Shown here one piece after another: positions 1 through 64,000 of a stretch of 64,000 bases of DNA. The notes below the pieces were generated by a model. That model did not search any database, was not told the DNA's origin, and saw only the letters and a program-made list of their open reading frames with translations. Every line of letters begins with the position of its first letter. The stretch's first letter is position 1. The stretch covers positions 1 to 64,000 of IMG/VR virus record IMGVR_UViG_3300046007_008377; one strand, written 5' to 3'. Source of the DNA: a virus. The position numbers and the translations under genes were made by a program.

Positions 1-15
1 GAGAAGAAGAGGATT

Positions 16-243
16 ATGTCAAAAGCAAAGAAAAAAGTAAAAGATGCAATAAAAGTAATTCCAACAAGAATAGAGTTGGTTCAAGCAAAAATTCCTTTTA
101 AAGTAGAAGGAGCAAATGTTTATTTTTCTATAAAAGAGCTAAAAAAAGAATATCCATTTTTGAAAAATCACGATTTTGACGAAAAGAAATTTGAAGATGA
201 TTTTGTCGGAATCATGATTAGCGACCTTACAATAGAAAAATAA
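16..243 (+). CDS. small hypothetical protein upstream of scaffold gene
   Basis: This 75-aa protein is not recognised. It has a lysine-rich N-terminus (KAKKKVK), a central beta-type stretch and an acidic C-terminus. The same frame is open back to base 1, so the ATG at 16 is only the first visible start and the gene could extend upstream. A second frame, read from base 3, ends at 99-101 and starts with an acidic EEEDY; it may be the tail of the preceding gene (a portal would be expected here, but this is not demonstrated). Its place just before the scaffold and capsid genes suggests a head-assembly accessory protein; this is inference. Confidence 0.55.
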   Translation: MSKAKKKVKDAIKVIPTRIELVQAKIPFKVEGANVYFSIKELKKEYPFLKNHDFDEKKFEDDFVGIMISDLTIEK

Positions 244-274
244 TATTAAAAAATGTTTTTAAATAGAAAATATT

Positions 275-282
275 TATATTTG
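275..282 (+). promoter_or_regulatory. promoter -7 element (TATATTTG) of scaffold-capsid unit
   Basis: TATATTTG matches the Bacteroidetes -7 consensus TAnnTTTG. It lies 32 bases upstream of the scaffold ATG in a non-coding gap. No clear -33 TTG box is visible at standard spacing. Confidence 0.6.
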
Positions 283-313
283 CAATTATATTTTAATCTA
301 AATTCAAATTACA

Positions 314-1387
314 ATGTCGGAAGAAATAGAAAAAACAGAACCTACTCAAGTTGTGGAAGCAATTGCAGATCAACCGGCAGTAGAAGCTACAAAGCAATGG
401 ACTGTAGTAGATGATTCTCCTGAATTTCACCCTTCTTTTTTAGAACAACCAAAAATTCAAGAAATTGACAAGGCTGTTGAAGAAAAAGAAGTAATTGCTG
501 AAAAAACTTCTAGCAATATTGATGATGAATCGGTAATTAAATACTTAAAAGAAAAAGGGTTTGAGGCGCAATCTTTGGAAGATTTAAAACCTAAAGATTC
601 TGCTAAATTAGACCCTGAAACTGAAAAGTATTTAGAGTACAGAAAAGAAACTGGCAGAAGCTATAATGACTTTTTGGAAACTCAAAAAGATTGGTCGGCT
701 GAGCCAAAAGAAAACATTCTGTTGCAAAATCTAAGATTGGACAATCCAACTCTTAATGATAAGCAAATTGAAAGATTGTATGATAAAGAATATGTTATTT
801 CCGAATTTGCTGACGATGATGAAATCACAGATAAGGAAATCAATATAGAAAGAGATTATCAAAAAGGCCTTGCGCTGTTAGAAAGTCAAAAAGAAAAGTA
901 TAAATCTGTTAAGGGTCTTAACGAATCGATACCAGAAGATTTTGTAAAAGCAAAAGAATTTGCTGATAATTTCATAAAACAACAAGAAGAAAATAAAGTT
1001 GCTTTTGAACAGACGACTAAAGATTTTCAAGCAAAAACTGATCAAGTTTTTTCTGCCAATTTTGAAGGTTTCAAAGTTAAAGTAGGAGAAGAAGAATTTA
1101 GCATTAAGCCTGAAAATGTACAAGAAACGAGAAACACGCTTTCTGATTTAAGCAATTTTGACAAAAAATTCTTCGACGAATCTGGTAAGTTGAAAGACGC
1201 TCCAGGATATTACAAAGCATTGCATTTTGCTATGAATCCTGAAAAAGTTGCCGAGCATTTTATTAAAATCGGAATGTCAAAGCAACTTGAAATTGAAGAT
1301 AAAGAATCCAAAAACATCAGAGTTGATGGGGTTAAAAACATTCAAACAGGAAGTCAAATCAAGCAATGGAAAGTCGAAGAAGAATAA
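314..1387 (+). CDS. putative capsid scaffolding protein
   Basis: This 357-aa protein is very acidic and highly charged. It is predicted mostly alpha-helical and coiled-coil (many E/K/Q runs, for example residues 170-250), with no cysteines or membrane segments. It sits immediately upstream of the major capsid gene, the standard place for a scaffold in tailed phages. It is transcribed from the TATATTTG promoter at 275. The function is inferred from composition and position; no sequence motif proves it. A maturation protease was not seen in the window. Confidence 0.6.
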   Translation: MSEEIEKTEPTQVVEAIADQPAVEATKQWTVVDDSPEFHPSFLEQPKIQEIDKAVEEKEVIAEKTSSNIDDESVIKYLKEKGFEAQSLEDLKPKDSAKLDPETEKYLEYRKETGRSYNDFLETQKDWSAEPKENILLQNLRLDNPTLNDKQIERLYDKEYVISEFADDDEITDKEINIERDYQKGLALLESQKEKYKSVKGLNESIPEDFVKAKEFADNFIKQQEENKVAFEQTTKDFQAKTDQVFSANFEGFKVKVGEEEFSIKPENVQETRNTLSDLSNFDKKFFDESGKLKDAPGYYKALHFAMNPEKVAEHFIKIGMSKQLEIEDKESKNIRVDGVKNIQTGSQIKQWKVEEE

Positions 1388-1454
1388 AAGTTTTCGTGTT
1401 GTTGTTTTAATTAGAGTAAAAAAGAAAAAAAACAACTTAAAAAATTAAGAAAAA

Positions 1455-2762
1455 ATGCCATTATTAAACGTCCCTGGAGTTGTATTAACTCCTTCGCCTA
1501 CAAAAGTTGCCACTCCGACTAATTACATTAGCGATAGTGAGTACAATTTATTAACTCAGTACATTCCTGAGTTGGAAGCTCAAATCATAGATAGATTTGG
1601 CTCGCAAATGATTACTGGTATGCTTGCCGAATTAGGTAAGGAAAGTCCGTTTCAAGCGGATTTAATTAAATGGAACGAAGAAGGTCGTCTTACTCAATTG
1701 GCTGAAGGCGTTACTCGCGCTGCCGATGTGTTTACATCTAACGCTCACACTTTCAGACTTAACGAAACTATTTCTGTTAGAAATGCAGATGGTTCTGTAG
1801 TTAAGAAAGGTCAAATTACTGCTGTTACGACTAACGGATTTACCGCTTTATGTGGTACAGGAACTTGGACAGACGTAGGTACTACTGCTCTTACTGTTTA
1901 CGCTTATTCTAATGAGTATGCTAAAGGCGCCGAGTTTTTAGGAGGTGGTCTAAACAGCCGAGTTGAACAATTCACTCAAAAACCGATAATTATTAGAGAG
2001 TATTTAAAAGAAACTCGTTCTAACTTAGCGTTGCGTACTTGGGTTGATACTGGAGAAGGGTACTTATGGTACTTTAAAAATCTAGGAGATACCAAAAAAC
2101 GTTTTAGCAATGCTATTGAAAACGGTCTTATTTTGGGAGAAAATTGGGACGGAGATTTATTAGCTTCTGGAGTTGAAGGTACTCAAGGTTTGTTTTCTTG
2201 CGCTGACGAAGGTAATATCTTTGAAGGACCAGCAGTTGATTTAGATGATTTTGATTCAATCATTGACAGATTTAATGCTCAAGGTATGATTTCTGAAAAT
2301 TACATCTACGCTACTTCTGCTCAAAATCGTTTGATTGATCGTATGATTAAAGCTGAAAACGTTACTGGTTCTGCTTGGGGTGCTTTTGACAACAAAGAGC
2401 AAGGTATTAAATTAGGATTTAAAGATTTCAATTACGGAAATTACAATTTCTACAAATGTAACTGGAGATTTTTAGATAATCCTACAACTGAAGGTTCTGC
2501 TGTTGGAGCAACTAAAACTCACGCATTATTCGTTCCTTCGGCTTCTAAAAAGATTTACGATGTAATGGAAGGAAAATCTGCTACCGTGCCAATGCTTCAC
2601 GTTAAATACAGAGCGTCTTCTGTTGTAAATCGTAAATACGAAATGACCATGAGAGATTGGGCTACAGGAACTAACAAAGCTGACGTTAAAGAAACTGAAT
2701 TTTTGACAGAAAGAGCGTTGGTTGTAACTGGGCGTAACAATCTTTTGCGATGTGTTGGATAA
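1455..2762 (+). CDS. major capsid protein
   Basis: This 435-aa protein has the length and composition of an HK97-fold capsid protein: few charged repeats, Gly/Thr-rich beta segments near residues 95-150, and no cysteine clusters. It lies between a scaffold-like gene and a connector gene and is followed by a strong terminator. The N-terminus begins with hydrophobic/proline residues (MPLLNVPGVVLTPSP). Residues 205-340 (WYFKNLGDTKKRF onward) look like the P-domain core. The motif-level resemblance is to capsid proteins of Bacteroidetes podoviruses and crAss-like phages. The call rests on context plus general similarity; structure prediction would settle it. Confidence 0.8.
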   Translation: MPLLNVPGVVLTPSPTKVATPTNYISDSEYNLLTQYIPELEAQIIDRFGSQMITGMLAELGKESPFQADLIKWNEEGRLTQLAEGVTRAADVFTSNAHTFRLNETISVRNADGSVVKKGQITAVTTNGFTALCGTGTWTDVGTTALTVYAYSNEYAKGAEFLGGGLNSRVEQFTQKPIIIREYLKETRSNLALRTWVDTGEGYLWYFKNLGDTKKRFSNAIENGLILGENWDGDLLASGVEGTQGLFSCADEGNIFEGPAVDLDDFDSIIDRFNAQGMISENYIYATSAQNRLIDRMIKAENVTGSAWGAFDNKEQGIKLGFKDFNYGNYNFYKCNWRFLDNPTTEGSAVGATKTHALFVPSASKKIYDVMEGKSATVPMLHVKYRASSVVNRKYEMTMRDWATGTNKADVKETEFLTERALVVTGRNNLLRCVG

Positions 2763-2781
2763 GCACAAATAAATAAAGTAG

Positions 2782-2813
2782 AAAAGGCTTGTGTAACAGC
2801 AAGCCTTTTTTTT
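2782..2813 (+). terminator. Rho-independent terminator after capsid gene
   Basis: A 10-bp stem AAAAGGCTTG/CAAGCCTTTT with loop TGTAACAG is followed by a T-run. It ends the high-level capsid transcript. Confidence 0.9.
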
Positions 2814-2838
2814 AAAATAAATTTTAAATTAAATCAAA

Positions 2839-3891
2839 ATGAAAACAGAAGAAAAAAAACCGCATCATTTGTCTGCTGAAGGCAGAGCCTTAAAATTACA
2901 GCAAGAATCTGAAAAATTAGCATTACAAGACATAAGTCAAATTGAAGCTATAGAAGAACTTGTAAAAGAATCTGAAAAAAAAGAACCTACTATTCCTTTA
3001 TCTCAAGTAAGTGATTTAGTCGCTAAGGAAATAGCAAAAGCAATGGCAAATTTGCCAAGTATGCAAGCGCCTGTTCAAAAACAAGAAATCCCAAAAGAAA
3101 CTTATAAATCGTTATCCGCTAAGGAAGAAAACTTTGACGAGATTCCAGGGCTTGAAGATTTTGAAGTAAAAGACAGAATGTATGTTTTATGCAACAATTT
3201 CAAACCTTTATCAAGAGGTATTAGAAATAGAAGTAAACCAAACAGCGCTTTGACCTATCTTAATCCAATTACAAAAAACACACATGCTTTACGTTTTTCG
3301 GTAAACCAAACATCTTTTTTTGAAGACAAGCAAAAAGGAGATGTGATTGTTAGTTCAATAGAGGTTAAAAACGGAATGTTAAAAACTAGCAAAAAAGAAA
3401 TTCCTTTACAAAAGTTTTTGGCTATTCATCCTGACAACAAAGCAAATGGAGGTTCTGTTTTTGAAGAATACGATCCGGCCAAAGAAGCAACTTTAGAAAT
3501 TGACAAAGAAGATAAATTGTTTGAAGCACAAAGTTTAGTTCGTTCAATTAGTCCATTAAAACAAGATGCTGTTGCTCGATTGATGTGTTCTGATTATAAA
3601 GAAGAATGGGTTCCTGCTGAATTAAAACGTTCTTTGTATAGTGCTGTTGCAAAAAGTCCTAATGAATTTTTAAAATTAGCAAATCAGCCATCACTTGAAG
3701 TTAAAGGCGTTGCAAAAACCGCTTCTTATCGTGGAGTAATTAGCTATAGCAATTACAAGTGGCTAAATGAAAATAAAGAGGTTTTAGTTGAAGTTTCAAG
3801 AAACCAAGACGAATATGATGCAATTGCAGAATATTTAATGTCTGGTAAAGGAATGACGTTCTATGAATACCTAAAACAAGCCATTGGATAA
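2839..3891 (+). CDS. hypothetical virion-associated protein
   Basis: A 350-aa protein of unknown function between the capsid and connector genes. Residues 1-90 are charged, helical and probably coiled-coil. Residues 100-210 are mixed alpha/beta, and the C-terminal 130 residues look helical. It is flanked by terminators on both sides, so it forms its own expression unit or is fed by read-through. Its position suggests a head accessory, decoration or head-completion role. No catalytic motif was seen. Confidence 0.6.
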   Translation: MKTEEKKPHHLSAEGRALKLQQESEKLALQDISQIEAIEELVKESEKKEPTIPLSQVSDLVAKEIAKAMANLPSMQAPVQKQEIPKETYKSLSAKEENFDEIPGLEDFEVKDRMYVLCNNFKPLSRGIRNRSKPNSALTYLNPITKNTHALRFSVNQTSFFEDKQKGDVIVSSIEVKNGMLKTSKKEIPLQKFLAIHPDNKANGGSVFEEYDPAKEATLEIDKEDKLFEAQSLVRSISPLKQDAVARLMCSDYKEEWVPAELKRSLYSAVAKSPNEFLKLANQPSLEVKGVAKTASYRGVISYSNYKWLNENKEVLVEVSRNQDEYDAIAEYLMSGKGMTFYEYLKQAIG

Positions 3892-3912
3892 TCGTTAATC
3901 CATACATATTTT

Positions 3913-3942
3913 AAAAGCCATTCAAATAGAGTGGCTTTTTTT
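3913..3942 (+). terminator. Rho-independent terminator
   Basis: An 11-bp stem AAAAGCCATTC/GAGTGGCTTTT (one G-T pair) with loop AAATA is followed by T's. A GTG at 3931 that opens the downstream frame lies inside the 3' arm and is not a credible start. Confidence 0.9.
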
Positions 3943-3975
3943 ATTGTTGAAAGTCAAACACCTACTAAATTTTTT

Positions 3976-3983
3976 TATCTTTG
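3976..3983 (+). promoter_or_regulatory. promoter -7 element (TATCTTTG) of tail module
   Basis: An exact TAnnTTTG match, 17 bases before the ATG at 4000 and just after a terminator. This arrangement supports a new transcription unit for the connector and tail genes. Confidence 0.7.
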
Positions 3984-3999
3984 TTGTAAATTAATAGTA

Positions 4000-4884
4000 A
4001 TGAGCGCGCAAAACCCATTTGATTATTATACTGACGAAGACAATCACGGAAATTTTCAATTTGTTCCATTAGAGCAAATTGTAAATAACTTCACTCAAAA
4101 CTATTTAGGAGATGATACGCTTCACGGAAACATTCCTAGATCGAAAGTTATTTATCAAGCCAAGCAAGGTATTCGAGAATTTACTTTTGGCGCATTAAAA
4201 AGTCCTAAAGTAGTAGAACTAGAGTTAGGCGACAACTTAGATATTATTATACCGTATGATTACGTTGATTATATTAGAATTTCTTGGGTAAATAAAGAAA
4301 CTGGTCAAATTCACCCAATGTCAGTAAACCAAAAAACTCCATTAGGGGTTGCTCATTTGCAAGATAATTATGCGGAGATACTATTTGACAATACAGGAGA
4401 TGTTTTAATAGGAACAACTGCTATTGAACATATTAACGACCAATTAAAACATCACAATACAGACGGTTTTAATGACGGAGGCTTTTATGGCGCGTATGGT
4501 TGGGGAAATTGGTATAGCATTAATCAAAATTGGAGATTAGATACTAGATTGAATGCCAACGGAACGTTTAATATTAGTCCAGACGGCAAAAGAATACATT
4601 TTAGTTCTGAAAGCGCTGAAAGAATTATTCTATTGGAATACATATCTGACGGAAATGAACTTTTGGAAAAAGATATGAAAATTCATAAGTACGCAGAAGA
4701 CGCGCTGTACGCATATATTAACGACAGGCTTTCTAAAAATTCCATTCGATTACCAGATTACGAAAAAAGAAATATTAAGAAAACCTACGATACTTTATAC
4801 AGAAATGCAAGAGTAAGATTACTCGGAATTAAACCTCAAGAATTCATACAGCAATTTAAACAGGGAAAAATCTGGATTCGTTAA
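4000..4884 (+). CDS. head-tail connector (adaptor/ring) protein
   Basis: A 294-aa protein resembling the ring/adaptor proteins of podoviruses and crAss-like phages. It has an N-terminal helical part containing SKVIYQAKQGIREFTFG, a beta segment with DYVDYIRISWVNKETG, and a C-terminal helical region that ends in basic residues. The ATG at 4000 was chosen because the longer frame (from a GTG at 3931) begins inside a terminator and upstream of the TATCTTTG promoter. It is immediately followed by the large tail protein. It would join the portal to the tail nozzle. Family resemblance is by eye. Confidence 0.65.
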   Translation: MSAQNPFDYYTDEDNHGNFQFVPLEQIVNNFTQNYLGDDTLHGNIPRSKVIYQAKQGIREFTFGALKSPKVVELELGDNLDIIIPYDYVDYIRISWVNKETGQIHPMSVNQKTPLGVAHLQDNYAEILFDNTGDVLIGTTAIEHINDQLKHHNTDGFNDGGFYGAYGWGNWYSINQNWRLDTRLNANGTFNISPDGKRIHFSSESAERIILLEYISDGNELLEKDMKIHKYAEDALYAYINDRLSKNSIRLPDYEKRNIKKTYDTLYRNARVRLLGIKPQEFIQQFKQGKIWIR

Positions 4885-4886
4885 TT

Positions 4887-7800
4887 ATGGCACAAATTAA
4901 AAACATATTTTCCAAAGGCACAGTTCAAAAAGATTTGGACGAAAGATTTGTTAGTCCTGATGAACTAATTGACAGCGAAAACGCTATTGTAATAACTTCT
5001 GAAGGCTCTAATGCTGGCGTATTGAAAAACGTTACCGGCAATATAAAAAAGACAAATTTTAATATTCCTGGAGCCAAAACAATAGGTAAAGGCACATTGC
5101 CTTCAAAAAACAAAGTTTACAATTTTATTTCTGGAAATATTCATGATTATATTATTGAAACAGATGTAACTACTTGGCAATCTGTAATTGTTGTTCAATC
5201 TACAGTTGGAAAATTACTAAATTTTAATCCTAATAAACGAGTAACTAATGTAGATATTATTATTGACCCAGAAGGCAATGGTGATTTGTTGTGTTTTAGC
5301 GGAGACAACAATCCGCCAAGATGTTTAAATATTCAAACTGCTAAAAATTGGGGAGTTGACGGATTTTCAGAACAAGAAATTTCACTCATTAAAGCTCCAC
5401 CTTTATTTCCAATTACGTTTACTCCTTTAATTTCAACGGAAAATCCTAAAGCAAATTTTTTAGAAGATAGATTTTTGTCATTTGCATATCGTTATAAATA
5501 CACAGACGGACAATATTCGGCTATTTCTACTTGGTCTGAATATTTTTTTATTCCTGGAGTTTTTAATTTAGATTTTGACACATTTGAAAATTTAGGGATG
5601 TTAAATATTTATAATGCCGTTAATTTAACTTTTAATACAGGAGCAACAGATGTAGTAGGATTGGATTTACTATTTAAATTGTCTAATGAATACACTCCTT
5701 ATGTAATAGATAAATTTATAAAAGCAGATGAAGATTGGGGTAATAATCAAGACATAACTTTAGAGTTTAATAATTCTAAAGTTTACGGAATATTACCTGA
5801 AAGCGAATTTTACAGAAGTTACGATAACGTTCCTCACGAATCAATTTCTCAAGCAATAATAGGTAATAGAATTGCTTACGCAAATTATTTAGAAGACCGC
5901 GATTTAATTGATTCTAACGGAAATAAAGTAATCATGGATTATTCTTTAGAATTAATTGCCAATAATGTTTCCGAAACAAATATAGCCGTACAAAGTTTAC
6001 CGATAAACTACAACTACGGAGGAATTCCAATAACTTTAGACGACGGATTAATTAGTTTTGATCTTAGTTCTGTTTCTTTTATTGCAGGATCTGGAATTTT
6101 TATTGATTTTGATTTAAAAAGCAATTCGGAAAACAATGTGTTTAAAAGCACTTTTATTTATACTTTAGTATCTAATTATGCTAATTTAAACGATTTTTTT
6201 GCAAACTCCGATTTTTTAATTGAATTACAAAATTACACGTTTTATTTTGAAAATAATGGAGGAATTGTATTGCCTTTTAATTATGTTCCTCCTTATGTTG
6301 TAGAACAAGGATTTGACGCTGTTGTGGTTGGAGATTCAATAAATATTACATTTCCAGTAATTAAATATGAAATATTAGGAACGCCAAGCAATACATTTAT
6401 TTATGATTATTTTTACGATGAAAACACATTTGTTGTTGTTAAAGACATAGTAGTTGCGACATCATTAAAATCATTAAGAAGTTACGAAATTTGCATGTTA
6501 TATAGAGATGCTCAAGGAAGAAAAACTACCGCATTAACAAGCGTTAAAAATACATTATTTATTCCTAACGAAAATTCTATTACTCAAAATCAAATAAAAG
6601 TTATAGTCCCAACAACTCAATTGCCTCCTACTTGGGCAGACACTTATAAATTTGGAATAAAATTTAACAAACAAAATTACGAAACAATACCAATCAACAT
6701 TTTTTTTGTAGACGGTATTTTTCGTTGGATAAAAATTGATGGTGAAAACATAAACAAAATTAAAGAAGGTCAAATATTATTAGTAAAAAGAGACGCTAAC
6801 GGACCAGTTTTAAATGTAGTCAGAGTAAAAGTTTTGGAGTTAAAACAACAACCTTCTAACTTTTTAACTACTAATGCAATAACAACTATTGAGCCTTCTG
6901 GATTGTATGCTAAAATACAATCTAGTAACTATCAAATGGAATATGGTTTAAATGAATTTGTAAGATACCAACAAAACCAAGACACTTACAATGATAGACC
7001 TTTTGCTTATCTTGGAGATTTTACTATTTTAGATAATAACGGAAATAAAATTGATAGAACAATTAATCAAGGCTCAACTATTAATTTTAATTTTTCAAGT
7101 AATTATAGCGCCGATCCTCCATTTGTAGAATTTGTTAAAACGTATATTGCCCAAAGAACTTATGATAATTTTGAAGATTTTTTTAATATTCAAGTAGTTC
7201 CTGATGGATTTGCTTCTACAAATTACCCAGATAAAATTTACAATATAGTTTTACAAAGAGGGAATTACAATCCGCCATATTTTACACCTGACTCAAATGG
7301 TTTTTTATGGTTAATAGTAGAGGGTACTGAAGCGGGTAACGGAACAACAAGAAGAGGTTTTATAGACGCTACGCTAGATATTAGATATGTTTCTGGGATA
7401 TATGTTTTTGAAACAACTCCTATTGACGCAGACCAACAAATATTTTACGAAACTCCAGAAGTTTATAAAGTAATTTCTGGGCAGCACGAATTTGTTAATC
7501 ATACTCTTACTAAAACATACAATTGTTTCTGTCAAGGTAATGGAGTTGAAAGTTTTCAAATTAGAGATGCTTTTAACGAAAGATATTTAAATGTTGATTT
7601 TGTTCCAACAGCAGTTAGCGAGGACGAATACAGGCAGGTGCGCAGATTTAAAGATATTACTTATAGCGGAATATACAATTCTACTACAAATGTAAATGAG
7701 TTAAATGCTTTTAATTTATCATTAGCAAATTTTAAAGATGATATGGAAAGTAATTACGGCCCTATTTACAAAATGCGTGGTAAAGACACAAACTTAGAAG

Positions 7801-8882
7801 TTTGTCAAGAAGATAGAGATTCTATTGTGTTTTACGGAAAAGATATGCTTTTTAATGCCGACGGAACCACTAACTTATCTCGTATTCAAGATGTTTTAGG
7901 ACAGCAGAAAGTTTACGAGGGAGAATATGGTATTTCTACTCATACTGATAGCTATGATTACTATGAAAATACTTCCTATCATACTGATTTTAAGCGCGGA
8001 GTTGTTGTTAAAAAAGGCGGTAATGGATTGTTTGAGATTTCTGCTTTAGGAATGAGAACTTATTTTAAAAAGCTATTTAGAGATAATACTATAAATGAAA
8101 TAATTGGCCGATACGATCAATTTTACGATTACTATTTGCTTAACATCAAATACACAGATAAAAACAATATTTCAAAATATGTAACTTGGGCATTTTCTGA
8201 CAAAGTTAATGGTTGGCTAACAAGGATTACTTTTAATCCAGAAGATATGACTAGAATAAACTCGCATTTTGTATCTTTTAAAAATGGAGAAATTTGGCTG
8301 CACAATCAAGATACTTTGTTTAATACTTTTTATGGAGTTCAAACAGATACATCTTTTCAATTTAATTTTAGCCAAGAACCAAGTGCTAGAAAAATATTTA
8401 AAGCATTATCAATAGAAGGAACTACTAATTTGCAAATTGCCTGCGAAACAGATTTAGAAAAAGGATATGTAAACAATGTAGATTTCGAAAAGAAAGAAGG
8501 TGTTTATTATGCGTATGTAAGAGGTAAAAACGGAGAATTGAATACTTCTCAGTTAAGTTTTCAAGGTATTGGAGAATGCGTTGTCAATGTATTGACTTTA
8601 GAATTTGCTTTTGAATTAGATTCTATTTTATCTGTTGGAGATGTAATTTTAAATTCAAATTTGCAAATTGTAGGAACGGTATTAAGTAAAACGTCTAATT
8701 CACTAACATTAGACACAGTAAACAATATTGTTTCTGGAGATTATGTATTAGCCACAAAACCTGAAAGCGTTCAAAAACAAGGAATTTTAGGATATTTTAT
8801 GAAAGTAGGCGCGTCTTTTTCAAGCAATACACAACAAGAAATTTACGCGATAAATTCAGAGGTAATAAAGTCGTACATGTAA
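4887..8882 (+). CDS. large tail tube/nozzle (muzzle/stabilisation) protein
   Basis: A 1331-aa, strongly beta-rich protein, low in charge and rich in Asn/Phe/Tyr. The N-terminal 60 residues (FSKGTVQKDLDERFVSPDELIDSENA) match the opening of nozzle-type tail proteins of podoviruses (T7 gp12/P22 gp10 role; muzzle protein in crAss-like phages), where a beta-propeller platform follows. It lies 2 bp downstream of the connector gene, which is the usual order. It should form the distal tail tube through which DNA leaves. It has no enzymatic motif. Confidence 0.7.
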   Translation: MAQIKNIFSKGTVQKDLDERFVSPDELIDSENAIVITSEGSNAGVLKNVTGNIKKTNFNIPGAKTIGKGTLPSKNKVYNFISGNIHDYIIETDVTTWQSVIVVQSTVGKLLNFNPNKRVTNVDIIIDPEGNGDLLCFSGDNNPPRCLNIQTAKNWGVDGFSEQEISLIKAPPLFPITFTPLISTENPKANFLEDRFLSFAYRYKYTDGQYSAISTWSEYFFIPGVFNLDFDTFENLGMLNIYNAVNLTFNTGATDVVGLDLLFKLSNEYTPYVIDKFIKADEDWGNNQDITLEFNNSKVYGILPESEFYRSYDNVPHESISQAIIGNRIAYANYLEDRDLIDSNGNKVIMDYSLELIANNVSETNIAVQSLPINYNYGGIPITLDDGLISFDLSSVSFIAGSGIFIDFDLKSNSENNVFKSTFIYTLVSNYANLNDFFANSDFLIELQNYTFYFENNGGIVLPFNYVPPYVVEQGFDAVVVGDSINITFPVIKYEILGTPSNTFIYDYFYDENTFVVVKDIVVATSLKSLRSYEICMLYRDAQGRKTTALTSVKNTLFIPNENSITQNQIKVIVPTTQLPPTWADTYKFGIKFNKQNYETIPINIFFVDGIFRWIKIDGENINKIKEGQILLVKRDANGPVLNVVRVKVLELKQQPSNFLTTNAITTIEPSGLYAKIQSSNYQMEYGLNEFVRYQQNQDTYNDRPFAYLGDFTILDNNGNKIDRTINQGSTINFNFSSNYSADPPFVEFVKTYIAQRTYDNFEDFFNIQVVPDGFASTNYPDKIYNIVLQRGNYNPPYFTPDSNGFLWLIVEGTEAGNGTTRRGFIDATLDIRYVSGIYVFETTPIDADQQIFYETPEVYKVISGQHEFVNHTLTKTYNCFCQGNGVESFQIRDAFNERYLNVDFVPTAVSEDEYRQVRRFKDITYSGIYNSTTNVNELNAFNLSLANFKDDMESNYGPIYKMRGKDTNLEVCQEDRDSIVFYGKDMLFNADGTTNLSRIQDVLGQQKVYEGEYGISTHTDSYDYYENTSYHTDFKRGVVVKKGGNGLFEISALGMRTYFKKLFRDNTINEIIGRYDQFYDYYLLNIKYTDKNNISKYVTWAFSDKVNGWLTRITFNPEDMTRINSHFVSFKNGEIWLHNQDTLFNTFYGVQTDTSFQFNFSQEPSARKIFKALSIEGTTNLQIACETDLEKGYVNNVDFEKKEGVYYAYVRGKNGELNTSQLSFQGIGECVVNVLTLEFAFELDSILSVGDVILNSNLQIVGTVLSKTSNSLTLDTVNNIVSGDYVLATKPESVQKQGILGYFMKVGASFSSNTQQEIYAINSEVIKSYM

Positions 8883-8888
8883 AATTAG

Positions 8889-8896
8889 TATATTTG
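8889..8896 (+). promoter_or_regulatory. promoter -7 element (TATATTTG)
   Basis: TAnnTTTG match, 18 bases before the ATG at 8915 and just after the stop codon of the nozzle gene. It probably drives the internal-virion-protein genes. Confidence 0.65.
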
Positions 8897-8914
8897 TAAA
8901 AGCAAATAATCAAT

Positions 8915-9310
8915 ATGTCGTTTACAGTAAAAAAACACAGCAAAGAAGATTTTTATCAAACATTTAATAAATGGTTAGAAACTCAAAATTTTCCTTTAAT
9001 AAATAAAGAAGTTCTTCCTAAAAATTGTTTTGTTTGTTATATTGAAGAAACTCCGTGTTATTGTATTTGGGTGTATTTTACAGATTCAAAATTAGCTTGG
9101 ATTGCCTTTCCTGCAAGTAATAAAAACGTAAGTTTTAAAACAAAAAACGGAGGGCTTGATTTTTTAATTAATTATGTTTGTGATTATTTAAAAAGAAAAA
9201 AAATGATGACAGCTTTTACTACTAGCGCAAGCGAAAGCGTTATTTTGGCTTTAAAAAAAGTAGGTTTTGACAAAGGAGATGAATGTGTTCATTTCATTAA
9301 AAAATTATAA
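8915..9310 (+). CDS. GNAT-like acetyltransferase fold protein
   Basis: A 131-aa protein with the outline of a small GNAT domain: beta strands around residues 40-70, a helix at 85-100, and the typical C-terminal pattern 'helix (SESVILALKKVGF) then K/D/E and a last strand ending in KKL'. The acetyl-CoA pyrophosphate loop (Q/RxxGxG/A) is not clear, so activity is uncertain. Proteins of this type sit among virion genes in several tailed phages, where their target is unknown. A non-enzymatic structural role is possible. Confidence 0.45.
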   Translation: MSFTVKKHSKEDFYQTFNKWLETQNFPLINKEVLPKNCFVCYIEETPCYCIWVYFTDSKLAWIAFPASNKNVSFKTKNGGLDFLINYVCDYLKRKKMMTAFTTSASESVILALKKVGFDKGDECVHFIKKL

Positions 9311-9312
9311 TT

Positions 9313-10152
9313 ATGGGAGTAGCTAGTGCTATAACAGGAGGATTAGGTGTTGGTATGGGAATATACCAAACAATCGCTGGTGCAAAAGAAAAACGTGATG
9401 CTGAAAACGCATTAGAAAATTATCAACGACAAGAGTTAGAAAATGTTCAAAAAGATCGTGCAGTTTCTACATTAGGGGCTGATTTACAACGTGAAGAAGC
9501 AGCGCGTTTAGCTTCTGGACAAATTTCTGCTTTACAAGGAGGCGGTACTCGTGCATTGGTAGGTGGACTTGGGCGTGTTGAAGTTGGTACTCAAAATGTA
9601 AATCAGCAAATTGGAGCAAATTTAGACATGCAGCAAAAAGAAATTGATGCTGCAATTGCTCAAGACGACGCAAACATTCGCTCTATGCAAGAAGCGCGTG
9701 AAAACGCAGATATAGAAGGATTATCTTCGCAATATATGTCAGGTAAACAAGATCAAAATACAGGGCTAGGAAATATAGTAATGGGCGCTGGAATGGCAGC
9801 TAATTCTATTGGAGCAATGAATAGTTCTGGAGCAGGATCCGAGGGAGCAAGTGGAATTACTACAAGCGGTACTGCAACAGGTCCAAATACTCCAATGAGT
9901 TCTACAAATATGAGATTTGCGCCTCAATCTGGGTATGCTAACGCGCCAATTTTGACAAATCCTGCATACAATCCTCAAAATTATGGACCGCAAAACGCTT
10001 ACGGAATATTTAATCAACAATATCCATACGGAAATTCGTATGGGCCTAAACAACAAGTGGTAGGCACATCTCCTACAACTCAATTTGGGCAATTTGGACG
10101 CGGAATGTTTGCTCAACCAGGAATACCACAATCAGGGTATTATAACCGATAA
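9313..10152 (+). CDS. putative internal virion (ejection) protein, small
   Basis: A 279-aa protein. Residues 1-25 are a glycine-rich hydrophobic helix (GVASAITGGLGVGMGIYQTIAGA). Residues 26-140 are a helical, Gln/Ala-rich region, and residues 180-279 are a low-complexity Gly/Asn/Pro/Tyr/Gln tail. This layout is seen in internal core proteins of podoviruses (T7 gp14-like) that are ejected and insert into the outer membrane. It precedes two larger proteins of the same presumed class with gaps of 12 and 2 bp. The function is inferred from composition and order. Confidence 0.5.
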   Translation: MGVASAITGGLGVGMGIYQTIAGAKEKRDAENALENYQRQELENVQKDRAVSTLGADLQREEAARLASGQISALQGGGTRALVGGLGRVEVGTQNVNQQIGANLDMQQKEIDAAIAQDDANIRSMQEARENADIEGLSSQYMSGKQDQNTGLGNIVMGAGMAANSIGAMNSSGAGSEGASGITTSGTATGPNTPMSSTNMRFAPQSGYANAPILTNPAYNPQNYGPQNAYGIFNQQYPYGNSYGPKQQVVGTSPTTQFGQFGRGMFAQPGIPQSGYYNR

Positions 10153-10164
10153 ATTAAAAAAAAC

Positions 10165-11694
10165 ATGGCTATAGGAAGAGTTGGATCATTTGCCACAGAC
10201 AGACCGATACAAGACACCGTTGGTGATGCTTTAAAGTACACCGAGCAAATGGCTTTTAAATATCGTGAAGAAGACGAAAAGAAAAAAGCTGCAATTGCTA
10301 AAGAAAAAGAAGAAAAAGAAAAATTATTAAAACCTTTAGATGATAAAGTAACATATACGCCTTATGATTCTGATAACGCAATGAGGTTTGATTTGGCAAA
10401 TAAATTAAGAACAAGAATTGATCAAGCTTCAGACGATGTAAGAAAAGGAAAAATATCTCAACAAGATTGGAACTTAATAAATGCCAATGCAAAAGCAACT
10501 TTAGATTTTGTTAATCAAGGAGCCGCAAACATCAATACGCAAGCTGCTAATATGGCAAAATTAGCGGCTGAAGGGAAATTAGCTAAAGGATCTGTTGACG
10601 AGGCTTTGAGGCTAGGTGGCGCGGTAGACAATAGAAGAATTAATTTTGAAATAAATCCTGACGGAACTGCAAACACAATTTTATTTGATGAAAACAATGA
10701 AATTATTGAAAAAGGAGGTATAGACAAAGTAGGATCTACTATTTACAATCCTGTTTTAAATGTAGATTATGATGCAGAATTGCAACAATTTAAAACTGCA
10801 AACCCTATTGATTTTACAGAAACTCTTACAGGAACTAGGAAGGTTGGCGTTAAAGAATTAACTCCTAGACTAAAAAGCACTATTGATAAATATGCAGAAG
10901 CAAAATTAGCAGATAAAGATGCTTTAATAAACGCTTACTACAATGAAACTGGTATATTTAAAAAAGACATCACAAGTCCTGAAGACATTGCTTTGGCTAA
11001 AAAATACATTGTAGAGAAATTTGAAGGTTCTTACAATAAAGAATTGACTGTTGATGAAGCTACTCAAAGAGCAAATTTAGCGCGCCAAAAAGCCTTAGAC
11101 GAAAAAGACAAAGTAAAAATTAAAGATTTTAAATTTGACAATTATAGAAAAGACGACTTTGTAGGTAATGTAGTAGATCCAAAAACAGTTTATACAAATG
11201 GAGTCTCGTTTACTAAGCCTATTGGAATAGCTAATTTAGGAGGAGCAAATTCTGACTTAAATATGGTTCAAGTTTTAGGTTTTACGAAAGACAAAACGAC
11301 TGGAGATCTTGTTTTTACAGGTAAAGCACTTAAAACTAAAAATGCTAAATTTACTGTTGGAGGAAAAACTTATGATTTTTCTACGGTATCTGATTTAGCC
11401 GCAGGAGGTAATCAAGAAGCTCAAGCAGCTTTAACATCTTATAATGTAGCAAATAATTACGGAAACTTTACTAGAAGATTACCTAGCGAAGACGAAGCAA
11501 ATGCCGTTCTTGGCGCAATAGGATTAGATTATGCAGCGGCTATTAATATATTGGAAAAGAAAAATCCAACCGCAAAAAAATCTACAACAAAACCTAAAGC
11601 AAATACTCAAGACGATTTTAATGCTAAATGGGCTAAATTAAAGCCAGGAGAAACTTTAGTTGGTCCTGATGGTAAAACCTATAAGAAAAAATAA
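10165..11694 (+). CDS. putative internal virion protein, medium
   Basis: A 509-aa protein, charged and mainly helical in its N-terminal half, with a coiled-coil-like EKEEKEK run near residues 45-53. It has a beta-rich middle at 330-410 and a short C-terminal module that ends KLKPGETLVGPDGKTYKKK. It lies between the small internal protein and a 1376-aa protein, with tight spacing (2 bp to the next gene), consistent with an ejected cargo set. No enzyme motif was seen. Confidence 0.45.
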   Translation: MAIGRVGSFATDRPIQDTVGDALKYTEQMAFKYREEDEKKKAAIAKEKEEKEKLLKPLDDKVTYTPYDSDNAMRFDLANKLRTRIDQASDDVRKGKISQQDWNLINANAKATLDFVNQGAANINTQAANMAKLAAEGKLAKGSVDEALRLGGAVDNRRINFEINPDGTANTILFDENNEIIEKGGIDKVGSTIYNPVLNVDYDAELQQFKTANPIDFTETLTGTRKVGVKELTPRLKSTIDKYAEAKLADKDALINAYYNETGIFKKDITSPEDIALAKKYIVEKFEGSYNKELTVDEATQRANLARQKALDEKDKVKIKDFKFDNYRKDDFVGNVVDPKTVYTNGVSFTKPIGIANLGGANSDLNMVQVLGFTKDKTTGDLVFTGKALKTKNAKFTVGGKTYDFSTVSDLAAGGNQEAQAALTSYNVANNYGNFTRRLPSEDEANAVLGAIGLDYAAAINILEKKNPTAKKSTTKPKANTQDDFNAKWAKLKPGETLVGPDGKTYKKK

Positions 11695-11696
11695 AT

Positions 11697-14600
11697 ATGT
11701 TACAGCCTAAACCAAAATTTACACCGCCAAGTGACGCTGTTGTTGTTGAGTCAGAAAGTTCTTTTGTTCCGCCTTCAGATGCCATTGAAATAAAAAAAAA
11801 AGAACCTGCGGAATCGACTTCTACTACTCCAGAGAAAAATTTGGAATCGGTACAGAAAGTTGGTTCTTCGGATATAATAGGTTCTGATGGCGTTTCTAGA
11901 CTTAAACCTGATTTAAAAACTGCTGAGCAATCAGCAAATCCGCCAAAGTCAAAAGTTGATCAAACAAAATCTATTAAAAAATTTGAAGGATTAATTCCTG
12001 ACAAAACAAAAGGATTTTACCAAAAAGGGGAAGAAAACGTAGGGAATAAAGCATATATTGATAGCGGCTTTAAAAACAAGACAGAATATGTTGTTGAAAA
12101 TAATCAATTAGCGCCAAAAACTAAAACTACTTATGTTAGTGAGGCAACTAAAAACTTAAAGGCAAATTACGCTAAAGAGGTTGGTAGAAAGTCAATTTCA
12201 GAATACGATCCTAATTTAACCGAAGAAAATTTACAAAGGGAAAAAGAGCAGTCTGGCGTACTCAACACGTTAGGAAAAGTCGGTAAATACGTATTAAACG
12301 CTACAGGAGAAAGTCTATCAGCTTTAAACGAAGCTTTTGGTGGTGATGAGGGTTATTTTACTATTGACCAATACAAGCCGTTACAAGACCAAAAAACACA
12401 AGCTAAATCTGAATTACAAAGAGAAGGACTTCCTATTACTGAAGAAGCTATTCAAAAAAGAGCAGAAGACATTTTTAGAAAAGAAGATAGAATCCAACAA
12501 ATTCAAAAAAGAGTTGATGCAAATTTACCTGAAGATTACGATAGAGAAGGTATTTGGAAAGAATTAAAATTAGACAATCTTAAAAACAACGATAAATTAA
12601 GGTCGGCAGTTGCTACAATAGACATAAATAAAAAGCAAATAGACGATTTTAATAAATATGCGGCATACATAAATAGTTTACCAAAAGAAAAAGTTACTCA
12701 AGAAAAGGTTGATAAGTACAACAAACTATTGGCAGATGCGCAAGATTCTTCTGAATCCTTAGAATACTACAAAAAATCATTTCCTAAATTACTTAAAGAG
12801 GTAAAAAGTAGCGACGAGTTGTTAGATGTAATGAAATTTAATTACGACGACTACGAAAAGGCATATTCTAATATTACAGGCCTTGGAAAAACAATAGCAA
12901 TGGGGTCTTTAAAACTTGCTGGAGAAACGGCAAATTATACTGACCAACTATTAGGTAGAGAAGGCGGCGACATCGGATATAGACAAGAAATAATAGACGT
13001 TGCCAACGAAGAGCTTGATAAAAACAGACAAGACAAAGAACAATTCATTCGGTATAAAGCAAAAGATATTAGCAGTTTTTCTGATGGAGGTTCGTTTATG
13101 GCGCAATTAGGTACAGAACAATTACCTGTTTACGCTACTTTGTTATTGGCTCCTGAAATTGGACTTCCCTTATTGGGAACAGGAACAGCTGGAGAGCAAT
13201 TTAGAAACATGGAAGTAGAAGAAATGCAACCATTTGCAAAACAAACTACTTTTGGACAAAAATTAGCTACAGCTTATTTATACGGAAGTGCTGAAACTTT
13301 ATTCGAAAGATTAGGAACGGTAGGTATTTTAAAAAATATTGAAAAATCAATAGCTAGAGCATCAAATGCTTCAAGAAGATTAATTTACGAAGGTGCGGCA
13401 AAGGAGTCTACAAAATTAGCAAAACGACTTGGACTTAATACGGCAATAGAAGGAGGTACAGAATATTTAACAGCAGAAGCGCAAATTGGAGCAGACAGAT
13501 ATGTTTCTGGAAAAAACATATCTAGCCAACAAGCCAATGAAAGACGTTTTGAAAGCACAGTTGCAGGAGGTTTGATGGGAGGCTCAATGACTTTAGTAGG
13601 TGGAGTTTGGGGTTCTATTGCGCAAAATGCAAAATTATATTCAGAAAATAAAGACATTAAAGAAACTAAAGCAATTCTTTCTCAAATTGATTTATTAAGC
13701 AATGAATTAAAAAACAATCCTAACTTAACTACTGAAGACAAAAAAATAATTTACGACAAAATGAATGACTTAACTAATAAGTCGTTTGATATTGTAATTA
13801 AAAACTCTGAAAAAGGAAAAAACTTTTCGGCTAAAGAAAATCAATTTTTAGTAGACATAAACGTTAAGCAAGACCAATTAAAACAAAAGTTTGAAGAATT
13901 AAAAAATTCAAACATTTCTAAAGAGCAAAAAGAATTATTAACTACAGACTTAAACAACCAGTACAAGCAGTTAGAAAAAGATCGTAATAGCACTTTAAAA
14001 GGAGAGTTCGAGACAATTCCAGACATTAGAAAAATCATAACTTTTCAAAAGAAAGAAGAAGATAATTTAAAAGATGATGAAGCTCCAATTAATAAAAATA
14101 AATTACAACCCGAATTGGGATTGCAAGAGGAAACTATCGCTACTGCACAATTGCAAGAAGTAGCAATACCAGATTGGCTTAGACAAGAATATGATGATAG
14201 ACTTAAACAGTATAAAGAAAACATTTCTACTGCAAAAAAATATTTAGAAGAAGAAAAAGCAAAAGGATTCTTTTCAAGAAGTAAAAGCGAAATAAAATAC
14301 TATGAAGATGATGTAAAATTTAATGAAGATAAGGTTAAATTACTGACAGAAAACCCTGTTGAATTTTACAAACAACAATTAAAATCTGTAAAAGAAAGCC
14401 ATGAGGAAAGACTTAATTACGATTCTACATACAAACAAGACTTAATAGATAGATTTGGCACTACTGATTTTAATATAACTTATTCTGATGCAATTGACAA
14501 CATTAATGGAAAAATTAGAGATTACGAAAGTGTACAAAAAACAGCCAATGAAAATGCACAAATAAAGGCAGAAGAATTTAAGCAACCTACGCAAGAACAA

Positions 14601-15827
14601 ACCAACGAACAAAAAGTAGAACAACTAAGAGCCGACGAGCAAGCTGAATTAAAAGCTGCTTTTCCAAACGCGGAATTAAACGAAGAAGGAAAAATTGATA
14701 AAGAAAAATTATCTACTGAAGACCAAGTAGAATTTAATAAAATTTACGATAAGTACGACAAGCCAATTACTCGTTTATTAGAAGCTGAAAGTAAAAAACC
14801 TTCTCAAGAACAAGAAACAAGCTCGGAGCAAAAAATAGCCGAAATAGAGAAAAAAAGGGTTGAAACAGAAGCTAAAATTAAAAGAAAAGATTTATTTACA
14901 GGAGTAGGTGAATTTTCTACTGAATTAGGAGACAGCGATAAAGCAGCGGTTCCGGTTTCTCGCAATGAAACAAAAGGAATTGAATTTGTTGAATATGCAC
15001 ACCCCGACACAGGAAGTATAGATGTAATTGTTTCAGGAAAATCAGATAATGATTTTGTTGGATTTTATAGACTTTATGAAAATGGAAAACCTACAAACAA
15101 ATGGAGTTCTAAGTTTGAAAACAAATCAAGAAACAAAGAAGATTTTAAAACAATGATTTCTGGCGTTCAGGAATTATTACCTGAAGGACATCAATACACG
15201 GAAAAAACAAGCATATCTACTGACGGTTTAAGAGTTTGGAATCAGCAATTAAATAAAGGATATGAGTTACAATATGACGCAAATGGAAATATTGTAACAA
15301 ATACTGTAGCTATAAATGGAGATGCTATAGTTAATGAATTAGGAGTTGACGTTAATAAAGGCAATTTTGAAAACATAAAAATAACAAAAGAGCAATTTGA
15401 AACAGTTAAGAAAGCTCTACTTCCGTATTTAGAAAAGTTAGGTTTAAATGAAAGTAACATAAGGTATTCAGGAGAAAAAGTAACTGCACCAGGAGCTAAG
15501 GCTAGCGTACAAATAGACTTGCCTATATTGGTAAAATCTGCAAAAGGTAAAACTCAAGCCGAAGCAACTTCGTCAAAAAGTGGCGATGTTGGCGTTGCAA
15601 AAGCAACTGAGACTACAGAAGATTCAACATCTAACAAGTTCGAAAAATCATTAACTTTGCTAAAAGAAATTAACGCCAAGCAAGGAGTAGATGCTCGAAA
15701 TGCAAAAAGAGAGCGTAATGAATTTTTAAAAGAGAATCCAACTATAAAATACATTGATGATAATTACAAAAACATCATAAAACAACTTGAAAAACAAGGT
15801 TTATTTAAACAACTAAAAGATTGCTAA
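11697..15827 (+). CDS. large internal virion protein
   Basis: A 1376-aa protein with an N-terminal low-complexity Pro/Ser/Lys region (1-100) and long helical, coiled-coil regions (230-400 and 640-1000). A hydrophobic Gly/Ala-rich stretch lies near residues 475-500 (YATLLLAPEIGLPLLGTGTAG). A mixed alpha/beta domain at 1070-1290 is followed by a helical end. The hydrophobic patch inside a long helical protein fits a membrane-crossing ejection protein. The last codons (KQLKDC) run to within 2 bp of the ferritin gene. No peptidoglycan hydrolase or polymerase motif could be found. Confidence 0.5.
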   Translation: MLQPKPKFTPPSDAVVVESESSFVPPSDAIEIKKKEPAESTSTTPEKNLESVQKVGSSDIIGSDGVSRLKPDLKTAEQSANPPKSKVDQTKSIKKFEGLIPDKTKGFYQKGEENVGNKAYIDSGFKNKTEYVVENNQLAPKTKTTYVSEATKNLKANYAKEVGRKSISEYDPNLTEENLQREKEQSGVLNTLGKVGKYVLNATGESLSALNEAFGGDEGYFTIDQYKPLQDQKTQAKSELQREGLPITEEAIQKRAEDIFRKEDRIQQIQKRVDANLPEDYDREGIWKELKLDNLKNNDKLRSAVATIDINKKQIDDFNKYAAYINSLPKEKVTQEKVDKYNKLLADAQDSSESLEYYKKSFPKLLKEVKSSDELLDVMKFNYDDYEKAYSNITGLGKTIAMGSLKLAGETANYTDQLLGREGGDIGYRQEIIDVANEELDKNRQDKEQFIRYKAKDISSFSDGGSFMAQLGTEQLPVYATLLLAPEIGLPLLGTGTAGEQFRNMEVEEMQPFAKQTTFGQKLATAYLYGSAETLFERLGTVGILKNIEKSIARASNASRRLIYEGAAKESTKLAKRLGLNTAIEGGTEYLTAEAQIGADRYVSGKNISSQQANERRFESTVAGGLMGGSMTLVGGVWGSIAQNAKLYSENKDIKETKAILSQIDLLSNELKNNPNLTTEDKKIIYDKMNDLTNKSFDIVIKNSEKGKNFSAKENQFLVDINVKQDQLKQKFEELKNSNISKEQKELLTTDLNNQYKQLEKDRNSTLKGEFETIPDIRKIITFQKKEEDNLKDDEAPINKNKLQPELGLQEETIATAQLQEVAIPDWLRQEYDDRLKQYKENISTAKKYLEEEKAKGFFSRSKSEIKYYEDDVKFNEDKVKLLTENPVEFYKQQLKSVKESHEERLNYDSTYKQDLIDRFGTTDFNITYSDAIDNINGKIRDYESVQKTANENAQIKAEEFKQPTQEQTNEQKVEQLRADEQAELKAAFPNAELNEEGKIDKEKLSTEDQVEFNKIYDKYDKPITRLLEAESKKPSQEQETSSEQKIAEIEKKRVETEAKIKRKDLFTGVGEFSTELGDSDKAAVPVSRNETKGIEFVEYAHPDTGSIDVIVSGKSDNDFVGFYRLYENGKPTNKWSSKFENKSRNKEDFKTMISGVQELLPEGHQYTEKTSISTDGLRVWNQQLNKGYELQYDANGNIVTNTVAINGDAIVNELGVDVNKGNFENIKITKEQFETVKKALLPYLEKLGLNESNIRYSGEKVTAPGAKASVQIDLPILVKSAKGKTQAEATSSKSGDVGVAKATETTEDSTSNKFEKSLTLLKEINAKQGVDARNAKRERNEFLKENPTIKYIDDNYKNIIKQLEKQGLFKQLKDC

Positions 15828-15828
15828 A

Positions 15829-16323
15829 ATGAAATTAGAAACGTTAAGTCCAGAAATAGTAAAATTGCTTACTAACAGATTGTCAAATGAGTATTCTGCT
15901 CAGTATTTGTATCAACACTTAGCAAATTGGTGTGAAAATGAAGGCTATTTAGTTGCTTCTGAGTTTTTCAAAAACGAAAGCAATGATGAACTATCTCATG
16001 CTAAAAAAATTCAAAAGTTTATGACTGACTGGAATGTTCTTCCAGTTTTGCCAATTATACAATCTCCAAAAGCAGAAATTTCAGTATTGGCTGATTGTAT
16101 AAATTCAGCCTATGCTGCTGAATTGGAATTATACGAACTTTACGAGGAAACTTCTAACAAAATTTTGAAAATTGGAGATACTTGTGTTTTTGATTTTCTT
16201 ATGTTTTTCAGAGATGTTCAGCAAAAAAGCGTTGCTGAATATGCTACAAAATTAAATATGCTAAACGGTATTGACGTTAACAATAAATTCCAAATGCTTT
16301 CTATTGAAAAGAAACTTTTTTAA
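15829..16323 (+). CDS. ferritin-like iron-storage protein
   Basis: A 164-aa four-helix ferritin. Visible ligands are E21, E54 and H57 (the ELSH form of ExxH), E100, and Q131 or Q132. These match the ferroxidase residues of bacterial ferritins; the position equivalent to E130 of E. coli FtnA appears to be Ser134. Length and helix spacing are normal for the family. In the cell it would oxidise and store Fe(II). The gene is embedded in the virion operon, 1 bp after the large internal protein and 9 bp before the polyvalent protein. That setting is unusual and raises the question of packaging or protection from oxidative damage. Confidence 0.85.
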   Translation: MKLETLSPEIVKLLTNRLSNEYSAQYLYQHLANWCENEGYLVASEFFKNESNDELSHAKKIQKFMTDWNVLPVLPIIQSPKAEISVLADCINSAYAAELELYELYEETSNKILKIGDTCVFDFLMFFRDVQQKSVAEYATKLNMLNGIDVNNKFQMLSIEKKLF

Positions 16324-16332
16324 AAAATTATT

Positions 16333-19300
16333 ATGGCAGTACCTTGTATAGAGTATAAAGGAAAAAAATATAGTTACGCTGAATTTGCTACTTTGCTACA
16401 TGATGGAGAATTGGCAAATTTAGTAAATGATGGCGTTTTAAAAGGTTTCGAAGATATTCCTAGCGAATTAAAAATTGTCAGAGATGAAGCAGTACCGGCA
16501 AGAAATACTCCTGCTAATGAAAACGTTCAACCTAGAGTTGAGCCATTGGGAAAAGTACGAAATGTCGAGCAACAAAACGCTCCAAAAGAAAACGTACAAC
16601 CCGCCAATGACGTTAGAGCAAGTGAAGTTACTAATGAAGTAACATTAGATGATATTCAAAATTTTATTAATGAAACATATTTAAACGATGAAAAAGGCAG
16701 CCCAACAGCCAAAGCCGACCAAGGAGCAATTGAAGATAGTAATGAAAAAAATCGCGCAATCCCTATTGTTGAAAAAGGCAAAAAACAAGTAAAAGTTACT
16801 AAAGAAGGCAAAGTTTCTATGCAAGGAAGAAAATCCTTAGCTAAAAGACAATTTAAAGGTGATAGAAAAACGGCTTCTGAAATTGATCCTACAGACGCTA
16901 CATCTTTGGCTTTACAATATTTTGTAAACGGAGGTAAAGTAGCAAGTGATTATTTTGCTAAAAAATCAGAGCGTCAAGCTAGAACTAATGGACTTAATGG
17001 AATTGCTTCTAAAGAAGCGAAAACAGCCAAAGGACGGAAAGCAACAATTGACGAAATTGCTCACGATATTTGGGAGTCGGCAGAAAACGAGAAATTAAAT
17101 ATTGACAGCCGAGATATTAAAAACGCAGTTGAAGATGTAGTAAATGGAAATCTAACGGTTCAAAACGTAGTTGACAGTTTACTTAAAAGTTACAACGTAG
17201 AAAAAGAAGATTTAGCAGATTACGAAAGAAAATACGCAGAAGCGTTCCAAGAATATCAAGAGGAAGAACAAGACTATTCGGAAGAAAGTATTAAAAACAT
17301 AGAGTCGTCATTAGATTATTTGTCTGACGCAGAAATTGTAGAACTTGCTAATTCTCAAGAAAAAAGTTTTGATGATTATATAAAAGACCTTGAAAGCCGA
17401 CAAGTAACGTATGATTTAGGACCGTTTATTTCTGAACAAGGAACTATACAACCTGATGGGTATATTTTATCTGAAGACGGAGAATTATTATCTCCAGAAT
17501 CGGTTAGAAATGTCAAGCAAGTTAATCCTGGTGTCAAAGCGGTTGAAAAACTTAAAACTCCTGTAAGCAAAAAATCTCCTGAACTTATTGAGGTCAATAA
17601 ACAATTAAAAGAAGCTCAAGAAAAAGAAAAAACAGCTAAAGATGCCTTGCTTAGAAAAATGGCTAAGTTGGACAACGAAGCAATAAAAGACAATCAAGAT
17701 TTATTTGGTAAAAGAAAAAGCGAAGATGCTAATTTACTTTTTGACGAAAGAGTTGATTCTAATGCAAGAAATAAAGTTTTAGAAAAAGAGAAGGCAAGGC
17801 TAAATGAAATTAGAGAAGAAATAAAAGCGCTAAAAGAGACCAAAGCTAAAATTGAAAGTGGCGAAACGGTTTCTACAAGCGAAATGGATTTTGAATCGCA
17901 AAAAAAAGTTAATACAGGAAACGTTGAAATTAACAAACAAATAGAAAATGGAAATATCACGCCAAAACAAGTCGATGAATTTGTCAATGATGACAGAAAA
18001 GCAGCAGAAATTGAACCAATTGTCAAGGCTGTTGAAAGCAAAGCAAAAAGCGACTCAAAAGTTGAACTCAAACAAGTCGTTGTTGATGTCGAAAATGAAA
18101 TTAAACGAGAACCAGCCGATAGAAGAGATGATGGAAGAGTTCAAAAGTATTCAGGAAAATCTTTAGTTCAGCAAGAAAATAAAAGACCAGGAATTGTAGT
18201 CCAAGCAGAATCTAAAATGCCTCCTACAAAGAATTTTGTTTCTAGAAATTATGAAATTGACGAGGTTCAAAAACAAGGAGTTAATTCTGCATTGTCTTTA
18301 TTTGAAAACGGTGGAAAATCTTTCTTATTAGCAGATGGAACAGGAGTTGGAAAAACAAGACAAATACTTGTTACCGCAAAAGAATATCTTGACAAATTTG
18401 GAGGCAAAGTTTTAATTATAAGCGAAAACACAACTATTCTTACTAAGAACTTTGCTAATGACGCAAAGGCATTGGGTATAAATATGAATGAATTTGAGTT
18501 TGGTACTTATAATGATTTACGAACAGGTAAAAAAGGTAAAGATAATTATGGTCTAGTTATTTACGACGAAGCTCACAATCTAAAAAATCAAGAGTCTGGA
18601 AAAGCTATTGCAGCAGGAAATATAAAATCAAAAAACAACATGTATGTTACGGCTACTCCTATGGACACGATAGGTAGCGCTGTGTATTTTATATCAGAAG
18701 TTTCAGGAGTTACAGAAGAAGAGGCATATAGCATGCTTGGATTAAACGTAAAAAAGGAAAAAGATACGTTAACAGGGCAAGAAGTAAAAATAGTAACGCT
18801 TCAAGAAGGCGTTGCTCCTGCTGACATAAAAAGAAATATTGTTAAAATTCGCGAAGAAATAATATCTAAAGGAGCAATGCTTCGTAGAGAATATCCTTTT
18901 TATGGTGAATTTGTAGAAGATAAAATTTCTCTTACAGAAGAACAAGCAGAAGAACAAGATGAAATTGAAAGTAATTGGGACGATAGAATAGAGGCTGAGA
19001 GCGTTAATGATGATGGAAGGGTTAATTTTAGAAAAAAAATGAACCTTTCAGGACAAAAGTCTGGAGAGTTAAGCCGATGGAGCGAATCAACTAAAATTAA
19101 ATATACTTTCAAAGAAGTTGTAAAGGCAATAAAAGAAGGCAAAAAAGTTGTTGTAATAGCTGAAGGAGTTAATGAAACTACAATTACTGCAATTGACAAA
19201 GTTGTTCCTGGATTCCTTTCTGAATTGTCAAAAATGCTTAAAGCAGAAGGATATAAAGTAGCTGAAATTTTTGGAAAATCAGATAAAGGTGAGGCTAATG

Positions 19301-22300
19301 ATAAATTTCAATCTAATGAAGTTGATGTAGTTTTAGGAACTGCAAAATCCGCATCTACAGGAATTGACTTAGACGATCAAAACGGAAATGCTCCAAGAGT
19401 GTTATTTATGGTTACACCTAACTACTCAGGAAATGTATTTCAACAAATATTAGGACGTGTATCACGAAGAAACACAAAATCACCTGCTCAAATAAGATTG
19501 TTGTTTAACGAAAGCAATATTGACGCAAGAAGAAAGCAAATTGTAAACGGTAAATTACAAACATTAAAGGCTATTCAAGAAGGTGTTATTGACGATGAAA
19601 TAGAAATTGACATTCAAGAAGCTCCTGCGCCTTCTGCTGAAGTAACTGTTAATTTAGAAGGCATAACTCTTGAAGACATTTCTGAAAAAGCATTTGCGGT
19701 AAAAGGAGATAATACAAAATTTATAAAAGACGATATTAAAGCTCTTGGAGGCAGATATAATCCTAAATACGGTTGGATTTTTCCCAAGTCTAGAAAAGCA
19801 GAAGTTCAAGAAATGCTTAATAAACTTTCTGATAAAAACCAACCAAGCGAAGAGGCTAAAAAACTTTCAGATAAAGTTAGAAATCTTAAAATTGATTTAG
19901 GGAAAATGGGAGAAGGTGGCTTACAAAGCAATCCATTAGGTCTTCCAGTTGGTATTTGGAACGTTTCCATGGATATTATTGCTACTTCTATTGACGCAGG
20001 AATGGAAATTGGCGAAGCGATAAAAAAAGCCATTGCTTATATTGAAAAAAACAACAAAGGAGTTTTTGATAAAATAAAATTTGCAAACGTCATTAATAAT
20101 TCTTTAGCAAATAATAACATTATTTTAAACGAAACTACAAGTCTTGATTTAAAACAAAAAAAAATACGAGGACGTTTTTTAAATGAAGCACAAGCAAATA
20201 AATTACAAAAAGAAATAGAAAGTAAATACGTTACAGACAAGCCTATTGAACTTTTTTCAAAAGAAAAAGATGATATTAGAATGGCTCTGTTTAATTATGA
20301 AAATCCTATAGCTGAAAAAAATTCTAATGGAGTTAACCTAAGAATTGCTACAGGATTAATAAGAACAAACGAAGAAGGTGTTAGAGAAAAAACATATTTA
20401 CTTTATGCCGACGGAAAAATTGTCGGAGAGTTTTATTCTGTAGATGATGTAAAAAAAGTTATAAAGTTAATAGAAGATAATTTAGTTAAAGAAATTCCTG
20501 AGTTTAACAGTCAACAAATCAAAGATAATGTAAACGCCGAAGTTGACAGAATTGCTCAAAAAGTAAAAGACCTTCTTCCTGGAATAAAAGACCCTGATTT
20601 AAAACTTCAAGGACTTTCTCAAGACGATTTAATTGATTTAGTGGCTAATGCTGTAAAAGCGTTGATTAGCAAAGGAATTGATATAAATGACGCAATTCAA
20701 CAAGTAGTAGCATCTATAAAAGAAAGATTTAATGTAGATGTTGACCAAGACCTTGTAAAAGCAAAATTAAATATTACTAATATTCCTCAAGATTTTGAAC
20801 GCGAACAAGGTAGAAAATCTGTTGCGGGCAGAATGGCTTCTGGGAATAGCGCCATAATTAAAAGAGCAATCGCCAACAATTCTCTTGATTACGAAATTGA
20901 AAATCAAAAAGAAGCTAAGGAAAAGGCAGATGCGTTTGTAGATGAAGTAGGTTTTAATAATGCTTTAATTGCTGTTAGAGACGGATTAGTTGACGGAGGA
21001 CAAGGTGCTTTTATTTACGCAAGAGCAATTGAAATATTAGAGCAAGAAATAAACACTTTAAAAGGCGAAGACAAGCTTGATGCGGTTGCCGATTATATGA
21101 AATTACTCGATGAAATAGCTGTTGAATTAGACCTTCGTTCAAGAAAATACGGTCAATTTATTTCTGCATTAGCTAATATTTATTATTCATCTAAAGGTCG
21201 TTATAATCTTACCAAAATGGTTAAAGATTACAAGGCAGAAAATAAAGGCGTGATTAGCAAAGAAGTCCTAGAAAAACTTAAAAACGTAGAGGAAAAACTT
21301 AAAGAAAGCGAAGCTAAATTAGCCGAATTAGAAACTAAAAAACGTATTGAAGAAGAAAACGAAGCGTTTAATAATATTCTTGAATCAGTTGCTCGCAGAA
21401 AAGCAATTAACACAAACGCTAAGATAACCGACAAACAAAAATTAAAAGCGTTTGCTGACAAACTTCGTTCTTTTAAAATTTCAAATTTAGGCGGAACTAA
21501 TGTAGCAACTCCATATAGCGTTGTTTACGATTTAGCAATTGAAGCGGCAGCACAAGCACTTGAATTAACAGGAGCCGTTTCTGACGCCATAAAAGCAGGT
21601 GTTGAATCTATTCGAAAGGCTAATTTGTCAAAAGACGAACAGCAACAAGCCCTATCTGATTTGTTTGATTTATTTGATGATTCTGACGTTACTGAAAACA
21701 CAAGTCAAAAAGGAATGATGTCGGTTAACGATGAAGGTATGTTACGTATTCCTCATTCGTTAATTAGAGAAAAAGTAGAAAACGGAATTGACAATATTGA
21801 AGATTTGGTTTCTGAATTAATGGCAGACGTAAAAGAATTGTTTCCTGATTCAGACTTTACAGAAAGACAAGTTCGAGATGCTGTTACTGGTTATGGTAAA
21901 ATTTCAAACCCTACTTCTGATGAAATAGAAAATCAAATTTCCATAATAAAATCAATTGGAAAAATTGCTTCTGGAATAGAAGATGCCAATAAAGGACAAA
22001 GACCATTGCGCTCAGGACAACAACGTAGAGAACCTACTATGAAAGAGCGTACTGAAATGAAGAAATTAAAGGCGCTGTTAAGAGATTTACCTTTAGCTGA
22101 TGCTGATATTACAAAAGCATATAAAACTGCCTTAGACGCTATTAAAAAACGTTTGTCAAATGAAATTGAAGAATTAGACGAGCAAATTGCTAAAGGAGAA
22201 AAAAGAAAAGGAGAAAAAAGCGTAATTGAGTACGATCAGGAAGCAAAAGACTTAAAAGCAATTCGTGATTCTAAAAAAGCAGAACTTGACGAACTTGTTG

Positions 22301-24489
22301 GTAAGCCAGAATTGACCGACCAACAAAAAATTGATCGCGCAGAAAAACTTCTTCAAAAAAGGTTAGATGATTTACAGCAAAAAATAGATAGTAACGAAAT
22401 TGATTATGCTAAAAAGCCTGAGCCTGTAACTTCTGCCAATTTAGAAGATATGCGTAAATTGAAAAAAGAGTTAGATGCTCAAATTCAAAAAATGCGAGAG
22501 GACGCAGGAATGGCCGAGGCAAGGTTAATTGAATCTGCAAAACGTAACGCTTCTAAAAGACTGGCTACTTTAAAAGAGCGAATTGCTAACAAAGATTTTA
22601 GTCCAAAGAAAAGAAAACCTACACCAACCGATGTAGAACTTAATAAAATAAGAGCTGAAATTGCAGAACAAAAAGAAATTTTTGATAAAGAAGTTTACAA
22701 ATTAGAACTAAAAAACAGAAGGATAGAGCAAAAAGCATTTGATGTTTTAAAAGATATTTTATCTGTTCCTAAAATTCTAAGTTTTACCGTTGACTTAAGT
22801 TTTGTTGGTATTCAGAACGTTACTCAAATTTACAAAATGAGTGCAAATTCGTTAATTAATTTAGCGAAAACAGGTAGGCTAAAAGGAACGTTTAGAGAGG
22901 CAATGGCAAAAACATTTAAAGCAATGGCTAGTCCTAGCTTTGAACAAAAATACATGCAGGCGGTAAAAGCAAATCCAAACTATCAATTATGGAAAGATTC
23001 TAAATTAGGAATTGTAGAATCTCACTATAAAGAATCTGCTAAGGCCGAAGTTTTTCAAAACAATTTAGTAACTACATTGTTTGATATTTTAGGAAACTAT
23101 GTAGCTTCAAAAGGATTTGATAAAACAGGAGACATTATCAAAAACTACATAAACGTTATTAGTATTTTTGAAAGAGGTCAAACGGTTTTTGAAAATCAAA
23201 TGAGAATTAATCGTTTTCAAGAAGGTGCTGATTTACTAAAAGCGCAAGGATTTAATCCTATTGACGATATTAAAGAGTATAAAAAAGTTGCTGCTGCGGT
23301 AAACACATTGACAGGTAGAGCTAATACAGGAAGTAAGTTTGCTGCCGCGGCAAGAGAAGCAAACGGAACATTATTTTCGTCATTTTCAAACTGGGCGGCA
23401 GGGGTAAATCAATTGAATCCATATTGGTATTACACACTTACTCCAACTGCAAGAAAAATGGCATTAACCGATGTTGCGCATCATATTGTAGGGGCAGGTT
23501 CATTACTTAGTATGGCTGCGATATACGCTTTAGGACAAGACGATGATGATGAAAATAAAGTTACTGTAGAAACAGATCCTACAAGTTCTGATTTTGCGTT
23601 AATTAAAGTAGGTAATTTACGAATTGACCCATGGGCAGGTAAGAAAACTACAGTAGTTGCTTTTGCTAGATTAAGATATGCTGAAAAAAAAGACAAATAC
23701 GGCAATTTCAAAAAATACGGATTTGAATATGAAGATGAAGATTGGATTGATTTACCATTAGAATATGTCGGAAACAAAATTGCTCCAGGTCCAAGATTTG
23801 CTATTGACCGTTTCTTTAAAACTAAAAAAGTAGAGTATCAAGGAAAATCATTTAGAGAAGATAAATATGGTGTGGACTTCAAAGAATCTAAATACCTAGT
23901 TCCACTTATTTTTGAAAACTTTAGAGAAGTAAACGAAGAGCAGCCTAGTTTATTTGGAAAAGCAACAATGGCTTTATCTTGGACAGGGATAATCAACACA
24001 AATGTATATGGCGGAATGAAAGAAGGCTTTAAAGATATGCCTGATGATTTGATTGAAAAAGAATACAAGGTAAAAATTCAAAAAATAAAAGACGATGAAA
24101 AAAAATTAGAATTTAACGTCGATAAAATGACTAAGGAGTACGTTGAGAAGAAAATCAACAAATTTCAAATTATGCAAAAAGTAGATTCTTTAGCAGAAGG
24201 AGATCCTGAGTTATTTAATAAAACAATGAAATCTATAATACAAAAAGTAAATAAAGAAGAATTAAAAACTTTGGTTACTGATCCGTTTTACTTAGGACTA
24301 AAAAAAGAAAAAAATCCAAAAATTCAAGCAATTCTTTTCTATAGTAAATTTAAAGATGATAAAGGAATGTCTGACAAAGACAAAAAGGAAAGAGATAAAA
24401 ATTTACGATACGTAGAATTTGATTTAAGTCCTGAATTTATTAGGGCATATCAAGAATTAAAAAACACTAAAAAGAAACCCATCAATTAA
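16333..24489 (+). CDS. giant polyvalent protein with Strawberry-notch-like SF2 helicase
   Basis: A 2718-aa multidomain protein. Around residue 667 it has a Walker A (DGTGVGKT) of the Strawberry-notch type, then DEAH near 743, TATP near 772, and motif VI QILGRVSRRN near 1037. The helicase spans about 620-1080. A small domain at 1115-1165 (AFAVKGDNTKFIKDDIKALG, ending GWIFPKSRK) is often fused in phage polyvalent proteins. Long coiled coils fill 1500-2250. The C-terminus (2310-2460: TLTGRANTGS, FSSFSNWAAGVNQLNPYWYY, DPWAG) resembles large-polyvalent-protein-associated domains. Such proteins are thought to be injected with the DNA to protect it or remodel host complexes (DarB-like role). It is the last gene of the virion operon, and its stop codon lies inside the terminator. 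Confidence 0.8.
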   Translation: MAVPCIEYKGKKYSYAEFATLLHDGELANLVNDGVLKGFEDIPSELKIVRDEAVPARNTPANENVQPRVEPLGKVRNVEQQNAPKENVQPANDVRASEVTNEVTLDDIQNFINETYLNDEKGSPTAKADQGAIEDSNEKNRAIPIVEKGKKQVKVTKEGKVSMQGRKSLAKRQFKGDRKTASEIDPTDATSLALQYFVNGGKVASDYFAKKSERQARTNGLNGIASKEAKTAKGRKATIDEIAHDIWESAENEKLNIDSRDIKNAVEDVVNGNLTVQNVVDSLLKSYNVEKEDLADYERKYAEAFQEYQEEEQDYSEESIKNIESSLDYLSDAEIVELANSQEKSFDDYIKDLESRQVTYDLGPFISEQGTIQPDGYILSEDGELLSPESVRNVKQVNPGVKAVEKLKTPVSKKSPELIEVNKQLKEAQEKEKTAKDALLRKMAKLDNEAIKDNQDLFGKRKSEDANLLFDERVDSNARNKVLEKEKARLNEIREEIKALKETKAKIESGETVSTSEMDFESQKKVNTGNVEINKQIENGNITPKQVDEFVNDDRKAAEIEPIVKAVESKAKSDSKVELKQVVVDVENEIKREPADRRDDGRVQKYSGKSLVQQENKRPGIVVQAESKMPPTKNFVSRNYEIDEVQKQGVNSALSLFENGGKSFLLADGTGVGKTRQILVTAKEYLDKFGGKVLIISENTTILTKNFANDAKALGINMNEFEFGTYNDLRTGKKGKDNYGLVIYDEAHNLKNQESGKAIAAGNIKSKNNMYVTATPMDTIGSAVYFISEVSGVTEEEAYSMLGLNVKKEKDTLTGQEVKIVTLQEGVAPADIKRNIVKIREEIISKGAMLRREYPFYGEFVEDKISLTEEQAEEQDEIESNWDDRIEAESVNDDGRVNFRKKMNLSGQKSGELSRWSESTKIKYTFKEVVKAIKEGKKVVVIAEGVNETTITAIDKVVPGFLSELSKMLKAEGYKVAEIFGKSDKGEANDKFQSNEVDVVLGTAKSASTGIDLDDQNGNAPRVLFMVTPNYSGNVFQQILGRVSRRNTKSPAQIRLLFNESNIDARRKQIVNGKLQTLKAIQEGVIDDEIEIDIQEAPAPSAEVTVNLEGITLEDISEKAFAVKGDNTKFIKDDIKALGGRYNPKYGWIFPKSRKAEVQEMLNKLSDKNQPSEEAKKLSDKVRNLKIDLGKMGEGGLQSNPLGLPVGIWNVSMDIIATSIDAGMEIGEAIKKAIAYIEKNNKGVFDKIKFANVINNSLANNNIILNETTSLDLKQKKIRGRFLNEAQANKLQKEIESKYVTDKPIELFSKEKDDIRMALFNYENPIAEKNSNGVNLRIATGLIRTNEEGVREKTYLLYADGKIVGEFYSVDDVKKVIKLIEDNLVKEIPEFNSQQIKDNVNAEVDRIAQKVKDLLPGIKDPDLKLQGLSQDDLIDLVANAVKALISKGIDINDAIQQVVASIKERFNVDVDQDLVKAKLNITNIPQDFEREQGRKSVAGRMASGNSAIIKRAIANNSLDYEIENQKEAKEKADAFVDEVGFNNALIAVRDGLVDGGQGAFIYARAIEILEQEINTLKGEDKLDAVADYMKLLDEIAVELDLRSRKYGQFISALANIYYSSKGRYNLTKMVKDYKAENKGVISKEVLEKLKNVEEKLKESEAKLAELETKKRIEEENEAFNNILESVARRKAINTNAKITDKQKLKAFADKLRSFKISNLGGTNVATPYSVVYDLAIEAAAQALELTGAVSDAIKAGVESIRKANLSKDEQQQALSDLFDLFDDSDVTENTSQKGMMSVNDEGMLRIPHSLIREKVENGIDNIEDLVSELMADVKELFPDSDFTERQVRDAVTGYGKISNPTSDEIENQISIIKSIGKIASGIEDANKGQRPLRSGQQRREPTMKERTEMKKLKALLRDLPLADADITKAYKTALDAIKKRLSNEIEELDEQIAKGEKRKGEKSVIEYDQEAKDLKAIRDSKKAELDELVGKPELTDQQKIDRAEKLLQKRLDDLQQKIDSNEIDYAKKPEPVTSANLEDMRKLKKELDAQIQKMREDAGMAEARLIESAKRNASKRLATLKERIANKDFSPKKRKPTPTDVELNKIRAEIAEQKEIFDKEVYKLELKNRRIEQKAFDVLKDILSVPKILSFTVDLSFVGIQNVTQIYKMSANSLINLAKTGRLKGTFREAMAKTFKAMASPSFEQKYMQAVKANPNYQLWKDSKLGIVESHYKESAKAEVFQNNLVTTLFDILGNYVASKGFDKTGDIIKNYINVISIFERGQTVFENQMRINRFQEGADLLKAQGFNPIDDIKEYKKVAAAVNTLTGRANTGSKFAAAAREANGTLFSSFSNWAAGVNQLNPYWYYTLTPTARKMALTDVAHHIVGAGSLLSMAAIYALGQDDDDENKVTVETDPTSSDFALIKVGNLRIDPWAGKKTTVVAFARLRYAEKKDKYGNFKKYGFEYEDEDWIDLPLEYVGNKIAPGPRFAIDRFFKTKKVEYQGKSFREDKYGVDFKESKYLVPLIFENFREVNEEQPSLFGKATMALSWTGIINTNVYGGMKEGFKDMPDDLIEKEYKVKIQKIKDDEKKLEFNVDKMTKEYVEKKINKFQIMQKVDSLAEGDPELFNKTMKSIIQKVNKEELKTLVTDPFYLGLKKEKNPKIQAILFYSKFKDDKGMSDKDKKERDKNLRYVEFDLSPEFIRAYQELKNTKKKPIN

Positions 24490-24503
24490 GATGGGTTTTT
24501 TGT
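24475..24503. terminator. bidirectional terminator between convergent operons
   Basis: Stem AAACCCATC/GATGGGTTT with loop AATTAA, A's on the left and T's on the right, so it works on both strands. The stop codons of both converging genes lie within it. Confidence 0.9.
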
Positions 24504-24800
24504 TTTATAGTTTTTATTTAATTTCTTGTAAAGTAAAATAGCTTTATCTTTTTCTTCAGCAGGAAGTTTATGCACGGCGTAAGAATATGAATTGGCAAAT
24601 TTATTAGTTTTTTTATCTAAAACTCTATTTAATTTCAATCCATGCTCGTTGTTTAATTCGCTAATTCTAGTTCGAAAAGACGCTAAATAAGCAAAATCAA
24701 ATAGCGACACATACCCTTGAAGTATTAAAGTCAATAAAATTTCTTCTGTGTTTGTTGTAGGGTATTCATAACCCTCAAATAATTCAATTTGTGTTCCCAT
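24486..24800 (-). CDS. hypothetical winged-helix-like protein
   Basis: A 104-aa protein. Residues 17-60 (NTEEILLTLILQGYVSLFDFAY, then SFRTRISELNNEHGL) have the pattern of a small winged-helix domain that starts with a helix and a recognition helix containing RISELN. This is the helix-turn-helix layout of proteins that end Bacteroidetes phage recombination operons. It is the last gene of the 32.2-24.5 kb minus-strand cluster. A DNA-binding role is likely; the specific function is unknown. Confidence 0.5.
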   Translation of the reverse strand: MGTQIELFEGYEYPTTNTEEILLTLILQGYVSLFDFAYLASFRTRISELNNEHGLKLNRVLDKKTNKFANSYSYAVHKLPAEEKDKAILLYKKLNKNYKTKNPS

Positions 24801-24817
24801 TTTTATTTAGATTTAGA

Positions 24818-25477
24818 TTAATATTCAAATACACAATATTCTTCTTCGTAAATAGCTAATTCTAAATTGATTTGATTACGAAGTTCGATGCGTTGTTTTA
24901 GATTATATGTTTTGTCTACTGATTTTAACTTAGAAACAATTTTACGCGCTTTTAGCGTTAGTTCGTGGTAATCCTCATTAGTATATGGTAATTTAGGAGT
25001 TCGTCGCAATTCGCTAATAAAATCCATGTAATTCTGACCATATTCTTTTACTAATCCTTCGCGAAGTAAACCGTCTTCGTTTTGAAAGTGATTTGATTGT
25101 GCCGACTGCCGGTGTATATTATGGCAATTGTACCGGATTGTTTGATTACTTCCTCTAGAAAATATATGTCCTGCATGTACTTGGTTTGAATAAATTCCTT
25201 TTGCTAGACATGGCAGGTCTTGGTCAATTAGCCGAACTATAAAATTTACTTCATTCTGGAGTTCGTTTTTCCAATTCGTAATAGCATCTCGAAGTTTCTT
25301 TTTTTCTTCAATAGACTTTTTACGATCTTCTTTCTTCTTAACAATCTTGTTTTTTTCTACAATTTTCATAGCGTAAGAAACCTTACAATCATACTTGTCG
25401 CAAGTTGGCTCCAAAGAACTTCTTTTAGGAGTAAACCTTTCTTGACAAATTTTACACTTTTTAGTTATCGATTTCAT
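24818..25477 (-). CDS. ninG: NinG/Rap-like recombination nuclease
   Basis: A 219-aa protein. The N-terminal zinc knuckle is CKICQERFTPKRSS with a second Cys pair (CDKYDCKVSYAMK, residues 26-38). A charged coiled-coil linker follows. The core has HAGHIFSRGSNQ, NCHNIHRQSAQSNH and DGLLREGLVKEYG, all hallmarks of the lambda NinG (Rap) family, an HNH-like Holliday-junction endonuclease that promotes recombination. It belongs with RecT and the exonuclease in the same strand block. It overlaps the preceding 56-aa gene by 17 bp. Confidence 0.85.
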   Translation of the reverse strand: MKSITKKCKICQERFTPKRSSLEPTCDKYDCKVSYAMKIVEKNKIVKKKEDRKKSIEEKKKLRDAITNWKNELQNEVNFIVRLIDQDLPCLAKGIYSNQVHAGHIFSRGSNQTIRYNCHNIHRQSAQSNHFQNEDGLLREGLVKEYGQNYMDFISELRRTPKLPYTNEDYHELTLKARKIVSKLKSVDKTYNLKQRIELRNQINLELAIYEEEYCVFEY

Positions 25478-25631
25478 CTCTACTAATTATTTCAACTTTA
25501 AAAACAAAACTTCTACGTTTCTTCGCTAATTCTATTGCTTGTTCATCATTTTCTGCATAGACTTCAATATTCTCAAAGTCTTTTTCATCTTTACCATAAC
25601 GAAAGTGTATTGTAATTTTGTGATTTTTCAT
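25461..25631 (-). CDS. small hypothetical protein (56 aa)
   Basis: MKNHKITIHFRYG to the end FKVEIISRDEIDN. A beta-alpha-beta arrangement is likely (strand 4-12, helix 30-40, strand 44-50). Its start overlaps the stop of the upstream membrane peptide by an ATGA, which implies translational coupling. Its end overlaps the start of ninG by 17 bp. Function unknown. Confidence 0.6.
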   Translation of the reverse strand: MKNHKITIHFRYGKDEKDFENIEVYAENDEQAIELAKKRRSFVFKVEIISRDEIDN

Positions 25632-25714
25632 AATTTTTTTTCATCAAAATAAAACTTCATAATCAATATTGCAATTACTACAAATATTCCAAATATTATT
25701 GGCTGCGTTCCCAT
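25628..25714 (-). CDS. tiny membrane peptide (28 aa)
   Basis: Starts MGTQPIIFGIFVVIAILIM and ends in a charged YFDEKKL tail. It is a single predicted transmembrane helix (residues 5-20). The ATGA overlap with the next gene and its place between two conserved genes support that it is real. Function unknown. Confidence 0.5.
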   Translation of the reverse strand: MGTQPIIFGIFVVIAILIMKFYFDEKKL

Positions 25715-25715
25715 G

Positions 25716-25910
25716 TTACTTTTTTAAACAAATTATTTTTCCGTTAATTCCTTGTCTTACGACTATTTTTTTTTCTTTGTGAAGCTCGTTGAGAAGTATT
25801 TTCAATTCGCGAATTGGAAAATGCAAAATATTCACTAAATCAGCAACAGAAATTCCCTGAGAAGTGCTATCGTCTTTTTCTTGTAAAAGTTTTAGTATCT
25901 CTAGCTTCAT
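25716..25910 (-). CDS. small winged-helix DNA-binding protein
   Basis: A 64-aa protein. The layout LEILKLLQEK, then ISVADLVNIL, FPIRELKILLNELHKE and a wing KKIVVRQGINGKII is a complete winged-helix domain. Its start overlaps the end of the 231-aa replication gene. It is likely a transcription or replication regulator of the operon. Confidence 0.65.
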   Translation of the reverse strand: MKLEILKLLQEKDDSTSQGISVADLVNILHFPIRELKILLNELHKEKKIVVRQGINGKIICLKK

Positions 25911-26602
25911 TTTATAATTAATCTTTTACGCTTTAAATAATCCAAATAAGGCTTCATTTTTTCTTTTTGAGACCATTCTAAAATAGTTTGTTCAAGCATC
26001 GCTCTATCCATTGATTTTGCCATTTCATCAATATAATTTTCAGCTTTTATTTTTCTCTCCTGGTCCTCTTTTTGTTTTCTAATTTTGGCGTAATAAATTT
26101 CAACTGCATTATTTTCGTCTTTCAAAGATTCATTTGTTTTTTTATTCTGGCGCTCTACTTCAATGTATTTTTTGTCAAGATATTCTGGAAACCATTTTGC
26201 TAATACATTTTGGCCGTCTAACTTATAATCTTTTCCGTCACCGATAATTCCTTGCCTAACTTGTTTTAACATCAACACGACGTCCTCAATCGTTTCGTAT
26301 GGATATTTTTCTACAATATCTGAAGCTAATAAAGCTGCTTGCTGATCCGTCAATGATTTTCCAACATTAAAATTAGAATTAAATCTTTTTATCAAGTAAC
26401 AAATTGCTGTAATTGTATTTATTTCGCCAACTTCTTTTTCAAGTTTTCTTAAATTGGTTCCGTTAATTGCATTTAACAAACTTAGGTTTTTTTCAAAAAC
26501 AATTAAACCTACCTCATCTTGTGATCCCAAACATCGCATTAACTGCGTTGACTGCTGATTGCTTATGGTCGGCATCTGACTTATCTCTATCTTGTTTTCC
26601 AT
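25907..26602 (-). CDS. replication-associated protein (helicase-loader-like family of Bacteroidetes elements)
   Basis: A 231-aa protein with LTDQQAALLASDIVEKYPYE, then EDVVLMLKQVRQG and LDGQNVLAKWFPEYLDKKY. This arrangement is shared with proteins that follow replication-initiation genes in Bacteroidetes phages and mobile elements. The C-terminal third is charged and helical, ending in a basic KRKRLIIK. It overlaps the upstream DUF6291-like gene by about 90 bp. It has no Walker motifs, so it is not an ATPase loader of the DnaC type. A role in initiation is inferred from the pair. Confidence 0.5.
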   Translation of the reverse strand: MENKIEISQMPTISNQQSTQLMRCLGSQDEVGLIVFEKNLSLLNAINGTNLRKLEKEVGEINTITAICYLIKRFNSNFNVGKSLTDQQAALLASDIVEKYPYETIEDVVLMLKQVRQGIIGDGKDYKLDGQNVLAKWFPEYLDKKYIEVERQNKKTNESLKDENNAVEIYYAKIRKQKEDQERKIKAENYIDEMAKSMDRAMLEQTILEWSQKEKMKPYLDYLKRKRLIIK

Positions 26603-27257
26603 TTGTGCTGTTTTTTAAATTATCTACCCAGTTATGCTTAAAGCTACTCCAACTATTTGAAACCGCTATTTGGAGCATTTCGTTAATATTACAATTTCTG
26701 CTTTCCATTTCGTTTATAAAAGTTTTAAATGCGGTTTCTGTGTTAGATGCTTTTTTATTTTTTCGAACTAAAAGCCAATCGTCAACTAAATTTTCAAAAA
26801 AACCATATTCAATTAATTCTAAACGAAAATTAAATTTTTTTTGTGAAGCAACTATAATATCTTTTTTTGTTTCTTTTTTTAAAAGAATATCATTATCATT
26901 TACATTATCATTTACATTAACACTATCATTAACATTTACATTTACATTTACATTATCAGTAGACGAAATTGAACGCTCGTTAACGCTCGTTGCATTTCGT
27001 TTACGAACTTCAGCGCTCCTTAAACCTGCTTGTTTACGTTGTTCTAATTGAGATTCCCATTTTGATAAATCTCTTTTTAATTGCATTTTAATAGGCTCAA
27101 AAGCAATATTTAAAAGAAGTTCTTCGCTAATTGGATTTTGTTCATTCACAAAAGCGTATATATGCTTAAATAAACGTCCAGCTACATCATCAGGTAGTTG
27201 GTTTACTAAACCTTGACTATCGGAATAAAGTACAAATGATTTTTTATTTTCAAACAT
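26514..27257 (-). CDS. replication-initiation protein, DUF6291-like
   Basis: About 247 aa from the ATG at 27257. The N-terminal domain (SFVLYSDSQGLVNQLPDDVAG, LFKHIYAFVNEQNP, FEPIKMQLKRDLSKWE, QRKQAGLRSAEVRKR) fits DUF6291-type replication proteins. A low-complexity Asn/Val/Asp spacer follows, then a C-terminal DnaD-like helical region. The ATG at 27257 is preferred over the upstream one because the protein then begins exactly at the domain (MFENKKSFVLY) and overlaps the preceding stop by only 8 bp. It is the most likely origin-binding initiator. Confidence 0.65.
   Translation of the reverse strand: MFENKKSFVLYSDSQGLVNQLPDDVAGRLFKHIYAFVNEQNPISEELLLNIAFEPIKMQLKRDLSKWESQLEQRKQAGLRSAEVRKRNATSVNERSISSTDNVNVNVNVNDSVNVNDNVNDNDILLKKETKKDIIVASQKKFNFRLELIEYGFFENLVDDWLLVRKNKKASNTETAFKTFINEMESRNCNINEMLQIAVSNSWSSFKHNWVDNLKNSTNGKQDRDKSDADHKQSAVNAVNAMFGITR
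26890..26958 (-). repeat. hexanucleotide microsatellite encoding Asn-Val/Asn-Asp repeats
   Basis: Imperfect tandem copies of (AATGTA/AATGAT) on the minus strand encode the NVNVN..VNDN spacer of the replication protein. Such a tract is prone to slippage in whole six-base steps, which changes linker length without breaking the frame. Confidence 0.75.
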
Positions 27258-27471
27258 TATTAACCTCGCTTTCTGTAATTTTATTAATTTCAGTTCGAAG
27301 TGTTTTAGCAAATTTAATTGCAGTTGATTTATCTAAATGTACACAAACTCCAGATGTATTTGTTTGCTTTTCGTCTCTACAATAAATAGATATAACTCCA
27401 TTTAATTTATGAACATCAATAAACGTAGAATCGTCGTTACAATCAACAAAAGATAAAAGATATTTTGCCAT
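27250..27471 (-). CDS. hypothetical protein heading the replication cluster
   Basis: A 73-aa protein with beta-type strands (KYLLSFVDC, TFIDVHKLNGVISIYCR) followed by a helix (KSTAIKFAKTLRTEINKI). No family was recognised. It is the first gene after the structured leader at 27514-27596 and overlaps the DUF6291-like gene by 8 bp, so it may be co-translated with it. Confidence 0.6.
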   Translation of the reverse strand: MAKYLLSFVDCNDDSTFIDVHKLNGVISIYCRDEKQTNTSGVCVHLDKSTAIKFAKTLRTEINKITESEVNNV

Positions 27472-27513
27472 AATAATAAAGGTTTTTAAGATACCAGTAA
27501 ACTATTAAAATTG

Positions 27514-27596
27514 AAAATCCGACACAGTCAGCGTATTGTGAGATTTCGCTTTCCGTATCGGATTTTTATAATATTTTAAGGCGTAATAAATCTCAC
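27514..27596 (-). ncRNA. structured 5' leader with interleaved pairing (pseudoknot candidate 1)
   Basis: On the minus strand, four blocks occur in the order A-B-A'-B'. A is GTGAGATTT (27596-27588). B is AAAATCCGATAC (27566-27555). A' is AAATCTCAC (27546-27538). B' is GTGTCGGATTTT (27525-27514). A/A' pair over 9 bp perfectly, and B/B' over 12 bp with one U-G. The blocks interleave, so they form an H-type pseudoknot or two alternative hairpins. The TATATTTG promoter at 27616-27609 puts the transcript start at about 27602, just before A. No coding frame fits. Confidence 0.65.
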
Positions 27597-27608
27597 TAAA
27601 TTACAGAG

Positions 27609-27616
27609 CAAATATA
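27609..27616 (-). promoter_or_regulatory. promoter -7 element (TATATTTG, minus strand)
   Basis: CAAATATA on the plus strand reads TATATTTG on the minus strand. It lies just upstream of the structured leader of the replication genes. Confidence 0.6.
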
Positions 27617-27671
27617 TAAAGAACTTTTAATCTACCAAACAATCATGTAAAAAATTCAATTAATTCTAAAA

Positions 27672-27878
27672 CTATTTTACTTTTAAAATATCAAAAGTAA
27701 AGTTAGAATACATTTTTATTTGATCTACACGAACGGTAATTATATCTCCGCCATCACATAAAGCAACGGTCCATAAATCATTTTCAAACGTTCCGCCAGA
27801 AGTTACATAAATTGCCATACCTTCTTTTCCGTTTTCTTTTACAACTACTGGAATTGGGTTTTGAAATTCTAACATCAT
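27672..27878 (-). CDS. hypothetical small beta-rich protein
   Basis: A 68-aa protein (a start one codon later is equally possible). It has alternating strands with MAIYVTSGGTFENDLWTVALCDGG and ends TFDILKVK. Small beta-barrel proteins of this kind are common in Bacteroidetes phage early operons; the function is unknown. It lies 10 bp after the SSB-like gene. Confidence 0.6.
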   Translation of the reverse strand: MMLEFQNPIPVVVKENGKEGMAIYVTSGGTFENDLWTVALCDGGDIITVRVDQIKMYSNFTFDILKVK

Positions 27879-27888
27879 AATTTGCTAA

Positions 27889-28269
27889 TTAAAAGGGTGG
27901 GTCTGACATGTCGTGATCTATATTATCTACAAAACTATTTGTTTGATTAGCTTGCGGATATTCCATAGGTGAAGTTTGCGTTGTAGCTGTATTGTTATGT
28001 TGAGCGCTTTCTCTTTGTATGCGCCAGGCGGTAAGTCCAATATAGTATTTACCATTGTATTCAGAACCTCGAAGATTCGCGCTTACCACAACAATATCTC
28101 CAACACTAAAATTTTGCAAATAATCTGTTTTATCTTTTAAGAAGTCTATTGGAATGTCGGTCGGGTATTGCCCGTCTTCAGTTACTACAACTTGAATTTT
28201 TGTAAATCCACTATCAAATGTTTGTAATTCGCCAATTAATTTTATCTCTCCTTTAATTTCTACTGTCAT
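27889..28269 (-). CDS. DUF3127-type OB-fold single-stranded-DNA-binding-like protein
   Basis: A 126-aa protein. Residues 1-90 form an OB-fold with QYPTDIPIDFLKDKTDYLQ, VGDIVVVSANLRGSEYNGKY and a closing AWRIQ, which is the pattern of DUF3127. Residues 92-115 are a disordered Gln/Asn/Thr linker. The last residues, NIDHDMSDPPF, copy the acidic tip (DDDIPF-type) that bacterial SSB uses to recruit partner proteins. It should coat ssDNA during replication and RecT recombination. It sits between the exonuclease/RecT and initiator genes. Confidence 0.75.
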   Translation of the reverse strand: MTVEIKGEIKLIGELQTFDSGFTKIQVVVTEDGQYPTDIPIDFLKDKTDYLQNFSVGDIVVVSANLRGSEYNGKYYIGLTAWRIQRESAQHNNTATTQTSPMEYPQANQTNSFVDNIDHDMSDPPF

Positions 28270-28279
28270 TATTTTATTT

Positions 28280-28822
28280 TTAAATATTAATATATGTTTT
28301 TCTTCTTAAAATATTACTCATTGCGGTTTGACTTATATCGTAATCTTTTGCAAGCTCTGAATTTTTAAAACCAATTCTATGTAATTCTCTTACCTTTAAA
28401 ACATCTTCATTTTTTAATTTTGACATATGATGTTTTTCGCAAGTATTTGGGTTGCACAAACCATTTTTTACAGCATGTATTTGGTTATATTGATTTGTAC
28501 ACCATTCTAAATTTTCAACTTTATTATCTGCTTTAATGCCGTTAATATGGTTTACTTGAGGTAAATTTAATGGATTAGGAATAAAAGCTATTGCAACTAA
28601 TCTGTGCGCGCCAGTTGTAAATGATTTTTTATTTAAATATAATCTAACTCTCGAATATCCTTTATAACAAATATGCTGTTTTAAAGTTCTTCCCGTTTGT
28701 TTACCACTACCTACTCTTCCTTTACAATAATGGTCTATTGATTTAACATTTCCTAAATTACTGACTTGATAAATTTCTTCATAGCCAGGAACGTCTTTCC
28801 AAATTTCTTTTTGATTTTCCAT
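28280..28822 (-). CDS. NUMOD4-HNH homing endonuclease
   Basis: A 180-aa protein. Residues 6-34 are a NUMOD4 domain (EIWKDVPGYEEIYQVSNLGN). Residues 70-115 are an HNH domain (HRLVAIAFIPNP, QVNHINGIKADNKVENLEW). Residues 130-178 are a DNA-binding helix-turn-helix (KNEDVLKVRELHRIGF, ELAKDYDISQTAMSNILRR). Such proteins are free-standing homing endonucleases that cut related phages lacking the gene. It sits between the exonuclease and the SSB-like gene and has its own promoter and structured leader, as expected for an inserted element. Confidence 0.85.
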   Translation of the reverse strand: MENQKEIWKDVPGYEEIYQVSNLGNVKSIDHYCKGRVGSGKQTGRTLKQHICYKGYSRVRLYLNKKSFTTGAHRLVAIAFIPNPLNLPQVNHINGIKADNKVENLEWCTNQYNQIHAVKNGLCNPNTCEKHHMSKLKNEDVLKVRELHRIGFKNSELAKDYDISQTAMSNILRRKTYINI

Positions 28823-28825
28823 AAG

Positions 28826-28934
28826 AATAAATACCCGTAAAGCAACAAAAGGCTATCCGATTGGCTAATTATTAGCGAAGTGGCAGTTGAGGTTTACGGG
28901 ATTTATTTGATGTTGTCATTTTTAATCAGATAGC
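28826..28934 (-). ncRNA. structured 5' leader of HNH gene (pseudoknot candidate 2)
   Basis: On the minus strand A is GCTATCTGATT (28934-28924), B is AATAAATCCCGTAAA (28907-28893), A' is AATCGGATAGC (28862-28852) and B' is TTTACGGGTATTTATT (28841-28826). A/A' give 11 bp with one U-G. B/B' give 15 bp with one bulged U. A small hairpin GCTAA-TAA-TTAGC (28876-28864) lies between B and A'. B' ends three bases from the HNH start codon (28822), so B/B' pairing could hide the start. The promoter TACATTTG is at 28946-28939. Confidence 0.7.
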
Positions 28935-28938
28935 AGTA

Positions 28939-28946
28939 CAAATGTA
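28939..28946 (-). promoter_or_regulatory. promoter -7 element (TACATTTG, minus strand)
   Basis: CAAATGTA on the plus strand. It is placed so that transcription starts at about the first pairing block of the HNH leader. Confidence 0.65.
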
Positions 28947-28954
28947 CGAAAAAA

Positions 28955-29788
28955 TTATATTTGGTTCAGCTTAATTGAATTATAATATTCCAAAGCCATA
29001 GGAATTTTTGCAAGCAACGCCTTTTCTTTATCTAAATCTCTTTGAATAACAAACGTTTTTACTCTTTCTTCTTTAGTGTAAGCAGGATTGTCGGAAAAAA
29101 TTAAATTACGCCTTAATTGGTCAAAAAGGGGTTTAACTGATTCTTCATCAATATCAATAATGCCGTATCTGTTTTTAACTTTCCAAATTTCATTTTCAAA
29201 TAAATTTTCTGGACAATCAGTCAACACATAATGCAAGTGAAATTCTTCAGCATCGTAAAGGTGCATATAAGTTCTTCCCTGCCATTCGTAAATTGTATTT
29301 AATTCTCCAGACATAAATGTTTTTGGAGACCAAGAGCATTTTATATCCTTAATGACTTTTTTGCCATTAATAACGCAATTAATATCACATTCTCCTGTAA
29401 TATTTCCAACAGTAACTCTTTCTGTATTTTTCATTGTAAAAGACAAATTTTCAACATCAGAAACAAGGCCAATTCCACTATCTTCGTTTTGAAGACCTTT
29501 CATTACTTGCTTACTTTTAAGCTCTTCGTAGTAACCTTTTTTATTGAATAGCCACATAGATTCAATGTATCTTTTAGCGGTGTCTGAAAGTTGAGGTGGA
29601 GCATCACGTTTTAATTTTAACTCCATGTATAACTTTCTTTGAATTTCGGTTAAAGGCTTACCATTGTTTATTATTCTATCTTCAAAATCATTTAAAGTAG
29701 TTAATTGATTATCTGTTATTACCGCACCCATTTTTTCAACCATAAGCGCTCCAATTCCAGAAGCGCGAAATAAAACTTGTTTACTCAT
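28955..29788 (-). CDS. YqaJ/lambda-exo-like PD-(D/E)XK exonuclease
   Basis: A 277-aa protein with RASGIGALM near the N-terminus (the substrate-entry motif of YqaJ-type nucleases). The active site is built by GECDI (metal Asp), KDIKCSW (D-x-K) and EWQGRTYMHL (the Q-x-x-x-Y helix). Together these mark the viral alkaline-exonuclease family. It should resect dsDNA ends 5'->3' to give ssDNA for RecT, encoded 1 bp upstream in the same operon. All key residues look intact. Confidence 0.85.
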   Translation of the reverse strand: MSKQVLFRASGIGALMVEKMGAVITDNQLTTLNDFEDRIINNGKPLTEIQRKLYMELKLKRDAPPQLSDTAKRYIESMWLFNKKGYYEELKSKQVMKGLQNEDSGIGLVSDVENLSFTMKNTERVTVGNITGECDINCVINGKKVIKDIKCSWSPKTFMSGELNTIYEWQGRTYMHLYDAEEFHLHYVLTDCPENLFENEIWKVKNRYGIIDIDEESVKPLFDQLRRNLIFSDNPAYTKEERVKTFVIQRDLDKEKALLAKIPMALEYYNSIKLNQI

Positions 29789-29789
29789 A

Positions 29790-30776
29790 TTATTTAGATT
29801 TAATAATTAATTCTTTCTTTTTGTCGTCATACATAACAATTAAGTCAAAATCGTCGTCTGATACCGCAGGCAAACATTCTTCAAGTTGTTCAATTGTTTT
29901 TGATTTTTTAATATGTGCAACAACTCGTTCTCTTTCACTAGCTTTGTTTACAGCGTCTATATCAATCACTACTTCTTCGTGATCTACATATTGTGTTTCT
30001 ACATCTACTGTTTCTTCAGTAGAATTGGCAAATTTGTCATTTTTAATCACCGCTTGGTCGGAAATAAGCGCTTTCTGAACAGAAGTTGACAACGGCGCGT
30101 CTTTAGATAAGTGCAATTTAATAACCGTTTTAGAAGCCATTTTTTCAAACATATCTTTCCATAGCCCAGTTCCAAACTTTTTGTAAGTCTGCGAGAATTT
30201 TTTTGCGTGAAGTTCAACTTCTTCTTTGGTCATGTAGAAAGTACTTTCAAAACCATTTTGAAGTTTGAAGTAAGAAATAAATCCGACAACTGGCTTAGTT
30301 AATCTTTCTTTATCATCTTGAATCCATCTGAATTTTATTTCTCCAGTCATTCTGTCTACAGATTCAATTTCGCCTTCTCGAACATCAGAATCATTCATTT
30401 TTAAGAATTGTCCTGATCGCATTGCGAGTTGCTTGAGTCCTTTGGCCGAGATTTGAAACTGAACCATTGTTTTATAAGTGCCGTCGGCTTGTTTTGTATT
30501 AAACGGAACTAAGAAGCTGTGGCCAATACTCGGGTTAATTGGTAAATCTAGCGTGGCAGCCATTAAAGCAGCAGTATATAGCGAGTTTTGATCCGCATTT
30601 GCTAATTGGCCATTGGAATTTACTACAGAAAGAATTGACGTAACAAAAGCAACACCTTTGTCTTTGTCGCCTAAAACTTCTGCGAATTTATTTTTAATAC
30701 CATCTGAGTTAAGAAAATTAGATAGCGCTTTTACCCCAACTACAGGAGCTTGATTTGTTGTTGTTAAGTTTGACAT
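29790..30776 (-). CDS. recT: RecT-family single-strand annealing protein
   Basis: A 328-aa protein with the conserved RecT blocks AALMAATLDLPINPSIGHSF, VQFQISAKGLKQLAMRSGQF, FYMTKEEVELHAKKFSQTYK and GTGLWKDMFEKMASKTVIK. It anneals complementary ssDNA during recombination. The C-terminal 90 residues are acidic and family-variable. It forms a pair with the exonuclease gene downstream, and the operon also holds ssDNA-binding and NinG proteins. Confidence 0.95.
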   Translation of the reverse strand: MSNLTTTNQAPVVGVKALSNFLNSDGIKNKFAEVLGDKDKGVAFVTSILSVVNSNGQLANADQNSLYTAALMAATLDLPINPSIGHSFLVPFNTKQADGTYKTMVQFQISAKGLKQLAMRSGQFLKMNDSDVREGEIESVDRMTGEIKFRWIQDDKERLTKPVVGFISYFKLQNGFESTFYMTKEEVELHAKKFSQTYKKFGTGLWKDMFEKMASKTVIKLHLSKDAPLSTSVQKALISDQAVIKNDKFANSTEETVDVETQYVDHEEVVIDIDAVNKASERERVVAHIKKSKTIEQLEECLPAVSDDDFDLIVMYDDKKKELIIKSK

Positions 30777-30779
30777 GAT

Positions 30780-30998
30780 TTACTTTTTAAATTGGTTTAA
30801 ATATTTACTTTCAATTCTTGGCGATTTCCCAACCATGATTTTAGGAATGGCGCCGTTTTTAATTTTTAGATTTATAGTGCTGCGAGATACTCCAGACAAT
30901 TTAGCAAATTCACTAATTGAATAATTGCGATTATCTTCATTTTTCACATTGATAACAATTGTATCTCCTGGATTAACTTCTATTATTTTTTCTGACAT
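30780..30998 (-). CDS. MerR/excisionase-like helix-turn-helix protein
   Basis: A 72-aa protein. The C-terminal half SISEFAKLSGVSRSTINLKIKNG then IPKIMVG is a winged-HTH of the MerR/Xis (HTH_17) class. The N-terminal 25 residues form beta strands rich in Val/Ile/Asn. It may be a repressor of the operon or an excisionase for the integrase at 33.8 kb; the sequence does not decide between them. It lies 2 bp from the coiled-coil gene upstream and 3 bp from recT downstream. Confidence 0.7.
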   Translation of the reverse strand: MSEKIIEVNPGDTIVINVKNEDNRNYSISEFAKLSGVSRSTINLKIKNGAIPKIMVGKSPRIESKYLNQFKK

Positions 30999-31000
30999 AG

Positions 31001-32245
31001 CTATTGTTTTTTAGTCGGAACATTGTAATTTTTTTCAAGCCAAGAAACAAAAACTATCGTATCGTCGTACTCGTCTTGAACATTATGTTTTTCAAATTCA
31101 TCGTAAATGCTATTCCAGGTTTCTTCAATATCTTCAACTAGAACGTCAAAAATAATAGGACTTGTAACAATTATCCCTTTAACGTCTACATCTTCTTCGT
31201 GGTAGTTTTGATTGTCTATTACGTTTAAATCAATAGCTTCTTCTTCTAATTTAGCTTCTTCTTTACGCTTAGCTTCTGCTTGTTTTTCCTCAAATTCTTT
31301 TTTCTCTTTTTCAAATTTCTCTTGGGCAATTTGATTATTTTTGGCAATTTCTGCTTGTTCTTTAGTGAATTTCTCATGAGCAATTCTTTGTTCCTCTGCC
31401 TTAGAAACAAATTCTATTTGCGAATGCAGTCTTTTTTCGGCTGAATTGTAAATTTCTTCATAAGCCGAAACATAATGCCTTAAATTGACCAATTTTGATT
31501 TGGCAAAAACAGATTTCACATCAGCAATATCAGAAACAGAAAGCAAATCAATGTTTGCGGACCAAGTGCGTTGCCATTCTTGAATAAAATATTGTTCGGC
31601 ATTTTTTTCTTCAATTACTAAACCGTCAATACGGATTTTTTCCTGCTCTTGTAAAACAGAAATTTTTTCTTTAAGGTACAACGAAAGCTCCTCAACTTTT
31701 AACGGAAACAAAGATTCAAATTCTTGAAAAAAGGTTGCGTCAAATTCAGTATATGATTCATGAAAATTCGAAGCCACTTCTTCTATTTTTGCAAAAGTCA
31801 TTAAATTAAAAGCATCTTTCCAACTAGCAACGTAATCGTTAATTTCTCTTTTAATATTATCTATTCGCTCTTGTTCCAGGCGTAACTTTTCTTTACGCTC
31901 TTGCTCTTTCTTTTCTTCCCATACATCAACTTTTGCTTGACGTTGATTTTCGGCAGATTTTACATTTTCAATAAGAAAATCGTATTCTTTTTTTACAGAA
32001 TCAATTACAATTACCTTTAGCTTGGTAATTACTTCTTTAGATTCTCTTTCAAGTCCGGTTCGAAGTGTTTTTACAGCGGTTCTTGATTTTTTCATTTCCT
32101 CATAAGAAGCGATGTCTTCAACTTCTTTAATTGGATTTGCCTTGATCACCTCGGCGATAGCTTCTTTTTTACCTTGCAGCTCAGGTAAATATTCAGACCT
32201 GAATTTTGACAAGTCCATAATTTCGGTTTCTTGCTTTTTTGCCAT
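31001..32245 (-). CDS. coiled-coil protein associated with RecT operon
   Basis: A 414-aa protein. Residues 40-340 are almost entirely charged helix (EEKKEQERKEKLRLEQERI; EKEKKEFEEKQAEAKRKEEA). The early part, YEEMKKSRTAVKTLRTGLER, resembles DUF1351-type phage proteins that occur next to RecT. The last 70 residues form a small acidic alpha/beta end. It is the first gene of the recombination operon, from the TATCTTTG promoter at 32283. It may be a scaffold or nuclease cofactor. Function unproven. Confidence 0.6.
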   Translation of the reverse strand: MAKKQETEIMDLSKFRSEYLPELQGKKEAIAEVIKANPIKEVEDIASYEEMKKSRTAVKTLRTGLERESKEVITKLKVIVIDSVKKEYDFLIENVKSAENQRQAKVDVWEEKKEQERKEKLRLEQERIDNIKREINDYVASWKDAFNLMTFAKIEEVASNFHESYTEFDATFFQEFESLFPLKVEELSLYLKEKISVLQEQEKIRIDGLVIEEKNAEQYFIQEWQRTWSANIDLLSVSDIADVKSVFAKSKLVNLRHYVSAYEEIYNSAEKRLHSQIEFVSKAEEQRIAHEKFTKEQAEIAKNNQIAQEKFEKEKKEFEEKQAEAKRKEEAKLEEEAIDLNVIDNQNYHEEDVDVKGIIVTSPIIFDVLVEDIEETWNSIYDEFEKHNVQDEYDDTIVFVSWLEKNYNVPTKKQ

Positions 32246-32275
32246 TTTTAGTTTGATTTTAAATTTTTATTAGCG

Positions 32276-32283
32276 CAAAGATA
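32276..32283 (-). promoter_or_regulatory. promoter -7 element (TATCTTTG) of recombination operon
   Basis: CAAAGATA on the plus strand, 31 bases upstream of the first ATG of the minus-strand operon. Several AATTGTAT repeats lie upstream of it. Confidence 0.7.
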
Positions 32284-32309
32284 AAAATACTTTCTGATAA
32301 TCGGACAAT

Positions 32310-32469
32310 AATTGTATTATTTTTTATTGAAAATTGTATTTTATAACTCGGAGTAGAATATTTCTTACATTTATAAAGTTACTTAAAACATTGAATTGTT
32401 AGTGTTTACAATACAATCGGAATAGGATTATGCTTTTTAAAATAAAATTGTATCATAATTGTATTATTT
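32310..32469. repeat. AATTGTAT(TATTT) repeats in divergent control region
   Basis: AATTGTATTATTT occurs at 32310-32322 and exactly again at 32457-32469. Shorter AATTGTAT copies lie at about 32332 and 32447, and the inverse ATACAAT at about 32410. They surround the shared bipartite element and sit between two divergent promoters, so they are likely operator sites. Confidence 0.55.
32349..32431 (+). repeat. bipartite element copy 1 (shared with 42482-42563)
   Basis: CGGAGTA at 32349 is followed 50 bases later by TTAGTGTTT and then TACAATCG, a short variable step, and GGATTAT. The same blocks in the same order and near-same spacing occur at 42482. Both copies lie in gaps between divergent genes. 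Confidence 0.6.
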
Positions 32470-32485
32470 AATCAAAATTGTTTTT

Positions 32486-32493
32486 TACATTTG
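32486..32493 (+). promoter_or_regulatory. promoter -7 element (TACATTTG)
   Basis: TAnnTTTG match 35 bases before the secreted-protein ATG. It is divergent from the TATCTTTG promoter at 32283. Confidence 0.7.
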
Positions 32494-32527
32494 CGCCAAT
32501 CATTAATAACAATTAAAATTTAAAAAC

Positions 32528-33043
32528 ATGAAAAAAATTATTATTGCGCTATTCGTAGCAACAAGTTCATTTGCTCAAACAACAACGCCTTTTGTAATTG
32601 AGCATTGCGTTGATAGAATGACTGACAGAGAGTATTATTTCACTAGGAAAAAATTGATTTGCGCCAACGAGACCAAGACAAAGGGATTCACTATAACTCC
32701 AGATTTTAGAGCTGACGGAAATTCGTTTATTAATAGCGGATTTACTTGTAAAAACGTAAACATAGGTAATTGTGATGAAAATGACGATCTTATCATATTG
32801 TTTGATGATAATAGTAAAATCTCACTTACTTCTTGGAACAAATTTAATTGTGAAGGTAATGCGTATTTCAATTTTTCAGATGAAGATTTGGCTCAATTGT
32901 CAACTAAAAAGGTAAGCTCAATTAGGTTTACAAACGGCAGAACATACGAAAGTCTTACGGTTAAATTAAAGATTGAGCAAAAAGATTATTTTATTAAAGC
33001 ATACACCATGCAAAAAGTTGTAGAGATTGACTGCTCAAAATAA
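32528..33043 (+). CDS. secreted/periplasmic protein with signal peptide
   Basis: A 171-aa protein. Residues 1-16 (MKKIIIALFVATSSFA) are a clean signal peptide with predicted cleavage before Gln17. The mature part is beta-rich with six cysteines, which could form three disulphides in the periplasm. No family was recognised. It has its own strong promoter next to the integrase and methyltransferase, in the segment usually expressed from a prophage. A role in superinfection exclusion or host-surface change is possible (inference). Confidence 0.7.
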   Translation: MKKIIIALFVATSSFAQTTTPFVIEHCVDRMTDREYYFTRKKLICANETKTKGFTITPDFRADGNSFINSGFTCKNVNIGNCDENDDLIILFDDNSKISLTSWNKFNCEGNAYFNFSDEDLAQLSTKKVSSIRFTNGRTYESLTVKLKIEQKDYFIKAYTMQKVVEIDCSK

Positions 33044-33048
33044 ATATA

Positions 33049-33819
33049 ATGCGAAACAAAAATATGATTGAGCCACAAAATATGCAATGCGCGCAAACGA
33101 ATGTTATGCAGCGGTGTGGGTTGTTTGAAGGAAACGCTATGGATTTGCTTTTTGATTTAGAAGATCATAGCGTAGATTTGACAATATTAGATCCCGATTA
33201 TCAAGATTGGGATAAACTTTGCGAAGAAGGATTAATTTGCGAAGCTGTAAGAGTTACTAAATTGACTGGAAATATTATTTGTTTTACAAAACAGCCATTT
33301 GATTTTAATTTAAGAAACGAAGTAAACCATATTTTTAGACGCGAAATAATTTGGACTTTTTCAAACGGTGGAGCTTGGGTAAGTAAAAAAATGCCTTTAG
33401 TATCATTCCAAAAAATATTCTGGTTAACATTATCAAAAGAATTTTATATCGACGTTAGAACAGGATTAGATTACAACGAAAATACAAAAGATATGAAAAG
33501 ATTAAGTAAGGTTTTTGGCGATTGGAAAGAAGAAGGAAAAGAATTTGAAAAATCAAAAGAAGGAACTTGGATAAGGGATCACTACCATTTTAATAAACCG
33601 CATACAGGTAAAATACCATCAAAACCGAAGGATTTAATCAAAATATTAATTAAATGCTTTTGCCCTGAAAATGGAGTTGTTTTAGATCCCTTTTTTGGCA
33701 GCGGAATAGTTGGCGATGTGTGCAATAAATTAAATAGAAATTTTATTGCGTTTGAAATTGACGAACAAAGGGTAAAAATGTTCAATGATAAGCAAAGTGC
33801 TAATACTTTCTGCTTATGA
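33049..33819 (+). CDS. orphan beta-class DNA methyltransferase (N6-adenine/N4-cytosine)
   Basis: A 256-aa protein. The catalytic motif IV ILDPDY (DPPY-type, near residue 47) comes before the AdoMet-binding motif I DPFFGSGIVGDV (near residue 216), which is the order of beta-class N6_N4_Mtase enzymes. The middle part holds the target-recognition region. No restriction enzyme gene is adjacent, so it probably protects phage DNA from host restriction or alters regulation. It overlaps the integrase gene by ATGA, so the two are co-translated. Confidence 0.9.
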   Translation: MRNKNMIEPQNMQCAQTNVMQRCGLFEGNAMDLLFDLEDHSVDLTILDPDYQDWDKLCEEGLICEAVRVTKLTGNIICFTKQPFDFNLRNEVNHIFRREIIWTFSNGGAWVSKKMPLVSFQKIFWLTLSKEFYIDVRTGLDYNENTKDMKRLSKVFGDWKEEGKEFEKSKEGTWIRDHYHFNKPHTGKIPSKPKDLIKILIKCFCPENGVVLDPFFGSGIVGDVCNKLNRNFIAFEIDEQRVKMFNDKQSANTFCL

Positions 33820-35066
33820 ATATAGTTTTCAATTTGCAAACCGGAAAAAAAAGTAATCAACTGATGATTCGGCTTTATAAAAATAAATTTGACGTTAGTT
33901 GTGGTATTGGAATTGGCCTAGATTTTTGCGACTGGAACCAACAATTACAATCGTCAAATTCGCCAATTATCAACCAAAAGCTATCTGAACTAAAGTCAAA
34001 CGTTTTAAAGGCCTACAACGAGAGTTTTATCCAAGGAACAATAATAGATAAGCAATTTGTAAAAAACATCATTTGCGAGTGCTTCAATCGTCCTACAAAG
34101 GAAATATCACAAGTTAATTCAGATGTATTTATTTATTATTCTGATTTCGCTAATAATTGGCTCAACACGAAAGCGGATCAATGGAAAATTTCGGCCAAAC
34201 AAACCATGCCTAAGTATTTGAAAAAGCAATACGAGGACTTTTTAGATTTGTTTTTGGATTACGAGAAAATGCTTGATTCTAAATTAGTATTGAAGGATTT
34301 GTGTATTGACGATTTTTACAATTTTGCCAATTACCTGGAGGACGAAGGCTACAACCCAAGCACTATAAAAAGAATGCTGTCTAGAATGAAGTTTTTTTGC
34401 GCCAGGTGTAGCGAAGAAGGAATAAAAGTTTCTTCAGCATTTACGCAGCGAGTTTTTGTAGATGATGATAGCGGCGATATTGAAGGCGTTTACTTAAACG
34501 AGGAAGAAATCGATAGAATTTTCAATTTAGATTTAGATCACGATTTTGTTCTTGATAATATTCGGGACAATTTTTTGATTAGCTGCTGGTCTGGATTAAG
34601 AATTTCTGACTTCTTATACAATCTAAAAACCGACAATATAAAAGACGGATTCATTTCAATTAAGACACAAAAAACTAAGTCTTTTGTCAAGTTGCCTATT
34701 CATGCTCACATAAAATTTGTTTTAGACAAACGCTTTGGCCAATTGCCAAAAAAAATGTCAGCTACCGAGTACAATAAGCAATTAAAGGTAGTTTGCCAAT
34801 TAGCCGGAATAGACAATTTAGTTTACGGAAAAGTCTGGAATCCAATAACCAAAAGAAAAGAACGTAAATACTTGCCAAAACATGCTTTTTGCACCTCACA
34901 CATAGGCAGAAAGTCTCTGTGTACTAACCTAGCGGGTAAAGTTCCAAAAGAATTAATTCAAAACATATTTGGTTGGGCCGATTCTAAAATGATAGATTAC
35001 TACAATCAAACTACAAAAACCGATTACGCAGAAAAGCTACAAGAATATTGGAACGCTAAAAAATAA
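33816..35066 (+). CDS. int: tyrosine recombinase (phage integrase)
   Basis: A 416-aa protein. The N-terminal arm-binding domain (1-90) is followed by a SAM-like core-binding domain (about 105-210) and a catalytic domain. Catalytic residues: Arg in SGLRISD (about 261), His and Arg in SHIGRKS (about 361 and 364), and the nucleophile Tyr in KMIDYYNQTTKT (about 394). All are present, so it should be active. It shows the phage is temperate or descends from one. The att site could not be located by sequence alone. Confidence 0.95.
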   Translation: MNIVFNLQTGKKSNQLMIRLYKNKFDVSCGIGIGLDFCDWNQQLQSSNSPIINQKLSELKSNVLKAYNESFIQGTIIDKQFVKNIICECFNRPTKEISQVNSDVFIYYSDFANNWLNTKADQWKISAKQTMPKYLKKQYEDFLDLFLDYEKMLDSKLVLKDLCIDDFYNFANYLEDEGYNPSTIKRMLSRMKFFCARCSEEGIKVSSAFTQRVFVDDDSGDIEGVYLNEEEIDRIFNLDLDHDFVLDNIRDNFLISCWSGLRISDFLYNLKTDNIKDGFISIKTQKTKSFVKLPIHAHIKFVLDKRFGQLPKKMSATEYNKQLKVVCQLAGIDNLVYGKVWNPITKRKERKYLPKHAFCTSHIGRKSLCTNLAGKVPKELIQNIFGWADSKMIDYYNQTTKTDYAEKLQEYWNAKK

Positions 35067-35074
35067 AAACAAAA

Positions 35075-35104
35075 AAAAACCTTGACTGACAATCAAGGTT
35101 TTTT
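35075..35104. terminator. bidirectional terminator after integrase
   Basis: Stem AAAAACCTTGA/TCAAGGTTTTT with loop CTGACAA, between convergent genes. Confidence 0.9.
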
Positions 35105-35120
35105 ATTAGGTTCTGTTTTG

Positions 35121-35480
35121 CTAATTATGGTTGTACTGAATCGAATCTATAAGCGCTGTTGCAGTAATATTCTTTTTACTATCTAAGTTGTACTGAAACA
35201 TACTTTGGTGCGTTGTGTACGTAGGAAATCCTAATACGTCTACTCCGGTTTGAAAAGTGCAACTTGTTGTTTCAAATCTTTCTGTCAAGTTTTTTGTTTG
35301 AATTACTTTAAGTTCTAAGTCTTTTACTAATTTGTAAAGTTGTTCTTCTTTGCCGATCCATTGACTTTTAAGGAATAGTTTGCCGCCAGGGGTTATCTTT
35401 GGCTTGTCAGAATTTTGAAACTCAATACATTTAATATACCTATTAAGTAATTCTTCTAATTTTGGAATTGATTTTTTCAT
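35121..35480 (-). CDS. hypothetical protein, last gene of early operon
   Basis: A 119-aa protein. The first 70 residues are helical and basic (IPKLEELLNRYIKCIEF, EEQLYKLVKDLELKVIQ); the rest is beta-type and rich in Thr/Gln. Not recognised. It ends the 41.8-35.1 kb minus-strand block just before the terminator shared with the integrase. Confidence 0.55.
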   Translation of the reverse strand: MKKSIPKLEELLNRYIKCIEFQNSDKPKITPGGKLFLKSQWIGKEEQLYKLVKDLELKVIQTKNLTERFETTSCTFQTGVDVLGFPTYTTHQSMFQYNLDSKKNITATALIDSIQYNHN

Positions 35481-35485
35481 AAAAT

Positions 35486-35737
35486 TTAAAGTGTAGATTC
35501 GCTAATTAACTCCTTAAGAACTTCAAGCTGATAGCCGCCAATATTTGAAGGAATTACCTTTGTGTTATTGTAAACGTTCAAAGCATTCGTGATCAATTCC
35601 CTGGACTGTCTTTTAATCAAAAGAGGTTGATGTATCTTATTATTCAAATGCGGTTTGTTAGGATTGATTTTTCCTAAATTTTGGTAAACTTTTGTCTGTT
35701 CAATTACAGATGATGCAATAAGGTCGTTTGAGCTCAT
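35486..35737 (-). CDS. hypothetical protein
   Basis: An 83-aa basic protein with two helical parts (SNDLIASSVIEQTKVYQ and QSRELITNALNVYNN). It is 5 bp from the downstream gene. No family recognised. Confidence 0.5.
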   Translation of the reverse strand: MSSNDLIASSVIEQTKVYQNLGKINPNKPHLNNKIHQPLLIKRQSRELITNALNVYNNTKVIPSNIGGYQLEVLKELISESTL

Positions 35738-35743
35738 TTTGTT

Positions 35744-36046
35744 TTAAGTTACTTGGGTTTTCAAATATTCAATTTGTTTGCTTAAAATTTCAAAAAACAA
35801 ATTTCTTTTTCCTTTGTGTGTGTCAAGGTTTTTTGCAAAAACATCTTTTTCAATAAGCAGTATTACTTTTTTGTCTATTTCTATAGTCGCGTACTTCTCA
35901 AATCTGCCAATTACTCCGGCGTCAAGACATACAACGTCACCAAAAATACTATTTCTTTTAAGAATAGTAAAAACATTTCTCTCAAATCTTTTGGATCCGC
36001 GCTCGTTATCAACATCGCAGATCCGGTTGGTTACAATTATTTTCAT
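35744..36046 (-). CDS. hypothetical protein
   Basis: 100 aa from the ATG at 36046. That start forms an ATGA overlap with the stop of the upstream 27-aa peptide, which supports it over the longer one. A beta-rich N-terminus (MKIIVTNRI) is followed by VVCLDAGVIGRFEKYATIEID and a helical end. Function unknown. Confidence 0.55.
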   Translation of the reverse strand: MKIIVTNRICDVDNERGSKRFERNVFTILKRNSIFGDVVCLDAGVIGRFEKYATIEIDKKVILLIEKDVFAKNLDTHKGKRNLFFEILSKQIEYLKTQVT

Positions 36047-36126
36047 AAGATACAATATAAAATTATTACAGCAATAATAAACAAAAATCTAAATATTACT
36101 TCTTTTTTTTCACTTGATATTTTCAT
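36043..36126 (-). CDS. tiny membrane peptide (27 aa)
   Basis: Six charged N-terminal residues are followed by a single transmembrane helix FRFLFIIAVIILYCIL. Both ends overlap neighbouring genes by ATGA, so it is part of a coupled chain of at least four genes, which argues for real translation. Confidence 0.5.
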   Translation of the reverse strand: MKISSEKKEVIFRFLFIIAVIILYCIL

Positions 36127-36299
36127 TCTTCGATTAATTTTTTAAGACTACTTTTTTGATTAGTTGAAATTTCTACAATTGGCAAATTAAAAGCCGGATC
36201 GTGTACACAAGATAAGTTTGTATAATTTGGTAATTCACGAATTGAGGCAATCCATTTCATCTGAATTGCCTGGTTGTGTTTGTCTATTACTTTTTTCAT
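36123..36299 (-). CDS. small hypothetical protein (58 aa)
   Basis: MKKVIDKHNQAIQMKWIASI at the start and a basic KKLIEE end. Its start shares one base with the upstream stop (TGATG) and its stop overlaps the next start (ATGA). Function unknown. Confidence 0.55.
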   Translation of the reverse strand: MKKVIDKHNQAIQMKWIASIRELPNYTNLSCVHDPAFNLPIVEISTNQKSSLKKLIEE

Positions 36300-36577
36300 C
36301 ATTGCATTCCTAAGATTTTTTTAATTGACTTAATTTCTTCAGGAAAGAACTGCGAACTTTTTGTATTAATTACGTAATTCATTCTAGAAGTGGTAATATA
36401 GCATTTTGAAGCTAGTTCGTGCAGCTCTAATCCCAAGTAAGACAATTCGTCTCGGATCCGTTCTCTAAATTCAACATGATCAAAGCCAATAATACTTTCG
36501 TGAATTTCAAATTGCTCTACTAAAACCTTATTGATTTTAGATTGATAGTATCTGTATTGTGTTTTGTTAGCGGCCAT
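36299..36577 (-). CDS. small HTH-like protein
   Basis: A 92-aa protein. Residues 34-85 (EFRERIRDELSYLGLELHELA, SRMNYVINTKSSQFFPEEIKSI) look like a Cro/C1-type helix-turn-helix with an extended first helix, although the recognition helix is atypical. It could be a repressor-class regulator. It is translationally coupled to the downstream 58-aa gene. Confidence 0.5.
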   Translation of the reverse strand: MAANKTQYRYYQSKINKVLVEQFEIHESIIGFDHVEFRERIRDELSYLGLELHELASKCYITTSRMNYVINTKSSQFFPEEIKSIKKILGMQ

Positions 36578-36740
36578 TTTCGAAGTTCTTAAGAAATTTG
36601 AGTGTTCCTAAAATAAACATTGACAATCCGCCAATTGGAACCAGGAGAAACCAACGATCCCAATTCCAATACTCAGCAGCTAAAAAGCCGCAAAACAAAA
36701 ATGTAAGTCCAGCGGACATTAAAATTAGACTATTTTTCAT
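36567..36740 (-). CDS. small membrane protein (57 aa, two TM)
   Basis: Two hydrophobic helices (LILMSAGLTFLFCGFLAA and WFLLVPIGGLSMFILGTL) are joined by EYWNWDR. Its 3' end overlaps the next gene start by 11 bp. Unknown function; possibly a membrane-acting host-takeover factor. Confidence 0.55.
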   Translation of the reverse strand: MKNSLILMSAGLTFLFCGFLAAEYWNWDRWFLLVPIGGLSMFILGTLKFLKNFENGR

Positions 36741-36742
36741 AA

Positions 36743-37111
36743 TTATTGATTTTGTTGATTATACCATTTAATAAACTCTACTACTGCTTTATATGTTGCT
36801 TGTAGTTTAGTATCCTCTAGTTCGGAATAATAATTTTTTGAGCTAGTTTCTATGTAGCATACGTTTTCTCGTATCTCTACTATAACTTTTAAACTCTCAA
36901 TCTTCTCAACCACTTCCATTAACCAATTCCAATCGGAATGAAATTTCATTTCTATTGGCGTTATCAATACGTTTTTCTCTTTATTAAAACACTCCCAATT
37001 TTGAATATACTCTTTATTGTCTATGTAAACTTTTGTAACTCCGTTATTTTTAAGATGGTTTTCAAACCCCATAAACTCGGCTATCAATTTGTTGTTTTCT
37101 GTTGTGTTCAT
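36743..37111 (-). CDS. conserved Bacteroidetes-phage hypothetical protein
   Basis: A 122-aa protein. It begins with NKLIAEFMGFENH, has a central WNWLMEVVEKIESL and ends TYKAVVEFIKWYNQQ. This frame (LIAEFM, WxWLMxVVEKI, TYxAVVEFIKWYN) recurs in many Bacteroidetes phages. It has no known function. Confidence 0.7.
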   Translation of the reverse strand: MNTTENNKLIAEFMGFENHLKNNGVTKVYIDNKEYIQNWECFNKEKNVLITPIEMKFHSDWNWLMEVVEKIESLKVIVEIRENVCYIETSSKNYYSELEDTKLQATYKAVVEFIKWYNQQNQ

Positions 37112-37117
37112 TTTTAT

Positions 37118-37402
37118 TTAGTTTTTAAGTTCAAAAATTAAGTTGTCTATTTTCGAGTGAGAATTTATATAATCCTGGATTGTTTTGTCGGTGTTTTTAA
37201 AACGATAATTAAATGATTTTTTTACTTCATTACCCTTGTTTTTAAACGTTGACTTGCTTTTTTCGGTAATTGGACTTTTAATAAGACTTAGCTTAATATA
37301 CTTATCGAAAAAGTCTTTTTTTGCGTGGCTGCATTCAGCTACTTTTTTATTGTTAATAGTCCAAAAACCGTCTACAATTTTAATCTCTATTTGATTCTTC
37401 AT
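37118..37402 (-). CDS. hypothetical basic protein
   Basis: A 94-aa, lysine-rich protein: strands at the N-terminus (QIEIKIVDGFWTINNKKVA), then a basic helix and loop. No family recognised. Confidence 0.5.
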   Translation of the reverse strand: MKNQIEIKIVDGFWTINNKKVAECSHAKKDFFDKYIKLSLIKSPITEKSKSTFKNKGNEVKKSFNYRFKNTDKTIQDYINSHSKIDNLIFELKN

Positions 37403-37409
37403 GGTTACT

Positions 37410-37613
37410 TTATTTTAAGTGAGTAATTTGTTCTGTTTTCCGTAAATTGTAAGGAATTGCGTCAAGCTCGTAATCGATTGTAAAACCTATTTTTTCTAGA
37501 TCGTTTTTTAGATCCTCACAAGCAATATAATCAAATTCATCTAAGATATATAAGTCAAGCACTTTGCTTACTTCTTGCGGTATTTTTTCGGGTGTTTTGA
37601 ATAGGTCTTTCAT
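37410..37613 (-). CDS. conserved small phage protein
   Basis: A 67-aa protein with FKTPEKIPQEVSKVL, then YIACEDLKNDLEKIGFTIDY and the end DAIPYNLRK. This layout is seen in many Bacteroidetes mobile elements. Its start overlaps the stop of the upstream 156-aa gene by ATGA. Confidence 0.65.
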   Translation of the reverse strand: MKDLFKTPEKIPQEVSKVLDLYILDEFDYIACEDLKNDLEKIGFTIDYELDAIPYNLRKTEQITHLK

Positions 37614-38080
37614 GATGTTGGTTTTTTAAATTTTTTAATTGCTAATGACGAAAACAATCCGACAAAAATTTGCCCTTTTAAACGATCGGATATTTTATTG
37701 CCGTTGCAGTCTACTTCGTACCAAAAACCATATCCGTCTCCGTCTCCGTCGTATCTTAATAAAGCGCCTTTATTAGTTTTGTAAGTATGAGCTGTAAATT
37801 GGTTTTTTGTATGTGTGTTTTCCATAAACGACGGCGTAAATATGACTTTTTCGCCTTTTTCATTATATTGATAGTTGGTAACAACAAATATTCCATTACG
37901 GTCGCTATAATCTAATTTACCTAGTTTTTTCAGGTGTTTTTTAGCATATTGCATTGCTTTTTTTTCGTCTTCTGTTCTGTAGAGAAATTGTGCTAAATTG
38001 TATTTAGAAACGCTATAACAACCTTTGTAAATTTCTTGTACTGAAAATTCGTGTTTGCCGTGCATAATTGTATTTTTCAT
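37610..38080 (-). CDS. hypothetical protein
   Basis: A 156-aa, beta-rich protein (HEFSVQEIYKGCYSVSKY; ALLRYDGDGDGYGFWYEVD). The DGDGDG stretch could bind a metal, but the spacing does not match an EF-hand clearly. Function unknown. Confidence 0.55.
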   Translation of the reverse strand: MKNTIMHGKHEFSVQEIYKGCYSVSKYNLAQFLYRTEDEKKAMQYAKKHLKKLGKLDYSDRNGIFVVTNYQYNEKGEKVIFTPSFMENTHTKNQFTAHTYKTNKGALLRYDGDGDGYGFWYEVDCNGNKISDRLKGQIFVGLFSSLAIKKFKKPTS

Positions 38081-38092
38081 TTTTTTATATTT

Positions 38093-38260
38093 TTAAATTA
38101 AACTATTTGAAGCAATAATCCTGACTTCATACAATCCGTTACAATAAACCTGGACGTTATTGTATTTTTCGTAAAGTCTGTGTCTTTTTTCTTGCGCCTT
38201 TCTAATTTCCGTTTCGGTCTCGTATGGCATTGTGTAAACGATTTCTTTTTTGGTTTTCAT
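38093..38260 (-). CDS. small hypothetical protein (55 aa)
   Basis: From the ATG at 38260 the product begins MKTKKEIVYTMPYETETEIR and forms a helix with many charges, then strands (VQVYCNGLYEVRIIAS). A longer frame to 38365 overlaps the zinc-ribbon gene and has an unlikely leader, so the shorter start is preferred. Confidence 0.5.
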   Translation of the reverse strand: MKTKKEIVYTMPYETETEIRKAQEKRHRLYEKYNNVQVYCNGLYEVRIIASNSLI

Positions 38261-38282
38261 GATGTTAATTTTTAAAATTGAT

Positions 38283-38438
38283 TTAAATTTTGTTTTTGTA
38301 AGGCGCGTCATTATAAGATTGATAATTGCAATTTTTGCAAAGGTCCTGATCGTTGTCCACGTCAAAATCCATTTCTTTTTTTGGGAAATGTTCGTGACAA
38401 CAATTACACATAAACTTAGGTTCGTTATTTTTTTTCAT
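38283..38438 (-). CDS. small zinc-ribbon-like protein (51 aa)
   Basis: Two Cys pairs, CNCC (residues 11-14) and CKNC (34-37), are separated by 19 residues with acidic and basic patches (FMCNCCHEHFPKKEMDF). This is a plausible zinc-binding fold. It fits tightly between two genes of the operon. Confidence 0.55.
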   Translation of the reverse strand: MKKNNEPKFMCNCCHEHFPKKEMDFDVDNDQDLCKNCNYQSYNDAPYKNKI

Positions 38439-38441
38439 TTC

Positions 38442-38552
38442 TTAAGAATTATAGATTAAATAATTAGCTACGATATAAATTAAGAACGTGTATAAATACA
38501 ACATTCCAATACTTGCGTTTCTTTTACTGTTGTTAAATTCAGAATTTTTCAT
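38442..38552 (-). CDS. tiny membrane peptide (36 aa)
   Basis: A polar start (MKNSEFNNSKRN) is followed by a hydrophobic helix (IGMLYLYTFLIYIVANYLI). It sits exactly between two real genes with gaps of 3-4 bp. Likely but unproven. Confidence 0.45.
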   Translation of the reverse strand: MKNSEFNNSKRNASIGMLYLYTFLIYIVANYLIYNS

Positions 38553-38556
38553 TTTT

Positions 38557-38781
38557 CTATTCATTAAATAGGATCGCGTCCCGGTTAGCATTTAATTTAA
38601 TAGTTTCAAAATCTGACTTCTCACAAGCAATAAAAAATAAATTGACCTTTGTATTGTCTAAACAATAACTTTGCTTAATTGCAGCCAAAAAATCGTTTTT
38701 AGTTTGCGTTTCATTAGTAACCAGGTGCGCAAAGTTGCGCACTTGGTCTTGGAATAGAAAATTTAGGTTTGTCTGTTTCAT
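38557..38781 (-). CDS. hypothetical protein
   Basis: A 74-aa protein with two helices and a strand (NDFLAAIKQSYCL, KVNLFFIACEKSDFETI). Not recognised. Confidence 0.5.
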   Translation of the reverse strand: MKQTNLNFLFQDQVRNFAHLVTNETQTKNDFLAAIKQSYCLDNTKVNLFFIACEKSDFETIKLNANRDAILFNE

Positions 38782-38797
38782 TTTTTTAGTTTTAAAA

Positions 38798-39454
38798 TTA
38801 AAATTTATTTCCTTCTTCTGTAAATTCGTATTCGTTGGATTCTATTTCATCTGAGATATATTCATCGGAGTACATATAATCTTCTTCCTTTTGTAAAGTC
38901 GATCGCATTGCGTCAAAACACTCGTTTAATAGGTCCTCAAAATTTGTGCTACCAAAAGTTCTTAATTCTAAAAAATCGTAAATTGGCCCCATAATATCAT
39001 CATCATAGCACATTCCGGTTAAATTGCAATTCTTTGCAACCTTGCAAATATTTGAGTAATAAGCAGAATAAAATAAACCTTTGTTTGGTCCGTTTTTTAT
39101 TTCCGTTTGTTTTCGCATTCGGTGAAAAGGTTTTAAGTCTTTTGAGTTAACGCCTGATTTTAAGTATTTTCTTTTGTACAAAGTATCTCCGAAATTGTTT
39201 AAAATATACTTTCTTAATCTCAAACCGGTTAATTGTAAAATATCATCATCGATATTTGAAGTATTACAATCTAACCAGGACCTGAACCCGCTTTTTACGT
39301 CAAATGCAGCACAAAACGCCTTAACAGTACTTTCCGCGTCGCTGTAAATAAAATCGAAAGTTAAATTATTGTTTCTGTAGTTTTCGATTGCAATTTCTTG
39401 AGCTTTTTTACTAAGTTCCTCAAATTTGTAGATTTTTGTTCTTATTGTTCTCAT
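38798..39454 (-). CDS. conserved phage protein of unknown function
   Basis: A 218-aa protein starting KIYKFEELSKKAQEIAIENY, a motif (F-EEL-S-KAQ-AIE-Y) found at the head of many phage proteins of unknown function. The C-terminus is very acidic (residues 190-218). The acidic tail might be DNA-mimic-like, but that is speculation. Confidence 0.65.
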   Translation of the reverse strand: MRTIRTKIYKFEELSKKAQEIAIENYRNNNLTFDFIYSDAESTVKAFCAAFDVKSGFRSWLDCNTSNIDDDILQLTGLRLRKYILNNFGDTLYKRKYLKSGVNSKDLKPFHRMRKQTEIKNGPNKGLFYSAYYSNICKVAKNCNLTGMCYDDDIMGPIYDFLELRTFGSTNFEDLLNECFDAMRSTLQKEEDYMYSDEYISDEIESNEYEFTEEGNKF

Positions 39455-39517
39455 GGTTTTTCCGTCTTTTTAATCTGAAGCGGCTAACAGCTTTTAAATA
39501 GATTTTATTTTTAGTAA

Positions 39518-39751
39518 TTAATTAAATGGTTTTATATCGTCTCTATTTCCTTCTTCCGGAAAACATTTGTAGACTATTTTTGGTAAATTGTAGTTTTTAT
39601 TTTGTTCGTTTATTACCGGAATAAATTCGCATTGATAAACAAATGAATTAAAACCTTGGTTTTTTAATTTTGATCCGTTAAAAATTAACGGTACTTTTTT
39701 ATCTGAAATATCGATATATTTTTGGCCTTGAATTAGTTGTGAATGCTGCAT
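39518..39751 (-). CDS. hypothetical protein
   Basis: A 77-aa beta-type protein (LIQGQKYIDISDKKVPLIFNG; SFVYQCEFIPVI). Not recognised. A 63-bp gap separates it from the 218-aa gene. Confidence 0.5.
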   Translation of the reverse strand: MQHSQLIQGQKYIDISDKKVPLIFNGSKLKNQGFNSFVYQCEFIPVINEQNKNYNLPKIVYKCFPEEGNRDDIKPFN

Positions 39752-39776
39752 AATTAAATTTGAATTAAAATAGATT

Positions 39777-40127
39777 TTATTTATTAAAAAATTGTTTTGT
39801 TAGTCCGTTTGTTGATCCTTGAAAAGTTGCAATTACTTTTGTTGGATTGCTTACCTCTAAAAAAATATCGTTGCTATTGTTAATTATTACTTCATAATAA
39901 CCGCGTTTAACCAGGTGCAAACTTTTTTGAGTTGATCCGCTACATTGATAAATAGTATCTCCGGCGCTTTTGCTTTTGTCAATTAAAATTAAATTTCCAG
40001 GACCTTGAAAAATTAAGGTACATTTTTCGGTCGGGTAAAGTTCGGGCGCCTGAATAGTTTCTTTAATTTCGGGCGCCGTGCAGCTTGTTAAAATTGCTAA
40101 AGTCGGGAGTAAAAAATATTTTTTCAT
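39777..40127 (-). CDS. small lipoprotein
   Basis: A 116-aa protein. The N-terminus MKKYFLLPTLAILTSC has a lipobox (LTSC, lipidated Cys16). The mature part is a small beta-rich domain. Its start overlaps the stop of the preceding 32-aa peptide by ATGA. Phage lipoproteins made early often block superinfection, for example by binding receptors; that is a suggestion from class only. Confidence 0.7.
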   Translation of the reverse strand: MKKYFLLPTLAILTSCTAPEIKETIQAPELYPTEKCTLIFQGPGNLILIDKSKSAGDTIYQCSGSTQKSLHLVKRGYYEVIINNSNDIFLEVSNPTKVIATFQGSTNGLTKQFFNK

Positions 40128-40222
40128 GATTGTATTAAGATTGAAATAATTAAGATTAAAAAAGTTGATAGGGTAAATTTTATTTTTGCGTTGGTTCCTG
40201 GATCCGTTTTTTTACTTTTCAT
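40124..40222 (-). CDS. tiny membrane peptide (32 aa)
   Basis: A basic leader (MKSKKTDPGTNAKIK) plus one hydrophobic helix (FTLSTFLILIISILI). It is coupled to the lipoprotein by ATGA and overlaps the 3' end of the 176-aa gene by 11 bp. Confidence 0.5.
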   Translation of the reverse strand: MKSKKTDPGTNAKIKFTLSTFLILIISILIQS

Positions 40223-40742
40223 TTTCCCAAATTTGAAGAACGTTTTTAACGTATTGATTTTTTAGCTCTAATGCCTTCTTAAAATCAATTTTAAGTAGCT
40301 TTTTACCGTCGAAATAATGAATTTTATATAAGTGATCGTTTCCGTAATTTTTCGCGTAGTATTCTACTTCTAAAACGCTATCTTTTAAGATTCTTTCACG
40401 TGCGGCCGTTCCGAATAAATAAGGCACCGTTTCGCCTTTTTTTGGAAAGTGTGTTAGGTCCGTTCTGAAAAGTGATAAACTTGTACCGGTTGACCTTGCA
40501 ATGTGTATAAATTTTGCGCCTGGATTTTCCTCGATGCTTTTTTTATCGTGTTGAAAATCGGTTGCGTAATGCTTCACGAAATTTTTTGTTTTGTCGTGTA
40601 GCTGCTCGAAAATACTTTTTTCGGCCGGTATTAATTTTGCCGTTGTAATTCCGTCAATAGTTACAAAAATTTGTTTTTTAGGTTCAACAAATTTCGAGTA
40701 ATCGATTTTTTTTGCTGCTGGAAATTGGATTGCGTTTTTCAT
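40212..40742 (-). CDS. hypothetical protein
   Basis: A 176-aa basic alpha/beta protein. It has a segment KFIHIARSTGTSLSLFRTDL and a C-terminal helix rich in Lys. No family recognised. Confidence 0.55.
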   Translation of the reverse strand: MKNAIQFPAAKKIDYSKFVEPKKQIFVTIDGITTAKLIPAEKSIFEQLHDKTKNFVKHYATDFQHDKKSIEENPGAKFIHIARSTGTSLSLFRTDLTHFPKKGETVPYLFGTAARERILKDSVLEVEYYAKNYGNDHLYKIHYFDGKKLLKIDFKKALELKNQYVKNVLQIWENEK

Positions 40743-40843
40743 GATTTTTATAAGATTTAGATTTAAAATAATTGAAATTTGTTAATTGAAAAAATGACCT
40801 ACTAACGTCAAGCGCGTTCGGTCGTTTTAAAGATGTTTTTGAA

Positions 40844-41245
40844 TTAACCTACTATATTAACTTTGCCGTTTGAATAGTAATATTGAAAGGCGTTATTGTC
40901 TCCGCAGCAATTGTATAAAGGCACATAAAAAGAATTATGATAATTTCCTGCATCATAAACGCCTGCAAGCTCAAAACCAGTAAAATTTTGCAAAATATTT
41001 TCCTCTCTATAGCCAAAAGGATTATTTTTTCTTTCGGATCCTGAAGGAGTTTTCCAAAGATTTTTCAAAAAATCAATTCCCTTTTTATTTTGTTCCGGCG
41101 TTAAGGTTGCCGGATTGTCCCAAATTTCGGATAAATCAATTTTTTCTTTAGCGTTTAACCTTCTGCAAATAAGGTTAATTTGCTGCTCTGTAGCAATACC
41201 GGAAAGAACTATTTCCGAAATTATTTTTTCACTTGAATTTTTCAT
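40844..41245 (-). CDS. conserved Bacteroidetes phage/plasmid protein
   Basis: A 133-aa protein with the conserved blocks LTPEQNKKGIDFLKNLWKTP, SGSERKNNPFGYREE and FELAGVYDAGN, which occur in many Bacteroidetes mobile elements. Function unknown. It is preceded by a 4-bp gap to the next upstream gene. Confidence 0.65.
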   Translation of the reverse strand: MKNSSEKIISEIVLSGIATEQQINLICRRLNAKEKIDLSEIWDNPATLTPEQNKKGIDFLKNLWKTPSGSERKNNPFGYREENILQNFTGFELAGVYDAGNYHNSFYVPLYNCCGDNNAFQYYYSNGKVNIVG

Positions 41246-41249
41246 GATG

Positions 41250-41522
41250 TTAAGAATTTAAAAGGTTTAAAATATCGTTTTCTGTTTCTTGAATGTTGTA
41301 AGACTGAAAGACAATCCCGCCGCCGTATTGTTTGTTATGAAATTTGCGGCCGCCAATTTTACGCGCTCTATTTAACGCGGTGTTATAACGATCTGAAATT
41401 TTAGCGCTAGTATTGAAATAATTTTCTGAATCTTTCAATAAGTTTGAAAAGTGGCAAACATAACGCGGGTTTCCGTTTACGTCGTTGTTTACTCTAGTAA
41501 ATGAAATTTTTGTAGTTTCCAT
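41250..41522 (-). CDS. conserved Bacteroidetes phage/plasmid protein
   Basis: A 90-aa protein beginning TRVNNDVNGNPRYVCHF and ending with a block GGRKFHNKQYGGGIVFQSYN. The pattern is widespread next to the preceding family. Function unknown. The two genes are neighbours here too. Confidence 0.7.
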   Translation of the reverse strand: METTKISFTRVNNDVNGNPRYVCHFSNLLKDSENYFNTSAKISDRYNTALNRARKIGGRKFHNKQYGGGIVFQSYNIQETENDILNLLNS

Positions 41523-41527
41523 GATGA

Positions 41528-41656
41528 TTAAATAATAAAGTTGATAATATTTGTAAATTCGCTAATAATAATAAGAAGGCCACAAGCGGAAAACGCCGTA
41601 ATAAATAACAATATTTTGCCCTGTGTTTGTTCCGGTAATAAATTAAATTTTTTCAT
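41528..41656 (-). CDS. tiny membrane protein (42 aa)
   Basis: MKKFNLLPEQTQGK is followed by a long hydrophobic helix (ILLFITAFSACGLLIIIS) and a second hydrophobic end. It lies 5 bp from the next gene and is in the same orientation. Function unknown. Confidence 0.5.
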   Translation of the reverse strand: MKKFNLLPEQTQGKILLFITAFSACGLLIIISEFTNIINFII

Positions 41657-41660
41657 GGTT

Positions 41661-41822
41661 CTAATTTTTAAAGGTTGTAATAAAAACACTAACAAAGGCC
41701 GCCAGGAGTAACGATAAAAGAACGTAATTAAATAGCGTTTTAGTTGTCATGCAAAACATAAGCGCCACGACTATAAAACTACAAACGGCCAAAAGGAAAT
41801 AAAGAATAAATTTTGATTTCAT
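41661..41822 (-). CDS. tiny membrane protein (53 aa), first gene of early operon
   Basis: Two hydrophobic helices (FILYFLLAVCSFIVVALMF and LFNYVLLSLLLAAFVSVFI) form a hairpin. The TACGTTTG promoter at 41862-41855 is 33 bp upstream, so this is probably the first gene of the leftward early operon. Confidence 0.5.
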   Translation of the reverse strand: MKSKFILYFLLAVCSFIVVALMFCMTTKTLFNYVLLSLLLAAFVSVFITTFKN

Positions 41823-41854
41823 AATTTTAAATTTTTATTGTTTTAATTCTGAAA

Positions 41855-41862
41855 CAAACGTA
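41855..41862 (-). promoter_or_regulatory. promoter -7 element (TACGTTTG) of leftward early operon
   Basis: CAAACGTA on the plus strand. It is the only TAnnTTTG noticed upstream of the 41.8-35.1 kb operon. Confidence 0.6.
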
Positions 41863-42275
41863 CAACAGCACCACAAACGAAACTAATAAAATCGTTAATC
41901 TACATAAAAAGTCGATGAAATACATCATTGACAAAGTAAAATCCTACAAAAATATAGTGTTGAATAGTGTAAAAGTATCGATAAATAAAGGACTTTTGAA
42001 GGTTGCCGCCTGGAATAGTGTAAATTTGCCAATTAAAGGAAAGCAGCAGACACAAAACAAAGGACCAAAACACAATCCAACAACACCGGGGAACCTGAAG
42101 ACACAAAAACCACGTTTTAAACGATCGTAAACATTAACAGACCGAAATATATATTTTAATGCGTTATTGTTGTTTAATTGTTTTTATATGCAACCTGGAA
42201 ATATAGAAATATATTAATTTATTATAGGATCCGTTTAAATATCTGAAATTTGCCAATAGTCAGAGCGCACCAAGG

Positions 42276-42326
42276 AACACCCCAAAACAAACACACAACA
42301 CCATACAACAACAATAAAAAAAAATA
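42276..42326 (+). other. G-free A/C-rich tract (51 bases)
   Basis: Only A and C with three T's and no G. Similar shorter A/C-rich patches occur near 42064-42087. Such an asymmetric, easily melted tract is expected at initiation or priming sites, but no protein or RNA match is visible. Confidence 0.5.
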
Positions 42327-42481
42327 GCGCGTTTCCTTCACGGTTTTAAATTTCGTGATTGTCGAGTATTTTATGAAAGGTTAATTTAATTTTGTGGAGT
42401 TTTGTGCAACCTGGAAAGGCGCAACGCTTTAAAAATCAATAATTTGCGCGAGTTTTAAACGGGATCAATAAATTTAGTTAT

Positions 42482-42563
42482 CGGAGTAAACAACAAAGAT
42501 AATTTATAATTGATTGAAAGCTAGTAAGTTAGTGTTTTAATATACAATCGTATTAAGATTATA
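42482..42563 (+). repeat. bipartite element copy 2 (shared with 32349-32431)
   Basis: CGGAGTA at 42482 is followed 47 bases later by TTAGTGTTT, then TACAATCG, then AAGATTAT. It matches copy 1 in order, wording and spacing, while the sequence between the blocks differs. Confidence 0.6.
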
Positions 42564-42838
42564 AATGTGAGATGAAGCAGCAGCAACCGAACATAAAAAC
42601 GGCGTAAGTTTATACATAAAGGCCTGGATATCAAGTATAAAAAGGCAAAACATTTACAAAATATAATCCAAAAGAAAGGCCCCCGCCATCAAAAAAACCG
42701 TTTCCCTTTTGCCGATTGCCGCCCAGGTCCGTGGGTATAATCCCTACCTACCACATACTCTCACCACATTTAAAAAACGAACCTACAATTTCTAAAACCT
42801 CTGTAAAACAAAGGGCTAATGCGGTATTCTATATAAAA

Positions 42839-42958
42839 GTGAACGATTTGGCTTAAAAAGGGCAAAAGTGAACGATTAGTGAACGATTTGGATATAAAAG
42901 TGAACGATTCAATAAAAAAAAGTGAACGATTAGGTATTGTTATTTGAACGTCGTTCAC
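42839..42958 (+). repeat. five GTGAACGATT iterons plus inverted copy
   Basis: Direct GTGAACGATT copies start at 42839, 42868, 42879, 42900 and 42922. A palindrome TGAACGTCGTTCA follows at 42945-42957 and abuts the TATATTTG promoter at 42959. They are likely binding sites of the HTH protein encoded next (autoregulation) or origin iterons. Spacings of 29, 11, 21 and 22 are mostly near multiples of a helical turn. Confidence 0.8.
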
Positions 42959-42966
42959 TATATTTG
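42959..42966 (+). promoter_or_regulatory. promoter -7 element (TATATTTG) of rightward operon
   Basis: It touches the inverted iteron, so protein bound there would block RNA polymerase. The start codon of the HTH gene is 29 bases downstream. Confidence 0.75.
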
Positions 42967-42994
42967 CATATTAGTAATTATAAATGTTTAAATA

Positions 42995-43372
42995 ATGATT
43001 GATCAGGAAAAGGATTTCAGGCATAAAAAGATTTTGGATTTACATAACCAGGGTAAGAGCATTGCGGCTATTGCTAAGGAAATGGTAATGAGTAAGGGTG
43101 GAGTTCACAAAATACTTTCTAGTTTGATTATAAAAGGAGATTCTCCTAAAAAGGAGCCTATAGCTAAGGTTAAGTTATCTGGTCAAGAAGAAAGGTTTAG
43201 TTCGTTTGTAGGATATGAGAGAACTGATGTAAATCAATATGTACATAAGGAGACTGGTGAGATTGTAAATATAGCTTTTGTAAAGGCTAAGAAAGCTGGC
43301 GAATTTGGATATTTTGTGAAGGTATCTAGTGTTGAAAAAAAATCGACCGCAAGCGGTAATGAAGTAATCTAG
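42995..43372 (+). CDS. HTH regulator, probable iteron-binding protein
   Basis: A 125-aa protein. Residues 13-46 (KILDLHNQGKSIAAIAKEMVMSKGGVHKIL) form a resolvase/Sigma-like HTH: 'helix, IAAIAKE, turn, recognition helix GGVHKIL'. Residues 60-115 are a small beta-rich domain. The gene starts just after five iterons and a palindrome. It is the first gene of the rightward block. Autorepressor or replication-initiator roles are both compatible. Confidence 0.7.
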   Translation: MIDQEKDFRHKKILDLHNQGKSIAAIAKEMVMSKGGVHKILSSLIIKGDSPKKEPIAKVKLSGQEERFSSFVGYERTDVNQYVHKETGEIVNIAFVKAKKAGEFGYFVKVSSVEKKSTASGNEVI

Positions 43373-43377
43373 AAATC

Positions 43378-43635
43378 ATGACAGAGATAAGAGATCATAA
43401 GTACGAATTTAAAACGTACAATGGCAGAGTGAAAATTTACGTTGATGGGTATGTGATGTTTTGTTTTAATCAGATTGATTTTGCGGGATATTACGCCTAT
43501 AAGGACGATCGTAATCTCTACGGACTCGATATTTATATGAATCGAGAAAAAGCGGGACAATGCCAGATGGAGATTTATTTTAAGACTAAGGAGAATTGGA
43601 TTGGAGTTCTTAAATTGCTAGACGAAAACATGTAA
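43378..43635 (+). CDS. hypothetical protein
   Basis: An 85-aa protein rich in Tyr and beta strands (KYEFKTYNGRVKIYVDGYVMF). Unknown. It lies 5 bp after the HTH gene. Confidence 0.55.
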   Translation: MTEIRDHKYEFKTYNGRVKIYVDGYVMFCFNQIDFAGYYAYKDDRNLYGLDIYMNREKAGQCQMEIYFKTKENWIGVLKLLDENM

Positions 43636-43644
43636 TTAATAAAT

Positions 43645-43854
43645 ATGGAAGATTCAAAACGTTGCGCGATTGAGCTTGTTGAGAAAATGCGTTTATCTAG
43701 TTTAAAGATTACTAAAAAAGACGCTAAGGTTTGTGCTTCAATTGCGGCTCAATACATTATTAATGCAAATCCGCACAGCAATCCTCTAAATACGGAAGTA
43801 CATTCTACTATTGGATTTTGGCAAGAAGTTAAACAAGAAATAGAGAAATTATAA
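43645..43854 (+). CDS. small conserved phage protein
   Basis: A 69-aa helical protein (CAIELVEKMRLSS, TKKDAKVCASIAAQYIINANPH, then FWQEVKQEIEKL). The arrangement is common in Bacteroidetes phage early genes. Function unknown. Confidence 0.6.
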   Translation: MEDSKRCAIELVEKMRLSSLKITKKDAKVCASIAAQYIINANPHSNPLNTEVHSTIGFWQEVKQEIEKL

Positions 43855-43858
43855 AATT

Positions 43859-43920
43859 GGAAAGATGGCTGAATGGTTAAAGCTGAAAGAGTGTGCAGGT
43901 TCGAGTCCTGCTCTTTCCCC
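43859..43920 (+). pseudogene. tRNA remnant (class II-like) lacking the anticodon arm
   Basis: The acceptor stem GGAAAGA/TCTTTCC (7 bp) is perfect. The D-arm GCTGAATGGTTAAAGC is normal for a serine/leucine-type tRNA. The T-arm GCAGG-TTCGAGT-CCTGC is perfect. Between the D- and T-arms only 11 bases (TGAAAGAGTGT) remain, where about 40 (anticodon arm plus long variable arm) are expected. It is about 62 nt long and followed by CC. It cannot decode; it may be a decayed tRNA, a tRNA-like structure or an att-site relic. Confidence 0.75.
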
Positions 43921-44014
43921 TACAAGTTGATCATTGGTCAGCAACACAACTTTGATAAGTGCTTGCACACGCGAGATTTTAATTACTAGGAATTGTTAAA
44001 ATAATAAAGAAATT

Positions 44015-44341
44015 ATGCCAGATATATCAATGTGTTCTAATGCACTATGCCATTCTAAAGATTATTGCTATAGATTTACAGCTACTCCTAATCCCCATAG
44101 ACAAAGTTATATGGGTTTTGGTCCTAAAGAAGGAGAAGATAAATGCGATGATTTTTGGCCAAATAATAAAGACTCTGAAAAATGTAAACTAAATGGAGTT
44201 AAACGTGAAGGTGAGATATGCAATTTAGAACAATGCAACTATCCTAAATGCACCCAAGAAAATTATTGTAAGTATTGTCATCAAACAGATGGTGTACATA
44301 AAATGGGTTGTGAAACTAGAAAAATACAAATAAACTTATGA
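44015..44341 (+). CDS. cysteine-rich zinc-binding-like protein
   Basis: A 108-aa protein with 12 cysteines and 4 histidines (MCSNALCHSKDYCYRF; then CDDFWP; then Cys-rich CNYPKCTQENYCKYCHQTDG). The MPDISMC start is a conserved signature of a Bacteroidetes phage family. It probably binds zinc. It overlaps the next gene by ATGA. Confidence 0.65.
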   Translation: MPDISMCSNALCHSKDYCYRFTATPNPHRQSYMGFGPKEGEDKCDDFWPNNKDSEKCKLNGVKREGEICNLEQCNYPKCTQENYCKYCHQTDGVHKMGCETRKIQINL

Positions 44342-44577
44342 AACAAACAGCAGTAGAATGGTTAATTTCTAAAATAGAGGTTAATTCAAATCCTTCACTT
44401 ACACAAAAAGAAATGATTGTATACATTGAACAAGCCAAAGAAATGGAAAAGCAACAGATAATTGATGCTCAATCCTATGCAATATCAAAAGCTGATATGA
44501 CAAATAATAGAGGTTTTTTTGATTGCGAACAATACTACAACGAAACATTTAACCTTTCACAACAAGATAAACCCTAA
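44338..44577 (+). CDS. small conserved phage protein
   Basis: A 79-aa helical protein (QTAVEWLISKIE, KEMIVYIEQAKEMEKQQIIDA, ending FNLSQQDKP) of a type frequent in Bacteroidetes phages. Function unknown. Its start overlaps the upstream stop (ATGA) and its stop lies in the hairpin at 44568. Confidence 0.6.
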   Translation: MKQTAVEWLISKIEVNSNPSLTQKEMIVYIEQAKEMEKQQIIDAQSYAISKADMTNNRGFFDCEQYYNETFNLSQQDKP

Positions 44578-44590
44578 ATTTTGGGGTTTA
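44568..44590 (+). terminator. hairpin after small gene (no U-tract; weak)
   Basis: TAAACCCT/GGGGTTTA stem (8 bp, one T-G) with loop AAATTTT. There is no T-run afterwards and the next start codon is 5 bp away, so this may be a translational or attenuating hairpin rather than a true terminator. Confidence 0.4.
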
Positions 44591-44594
44591 TGTA

Positions 44595-44825
44595 ATGACA
44601 AAAAGTAAGATGACACTAAAAGAAAAGTTTGAACAATATGCAAAGGATGAAATTTGGCGAACCAGAAACTATAATGCAGAAGAATGTGAACTTATAGCAG
44701 ATGAATTTGCTATTGGATTTGCAGAGTGGTATTTGAATTTATCTAAATCAGATGATTGGGAAAAATTTGATTACAACACAAATGAAAAACTACTAGAAAT
44801 CTATAAAAAAGAAAAAGGATTGTGA
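44595..44825 (+). CDS. small conserved phage protein
   Basis: A 76-aa acidic helical protein (MTLKEKFEQYAKDEIW, ECELIADEFAIGFAEWYL). It resembles many small Bacteroidetes phage proteins. ATG-containing overlap with the next gene. Function unknown. Confidence 0.6.
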   Translation: MTKSKMTLKEKFEQYAKDEIWRTRNYNAEECELIADEFAIGFAEWYLNLSKSDDWEKFDYNTNEKLLEIYKKEKGL

Positions 44826-45181
44826 TTTACTTTAAATATTCAACAAGGCTTGTAATATTATTTGATAATATAGTTATCAAAATACCTATAAGCAGAAGAG
44901 GTTATCTACAAGGAATCAATGAGAAATACGTTTGGGATAAGTATAAAGATATTGATTTATTAGCGGAACTAAAATGGGTATTTATAGGTGTAGTATGTCA
45001 AAAGAGATATGATGCTGTTAAATCAATACCAAATGTAGTTGTAAGACGTATTAAATCAAAAGTTCCTGAATTTGATTTTGATAACTGCGATTTACATAAC
45101 AGTAAAAACTGGGGAATAGAAAATAAAGAATACATCTTACTTGACTATGGTATCAACAAACACATTGCAAGTTTATATTAA
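44822..45181 (+). CDS. kinase-like-fold small protein
   Basis: A 119-aa protein. The N-terminal strand-turn RLVILFDNIVIKIPIS looks like a kinase beta3 strand with an invariant-like Lys. A helix follows, and the end DNCDLHNSKNWGIENKEYILLDYG is similar to a kinase catalytic plus DFG segment (HxxNxG, LDYG). At this length it would be a minimal kinase-like domain. Activity cannot be judged. It overlaps the preceding gene by 4 bp. Confidence 0.45.
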   Translation: MIYFKYSTRLVILFDNIVIKIPISRRGYLQGINEKYVWDKYKDIDLLAELKWVFIGVVCQKRYDAVKSIPNVVVRRIKSKVPEFDFDNCDLHNSKNWGIENKEYILLDYGINKHIASLY

Positions 45182-45240
45182 AACAAATAAACCTATAAAA
45201 CGGCAGTAAATGTAAAAAAGTGCCAATAATCAGATAAAAA

Positions 45241-45594
45241 ATGAAATTTGAAACTTGGTTAGACGACAATTATCCGTACAGAAATAGAAATTACAGGAAT
45301 GAAAAATTGTACGGCAAAAGCAAATATGACGAAACTTATTTATACAACGAACTATTAGAAATTTTTAAAAAAGAAATTATGATTCCATTACATTACCCGC
45401 AGCAATACGATGTTATAGATTTTGTAAGCGACAACGGCTTAAATTTTAACGAGGGAAACGTTATTAAGTACATTACGCGCGCTAGAAAAAAAGGAACGCA
45501 TTTAATTGATTTAGAGAAGGCCTTGGATTATATCCAGCGAGAAATTAAGATTGTGAGAGAGAAAGAATTAAAATTAATAGAAAACGATCGATGA
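45241..45594 (+). CDS. DUF3310-containing nucleotide-kinase-operon protein
   Basis: A 117-aa protein. The C-terminal part IPLHYPQQYDVIDFVSDNG and VIKYITRARKKGTHLIDLEKALDYIQ matches DUF3310, a phage domain often near nucleotide-metabolism genes. Its function is unknown. It overlaps the next gene by ATGA. Confidence 0.7.
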   Translation: MKFETWLDDNYPYRNRNYRNEKLYGKSKYDETYLYNELLEIFKKEIMIPLHYPQQYDVIDFVSDNGLNFNEGNVIKYITRARKKGTHLIDLEKALDYIQREIKIVREKELKLIENDR

Positions 45595-45878
45595 TTTCCA
45601 AAGAACAATTTGCAAACGCAATAGAGGCTATAAGATTGCAGCAATACGAAGATAAAAAGAATAGTCAATTGCTTCAAGAAGCGTTTTCAATTAACGAATT
45701 TCCGATATTTCAGAATGATAAATTGGTTAATACAATAATAGACTTGCTTTCTTTTTGGTTTGACAAAGAAGAATTGCAACACTATTGTTTTGATTGTGAT
45801 TTTGGTAAAACTGGACCTGAATCTGAATGGGAAACACCTGAAGAATTATATAACAAACTGCTTAAAAATAAAAAATGA
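45591..45878 (+). CDS. hypothetical protein
   Basis: A 95-aa protein with a helical N-terminus (KEQFANAIEAIRLQQY) and a central acidic region with CFDCDFGKTG. Coupled by ATGA to both neighbours. Unknown. Confidence 0.55.
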   Translation: MISKEQFANAIEAIRLQQYEDKKNSQLLQEAFSINEFPIFQNDKLVNTIIDLLSFWFDKEELQHYCFDCDFGKTGPESEWETPEELYNKLLKNKK

Positions 45879-46006
45879 CTGACCAAGAAAAATTAAATGA
45901 GCTATTGGCTAAAAGAACAAAACTTATGCTTAAAGGATCAAACGACGAAAAGTTAAACGACAAAATTCGTGAATTGCAAAAAATAATTCGAGATGCAAGA
46001 AGATAA
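45875..46006 (+). CDS. small hypothetical protein (43 aa)
   Basis: MTDQEKLNELLAKRTKLMLK to the end IIRDARR, a charged helix. ATGA overlap upstream, and 14 bp overlap with the next gene. Confidence 0.5.
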   Translation: MTDQEKLNELLAKRTKLMLKGSNDEKLNDKIRELQKIIRDARR

Positions 46007-46796
46007 AAGAAAGTACAACGGCCGACGCGCAGGAACTACTAAAAACAAAATTCAAGGCGCATTTGCTGAGAAAAAAGATACTTTCGGAAGCGCTAAAGAA
46101 AAGAGAAATAGGTTCCAAACCGAATCGATGGAAGAATTTCTTAAAATTAAACCAGGAGAAACTTTTGAGCAATGGGAAAAACGCACTTCTAAAAAAAGAA
46201 TCCATGGCGTTACAAAAAAGAACAATTTGTCAATTGCCAAAAACGGAAAAATAGTCGTCGATAGAGAACGATTAACCGGAATGGCCAAAGAGAAGCAAGT
46301 TATAATTCGCCACAAATTTATAGAGCGTCCGTATGACTTTTTGGAAAATTATGCTTTTATTATGCGCTGGGCTAGTATTAGGTACAACATCTCAAAAGAC
46401 GACATTGAAATTGCTTTTTTCTTTTATGGAAAAGGAATGTTTACCAAGGAAGAATTTACGCGCGTATGCGTTCAATTAGGAACCGTAAAAGGTGTTTGGA
46501 CTAGATTTGTAAATAAGCCTTACATTACCGCAGCAGTTTTAGTAACCAAAGATAATGTAGTCAAAGAAATGGAATATTATCAATTAACGGCTGAATTTTC
46601 AAGATTGCTATTGGCGGTTTATGGCGGTTTGTCCAAAGTAAACAAACTAACTTTGACAATTAGATCATCTGCTCAGTACAAAAGAAACGTAGTGCATAAA
46701 GAACTAAATGATTTTTTAGAACAACTTAATCGAGAAGTTGACCAAACAATAAAAGGAGAATTAATTCCTTATTTTGACAAGAAAAATATTGAATAA
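45993..46796 (+). CDS. winged-helix regulator with basic N-terminus
   Basis: A 267-aa protein. Residues 1-45 are basic and disordered. The core (RPYDFLENYAFIMRWASIRYNI, DIEIAFFFYGKGMFTKEEFTR, then a wing-like KGVWTRFVNK) and the segment EYYQLTAEFSRLLLAVYGGL match the MarR-like winged-helix proteins seen in Bacteroidetes phages. It could be a late-gene activator or DNA-packaging-related DNA-binding protein; the position next to HU suggests regulation. Confidence 0.55.
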   Translation: MQEDKRKYNGRRAGTTKNKIQGAFAEKKDTFGSAKEKRNRFQTESMEEFLKIKPGETFEQWEKRTSKKRIHGVTKKNNLSIAKNGKIVVDRERLTGMAKEKQVIIRHKFIERPYDFLENYAFIMRWASIRYNISKDDIEIAFFFYGKGMFTKEEFTRVCVQLGTVKGVWTRFVNKPYITAAVLVTKDNVVKEMEYYQLTAEFSRLLLAVYGGLSKVNKLTLTIRSSAQYKRNVVHKELNDFLEQLNREVDQTIKGELIPYFDKKNIE

Positions 46797-46833
46797 CTTT
46801 TAATAATTGTAGCAGTAGCAAACTGCATAAAAC

Positions 46834-46849
46834 GCATATTGCAATATGC
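46834..46849. promoter_or_regulatory. 16-bp perfect palindrome upstream of HU gene
   Basis: GCATATTGCAATATGC is its own reverse complement and is followed by GCAATAT repeats. It lies 69 bp before the HU start. It is a likely operator for a dimeric regulator, for example the winged-helix protein just upstream. Confidence 0.6.
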
Positions 46850-46917
46850 AATATTGATTACAAAAAAACTGAAATTTAATTTAAATCCCGATTGCAAGGA
46901 TAAGTGCTAGAATTACA

Positions 46918-47172
46918 ATGAACAAATCAGAATTAATTAAAGTTGTTGCTTATAAAGCGTCAGTAACTCAAGAAACGGCAAAAAAAGTTATCAATGCGAC
47001 TTTTGAAATTATTGAAAAAGCAACCATGGAAGAAGGTAGAGTTGCAATTGCCGAATTTGGCGTTTTCAAAAAGCATGAAGCGGCTCCAAGAGAAGGAAGG
47101 AATCCAGCAACAGGACAAAAATTACAAATTCCGGCAAAAACGCTAATTAAGTTTAAACCTTCACAAGCATAA
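46918..47172 (+). CDS. HU/IHF-family DNA-binding protein
   Basis: An 84-aa protein: MNKSELIKVVAYKASVTQETA, then VAIAEFGVFKKHEAAPREGRNPATG and a basic end. The arm motif GRNPATG and beta-saddle sequences are diagnostic of HU/IHF. It bends DNA and may help packaging, recombination or transcription. Its own operator-like palindrome is upstream. Confidence 0.9.
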   Translation: MNKSELIKVVAYKASVTQETAKKVINATFEIIEKATMEEGRVAIAEFGVFKKHEAAPREGRNPATGQKLQIPAKTLIKFKPSQA

Positions 47173-47174
47173 AC

Positions 47175-47206
47175 AAAAAACCCGATACATTAGCATCGGG
47201 TTTTTT
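47175..47206. terminator. bidirectional terminator
   Basis: Stem AAAAAACCCGAT/ATCGGGTTTTTT with loop ACATTAGC, between convergent HU and ring-protein genes. Confidence 0.9.
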
Positions 47207-47207
47207 A

Positions 47208-47942
47208 TTATTGTTTTTCTTGAAAGTCTTTCGCTTCTTCCGAATTGACAAATTGGGCTATTTCTGGTTCGCGAATTGATAGTCCCGCGTAATTCAATAC
47301 CTTGGTTAAAAAAGGAATAAGCAAACTCTCATGTAAATCTACATCTTGCAAATCACTTGCGCTTGGATTGTAAATAGGGTTGCCGCCAACAGTTATAAAA
47401 GTCCATTTTGGAGCAAGCGGCGTTCGCAAATAGAAAAGCTCTAAATAATAACCGCTTGGAACCAAAGGAGCAGGTTTAAACTTAGTTCCAATTTTCTCAT
47501 AAACAGGAAACATTAAACTTGGAGCAGTCATATCTGAATTTACAAGTACGTTTAATTGGCGCTTTGATACCAATTCTATATCGACTTTCTTTTTTGTTGT
47601 ATTTTCTACCAAAGACAAATTTTCTACGCGGTAAAGATTGTTATTTGTAAACGACCAAGTTTCATCTGCTGAATTAAAAACAAATTCGCTTGGAATAGAG
47701 TACGTTGCGTAATAATCAATCTGCTCTCCTACATTAGCTTTTAGATTTGCGTACTCTGAACCTGTTAATCGTCTGTTCTCACGATTAAGCATTTGGTTGT
47801 ACTGAAAAAATAGGTTTTCAAAAATATCTCTTTGGGCTAAATTGCAGAAAATATCCAATTCTTGCGGCGCAATGTACCCCAAGTTTGATTTATTCATTAT
47901 AAACAAAACCGAATTTCTAATAAAGTTAACGCTAATTGCCAT
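47208..47942 (-). CDS. ring/connector-type virion structural protein
   Basis: A 244-aa protein. The N-terminus FIRNSVLFIMNKSNLGYIAPQELDIFCNLAQRD is the opening of a family of Bacteroidetes phage structural proteins that build tail or portal-associated rings. The rest is beta-rich (NYRVENLSLVEN; LELFYLRTPLAPKW). It is on the opposite strand, about 43 kb from the first connector, separated from other virion genes. A -7-like TACCTTTA lies upstream of its start. Function inferred from family resemblance. Confidence 0.55.
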   Translation of the reverse strand: MAISVNFIRNSVLFIMNKSNLGYIAPQELDIFCNLAQRDIFENLFFQYNQMLNRENRRLTGSEYANLKANVGEQIDYYATYSIPSEFVFNSADETWSFTNNNLYRVENLSLVENTTKKKVDIELVSKRQLNVLVNSDMTAPSLMFPVYEKIGTKFKPAPLVPSGYYLELFYLRTPLAPKWTFITVGGNPIYNPSASDLQDVDLHESLLIPFLTKVLNYAGLSIREPEIAQFVNSEEAKDFQEKQ

Positions 47943-47981
47943 GGTCTTAAATTTTTATGTAAAGGTAAATAAAATATTTCA

Positions 47982-47989
47982 TACATTTG
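47982..47989 (+). promoter_or_regulatory. promoter -7 element (TACATTTG) of HNH leader
   Basis: An exact consensus with the predicted start (about 47996) just before the first pairing block of the structured leader. Confidence 0.65.
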
Positions 47990-47998
47990 CAGAGCAAT

Positions 47999-48079
47999 CC
48001 ACTACTTGCGCTGAAGATATTTAGTCGAAAGGCTAACCGGAAATCCTCAAAGATGCGTAGTGGCTCTTTGGGGATTTTT
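47999..48079 (+). ncRNA. structured 5' leader of HNH-AP2 gene (pseudoknot candidate 3)
   Basis: A is CCACTAC (47999-48005). A GNRA-capped hairpin TTAGTC-GAAA-GGCTAA is at 48021-48036. B is AAATCCTCAAAGA (48041-48053). A' is GTAGTGG (48057-48063). B' is TCTTTGGGGATTT (48065-48077), followed by TT. A/A' is 7 bp, and B/B' is 13 bp with one U-G. A' lies inside the loop of B/B', which alone looks like a terminator hairpin (loop TGCGTAGTGGC, T5 after). A/A' pairing could therefore form a pseudoknot or prevent termination. Confidence 0.7.
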
Positions 48080-48095
48080 CACTTATAAGAATATT

Positions 48096-48863
48096 ATGAT
48101 TGAGTATTACAAAAATTTGAGTTTAGAATCGCTATTTTACGTGAATGAAAACGGCTTAGTTTGTCAAGAGGAATGGCGTGACGTTCCTGAGTGGGAAGGT
48201 TATTACCAAGTATCTGATTTAGGCAGAATTAAATCTTTTTCTTTCAATAAAACAAAAATATTAAAAGGTGGATTCAATAGAGGAGGATATTTAATATTTG
48301 TATTTTGTGTGCAACAAAAAAGAAAAACGGTAAAAGCGCATCAATTGGTCGCTATGGTTTTTATGAATCATATTCCTTGTGGTAACAAAATAGTTGTAGA
48401 CCATATTAATAACATAAAAACAGATAACCGTTTAGAAAACCTTCAACTCACAGACAATAGACACAATAGCTCAAAAGACCGTAAATCAAAAACAAATGTC
48501 GTTGGGGTGCATTTTATTCAAAAAAGAAATACATTTGTTTCTTGTATTGAGATAAAGAAGAAGCAAATACATTTAGGCACTTTTGATAATTTAGAAGACG
48601 CAAAATCAGCTTATCTAACAGCATTAAATAACTATAAAGAAAATAACATTATCCCTGAAAAAATAAAATTTCAAAGACATAGGAAACCAAAAGGCAAGTA
48701 TAGTTCAGATTACAAAGGTGTTAGTTTTATAAAATCTCAAAAAAAATGGAAATGTACAATAAATATAAACGGCAAAAATATTTTTATAGGAAACTACAAC
48801 ACTGAAATAGATGCTCATTTAGCATATCAAAAAGAGTACAAAAAAACCCTATTTAAAAGATAG
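48096..48863 (+). CDS. NUMOD4-HNH-AP2 homing endonuclease
   Basis: A 255-aa protein from the ATG at 48096. A GTG at 48060 lies in the terminator-like hairpin and is unlikely. Domains: NUMOD4 (EEWRDVPEWEGYYQVSDLGR, about residues 25-45), HNH (HQLVAMVFMNHI, VDHINNIKTDNRLENLQL), and two AP2-like DNA-binding repeats (VGVHFIQKRNTFVSCIEI; YKGVSFIKSQKKWKCTINI). It inserts itself between the ring-protein and chaperonin genes. It should cut and spread into related phages. Confidence 0.85.
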   Translation: MIEYYKNLSLESLFYVNENGLVCQEEWRDVPEWEGYYQVSDLGRIKSFSFNKTKILKGGFNRGGYLIFVFCVQQKRKTVKAHQLVAMVFMNHIPCGNKIVVDHINNIKTDNRLENLQLTDNRHNSSKDRKSKTNVVGVHFIQKRNTFVSCIEIKKKQIHLGTFDNLEDAKSAYLTALNNYKENNIIPEKIKFQRHRKPKGKYSSDYKGVSFIKSQKKWKCTININGKNIFIGNYNTEIDAHLAYQKEYKKTLFKR

Positions 48864-48871
48864 GGTTTTTT
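48841..48871. terminator. bidirectional terminator
   Basis: 12-bp stem AAAAAACCCTAT/ATAGGGTTTTTT, between the HNH gene (+, whose stop lies inside it) and groES (-). Confidence 0.9.
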
Positions 48872-48893
48872 AAAATATATAGTTTTACATTTT

Positions 48894-49196
48894 TTAAATT
48901 GATAGAATTAAGTCCGCGTAATAGATAGTTACGTACTCAATTGCGTTTCTAGTAAGCGGATTTGCTTTGAATTTGTCGTAAATTACTGTATCGCCGAGTT
49001 TTACATCGTCTTTTGGGCATTCCGTACCCAACGAAACAACAATTCCTTTACGATATTTCTCGTTTTTGTCAACGCTTGACGAAATATTAAGGCCGCTTTG
49101 CGTTTCGTTTACGTTTTCAATTTCTTTTAGCACTACTACATAATTTAGCGCGCGACCATTAAACTTTTCTACAATTTCTTTAGTTTTTGCGTCCAT
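48894..49196 (-). CDS. groES: phage co-chaperonin (GroES-like)
   Basis: A 100-aa Cpn10-like protein: NYVVVLKEIE, the mobile-loop-like ETQSGLNIS region, YRKGIVVSLGTEC, then KLGDTVIYDKFKANPL. These are the strand and turn positions of GroES. It follows groEL by 0 bp, the reverse of the bacterial groES-groEL order. It would cap the phage GroEL or compete with host GroES for its cavity. Confidence 0.8.
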   Translation of the reverse strand: MDAKTKEIVEKFNGRALNYVVVLKEIENVNETQSGLNISSSVDKNEKYRKGIVVSLGTECPKDDVKLGDTVIYDKFKANPLTRNAIEYVTIYYADLILSI

Positions 49197-50756
49197 TTAA
49201 TTAGCGTTTTGAATTAATCTAGCATTTGTGAGAACGTTGTCAGTCATTAGCATTGTATTACTTGCAGAAACAGCGTTAATTAAGGCGTGTTTGATTGCTT
49301 TTGTACTATCCACAATTCCCGCGTCAAACATATTGGTTTTTTTGTAATTTTTTACGTCATATCCGATTGGATAATCTCCAATTGCTTGTCTAACTTCTCT
49401 TAAACTTGCGTTTTCCATTAATTTATTAATTGGAGATACACAAACTGTTTTGCAAATATCTCCTAATTCTAATTTTGAAGCGTCAAATAAAGCAATTCCT
49501 CCGCCAGCAACAACTCCTTCTTCTTTTGCAGAACGAACAGCAGAAACAGCATCGTCTACACGATCGATTTTTTCCTGCAATTCACTTTCGATAATTGATC
49601 CGATTTTAATAATAGAAACACCGCCTACTAATTTAGCAATTCTTTCGCGCAAATACTTTTCTTCTACTTGGCTTTTGGTAGTTTTGATTGTTTCTTTTAT
49701 TTCAGCAATTTTACCATCTACAATTTTTTGAACATAATCGTTTTTTACCGAAGTGATAATTGTATCGGCTTTACCAATGATAATTTTTTCACATTCGCCA
49801 ATAAATTCACCTTCTCTACCTTCAAAATTATCTCCAGACAAAGTAGTAATTGGCTGCGTTCCTAAAATACAAGCAAGGTCATTGATAAAATCAAGACGTT
49901 TTTTACCAACTCCAGGCGCGTGAACAACACAAAACGGTACGCCTTTCTGAATTACATTTTGAAGCACTACATCTCTAACTGCATGTGCCATATCGGAAAT
50001 AAATACCAGCGGTCTTTTGTTGTCGTGTGCATATTGCATAAATGGAAGCACTTGTTTTACCGTTTTAAATTCAATAGTAGAACAAACTACAAGCGGATTT
50101 TCGTCAAAAACACAAGTTCTATCAGAAAACACGTTTACAAATCGCTCGTCAGAATATCCTGATTCTACGAGTGTTCCGTCTATAAATTCTAGGTAAGATT
50201 CATCTGTATTACTACGCGAATGAGCAACAGAACCGTCAACCCCTGCTTTAATATATGCTTCACTTACAATTTTTGCAATTTCTACATCGCCATTGGCAGA
50301 AGTCAAGGCTACATCATAAATTAATTTGTCGGTAATTGGAGTTGATATACTATCTAAATGCGCTAATATTAAATCTCTTGATTCTTCAACTTCTCGCTTT
50401 ACATCAATTGGCGATTTTCCATTTTTTACAGCCTCAACCGAATTTTTGAAAAACGCATAAAGTAAAATAATTGTATTTGTAGTGCTATCTCCTGCAAATT
50501 TTACAGTTTTTTCACTTGCTTCTTTAGCAATTTCTAAAGCAATATTTTCTACTGGATTTTCTAAAAAAATTGATTGGAGTGTTTTGTAACCATCTTTAGT
50601 AGGCTCGGCTCTACCATAATCAGATTCGATAAGTACCGTTCTTCCTCGATAACCGTAAGTAGAAGAAACCACATCAGAAGCTTTTTTAAGACCTGACAAT
50701 AACAAGTCTTTTGCATCATCACCAGAGATAATGTCTTTTAAAATTCTTTCGCTCAT
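49197..50756 (-). CDS. groEL: phage chaperonin (GroEL-like)
   Basis: A 519-aa group I chaperonin. The ATP-site GDSTTN contains the essential Asp (D90, equivalent to D87). EPTKDGYKT near residue 51, VDDAVSAVRSAKEEG and VVAGGGIALF near residue 410 are conserved. The protein lacks the GGM-repeat tail and ends TNARLIQNAN. The apical domain is divergent. It probably folds a phage structural protein. It has its own TAAATTTG promoter at 50792. It forms a pair with groES and lies next to the HNH element. Confidence 0.9.
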   Translation of the reverse strand: MSERILKDIISGDDAKDLLLSGLKKASDVVSSTYGYRGRTVLIESDYGRAEPTKDGYKTLQSIFLENPVENIALEIAKEASEKTVKFAGDSTTNTIILLYAFFKNSVEAVKNGKSPIDVKREVEESRDLILAHLDSISTPITDKLIYDVALTSANGDVEIAKIVSEAYIKAGVDGSVAHSRSNTDESYLEFIDGTLVESGYSDERFVNVFSDRTCVFDENPLVVCSTIEFKTVKQVLPFMQYAHDNKRPLVFISDMAHAVRDVVLQNVIQKGVPFCVVHAPGVGKKRLDFINDLACILGTQPITTLSGDNFEGREGEFIGECEKIIIGKADTIITSVKNDYVQKIVDGKIAEIKETIKTTKSQVEEKYLRERIAKLVGGVSIIKIGSIIESELQEKIDRVDDAVSAVRSAKEEGVVAGGGIALFDASKLELGDICKTVCVSPINKLMENASLREVRQAIGDYPIGYDVKNYKKTNMFDAGIVDSTKAIKHALINAVSASNTMLMTDNVLTNARLIQNAN

Positions 50757-50784
50757 AATTTAGATTTTAATTAAAAATAAAGTA

Positions 50785-50792
50785 CAAATTTA
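50785..50792 (-). promoter_or_regulatory. promoter -7 element (TAAATTTG) of groEL-groES
   Basis: CAAATTTA on the plus strand, 29 bases before the groEL start. Confidence 0.65.
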
Positions 50793-50843
50793 TCATTTTG
50801 AAATTTGATAACCAAATGTTTATACACTATCAATTTTAATTAT

Positions 50844-50851
50844 TACTTTTG
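50844..50851 (+). promoter_or_regulatory. promoter -7 element (TACTTTTG) of fibre genes
   Basis: TAnnTTTG match 48 bases before the first fibre gene and divergent from the groEL promoter. Confidence 0.65.
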
Positions 50852-50898
50852 TTGTTATAATAGATAAAAAAATGTTTAAATAATAAAAAAAACATACA

Positions 50899-51687
50899 AT
50901 GGCAAAATGGGATTTTAAAATAGTCGGGGCTTCTTTTGTAAAAGAATTGATTCCAATTGACGGAGATGTTGAGTTTCGTTCTCAGTCGTTTATGCAGCCT
51001 AGCTTTGATTTAGAGGGAGATAAAATTGTAATGAAAGAAAGCGGTAATTACAAATCAGCAATTCTTTTCCCTCAAATTGGTGAAATTGACGGAGTAGTTC
51101 CTACAGATCTTGAAGACGCTTATGCTAAACTTTTAATTTTAGTTGAAAATTTTAATCAGGGCGGGGGGTCGCCCGGAACAACCCCAAAAATATTTACAGC
51201 TTTGTTATCACAAACAGGAGAATCTGATAAACAAACTTTATCTAGTGGCGCCGTAACTAAAGGTGTTTCATATAAAATAGATGGCGCTAGTGATGGCGAT
51301 TTTTCAAATGTAGGAGCGCCAAATAATGACGATTTAACTTCTTTTATTGCAACAATAAATGGAGTTCCTAATAGTTACGGAACTGCTGAGTTAACATACG
51401 ACCTAGGAGCGCCAGTAGCAATAGTGTTAGAAAACACTATTGGAAATATTTGGTTTGAATATAGACTTGTTGGAATATATAGAGCTTGGTCAGATAATTT
51501 ATTTATAGAAGATAAAACTGCAATAAATATAGATGCTTTTAGCTATATAAATATAGCAAACTATCCTGCTATTGCAAATGAAACTTTATTTTCAGAAAAT
51601 AATTTTGATATATCTACAACTTTATCAGGATCGCCTAATGATGATTTATTAGTAAAAAATAGATTAGAAATAAAAGTTTATAATTAA
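50899..51687 (+). CDS. short tail-fibre-like protein
   Basis: A 262-aa protein. The N-terminal 90 residues (MAKWDFKIVGASFVKELI to about DAYAKLLILVENF) are shared with the next gene product and are probably the tail-attachment domain. A Gly/Pro linker (GGGSPGTTP) follows, encoded by a local run of G/C. The C-terminal 160 residues are beta-rich. A fibre with a short receptor-binding part, or a remnant of an exchanged fibre, would fit. Confidence 0.6.
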   Translation: MAKWDFKIVGASFVKELIPIDGDVEFRSQSFMQPSFDLEGDKIVMKESGNYKSAILFPQIGEIDGVVPTDLEDAYAKLLILVENFNQGGGSPGTTPKIFTALLSQTGESDKQTLSSGAVTKGVSYKIDGASDGDFSNVGAPNNDDLTSFIATINGVPNSYGTAELTYDLGAPVAIVLENTIGNIWFEYRLVGIYRAWSDNLFIEDKTAINIDAFSYINIANYPAIANETLFSENNFDISTTLSGSPNDDLLVKNRLEIKVYN

Positions 51688-51710
51688 TATTATAATAAAA
51701 AACACGCAAA

Positions 51711-53759
51711 ATGGCAAAATGGAATTTTTTTGCAACTAATAGTTCTTTAATAAGAGAGTTAGACACTTCTGGAGACGATGTAAATCCGCAATCACAATCT
51801 TTTTTAACCCCGACTTTAGATTTACAAGGCGCTAAAATTGTATTTAAAGAGGGTGGTTTATATAAAACCGCAATTTTATTTACGGAAATAGGCACAATTG
51901 ACGGAGTTAACCCTACAGATTTGCAAGACGCTTATGATAAAATAATCGCTTTAATTCCTAATTCAAGTGGCCCATCAAGTTTTCCAAATTTAACTGAAGT
52001 ATTAACACAAGGAGATAGGGTATGGTATCAAACGGCAGATAATTATGTTTTTCAAGGTGTTGATATAGCTACGTTTATATTGAATAATAACAATGCAGGA
52101 ACTCCTATTTTTACTATTGATGGAGATTTAGATAATGATTTTCCTATTGACTGCGTTTTAAAATTTCAAGCTTGGTTACAACCTAGTCAATTAGAAGCTA
52201 TTAACGGAGCTTTAATTTATGTTCAAGGTAATGGTGGTTCTTTAACTACTTACAATTTTAATGTTGGAGATTATTGCGAACTAAAAAAAGTAAATGTAAA
52301 CAGTTGGTTTTTAAACGTTTCAAATGCAATAAGCACTCCAATACCAACAAAAACATCAGACTTAATAAATGATGGAGATAATGGTACAAGTCATTTTATA
52401 TCTTTAGAAGATTTACCAAGTACACTTACACTTTATCCTACAACAGCAGCGTCTGGTATTGGTGGTTATAATAAATTAGTTTCTTCTATTACAGACCCAG
52501 ATTACAATACTACAGCAGTAGATGTATCAACAGGTGCTATTACAGGAACAGACCAATTGATTGCTGGGTTGATAACAGATGCAAACCAAATTGTTGGTAA
52601 TCCTGGTGTGTTTAATATGACAACTATTGGAAACATTAGAAAAACAAGTGGTTCTGGACAAGCTGAATTTTTCTTTAGAGTATATAAGAGAGATGCTGGT
52701 GGAACAGAAACACTAATCTTACAATCAGACAACACGCAACAAATTACATCTGCTATTTATGCTGAGTTCAATGCAAGTGGTTTATGGAATGATGGTGTAT
52801 TTATATCAACAGATAGAATAGTAATAAAGTTTTATGGAACAAAAGTAGGTAGCGGTTCAGCCCCAACTTATGATTTTCAATTTGGTGGAACAAACCCTGT
52901 AAGAAGTATAGTTCCAGTACCTTTAACAGTTATTCCAGTTTTATCTTTAGATGAACTTAGTGATGTTACTATTACAAGTGTAGCTAACAATCAATTATTA
53001 GCTTACACTTCTGCAACTGATCTTTGGCAAAATAAAAACCTAATTGATGTACTTGAAAATTTTAATACAACTCAAGGAATTTATTTCTTTGAAGATTTTA
53101 TGGGTAATTTAGCAGCCAATATAACTAACACTACTACTGGTATTATTACAAATGTTGGTAATGGGCAAGGAACTACAAGAAGTACATCAACTATAAACAA
53201 CAAAACAAATCAACAAGGTGTTGTAGAAGCATTAACATCTGCTAATGCAACAGGTACTGCGGGTTATTACTATGCAAGTGGCGTTTATAAAGGTTCTGGT
53301 TCAATTACCATAGAAACATATATAAATTATACAAATCTATCAGTTTTAGGAGAAAGATTTTTTAGTTTATTTGGATTTTATACTGGCGTAAATTTTACTA
53401 ATCCGCCTAACGCTATTATGATTGTTTATGATGAAGGAGGGGTAGTTACACCTAATGCAGCATCACCTTTTTTTAGATGTGTTACAAGAATAGGTGGTGT
53501 AACACTTACAAATACTGTTACATCAATTCCAGTAGTTGCGTTACAATGGTATAGGTTGAAAATAAATATAAGTGCAGATGGAGGTACAGTTACATTTTTT
53601 ATTGATAATACTTTAGTTGCAACACATACAACAAACATTCCTTTAAACGCAACTTTTTTACCAGTTGGATGTATGTTGCAAAAAACATCAGGAACTGCTG
53701 CAAGAGCAATGCAAACAGATTATTTTATGTACAAAGAAACATTTACAACAGCAAGATAA
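51711..53759 (+). CDS. long tail fibre with LamG-like C-terminal domain
   Basis: A 682-aa protein. Residues 1-85 (MAKWNFFATNSSLIREL) are homologous to the N-terminus of the preceding gene. The middle is Ser/Thr/Asn-rich beta repeats (DLINDGDNGTSHFI; LDELSDVTI). The C-terminal 220 residues (YFFEDFMGN to MYKETFTTAR) have the pattern of a LamG/concanavalin sandwich with a probable carbohydrate-binding role. Its last base is shared with the next ATG (TAATG). It should bind the host surface. Confidence 0.7.
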   Translation: MAKWNFFATNSSLIRELDTSGDDVNPQSQSFLTPTLDLQGAKIVFKEGGLYKTAILFTEIGTIDGVNPTDLQDAYDKIIALIPNSSGPSSFPNLTEVLTQGDRVWYQTADNYVFQGVDIATFILNNNNAGTPIFTIDGDLDNDFPIDCVLKFQAWLQPSQLEAINGALIYVQGNGGSLTTYNFNVGDYCELKKVNVNSWFLNVSNAISTPIPTKTSDLINDGDNGTSHFISLEDLPSTLTLYPTTAASGIGGYNKLVSSITDPDYNTTAVDVSTGAITGTDQLIAGLITDANQIVGNPGVFNMTTIGNIRKTSGSGQAEFFFRVYKRDAGGTETLILQSDNTQQITSAIYAEFNASGLWNDGVFISTDRIVIKFYGTKVGSGSAPTYDFQFGGTNPVRSIVPVPLTVIPVLSLDELSDVTITSVANNQLLAYTSATDLWQNKNLIDVLENFNTTQGIYFFEDFMGNLAANITNTTTGIITNVGNGQGTTRSTSTINNKTNQQGVVEALTSANATGTAGYYYASGVYKGSGSITIETYINYTNLSVLGERFFSLFGFYTGVNFTNPPNAIMIVYDEGGVVTPNAASPFFRCVTRIGGVTLTNTVTSIPVVALQWYRLKINISADGGTVTFFIDNTLVATHTTNIPLNATFLPVGCMLQKTSGTAARAMQTDYFMYKETFTTAR

Positions 53760-54094
53760 TGACAATATACATTTACACACAAGGAAATACTACAATAGAA
53801 ACTATAAACATAAATGAAATACCAGAGGGTGTTTCTTATGAAACTATTGAAAGAGAAGAAGAGACTGTTGATATGGAATCTTTAATAATTCAAGCTTTAC
53901 AGATTGATTTATATTACACAGGCATTATTTCAGACCTTTTAAGAAAACACATTGAAAAATTATCTATAGATGGTATTCCTATTCCTCAAGATGTAATTGA
54001 TGAAAGAGATAGGCTGAGAGCAGAATGTAATCAGAAAATATTAGATTTAGGAATAACCAACTTTGCTTATAGACAATCAAATCTAAAATTATAA
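53759..54094 (+). CDS. hypothetical fibre-associated protein
   Basis: 111 aa from the ATG at 53759 (TAATG overlap with the fibre stop). The longer frame has an unlikely leader. A strand-rich start (MTIYIYTQGN) is followed by a helical region with DMESLIIQALQIDLYYTGIISDL and RDRLRAECNQKIL. It may be a fibre-assembly chaperone. Confidence 0.5.
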   Translation: MTIYIYTQGNTTIETININEIPEGVSYETIEREEETVDMESLIIQALQIDLYYTGIISDLLRKHIEKLSIDGIPIPQDVIDERDRLRAECNQKILDLGITNFAYRQSNLKL

Positions 54095-54143
54095 CAAAAA
54101 CCAAACGCAAATTTTGTATAGTGCGTTGATTAAATTTTAAACC

Positions 54144-54476
54144 ATGAAATTATTAAAATCAATATTAAAAGATTGTCAAAGCTGGGAAAAAATAGTTTAC
54201 AATAGATGGCACTTACACGCTCCTATTGCTTTTGTTGCGGGTTGCATATTGTATTGGGCAATAAACGGAACAATTAGCGATACATACGTTGCAACGGAAA
54301 TAGCTTTTAAAATTTTTGTTCCTAGTTTTATAGGTTTTATTGGATTAGCTTTGTTTGAAGGTTATCAGCAAAAAGACAGGTTTATAGATGTTGCAGAAAG
54401 GTTTGAAAGCAATAAAGATTTGTGGGTGAGCGAATTTTTTCTAATTTTAGGTGTAATATTAAATGTAGTGTTATGA
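54144..54476 (+). CDS. holin-like membrane protein
   Basis: A 110-aa protein. Hydrophobic segments: HAPIAFVAGCILYWAI (26-41), ATEIAFKIFVPSFIGFIGLALF (50-71) and EFFLILGVILNVVL at the C-terminus. There are charged ends. It starts the lysis cluster: the endolysin gene is three genes downstream. Holins of this size with two or three TM segments are common, but identity is unproven. Confidence 0.5.
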   Translation: MKLLKSILKDCQSWEKIVYNRWHLHAPIAFVAGCILYWAINGTISDTYVATEIAFKIFVPSFIGFIGLALFEGYQQKDRFIDVAERFESNKDLWVSEFFLILGVILNVVL

Positions 54477-54625
54477 GAATCGAAGTATCAAAAAGTTGCG
54501 ATATAGAATTAAAATTTAAAAAGTCTTTACTTAATTTTAGTGATGAGCAAAAGCAAGCAATTAAAGATATAAATCTAATTTTAGAATGTTCTGGATTAAA
54601 AATCTACGGAGAAATAGCAAAATAA
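54473..54625 (+). CDS. small hypothetical protein (50 aa)
   Basis: Starts MRIEVSKSCDIELKFKKSLL at the ATG (54473) that overlaps the upstream stop by ATGA. A longer start at 54422 would sit inside the membrane-protein gene. Not recognised. Confidence 0.5.
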   Translation: MRIEVSKSCDIELKFKKSLLNFSDEQKQAIKDINLILECSGLKIYGEIAK

Positions 54626-54627
54626 CA

Positions 54628-54987
54628 ATGGCAGTTCAAAGAAAAATCACAGACCCTACAATAAAGGACTACGCTAGCGACATATTCAAAATAAAAGGAG
54701 ATGTCGAAACTATTAAGCGCCACATGGACGAAGGAAAGGCTGAAAGAATTGAAGATAGAAAAACTCTTTCAGATATTAAAACTACTTTAATAGGTAGTAA
54801 TATGAATGGCAATAAAGGTATTGTTTATTTGTTAAACGATATTGACAATAGAGTAAAGCATTTAGAAAATACAAATTTAGAGCGTAGGCAAACAGAAGTA
54901 AACGCTAAATGGATTGGCGGTTTTATAATTACTTTCTTTTTTGCTTTAATTGTTTACATCATTCAGCACTTGCCGAAATCACAATAA
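54628..54987 (+). CDS. XhlA-like coiled-coil membrane protein
   Basis: 119 aa from the ATG at 54628, 2 bp after the 50-aa gene. Residues 15-85 are a coiled coil (DVETIKRHMDEGKAERIED) and residues 93-113 a transmembrane helix (WIGGFIITFFFALIVYIIQHL). This is the layout of haemolysin XhlA-type proteins in lysis clusters. Function is inferred. Confidence 0.5.
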   Translation: MAVQRKITDPTIKDYASDIFKIKGDVETIKRHMDEGKAERIEDRKTLSDIKTTLIGSNMNGNKGIVYLLNDIDNRVKHLENTNLERRQTEVNAKWIGGFIITFFFALIVYIIQHLPKSQ

Positions 54988-54988
54988 T

Positions 54989-55315
54989 ATGTACCCAATA
55001 TTTGAACATACGTTAAAAAAACCAAGCGGAAGATGGGATAAGCAATCTCTTACATTTTTTTTGTTTATGAATTTAACGGTAATAATGGGTATAGGAAACA
55101 CAATAGCGTCTTATGCTTTTGGAATTACAGATAATAAAATGGCGTATGAAGTGTTTACTACTTTTGCTTTTATTACAATGGGCATGTCTGGAACGACAAT
55201 TATAAACAAATTTGTTGATTATACTAAAGCAAAAAATCCTCAGCAAGATCCTTATGCAAATAATGGATTTATAGAAACTCAAATTAATAACAATATTGAT
55301 AAAAATAATCCATGA
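54989..55315 (+). CDS. holin-like two-TM membrane protein
   Basis: 108 aa from the ATG at 54989. Hydrophobic helices are FFLFMNLTVIMGIGNTIASYAF and FTTFAFITMGMSGTTIINKF. The tail is Asn/Asp-rich. It overlaps the endolysin start by ATGA. Candidate holin or antiholin. Confidence 0.5.
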   Translation: MYPIFEHTLKKPSGRWDKQSLTFFLFMNLTVIMGIGNTIASYAFGITDNKMAYEVFTTFAFITMGMSGTTIINKFVDYTKAKNPQQDPYANNGFIETQINNNIDKNNP

Positions 55316-55758
55316 GTAGAGTAGTTGCAATAGCTCAAAATGAAGTAGGACAAGGCGAAGTACCTTTAAATAGTAATAAAACAAAATACGGTAAATGGTT
55401 TGGCTGGCAGGGTGTTCCTTGGTGCGGTATATTTGTAAGTTGGTGTTATGCTCAAGTTGGCGCGCCTCTTGGTAACATCGGATTTAAAAAAGGATTTGCT
55501 GGCTGTCAAACGGCAGTTGCGTACTTTAGAAAAAACAATCGAGTAACGACTAATCCAGCCCCAGGCAACATTGTTTTCTTTGATTGGAATGGAGATGGTA
55601 GGTTTGACCATACAGGAATATTTGTAAAATGGCTAGACATAGGTAAAACTTTTGAAAGCGTAGAAGGAAATACATCTTTGACAAATCAGTCAAACGGCGG
55701 GCAAGTAATGTTAAGAGTAAGAAAAAACATTAATGTCTTGTTTGTTGATCCGTTTTAA
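55312..55758 (+). CDS. CHAP-domain endolysin
   Basis: A 148-aa protein: VPWCGIFVSWCYAQ (nucleophile Cys38), then PAPGNIVFFDWNGDG, FDHTGIF (His100), and FESVEGNTS (Asn120). This Cys-His-(Glu/Asn) triad is the CHAP amidase/endopeptidase fold. It has no signal peptide, so a holin is needed for release. It cleaves peptidoglycan at lysis. It overlaps the upstream holin-like gene by ATGA. Confidence 0.85.
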   Translation: MSRVVAIAQNEVGQGEVPLNSNKTKYGKWFGWQGVPWCGIFVSWCYAQVGAPLGNIGFKKGFAGCQTAVAYFRKNNRVTTNPAPGNIVFFDWNGDGRFDHTGIFVKWLDIGKTFESVEGNTSLTNQSNGGQVMLRVRKNINVLFVDPF

Positions 55759-55767
55759 TTAAAAATT

Positions 55768-55908
55768 ATGGTAGTTGAAAATGTATGTCCAGCAGGTAAT
55801 TTTTATAATACAAATTCATTTATAGATACCAAGCCTCTTTTTGTCCCAACAATGAAAGAACCTGAATTGATTTACAAAATAGATTTAACTATTAGAGAAA
55901 CTGAATAA
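55768..55908 (+). CDS. small hypothetical protein (46 aa)
   Basis: MVVENVCPAGNFYNTNSFI to the end TIRETE. It is acidic and compact, 9 bp after the endolysin. Unknown. Confidence 0.5.
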   Translation: MVVENVCPAGNFYNTNSFIDTKPLFVPTMKEPELIYKIDLTIRETE

Positions 55909-55950
55909 TAAAACTACCAATATTTACTTTGTAAATTAAAATAACAAATT

Positions 55951-57102
55951 ATGTTATCAAAATGGAGTGTTTACGATGAAAAGATTTTAGAAATTGTCAA
56001 TAATTCAGAATTTCAACTTGAAAAGATTGATATTATAAAGCGAATAAACGACAATCTAAGCAAAAAAGAAAAAAATCATTTTAGTAAATATCTACAACGG
56101 CATCTTAAAAGAATTTGCGACAATCATGAAGGTATCTACAACGCTACAAACAACCTAGATGTAGCAAACGCAAATGTCAAACATTTATGGTTAAAAAATA
56201 AAGAATCTTCTTTATTTATAAAAAACCCAAATTATGTTGAAGAAGTTGCCCAAGACTTGCAGGAACTTCGAACAAAGCTAATTGATGATTTAAAAAATTA
56301 CATTCCGAAATACCCAAAAATTGAGCGCCCTAAAGATGTAAAGAAAAAATTATTAGTTATTTCTCCAGCAGATATTCATATTGGAAAACTAAGTAGTGCA
56401 TTTGAAACTGGAGAAGATTATAACAATCAAATAGCGGTAAAACGCGTTTTACAAGGCTGTAACGGTTTATTGTCAGAATTACCAAAAAATAGTATAGAAA
56501 AGATTTTGTTTGTAATTGGAAACGATATTTTACATATTGATAACGCAAAAAGAACAACTACTGCTGGAACACCGCAAGATACTGACGGCATGTGGTTTGA
56601 TAATTTCTTAATTGCTAAGCAACTTTATGTAGATATTATTGAGTTAATGGTGGTTGTTGCAGATGTTCATGTTGTATTTAATCCAAGTAATCACGATTAT
56701 ACAAACGGTTTCTTTTTAGCACAAATAATTGAAGCTCATTTTAAAAATTGCAAAAACGTTACTTTTGATTGTAGCATTTCGCATCGTAAATATTATCGAT
56801 ATGGTAATAACATTGTGGGTACTACTCACGGTGACGGCGCAAAAGAAAATGATTTACCGTTACTTATGGCTCACGAAAGTAAGGACTGGCAAGAATGCAA
56901 ACATCGTTATTTTTATATTCATCATTTTCATCATAAAATAAGTAAAGACTACATGAGCGTTTGCGTTGAAGCCTTGCGTTCTCCTAGCGGAACAGATAGT
57001 TGGCATCACCGCAAAGGTTACCAACATTCTCCTAAAGCTATAGAAGGATTTATACATGATTTTGAGCATGGACAATTACAACGAATAACACATTTATTTT
57101 AA
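55951..57102 (+). CDS. metallophosphoesterase
   Basis: A 383-aa protein. The metal-binding motifs of the calcineurin superfamily are PADIHIGK (D-x-H), GNDILHID (GD-type), SNHDY (N-H-D) and THGDGAK plus YIHHFHH. The N-terminal 120 residues are helical and charged, possibly a DNA- or partner-binding module. It should act on phosphodiesters, for example SbcD-like or phosphatase activity. It is unusual in being located inside the lysis cassette. Confidence 0.85.
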   Translation: MLSKWSVYDEKILEIVNNSEFQLEKIDIIKRINDNLSKKEKNHFSKYLQRHLKRICDNHEGIYNATNNLDVANANVKHLWLKNKESSLFIKNPNYVEEVAQDLQELRTKLIDDLKNYIPKYPKIERPKDVKKKLLVISPADIHIGKLSSAFETGEDYNNQIAVKRVLQGCNGLLSELPKNSIEKILFVIGNDILHIDNAKRTTTAGTPQDTDGMWFDNFLIAKQLYVDIIELMVVVADVHVVFNPSNHDYTNGFFLAQIIEAHFKNCKNVTFDCSISHRKYYRYGNNIVGTTHGDGAKENDLPLLMAHESKDWQECKHRYFYIHHFHHKISKDYMSVCVEALRSPSGTDSWHHRKGYQHSPKAIEGFIHDFEHGQLQRITHLF

Positions 57103-57118
57103 TATAAAAAACAAAACT

Positions 57119-57505
57119 ATGACAATACCTCAAATTATAAATAAAGCAAAATTAGCCCCGATAAAAACAAAAGCTATAATTGGCACGGCAATATTAATAG
57201 TTTTGCTTGTAGTAGCTTTAATTTTAGCTATTCGCAATAATCAAGATATTAAAAACGAAATAAAAATTGAGAAAATTACTAAAGAAAAAGAGGCAACTGA
57301 AAAAGAAGTTAAAAACAAAGTGGTCGAACTTAAAAACGACGTTGTAAAACACGGTGAATTTGTAAATGAAACTTCTAAATCAATTATTAATATTATAGAT
57401 AAAAAACCAAAAATTAAAAAAATGAATTATGAAAGCACTAAAATTAAAGATGTTAGTTATGATTTTATGCGCATGCACCTCGATACTGTACAGCCAAACG
57501 AATAA
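57119..57505 (+). CDS. inner-membrane spanin-like protein (i-spanin)
   Basis: A 128-aa protein. Residues 19-38 form a TM helix (AIIGTAILIVLLVVALILAI), followed by a long charged coiled coil (KKEKEATEKEVKNKVVELK). It is overlapped by 77 bp, in another frame, by the next gene, just as Rz is by Rz1. The topology suits an i-spanin. Confidence 0.6.
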   Translation: MTIPQIINKAKLAPIKTKAIIGTAILIVLLVVALILAIRNNQDIKNEIKIEKITKEKEATEKEVKNKVVELKNDVVKHGEFVNETSKSIINIIDKKPKIKKMNYESTKIKDVSYDFMRMHLDTVQPNE

Positions 57506-57884
57506 AGATTTAAACTCACCAGAAAGAGTTACTGCATTATACAAAATATCTATGCAACATAAAGAACTTACAAAACAAGTTAAAGAATGTCAGAGCAGAT
57601 ATAATACAGAAATGCAAGCATACGAAAAATCTTTTGAGCAAATCAAATCTTTAGCAATTGCGCTTGGTGAAGAATCATCTGCTTTTGTGTCGCACAATTT
57701 AGATTTACAAGAAGGGTTATTAGGATCTCTAAAAAAGCAAGAACAACAAGAAATTGAATTAGCAAAATTAAAAGCTAAAAGAACTCGACGTTTTGGAATT
57801 GGCGCATACGGAGGCTACGATTTATTAAATTCAGTTCCCAGCGCGGGAATAAGTTTAAATTATAATTTGTTTTATTTGTTTTAA
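57429..57884 (+). CDS. outer-membrane spanin-like protein
   Basis: A 151-aa protein. The N-terminus MKALKLKMLVMILCACTSILYS acts as a secretion signal; either a lipobox (LCAC, Cys16) or SPase I cleavage before Gln23 is possible. Residues 40-115 are a coiled coil. The C-terminal FGIGAYGGYDLL ... SAGISLNYNLFYLF looks like a few outer-membrane beta strands with a terminal Phe. Overlap with the upstream gene in a different frame supports an o-spanin role. Fusion of outer and inner membranes at lysis is the expected function. Confidence 0.6.
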   Translation: MKALKLKMLVMILCACTSILYSQTNKDLNSPERVTALYKISMQHKELTKQVKECQSRYNTEMQAYEKSFEQIKSLAIALGEESSAFVSHNLDLQEGLLGSLKKQEQQEIELAKLKAKRTRRFGIGAYGGYDLLNSVPSAGISLNYNLFYLF

Positions 57885-57973
57885 ATAGTGCGCTTAACAC
57901 AATTTGATGATTTTTAATTGATTAATCTAAAATACTAAAATTAGCGTAGGGGATTTTTTATTAAAAAAACTAT

Positions 57974-57981
57974 TACCTTTG
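57974..57981 (+). promoter_or_regulatory. promoter -7 element (TACCTTTG) of tail-spike gene
   Basis: TAnnTTTG match 32 bases upstream of the spike ATG. Confidence 0.65.
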
Positions 57982-58012
57982 CATATAAACATAACAACCT
58001 AATAAAGAAGCA

Positions 58013-60163
58013 ATGACAAAAATAAAAAACACCGTTGCATACACTATCAAAAGACCGTTGGCTCTTACTGATTATGCTATCGGTACTAATTCAGAAAATT
58101 TAGGCGTAGGAATGGCAAAAGACCTAACTATTTCTATGCAATTAATAGATATTAGAGACGCTGTTCTTGCGGGACTTTCTCCAGATATTGGTGGCGAATT
58201 AAAAATTAACGAAATAGAATATAATGGAATATTAACATCGCCTTCTGCCGTAGCAAACGCTTTAGATCCAGTTTATATAGTTTCTAATTATGAGGTTTTA
58301 ATATTTAACGTAAACGGTAAAAGATACCTTTTAAAACTTCAAGGCGTAACTATTGGAGACGGAGAATCAAGCATTTCCGATTCTGATTTTATTACTATTG
58401 TAGCAATACAATCTACAGGACTTGACGTTACCGCTAGTGGAGATAATACTGTAATTGAAAGCAAAGCAGGCGTTAATGTTGGAAGTGATGGAGTAAATAT
58501 TTACAAAGGGCTTAATGCAACTTCTAAATTGCATGAATTTAGAAAAGCAAAATCGGTAGGATTTGACGTAACTATTGACGCTGATGGAGTAAAATTTGAA
58601 AAAAAGGCAGGAGTTAATTTAGGAAATGGAATACCGGTTTATAAAGGATTAAACGCAAGTACAAAATTAGACGAATTTTACAATTTAAAATCTTCTACTT
58701 TAAATATTGTAAAAGAAATGTCTGGAGGAAGCGAAACAGGTAATATTACTATAAACACTCCTACAACTGCAACTATTCCTGGGCTATACGTAAACAATCT
58801 TTACGGACCAACTTATGAAGATTGGGTAAGTGGCGGTGGAAATTTAATTTCAAACCCATCATTTTTATACAAAGGAGAAGGAAGTCTTACAAGACCTTTT
58901 ACCGACAGCAGAAATTATACTTCAGCAACAACATTTGTTGACACAGCAAATACCGCTATTCAAAACGCTTTAGAAAATTATGTAGGGGCAACTCCTTTAA
59001 CGCCTGCTAAATTAGGTCAACAAATTATCGTACAAAACAATACAACAGGATATACTTTTCCAGGAGATTTTAATTACTCAGGACTGAACATTAAATTAGA
59101 AGCAAATGTTTTATCTACAAATTCAGGTTATATTGTAGACATGGACAATGCTTTAAGATTTAATAATGCGTCAGATTCATGCACTTTTACAATTGACCAA
59201 AACGTAATTTTAGTAATTCAAGGCGATGGTTTTAAAAACAACGGAAATACAGTATCTACAAGTAATCAATCATCTTTTAGACAAGTTAGATTATTTGGAG
59301 CAGGTTCAGTAACTTCAACAGGAAATACTATTTCAAAATACATTTTATCGTCTGATGTTAGCAGCACAGGAAACGGAACTACAGGCTTTAATAATGACGG
59401 AGCTTGGCAATTTGAAGTAAGATGTTCTATAAATTCAGATTTTCAAGGTATTTACAAAATTGGCGGAAAAGGTCGTATTTATTCATTTGGCGGAAGTTTC
59501 CGAAGCGGAAATGTATTTACAAACGTAAACACTTCTTTAGAGGCTTTTTATCAAGGCGGTGGCGTTGTTGCGTTTTTTGAAGATACTTTTTTACAAATAT
59601 ATGGCGGCGCGTCAACATTAAGAGATATTGCGTTTCAATTTGTACCGACTAATGGATTTACTCCTGAATTTAATTCTAATTCTGCTAATCTTATAGGAAA
59701 CGCGGTTGTTATTTTCAATAAAAACAATTCTAATAATGTTACTTTTTCGCTTGTAGGAAGTCAAAGCCCTAACATGTTTTGTACATCTATTTTTGATTCT
59801 ACTAACTTATGGCAAGTTAGTTTTAAAAATAATATTTTTGGATCAGGATTAATAGATACGACTGTTGCGGATTTAACGCTTGGAAATAACGTTTCTAGCA
59901 CAAATACAATCGGAAATTTCTTAGTAGAAACATTAGTGTTTTTTGATAGTAGACAAACGGCCAAAAATTTCAACTTTCCTGTAAATTCAGCTTTTTTAAT
60001 AAAAAGAGATGTAAGTGCAGCTAATTTGTTAGAAGGAGTAGAATATAAAATAAAAACGGCAGGTAGTCCATCTTTAGGGACTGTTGGAAATTTTATAATT
60101 GCAACTGGTTCGGAAACAGGAACAGGAGTTGGCGTTTTCAGCGAAAGATGCGTAATGATATAA
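58013..60163 (+). CDS. tail spike/fibre with beta-helix-like domain
   Basis: A 716-aa protein. The N-terminal 140 residues are an attachment domain. Residues 150-240 contain two near-copies of a 30-residue unit (AGVNVGSDGVNIYKGLN and AGVNLGNGIPVYKGLN, each followed by a K/F-rich segment). Residues 270-660 are Asn/Gly/Ser-rich parallel beta-helix-like turns (SSFRQVRLFGAGSVTSTG; GGKGRIYSFGGSFRSGN). The end is LLEGVEYKIKTAG. The receptor-binding or depolymerase function is inferred from fold and position. Confidence 0.65.
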   Translation: MTKIKNTVAYTIKRPLALTDYAIGTNSENLGVGMAKDLTISMQLIDIRDAVLAGLSPDIGGELKINEIEYNGILTSPSAVANALDPVYIVSNYEVLIFNVNGKRYLLKLQGVTIGDGESSISDSDFITIVAIQSTGLDVTASGDNTVIESKAGVNVGSDGVNIYKGLNATSKLHEFRKAKSVGFDVTIDADGVKFEKKAGVNLGNGIPVYKGLNASTKLDEFYNLKSSTLNIVKEMSGGSETGNITINTPTTATIPGLYVNNLYGPTYEDWVSGGGNLISNPSFLYKGEGSLTRPFTDSRNYTSATTFVDTANTAIQNALENYVGATPLTPAKLGQQIIVQNNTTGYTFPGDFNYSGLNIKLEANVLSTNSGYIVDMDNALRFNNASDSCTFTIDQNVILVIQGDGFKNNGNTVSTSNQSSFRQVRLFGAGSVTSTGNTISKYILSSDVSSTGNGTTGFNNDGAWQFEVRCSINSDFQGIYKIGGKGRIYSFGGSFRSGNVFTNVNTSLEAFYQGGGVVAFFEDTFLQIYGGASTLRDIAFQFVPTNGFTPEFNSNSANLIGNAVVIFNKNNSNNVTFSLVGSQSPNMFCTSIFDSTNLWQVSFKNNIFGSGLIDTTVADLTLGNNVSSTNTIGNFLVETLVFFDSRQTAKNFNFPVNSAFLIKRDVSAANLLEGVEYKIKTAGSPSLGTVGNFIIATGSETGTGVGVFSERCVMI

Positions 60164-60174
60164 TCTAAAATAAA

Positions 60175-60420
60175 ATGGGTCAAAGAATAAGAAAATTGTC
60201 AATTGGTGCGGAGGTAAAAGACCGATTTCATTATGTCGTAAATGATGAAAGAGCAGTTTATACCGCTACAATAAACAACGTGTCGGAAAGATTTAATTTA
60301 GCTCAAATTATCGAATGTGAAACTCATTATCAGCTTTGGCTAAAAAAAGCAGATGAAATTTTTCATTGGAAAGACGAGCCTAAAAACAATATCGTGACCC
60401 CAGAATATTTTCTTGATTAA
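60175..60420 (+). CDS. small hypothetical structural-module protein
   Basis: An 81-aa protein (MGQRIRKLSIGAEVKDRFHY, then ECETHYQLWLKKADEIFHW). Unknown. TAATG overlap with the next gene. Confidence 0.5.
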   Translation: MGQRIRKLSIGAEVKDRFHYVVNDERAVYTATINNVSERFNLAQIIECETHYQLWLKKADEIFHWKDEPKNNIVTPEYFLD

Positions 60421-60968
60421 TGAAGGCGCCTTTTAAGTTTATTATTTCACCAATTAATAACGAGCAATACGTCAATCAAATTGGCAATTTAATCGTTAAC
60501 ACAAGCGTAGAAGAGGCTGAAGATGTTCAAAGAGTTGGAGTTGTAGAATCTTTACCTTTTGGCTATTGTGGATTTATTCAAAAAGGAGATTTAGTAGTAG
60601 TTCAACACAACGTTTTTAGAATTACTTTTGACGATTGGGGATTTCCAAGACAATCTGATAACTTTATTAAAGACAATTTGTTTGGCGTTACTCCTGATAT
60701 TATTTACGCGGTTGTTCGTAATGGTAAAATAATGTCAAGCGACGATTACATTTTTGTAGAACCTATTGTAGAAGAAGATTTTTGGTTAGGAAAACAGACT
60801 TTAAAAAATCAAGGATTTGCTAAGTATGTAAACCCAACAATGGAAAAACAAGGGGTAATCAAAGGCGCGCGAATAGCTTTTGGCAGTTTTTCAGAATATT
60901 TATTTGAAATTTTTGGAGAGAAACTTTATTTAATGAGGAATAAAAAAGTAATGGCTATTTTGAATTAA
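60420..60968 (+). CDS. conserved structural-module protein
   Basis: A 182-aa beta-rich protein (ESLPFGYCGFIQKGDLVVVQHN, then FITFDDWGFPRQ-like and IVEEDFWLG). It has a small barrel-like core that faintly recalls co-chaperonins (GxxxGDxVVV). Function unknown. It lies between the tail spike and terminase genes. Confidence 0.5.
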   Translation: MKAPFKFIISPINNEQYVNQIGNLIVNTSVEEAEDVQRVGVVESLPFGYCGFIQKGDLVVVQHNVFRITFDDWGFPRQSDNFIKDNLFGVTPDIIYAVVRNGKIMSSDDYIFVEPIVEEDFWLGKQTLKNQGFAKYVNPTMEKQGVIKGARIAFGSFSEYLFEIFGEKLYLMRNKKVMAILN

Positions 60969-60977
60969 AAAATTATA

Positions 60978-60985
60978 TATCTTTA
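60978..60985 (+). promoter_or_regulatory. -7-like element (TATCTTTA), variant
   Basis: Matches TAnnTTTG except for the last base; 37 bp before the next ATG. A similar TACCTTTA precedes the ring-protein gene on the other strand. Confidence 0.4.
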
Positions 60986-61021
60986 CATCAGCAATAAAGC
61001 TAACACTAAAAAATAAAAATT

Positions 61022-61624
61022 ATGTCAAGAATTAGAACAGTAGTACAGCTGACATCTAAGACGACTGCGGTAACTTGCAACGCTTACGATTCAGTAATTC
61101 AAACGGTCGATCTTTCAGATGCGGCTGACACAGAATTTCAATTTGTAGTAAACAACTATGTTATCCAAGACACTTCTGCAATTTTGATTAGCACAGAATA
61201 TCCTTTGTCAACAGAAAATTCTTCAAGAACAGCAACTTTAGTTGGAACAAGCGGAACTTCAAACATCACGGTAGGTGGAGTAAATTATTTAGTAACGTTC
61301 ACTACAAACTTAAACACTTCGGCGACTAACTTTGTAACTTCTCATGCTGCTGCATTATTAGCTTTAGGAATTACTGTAACAGCAAATACAGGAGTATTAA
61401 CTTTTGTGGCTGAAACTGCAACTTTTCCTACAATTACTCAAAGTACCGTTTCAGGAGATTTACGTTCAACACTTGGTGCGTTAACAGCAGTAGCAACAAC
61501 AGGATCACCACTTGTAGATTTAGTATCTTATGTAAGAGGCGCAATGACAGTTCGAGTAAGAAATTACGGAACGGCAGCATTGAACAATTTTGTAAGATTC
61601 CATTTTAAGATTACTCACAACTAA
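61022..61624 (+). CDS. putative head decoration/structural protein
   Basis: A 200-aa protein rich in Thr/Ser/Ala/Val and predicted all-beta (TAVTCNAYDSVIQTV, TATLVGTSGTSNITVGG), with very low charge, as in decoration or capsid-stabilising proteins. It has its own promoter-like element and a strong terminator, just before terL. No family recognised. Confidence 0.5.
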   Translation: MSRIRTVVQLTSKTTAVTCNAYDSVIQTVDLSDAADTEFQFVVNNYVIQDTSAILISTEYPLSTENSSRTATLVGTSGTSNITVGGVNYLVTFTTNLNTSATNFVTSHAAALLALGITVTANTGVLTFVAETATFPTITQSTVSGDLRSTLGALTAVATTGSPLVDLVSYVRGAMTVRVRNYGTAALNNFVRFHFKITHN

Positions 61625-61654
61625 AATTTTTGGTTAATAGATTTGTTTGGTTTG

Positions 61655-61683
61655 AAAACCACTTCTTCGGAGGTGGTTTTTTT
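61655..61683 (+). terminator. Rho-independent terminator with TTCG tetraloop
   Basis: An 11-bp stem AAAACCACTTC/GAGGTGGTTTT (one T-G) closed by C(TTCG)G, an extra-stable tetraloop, followed by T's. Confidence 0.92.
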
Positions 61684-61698
61684 GTATAAAATAATTCG

Positions 61699-61706
61699 TA
61701 ATTTTG
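61699..61706 (+). promoter_or_regulatory. promoter -7 element (TAATTTTG) of terL
   Basis: TAnnTTTG match, 23 bases before the terL ATG at 61729 and directly after the terminator. Confidence 0.7.
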
Positions 61707-61728
61707 GATATTCTAAATTAAAATCTAA

Positions 61729-64000
61729 ATGAAAAATTTATCTCAAGACCTTGAAGTAGCTATTTCAAATGCTATTGAAACTCTTGGTTTTTCCGTTGAC
61801 ATTGACAAAGTTAATTCTGAAAAGCTAGAGGCTTTAATGAAATCGAAAGCAGATTCGTTTTTATACACAAAAGAATTAATTTTAAGTTGGGAAAATTCCT
61901 TAAATGCCCCAAGCGATAAAAAATTATACAAATACATTACAGACCTCGTAAAAGCAGGGGAAAGTTCAATTATAGATTTACGTCTTGCTTTAAGAAAAAA
62001 AATTGATACCGATTTAGTTGATGTAGAAAAAATCGGAGTAAGTATCAAAGCAAAGCAAATTATTTACAAAGCTATTACAGAGCTTGATTCGGGATTGATT
62101 CAATTAAAAATGCAATTGCAATCTAATTCTATAGACTTAAAACAACGCGAATTTAAAATAGGTTACCCAGAGCGATTTGCTAATCAAGAATTTTATCCTA
62201 AAAAAGATTATTACAAAGAATGGTACGATGAAAAAAACGATTGTATTATTCTTGACCCAAAAGGAACTGTAGGAGAAATTATAGTTTTAGACAACTTACG
62301 ATTAGCATTACCTATTGTTCCAAAAAATAAAAAAGACATTTTATTTAGTGATTTACCAAAGGAAGAACAATATTGGCGAAGAATTGACCCGCCTAAGGGA
62401 TTAATGCCAGAAACCGAAGACGCTTGGTCTACATATATATTAGAAGAATTTCGCAGACGTAGAGAAGGCGTATGGTTTATGAATAATGGCAAAGCAGAAT
62501 GGCTTACTCCAACGCATTACATGGGGCTACAATGGAACCGCATGCTTGATACTGGAGGATTTAAAGAATTTCGTTTAGCACAAAGAGACATATATTATTT
62601 TTGCCTTGCAGTAATTATTGACCCAAGAGCAGTTGGTATATTATTCTTGAAAGGACGTAGAACAGGATTTACCGAGGTAATTCTTGACCATTTTGAAGAT
62701 TTTTCTACTTCTACTAAAAATGCTTTATTTGGAATTACTTCAAAAACAGGTTCAGATGCTTCTGAAGCGTTTTTAAAATATTCTTACGGATTGCAAAACC
62801 AACCTTTCTTTTTTATTCCGGTAGTAAAAGGAAAAATTGACGATAGAAATAAAATGGAGTTTGGCAAAGTTTCAGATTCCTCAAAAGTTGCTAAAAAGAA
62901 AAAAGATACCTCAACCGATGATTATTTAAACACAAAAGTAGATTGGCTAAACACTACTACGCTATCGTATGACTCTAAAAAATTATTCATGTATCTTGGC
63001 GACGAAGCAGGAAAATGGGAAAGACCAAATAATTATGAAGACCATTGGGCAAATATAAAACCTACGATGATTACAGGAGGTAGAGTTGTAGGAACGGCAT
63101 TTATCGGATCAACAGTTGGCGCTGTAGAAAAAGGCGGAAAAGAATTTAAGAATTTATATTACGGATCTAATGTTTCAAAAAGAAATTCCAATGGCAGAAC
63201 TACTACCGGATTGTATTCTTTTTTTCTTCCTGCTCATAAAAATTACGAAGATTATACAGATAAATACGGCGTTTGCCATATTACTGTAAATCCAGGAGAA
63301 CATTTTTATAATGCTCAAGGAATAAAAATGACAATTGGTTCATTGCAATATCTTGAAAACGAATTTAAGTCTGCAAAACAAATGGGCGGTAAGCACCATA
63401 ATAACGTAAGAAGATTAGACCCTGTTACAGTTGATGATGCGTTTAGAGATGAAAGCAAAGGTAGTTTGTTTGATTTAGATAAACTTAATGACCAAATTGC
63501 CCATAACAACAATATAGAAATTGAAAACACATTAGTACGAGGTAATTTTGAATGGGAAGGTGGCGTCAAAGATACATCTGTTGTTTGGAGACCAAATAAT
63601 AAAGGAAGGTTTTTGATTGCTTGGTTACCGCCAAAAGAACTTCAAAACCGTTTAATTGAAAAAAACAATATGTTTGGCGGCAGAAGTAAACACCCATTAA
63701 ACGAAGATTTAGGTTGTTTTGGAGCAGATACTTATGATATTGACGCTACGGCAGGTGCTAAATTAGAAAACACAGAAAACGGCTCCGAATTTGATTCTGG
63801 ATCTAAAGGCGCAATTAGCGGCGTTACCAGTTTTTCAATGAAAAATGTTCCAAGTAATTTCTTTTTTTTAGAGTATATTGCTAGGCCACAATCTGCTGAA
63901 ATATTTTTTGAAGACGCGCTTATGGCTTGTGTTTTTTACGGCATGCCAATTCTTATAGAAAGCAACAAGGCAAGAATGTTATATCACTTTAAGAATCGCG
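61729..64000 (+). CDS. terL: terminase large subunit (3' end beyond window)
   Basis: At least 757 codons, open to the last base. A Walker-A-like GRRTGFTE (near residue 312) is preceded by LFLK, as in large terminases of this lineage. Walker B FMYLGDE is near 422. TAFIGSTVGA is a coupling-type motif near 460. The later segment EIFFEDALMACVFYGMPILIE is the start of the nuclease-side region. The N-terminal 150 residues are helical and longer than in T4-type terminases. The gene is incomplete: its nuclease domain and stop lie outside. Confidence 0.9.
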   Translation, partial: MKNLSQDLEVAISNAIETLGFSVDIDKVNSEKLEALMKSKADSFLYTKELILSWENSLNAPSDKKLYKYITDLVKAGESSIIDLRLALRKKIDTDLVDVEKIGVSIKAKQIIYKAITELDSGLIQLKMQLQSNSIDLKQREFKIGYPERFANQEFYPKKDYYKEWYDEKNDCIILDPKGTVGEIIVLDNLRLALPIVPKNKKDILFSDLPKEEQYWRRIDPPKGLMPETEDAWSTYILEEFRRRREGVWFMNNGKAEWLTPTHYMGLQWNRMLDTGGFKEFRLAQRDIYYFCLAVIIDPRAVGILFLKGRRTGFTEVILDHFEDFSTSTKNALFGITSKTGSDASEAFLKYSYGLQNQPFFFIPVVKGKIDDRNKMEFGKVSDSSKVAKKKKDTSTDDYLNTKVDWLNTTTLSYDSKKLFMYLGDEAGKWERPNNYEDHWANIKPTMITGGRVVGTAFIGSTVGAVEKGGKEFKNLYYGSNVSKRNSNGRTTTGLYSFFLPAHKNYEDYTDKYGVCHITVNPGEHFYNAQGIKMTIGSLQYLENEFKSAKQMGGKHHNNVRRLDPVTVDDAFRDESKGSLFDLDKLNDQIAHNNNIEIENTLVRGNFEWEGGVKDTSVVWRPNNKGRFLIAWLPPKELQNRLIEKNNMFGGRSKHPLNEDLGCFGADTYDIDATAGAKLENTENGSEFDSGSKGAISGVTSFSMKNVPSNFFFLEYIARPQSAEIFFEDALMACVFYGMPILIESNKARMLYHFKNR

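Follow-up and report, generated by a model that had tools for sequence, protein, structure and literature searches.

Kissing-hairpin leader RNAs behind phage promoters of flavobacterial viruses: candidate transcription attenuators

What kind of RNA stands between promoter and first gene at three loci of a viral genome, and what could it do there? The DNA analysed, referred to as the window, is a stretch of 64,000 nt (IMG/VR record IMGVR_UViG_3300046007_008377, positions 1 to 64,000). A sequence-only reading had proposed that three of its leaders share an A-B-A'-B' (pseudoknot) architecture and could represent an undescribed cis-regulatory RNA that controls mobile endonucleases and a replication operon. 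Gene control in flavobacterial phages is hardly known. We describe the three leaders as one family of promoter-proximal RNA in phages of flavobacteria; its fold, two hairpins with kissing loops, is established, and its function in gene control is one that we infer.

Three leaders in the window and the genes behind them

A TAnnTTTG element directly precedes each leader, at 27616 (minus strand), 28946 (minus strand) and 47982 (plus strand), and A begins 12, 4 and 9 nt after it in leaders 1, 2 and 3, respectively. The window contains 157 TAnnTTTG sites; scanning the next 130 nt after each for A-B-A'-B' pairing ranked these three first, with stacking energies of -36.4, -35.1 and -32.5 kcal/mol against -27.9 kcal/mol for the fourth site. 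No dinucleotide shuffle matched the observed pairing (0/1000 for each leader). The leaders were recovered where they had been placed from the sequence, together with the AAATCC/GGATTT-type blocks in B and B'.

Leaders 1 and 3 are better described as a pair of hairpins with kissing loops than as a bare A-B-A'-B' pseudoknot: the interleaving holds, and the extra helices P1 and C turn it into kissing hairpins. The first hairpin, H1, carries A in its loop; the second, H2, is formed by stem B, usually with an inner stem C, and carries A' in its loop. The A:A' pairing is 7-11 bp long and a short A-rich linker joins H1 to H2. In leaders 1 and 3 the helix P1 encloses A; leader 1 also has C inside B.

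Leader 1 lies on the minus strand behind the -7 element TATATTTG (27609-27616), read from the sequence. The 5' arm of P1, TGTAAT (27600-27605), closes H1 around A (P1 is 95% paired in 25 homologues); A itself, GTGAGATTT (27588-27596), occupies the H1 loop and is followed by the 3' arm ATTACG (27582-27587). H2 opens with B, AAAATCCGATACGG (27553-27566), as its 5' arm and continues with the C arms AGCG (27547-27550) and CGCT (27530-27533) on either side of A', AAATCTCAC (27538-27546), the loop partner of A; B', CTGTGTCGGATTTT (27514-27527), bears a U-tract at its end. A, A' and B were placed by the interleaved-pairing scan and the homologue alignment, the 3' arm of P1 and both arms of C by the alignment, and B' by the pairing scan, the T-run count and the terminator d-score. 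A separate conserved element, AATAGTTTACTGGTATCTTAAAAACCTTTATTATTATG (27469-27507, minus strand), just 5' of the start codon of a 73-aa ORF, is a small covarying hairpin with a conserved loop. This ORF (27250-27471, minus strand), of unknown function, is the first gene, ahead of a primosomal/O-like replication gene at 26514-27311; its protein had no match in scans of bacterial genomes.

Leader 3, on the plus strand, follows the -7 element TACATTTG (47982-47989; from the sequence). Its P1 arms, GCAA (47994-47997) and TTGC (48006-48009), placed by an alignment of type III leaders, enclose A, CCACTAC (47999-48005), found in the H1 loop by the pairing scan and the same alignment. An additional hairpin, TTAGTC-GAAA-GGCTAA (48021-48036), lies between H1 and H2. 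The latter comprises B, GAAATCCTCAAAGA (48040-48053), A', GTAGTGG (48057-48063), in the loop, and B', TCTTTGGGGATTTTT (48065-48079), with a U-tract. Downstream is a NUMOD4-HNH-AP2 homing endonuclease gene (48097-48863, plus strand), which stands alone and has a terminator-like stem after it at 48841-48871.

Leader 2 (minus strand) is a divergent subtype with no P1 and no clear U-tract. It shares the -7 element TACATTTG (28939-28946; from the sequence), and its A, GCTATCTGATT (28924-28934), stands without a surrounding P1. B (28893-28906) has the core CCCGTAAA, lengthened by the AT-rich block that precedes it; an additional hairpin, GCTAATAATTAGC (28864-28876), occupies the interval between B and A', AATCGGATAGC (28852-28862). 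B', TTTACGGGTATTTATT (28826-28841), lacks a long U-tract and ends 3 nt from the start codon of a NUMOD4-HNH_3 homing endonuclease gene (28280-28822, minus strand). Leaders 2 and 3 are the two that stand, as had been read, before NUMOD4-HNH genes. Three variants of this subtype were compared by eye, with A/A' being GCTATCTGATT/AATCGGATAGC, GCTTATTCGTT/AACGGATAAGC and GCTATCTCGTT/GACGGGATAGC. The P1 and C helices, the U-tract after B' and the divergence of leader 2 are all features beyond those described earlier.

Covariation and spread of the kissing hairpins

Leader 1 recurs 5' of the same 73-aa ORF in 73 of 80 IMG/VR loci. These loci provided 59 distinct leaders, with P1 in 58 and C in 56, and the homologues carry compensatory changes in all helices. 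In their alignment the A:A' helix is 99% paired, six of its eight pairs having changed on both sides. Over the type I alignment 97.8% of cells are paired and 20 of 30 pairs have changed on both sides; the covariation score is 0.488, compared with 0.194 for shuffled and at most 0.09 for slid alignments. The type III alignment, which includes leader 3 of the window, gave 0.531 versus 0.257 when shuffled, and A:A' of leader 3 is 100% paired in six sequences, with double changes in five of seven pairs. Seventeen matches of a covariance model without the A:A' pairing, none used in model building, were checked for it: A:A' persists in every one, at 8 bp on average and never below 6 bp, and 1.2% of shuffled loops reach 7 bp. 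Covariance model R1 recovers mainly type I, and the remaining leaders needed a custom descriptor scan.

AT-rich sequence often contains long weak helices, and such pairing could arise by chance. The covariation refutes this explanation, which also has the shuffles, the slides, the independent model matches and the occurrence in six cultured phages against it; we give it a negligible probability. A search of the whole window against Rfam 15 at gathering thresholds returned no leader match, only a tRNA elsewhere, and three leader-bearing loci had no match at E up to 1; no known class was named. The proposal of an undescribed leader RNA conserved in structure rather than sequence is therefore strongly supported by homologue covariation and the lack of an Rfam match. 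Two other candidates were rejected: an HDV-like ribozyme, in which P1 and P2 also interleave (no P4 and no Rfam match), and a remnant of a group I intron, suggested by its P3/P7 order (the units lie between promoter and ORF, not within genes, and have no Rfam match).

In all, 92 distinct leaders were catalogued. They precede genes for replication, HNH and GIY-YIG endonucleases, a methyltransferase, ERF, a helicase and YopX, as well as unknown ORFs. The leader is present in six cultured phages (morran9-1, Harreka_1, JQ, phi19:1, P12002S and FCL-2) of five flavobacterial host genera, making a direct test possible. Several copies per phage open different operons, and their loop sequences differ within one phage. 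Of 16 distinct NUMOD4 genes present in 41 relatives, 10 carry it by our count, those without being mostly inside operons. A family limited to homing endonucleases was rejected, as many other genes are headed too. Mobile endonuclease and replication genes do lie behind the leader, as the sequence-only reading had it; the specificity did not stand, many early-type phage genes being headed as well, and control of any of them is putative.

The leaders always face an ORF in sense orientation just after a promoter, which makes an RNA role preferable to a DNA role such as an origin. Near-identical type I leaders precede many unrelated ORFs, which would suit a cassette kept mainly as a recombination point, like the PeSLs of T4-like phages (named in PMC4503421), in which a promoter and a terminator form one composite motif that serves gene shuffling. 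However, recombination needs sequence identity, and here the sequence diverges while compensatory changes keep the pairing; we regard a shuffling cassette as very improbable.

A terminator-like second hairpin and its possible role

A U-tract lies directly 3' of H2, about 95-100 nt from the predicted start, so that H2 is built like an intrinsic terminator; leader 2 and most of its relatives, without a U-tract, are the exception. T-runs were measured within 12 nt of the last G/C of B' in 53 leaders not chosen for this feature: the longest run has a mean of 5.2 and is at least 4 in 94%, compared with 2% at 14-26 nt further 3'. The terminator d-score exceeds -20 in 92% of 59 unselected leaders, against 2% inside ORFs. 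By score H2 is a weak-to-moderate intrinsic terminator: the median d-score, about -4, is around the threshold set for E. coli, and termination may therefore be weak. The terminator-like hairpin lies between promoter and first ORF, as in an attenuator. The position of the U-tract is fixed relative to H2 and not to the start codon, which follows after about 45-50 nt in the case of the 73-aa ORF and after 7-24 nt for most other ORFs.

We propose, with a probability of roughly 0.45, that the kissing-hairpin leader attenuates transcription close to the promoter and, in mRNA from polymerases that read through, also forms a cap at the 5' end. The transcript would begin a few bases 5' of H1. A fraction of RNA polymerases would halt at H2, yielding a short kissing-hairpin RNA, and the remaining polymerases would read on into the ORF starting 7-50 nt downstream. 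A would pair with A' as the latter emerges, before synthesis of B', and this early pairing would set the speed or quality of H2 closure; the completed fold would then cap the read-through mRNA. Within this scheme we infer where transcription starts, that it terminates in vivo, which way the kissing acts and any trans-acting regulator. Inspection revealed no alternative antiterminator stem that would exclude the terminator stem, and the linker lengths let P1, C and A:A' coexist, with A' in the H2 loop. Since A' lies in the loop of H2 and not in its stem, kissing does not preclude H2, whereas the alternatives in classical attenuators exclude one another. Many of the operons that follow the leader are essential, and a strong terminator ahead of them would have to be relieved.

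A more specific version appears doubtful to us: a novel control element in which the transcript's own first hairpin, by kissing, sets the closure of the terminator, each operon having its own loop pair, with no protein or ligand. The separate loop pairs within one phage would in any case offer kissing loops that are orthogonal by nature.

Flavobacterial viruses probably share an RNA-based throttling or timing of DNA replication and mobile endonuclease genes. A structured RNA that stands before the replication genes of unrelated flavophages, and again before genes for homing endonucleases, for a methyltransferase and for recombination, would be a regulator common to these phages and found in no database.

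The leader could instead stabilise the mRNA or control its translation, its compact 5'-terminal fold blocking 5'-dependent decay or gating ribosome entry. P1 or A lies a few nucleotides from the predicted start in all types, leader 2 ends without a U-tract 3-9 nt 5' of the start codon, and homing endonuclease genes of T4-like phages are controlled by 5' RNA structure (PMC3014915). Nevertheless, this explanation accounts neither for a U-tract fixed behind H2 nor for the 45-50 nt gap before the 73-aa ORF, and the start codon is outside the conserved stems; we consider it rather unlikely. The U-tract could also serve as a pause allowing folding time, if the leader stayed on RNA polymerase and made it resistant to pausing and termination. 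Put RNA of HK022, about 70 nt long, likewise consists of two stem-loops, lies shortly downstream of early phage promoters and needs no dedicated protein factor (PMC9378689), and the leader also occurs in multiple copies per phage, at the starts of different operons. The two put RNAs share sequence, however, and the leader copies do not; moreover, only one gene follows leader 3 and a terminator stands behind it, so that a local effect is favoured over antitermination at long range. A put-like action is accordingly unlikely in our view. Finally, the terminated product of 95-100 nt might itself be functional, with the ORF read only by leakage. The fold is self-contained from start to U-tract and present in several copies per phage, but the AT-rich linker is the only conserved unpaired stretch shared across leader types, loops differ between copies and an ORF always follows, so that a functional small RNA seems quite improbable.

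Comparison with known systems

Our literature searches found no description of a kissing-hairpin leader. Among the families of Rfam 15, riboswitches and pseudoknot RNAs are also structured 5' leaders, and kissing loops or pseudoknots occur in some of them; the leaders described here show no conserved unpaired ligand pocket. PeSLs of T4-like phages are simple stem-loops and recombination points, and to our knowledge no kissing hairpins have been reported in them. Both they and the leaders combine a promoter with a terminator-like stem-loop before exchangeable genes and many unrelated ORFs; for the leaders these include homing endonuclease genes and small ORFs. The two differ in host and in the type of promoter.

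HK022 put is likewise a cis-acting phage RNA of two stem-loops with more than one copy per genome, and the leaders, two hairpins spanning 75-90 nt directly after TAnnTTTG, resemble it in size and shape. The put description, however, mentions no pseudoknot (PMC9378689); putL and putR share sequence, whereas leader copies from a single phage have no complementary loop sequence in common and end in a U-tract. The T4 gene 32 mRNA pseudoknot and RBS-masking hairpins are structured phage 5' leaders as well, some of them before homing endonuclease genes (PMC3014915). They act at translation; in the leaders, the conserved stems do not include the start codon, which mostly follows 7-24 nt behind B', and a U-tract accompanies the second stem. 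With intrinsic terminators and attenuators the leaders have in common a GC-containing stem followed by a U-tract, 5' of the first ORF; they differ from them in that the apical loop of this stem pairs with the loop of an upstream hairpin.

Three leaders behind TAnnTTTG elements

The sequence-only reading had placed three leaders with interleaved stems (A-B-A'-B') behind promoter -7 elements of the form TAnnTTTG, and both coordinates and stem order were confirmed on the sequence: leader 1 at 27514-27596 (-), before a 73-aa ORF, leader 2 at 28826-28934 (-), before a NUMOD4-HNH gene, and leader 3 at 47999-48079 (+), before a NUMOD4-HNH-AP2 gene. When the best interleaved stem pair in the 130 nt behind each of the 157 TAnnTTTG sites of the window was ranked by stacking energy, the leaders took ranks 1-3 (-36.4, -35.1 and -32.5; rank 4, -27.9), and dinucleotide shuffling (1000 rounds per leader) never gave a value as good as the real one. 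When the entire 69-kb phage record was scanned irrespective of promoters, with a U-run and an ORF as conditions, leaders 1 and 3 came out best; leader 2 falls outside this filter, and no further convincing element passed it.

Two hairpins with kissing loops

Relatives of the 73-aa ORF are present in IMG/VR. At 73 of 80 such loci a TAnnTTTG element is followed by interleaved stems spanning 75-90 nt, in most cases some 150 nt upstream of the ORF. The stems of the 59 distinct versions are highly divergent (e.g. GTGAGATTT/AAATCTCAC, GGTTTGGCG/CGCCAAACC, GTGGAACG/CGTTCCAC). Reading of the sequences adds two helices to the A and B pairing: P1, which encloses A in a hairpin (58/59 versions), and an inner stem, C, that flanks A' (56/59). 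The element therefore consists of two hairpins with kissing loops, H1 (loop A) and H2 (stem B/B', loop A').

Subtypes differ in P1 and linker: type I, GTAATGAA(A)CATTAC, includes leader 1; type II is GTTG(A)attataCAAC; type III, which includes leader 3, is GCAAt(A)TTGC and has an additional linker hairpin. A further subtype with leader 2, supported by visual comparison of three sequence variants, lacks P1, has an 11-bp A:A' helix and a hairpin within the loop of H2, and was seen only before HNH genes. Type I linkers are short (2 nt) 5' of A and long (3-5 nt) 3' of A', type II is the mirror image, and these lengths appear to agree with pseudoknot geometry.

The claim that structure rather than sequence is conserved is borne out by covarying pairs in types I and III. 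In the type I alignment (25 leaders), pairing holds in 97.8% of cells and 20 of 30 pairs show both-sided changes. The covariation score is 0.488; shuffles give 0.194 and slid structures no more than 0.09. Pairing in the kissing helix reaches 99%, and double changes affect 6 of its 8 pairs. Type III scores 0.531 versus 0.257, its kissing helix being 100% paired. RNAalifold, which is blind to pseudoknots, recovers P1, B and C unaided. A covariance model built without the kissing helix found new leaders before unrelated genes (its E-values are rough), and loop complementarity is retained in all 17 independent matches (mean 8 bp, minimum 6); of shuffled loops, 1.2% reach 7 bp. A pairs with its own A' over at least 6 bp in all 92 distinct catalogued leaders, and in 11% between different leaders; copies in one phage are orthogonal, with at most 5 bp of loop pairing across copies. 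As far as sequence comparison reaches, the homologues prove the structure.

Genes, phages and neighbouring elements

The catalogue holds 101 leaders with an ORF behind them (92 distinct), selected by a custom descriptor requiring a U-run or a very strong score, so that its unbiased part is the unselected 73-aa set. ORFs outside the main 73-aa set follow 43 of the 101: endonucleases (NUMOD4-HNH, other HNH, GIY-YIG), N6/N4 methyltransferase, ERF, PIF1/RecD-like helicase, AAA_24 ATPase, YopX, replication proteins and small unknown ORFs. No structural gene was seen behind a convincing copy. That the leader is a recombination cassette seems very improbable. Six cultured phages are carriers (Flavobacterium phages morran9-1 and FCL-2, Olleya phage Harreka_1, Tenacibaculum phage JQ, Cellulophaga phage phi19:1 and Polaribacter phage P12002S), each time with the leader at, or immediately upstream of, the 73-aa ORF or a replication gene. 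In the Staphylococcus and Enterococcus phages examined, NUMOD4-HNH genes are packed too closely into operons to leave space for a leader, and none was found at the Bacillus NUMOD4-HNH case scanned. IMGVR_UViG_3300046007_002509 has five kissing-hairpin leaders in 9.5 kb, with differing loop pairs, before a methyltransferase, an HNH gene, unknown ORFs and others. In morran9-1, the annotation places a protein gene, gp042, on the leader region (MN812219, 14157-14300); this ORF is probably spurious.

Immediately ahead of the start of the 73-aa ORF (27469-27507 (-)) lies a further conserved RNA element, ANAGTTTATnnGTAnCTTAAAACnnTTATTATTATG, shared by nearly all 73-aa loci. It forms a 4-bp hairpin, 97% paired and supported by covariation, whose loop is nearly invariant; by analogy the element resembles a protein-binding operator. 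It is kept where the kissing leader is absent or set apart by a small ORF; in Harreka_1 (MT732457, 30188-30319) a 43-aa ORF lies between the two, which are thus separable. At 47175-47206 (+) and 48841-48871, strong terminator-like stems, bordered on either side by A and T tracts, flank the region of the leader-3 HNH gene and a convergent structural gene. At 43859-43919 (+), a tRNA-like sequence (Rfam tRNA, 45.9 bits) has acceptor, D and T arms, with a few bases replacing the anticodon arm; ARAGORN calls no tRNA there.

Terminator-like tail, possible function and known systems

A U-tract follows the last G/C of B'. In the 53 73-aa ORF leaders, which were not selected for it, the longest T-run within 12 nt averages 5.2 and is at least 4 in 94%, as in 86% of 21 other leaders; at 14-26 nt the same measure gives 2% and 5%. 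The tract has a constant position relative to H2 rather than to the start codon. Among unselected leaders, 92% exceed -20 in a classical terminator score (median -4.2; 36% are above 0), against 2% of windows inside ORFs and 10% of windows after stop codons; as the score was designed for E. coli, only the comparison between sets counts.

Fold, place directly behind the promoter element, terminator-like tail and reuse are established. Our main reading, with a probability of about 0.45, is transcription attenuation: H2 would terminate a share of transcripts, and A would pair with A' once A' emerges, before B' exists, setting how H2 closes. It is improbable that the leader with its tail instead yields an sRNA product.

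No Rfam 15 family matches the leaders, in keeping with the suspicion of an undescribed RNA, and no description of a kissing-hairpin leader was found in the literature. The nearest known system in place and size is HK022 put, whose copies share sequence (PMC9378689), unlike the leaders here. Put-like antitermination is unlikely; behind leader 3 there is only one gene, with a terminator-like stem of its own after it, which argues against long-range antitermination there. The leaders of T4 gene 32 and homing endonucleases act at translation (PMC3014915), and a role of the present leaders in translational control or mRNA stabilisation is conceivable, if rather doubtful. As promoter-terminator modules, the PeSL cassettes of T4-like phages, as far as their citation in PMC4503421 describes them, come nearest.

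Follow-up and report, generated by a model that had tools for sequence, protein, structure and literature searches.

A phage-encoded GroEL, a roofless GroES and a third protein that looks like a tandem GroES

The window analyzed here, bases 1-64000 of a 69,008-base IMG/VR virus record, contains a groEL gene followed by a groES gene on the minus strand. The original prediction had described the two genes as lying on one strand without a gap, and this was found: the ORFs at 49197-50756 (-) and 48894-49196 (-) abut, the ATG of groES coming immediately after the TAA stop codon of groEL, with 0 bases between the two ORFs. The features of the locus and of the structural gene block are as follows.

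1455..2762, plus strand: likely major capsid protein, 435 aa, 48.1 kDa, first candidate client
47208..47942, minus strand: 244-aa virion structural protein (PHROG 14543), the next same-strand gene 3' of groES in the related loci L005-L008
48060..48863, plus strand: free-standing HNH/AP2 homing-endonuclease-like gene, separating groES from the 244-aa gene in both the window and L004
48894..49196, minus strand: groES, 100 aa, roof hairpin deleted, mobile loop SGLNI
49197..50756, minus strand: groEL, group I chaperonin, 519 aa, 56.8 kDa, tailless, with shortened equatorial segments of presumed inter-ring contact
50785..50816, minus strand: Bacteroidota-type promoter-like element TTTG-N20-TAAATTTG, 29-60 bases before groEL
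60175..60420, plus strand: 81-aa gene directly before the tandem gene
60420..60968, plus strand: probable tandem (Cpn20-like) co-chaperonin homologue, 182 aa, PHROG 13932, with a mobile-loop-like IGNLIV in the N-domain and a clearly GroES-like C-domain
61729..64000, plus strand: terminase large subunit, 883 aa, continuing to 64380 of the record
64473-66914 of the record: portal, after the terminase large subunit

The groEL product matched the Pfam family Cpn60_TCP1 (E 9.8e-33), PHROG 5725 "chaperonin groEL" over residues 7-514 (E 5.6e-100) and the GroEL of E. coli as well as other GroELs of solved structure (E about 1e-67 to 1e-76). Its structure was predicted from 55 virus sequences with a mean pLDDT of 87, and the model superimposed on 8wuc_A, the GroEL of a GroEL-GroES football complex, with a Z of 45.4 and an rmsd of 2.8 over 508 residues. 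Thus, full-length Cpn60 homology and fold identify the protein as a group I chaperonin (GroEL/Cpn60). The 100-aa groES product belongs to GroES/Cpn10, as it carries a Pfam Cpn10 domain above the cut-off (E 2.3e-10; 40.8 bits versus 21.1); it also matched PHROG 3188 "co-chaperonin GroES" (E 2e-10). A GroEL-like match of some kind was found in 238 of 50,697 phage records, and the nearest GroEL of an isolate was that of Elemovirus phages of Flavobacterium sp. BAL314 with 38% identity.

Gene order was compared by scanning virus contigs with the family alignment, and the best 80 of 366 relatives were kept. The groES gene was located downstream of groEL, on the same strand and at a distance of at most 3 kb, in 78 of these 80 loci. 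The contig of one remaining locus (L042) ends right after groEL, and the other (L075) has no groEL ORF of at least 400 aa. Abutting or overlapping genes (-37 to +3 bases) were observed in the 13 loci nearest to the window (L004-L010 and L017-L022). On Bacteroidota chromosomes groES was upstream of groEL in 32 of 32 loci examined, which comprised the best 30 from a sample of 61 genomes plus L201 and L202. The inverted gene order noted in the original prediction is therefore genuine with respect to Bacteroidota; as a trait special to this phage it had to be dropped, since "inverted" describes a large virus clade. The arrangement of a host groESL operon, with groES 5' of groEL and a GroEL nested in a host clade, was not observed at this locus.

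The pair is preceded by a promoter-like element whose consensus we take to be that of Bacteroidota promoters. It occupies the same position in the window and L005-L008, i.e., in five of six sequences, L009 being without it. Matches to this pattern in the window numbered 15 at 8.0 expected. An individual match therefore carries little weight, and the evidence lies in the constant place among close kin. The homing-endonuclease-like gene is absent between groES and the 244-aa gene in L005-L008. A small gene was seen at the place of the 81-aa gene in phi38:1, Elemovirus and Panino, a likeness of position only. Terminase and portal matched PHROG 6681 (E 3.3e-139) and PHROG 6547 (E 1.9e-103). The likely major capsid protein follows them, in the same place as in phi38:1 and Panino; it matched PHROG 13704 "virion structural protein" (E 7.5e-84) and, weakly and below the cut-off, Phage_cap_E. 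The window also holds an integrase-like gene (PHROG 1) and a crAss-type muzzle domain. The source virus is best explained as a Bacteroidota podovirus with an integrase-like gene and kin of Elemovirus and Pervagoviridae.

The ancestry of the viral GroEL was investigated in a tree of 96 rows (LG+C20, SH-aLRT support) and a tree of 35 rows. In the former the GroEL of the window was nested in virus-only sets with a support of 99-100, and the 55 rows with groEL-to-groES order were separated from bacteria with an SH-aLRT of 89. In the latter the 16 virus rows of this order formed one side of a branch (SH-aLRT 96.8), and a clade uniting the window with Bacteroidota was rejected by the AU test (p-AU 1.6e-44). 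The identity to 19 Bacteroidota GroELs amounted to 29-31%, whereas these share 70-97% among themselves. By these analyses the groEL of the window is without recent host origin for the hosts sampled, so that the refuting outcome named in the original prediction, a grouping of the gene with host groEL, was not obtained. Viral and host GroEL do belong to the same protein family; nevertheless, a recent capture of a host groESL operon with a subsequent gene swap is ruled out for the sampled hosts by trees, AU test and low identity, and we assign next to no probability to it. The chaperonins of the phages EL and AR9 were placed far off on long branches of the 96-row tree, and some phages (DAC22 and two Vibrio phages) had a host-like GroEL. 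Acquisition of groEL by phages has apparently happened repeatedly.

Residues were compared within the GroEL subclade of the window, which consists of 11 sequences, using E. coli GroEL numbering and an alignment of the tree rows other than AR9, EL and L187. The residues D52, D87, D398, D495, P33 and T91 are here taken to be nucleotide-site or catalytic positions. The four aspartates were kept in 11 of 11 members, which makes ATP hydrolysis by the phage GroEL plausible. G32 and the GGG at 414-416 were also retained in the window and in all 11 members except for one G416A exchange. In the window P33 is replaced by Y and T91 by N; therefore, the ATP site is not wholly canonical. Eight apical positions (199, 203, 204, 234, 237, 259, 263 and 264) are presumably needed for substrate and GroES binding. 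In E. coli these are Y Y F L L L V V, in the window Y R F L M R L Q; a hydrophobic residue is still present at five of the eight, and Y203, L259 and V264 are changed to R, R and Q, with the helix register possibly off by one. For the apical domain the mean identity to the 19 Bacteroidota GroELs was 25.7%, compared to 31-33% in the equatorial parts and 46% in the second intermediate segment, so that the proposed divergence of the apical domain is real but modest.

The C-terminus of the GroEL (...LTNARLIQNAN) lacks a GGM tail, as had been predicted, and 4-11 residues follow position 522 in the subclade compared to 15-34 in 30 bacterial sequences. The absence of GGM is not diagnostic, because some Bacteroidota GroELs (e.g. 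L217 and L218) are also without a GGM run, and it was dropped as a viral signature. In the equatorial domain the stretch 422-448 comprises 15-18 residues in the subclade (median 15) and 25-28 in bacteria (median 27), and the column of S463 is empty in 11 of 11 members. We take this stretch and S463 to form the ring-ring contact (cf. the SR1 mutant). Residue E434 was discarded as an inter-ring marker, its column also being empty in 6 of 30 bacterial rows; accordingly, segment lengths and S463/V464 were used, as a hint. The shortened contact segments suggest that the ring-ring contact may be weakened or rebuilt.

The GroES sequences were selected by a length of <125 aa and, for the viral ones, additionally E <1e-10. 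The roof-hairpin segment has 10 residues in the GroES of the window, 10 in T4 gp31 and 17 in E. coli GroES; its median length was 16 (11-17) in 36 bacterial and 8 (8-15) in 77 viral GroES. The roof hairpin is thus absent, as in gp31-type lids. In GroEL the C-terminal tail sits in the chamber floor. The roofless GroES and the tailless GroEL both point to a putatively roomier chamber. According to PMC6318259, gp31 has no roof loops, and the resulting chamber, larger by about 8%, is believed to accommodate the 56-kDa capsid protein gp23. Loss of the roof is not linked to the clade with groEL-to-groES order, since a roofless GroES of 8 residues also occurs in Bacteroides phage DAC22 with its host-like GroEL, and the roof of phi38:1 GroES is near-normal with 15 residues. 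Moreover, the likely major capsid protein of 48.1 kDa would fit a normal chamber, and size alone does not explain the need for the system.

In the mobile loop the window GroES has L-N-I instead of the hydrophobic tripeptide I-V-L, i.e., a polar middle residue. Among 67 GroEL/GroES pairs, those with D or N in the loop had R, Q or E at GroEL position 259 in 11 of 11 cases; among the other pairs this was found in 0 of 56. All 11 pairs belong to one clade and hence represent one event and not independent repeats. This joint change of apical face and mobile loop suggests that the pair may be private to itself. The dN/dS ratios were 0.105-0.175 for groEL and 0.104-0.18 for groES (four comparisons each, the one with L008 being near saturation); by this measure both genes are under purifying constraint. 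Virus-only ancestry, retained catalytic residues, purifying constraint and the joint change of apical face and mobile loop support the original proposal of a dedicated pair. In and near the equatorial stretch 422-448 the DNA identity between the window and L005 was 56-71% (codons about 400-480), compared to at least 88% at codons 1-400; the former segment looks as if it had been exchanged.

The gene for the 182-aa protein had been missed in the original prediction. Its product matched PHROG 13932 "co-chaperonin GroES" (E 6.7e-13). Sequence-only searches gave little: no Pfam family scored over its cut-off (Cpn10 remained below it at E 0.012), and a single-sequence search of solved structures to E 10 returned no GroES and no Cpn20. 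For this reason we call the protein built like Cpn20 and not a member of it. The weight for its identity was placed on PHROG 13932, profile comparison and a structure predicted from 42 sequences (mean pLDDT 82, weak at residues 11-40). Residues 103-182 of this model superimposed on the GroES chain 8wuc_a (Z 10.5, 78 residues, rmsd 2.1), and residues 1-182 on a Chlamydomonas Cpn20 chain (Z 10.1, 156 residues, rmsd 4.7). With Foldseek the Cpn20 chain was the top match (E 1.5e-3, TM 0.53), and single GroES chains reached a TM of about 0.3. The identity to chloroplast Cpn20 was 11-13% in the structural alignments. In profile comparisons the C-half reached a score of 41.9 with bacterial GroES, the highest value among 30 column shuffles being 15.5. 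The N-half scored 24.3 with viral GroES versus at most 20.1 in 100 shuffles and aligned in the right register, but at a low probability of 14-26%. The comparison of the N-half with its own C-half yielded nothing (probability 0.7%). The C-terminal GroES domain agrees with the tandem Cpn10 architecture of Cpn20. Consequently, based on structure and profile scores, the protein looks like a tandem GroES in which the second domain is sure and the first one likely.

Among viral predicted structures the best named kin was the "Chaperonin cpn10" of phage phi18:3 (200 aa), and homologues were found in 77 phage records. They precede the terminase gene in Elemovirus, phi38:1 and Panino, one gene apart in MW202828; in the window one 200-aa gene lies between. 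Co-occurrence was determined in records chosen mainly for longer contigs (43 of 80 groEL loci and 30 of 80 tandem loci). The tandem gene was present in 41 of 43 groEL-bearing virus records, the two misses being records of 39 and 32 kb. Conversely, groEL was found in 18 of 30 tandem-bearing records, comprising 7 of 7 above 45 kb and, among the shorter ones, 11 of 23. Eight phage records contained both genes in five cases and groEL alone in phi14:2, immuto and DAC22. Both genes may simply be core genes of one podovirus lineage, and co-occurrence does not prove a partnership.

Several elements of this system have been described before. The groEL-groES pair of Elemovirus (e.g. MT497078) is already annotated. 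As in the window, groEL and groES follow each other on one strand with the structural genes on the other, and a second "chaperonin cpn10" gene, for which the record names no tandem structure, is found before the terminase. The 182-aa protein is 37% identical to its Elemovirus counterpart. The window differs from Elemovirus in shorter GroEL equatorial loops, the R259/Q264 apical face and the LNI lid loop. In the part of the Baltic Flavobacterium phage paper represented by its main text (PMC7077304), chaperonins are unmentioned. The Pervagoviridae Cellulophaga phages phi38:1 and Calle_1 and the Maribacter phage Panino share with the window a GroEL and the tandem gene before terminase. The former two also possess a GroES-like gene; unlike in the window, this cpn10 gene precedes groEL, from which one gene separates it, and their GroEL falls outside the clade with groEL-to-groES order. 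Viral chaperonins in viromes were reportedly described by Marine et al. in 2017. That "chaperonin cpn10" is a core gene of Pervagoviridae is already in print, at least in part of the literature. In Bacteroidetes viruses of the phi38:1-related group, GroEL was reported from 36 genomes (PMC5332604, in part; Nishimura et al. 2017). These marine virome GroELs resemble that of the window as group I chaperonins in viruses of Bacteroidetes, and the part of the account concerned notes no tandem lid. Thus, the Elemovirus pair, GroEL in phi38:1-related viruses and the Pervagoviridae cpn10 were known already. An interpretation of the phage gene as a tandem was not found in the literature searched, and among the matches listed no title dealt with a phage-borne tandem GroES; papers on chloroplast and Plasmodium Cpn20 were retrieved.

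With moderate confidence we propose a dedicated group I system in which a GroEL ring is served by its own translationally coupled GroES lid and by a tandem homologue from the packaging, portal and capsid block. It would most likely represent a folding machine dedicated to virion proteins, for which we infer client, ring number and lid make-up. The phage GroEL would bind both ATP and virion proteins in the unfolded state. It would then be capped by the phage lid, whose changed mobile loop (LNI/LDI) would fit the changed apical face (R259/Q264). Loss of roof hairpin and tail might enlarge or open the chamber, as in GroEL-gp31, and the capsid protein, or else a different virion protein that is abundantly produced late in infection, could be the first client. 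The original prediction had suggested a phage protein that the host chaperonin folds poorly, perhaps the MCP or nozzle.

Other readings have to be weighed against this proposal. The tandem protein could be a GroES-fold packaging or portal-vertex protein and no lid, with the phage GroEL using its own GroES alone. This is possible, though we hold it to be the less probable case. The tandem gene adjoins terminase and portal, away from groEL and on the opposite strand, its place before terminase is conserved across these podoviruses, and the C-domain is without an obvious mobile-loop motif; against this stand the full-length match to Cpn20, a working co-chaperonin, the mobile-loop-like IGNLIV in the N-domain and the co-occurrence with groEL, complete in the long records. 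Somewhat more doubtful is a role of the tandem protein as lid for the GroEL of the host, with the phage pair working separately. RB49 CocO is such a lid for host GroEL. T4 gp31 acts with host GroEL as well (PMC6318259, in part). It resembles the window GroES as a phage co-chaperonin with a missing roof hairpin of equal segment length and differs from it by this use of host GroEL, in a phage not known to have a GroEL of its own, and by a longer mobile-loop span of 30 versus 27. However, a phage groEL accompanied the tandem gene in every long record.

We also regard it as unlikely that the pair generally boosts folding or the stress response in the infected cell and does not fold virion proteins. 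Its own promoter-like element and its position outside the main structural block would be in line with such a function, but the long virus-only ancestry and the reshaped lid and apical face are unlike a borrowed host gene, and in relatives the next same-strand gene encodes a virion structural protein. Finally, the short inter-ring segment and the empty S463 column recall a lid-free chaperonin like those of the jumbo phages EL, OBP and AR9, which work without GroES according to parts of PMC9598537 and PMC7185714. We consider this highly improbable for the window GroEL, since groES lies downstream in nearly all relatives, the locus thus not being without a GroES partner, and the GroELs of EL and AR9 are far away in the tree.

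In the sober version of the favored proposal, the phage-private GroEL and GroES would fold virion proteins, and the tandem protein would be either a second lid or a GroES-fold protein of the packaging block. Chloroplast Cpn20 has two GroES-like domains per chain, as is likely for the 182-aa protein, and is its best full-length structural match; the phage protein differs in its source and in one domain that seemingly has no mobile loop. A review describes the Cpn20 type, in the part concerned, as chloroplast-specific (PMC5780408), and a partial account adds the Plasmodium Cpn20 to the chloroplast ones (PMC3542282). According to the same partial sources Cpn20 and Cpn10 form lids of seven GroES domains (PMC5780408, PMC3542282). 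By analogy, three tandem proteins and one single GroES could provide seven GroES domains for a seven-fold ring, a mixed lid that we consider improbable. If true, it would be a heteromeric chaperonin lid evolved by a virus on its own, and the tandem protein from the packaging and capsid block would shift lid composition and chamber chemistry as the virion proteins are made.

Chaperonins were discovered through mutants in phage morphogenesis, and the virus lineage described here bears on the question of what a complete chaperonin system does for a phage. It combines a GroEL with a roofless GroES and a probable tandem GroES homologue. As relatives are in culture (Elemovirus, phi38:1, Calle_1 and Panino), client, ring number and lid make-up are directly testable. 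The occurrence of a tandem GroES outside plastids would point to more than one origin of the Cpn20 design.

At its two termini (13-1014 and 67559-69008 in record coordinates) the 69-kb record repeats itself, with 93% and 87% identity, and the second copy carries an extra ORF of 126 aa. The record thus seems to extend beyond one complete circle, whose length would be about 67.5 kb, and to include strain variation.

Two further genes were annotated in the window:

4887-8882, plus strand, 1331-aa virion protein with a C-terminal crAss-type muzzle domain (PF25729, E 6.2e-10)
15829-16323, plus strand, ferritin-like protein within the structural block (Pfam Ferritin, E 6.1e-17)

The muzzle domain is present despite the phage being closer to Elemovirus/Pervagoviridae. 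The ferritin-like gene lies immediately 5' of the gene for a 2718-aa product, for which no PHROG match was obtained.

Chaperonin genes were also inspected in two further loci:

L187, 5001-6368, chaperonin-like gene (468 aa) on a 156-kb contig from a Bacillota MAG
L239, 2218-4117, groES and groEL of Bacteroides phage DAC22, both annotated as "hypothetical"

The L187 gene is followed 3' by a GroES-like gene (117 aa) and its sequence forms a very long branch in the tree; this locus is not clearly viral. In DAC22, groES lies upstream of a host-like groEL, and its GroES, like that of the window, lacks the roof hairpin (8 residues in the roof segment).

Beside the chaperonin operon of the window, a free-standing gene separates groES from the gene for the 244-aa structural protein:

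48060-48863, plus strand, NUMOD4/HNH/AP2 endonuclease-like gene

Since it occupies this interval in the window and the related virus locus L004 and is absent there in L005-L008, it looks like a recent insertion next to the operon.

The groEL gene itself (49197-50756) was compared with that of L005. DNA identity amounts to 88-97% over codons 1-400, drops to only 56-71% over codons about 400-480 and returns to 86% or more beyond codon about 480. Judged from these sequences, codons about 400-480 represent an equatorial segment near the predicted ring-ring contact that was apparently swapped by mosaic exchange.
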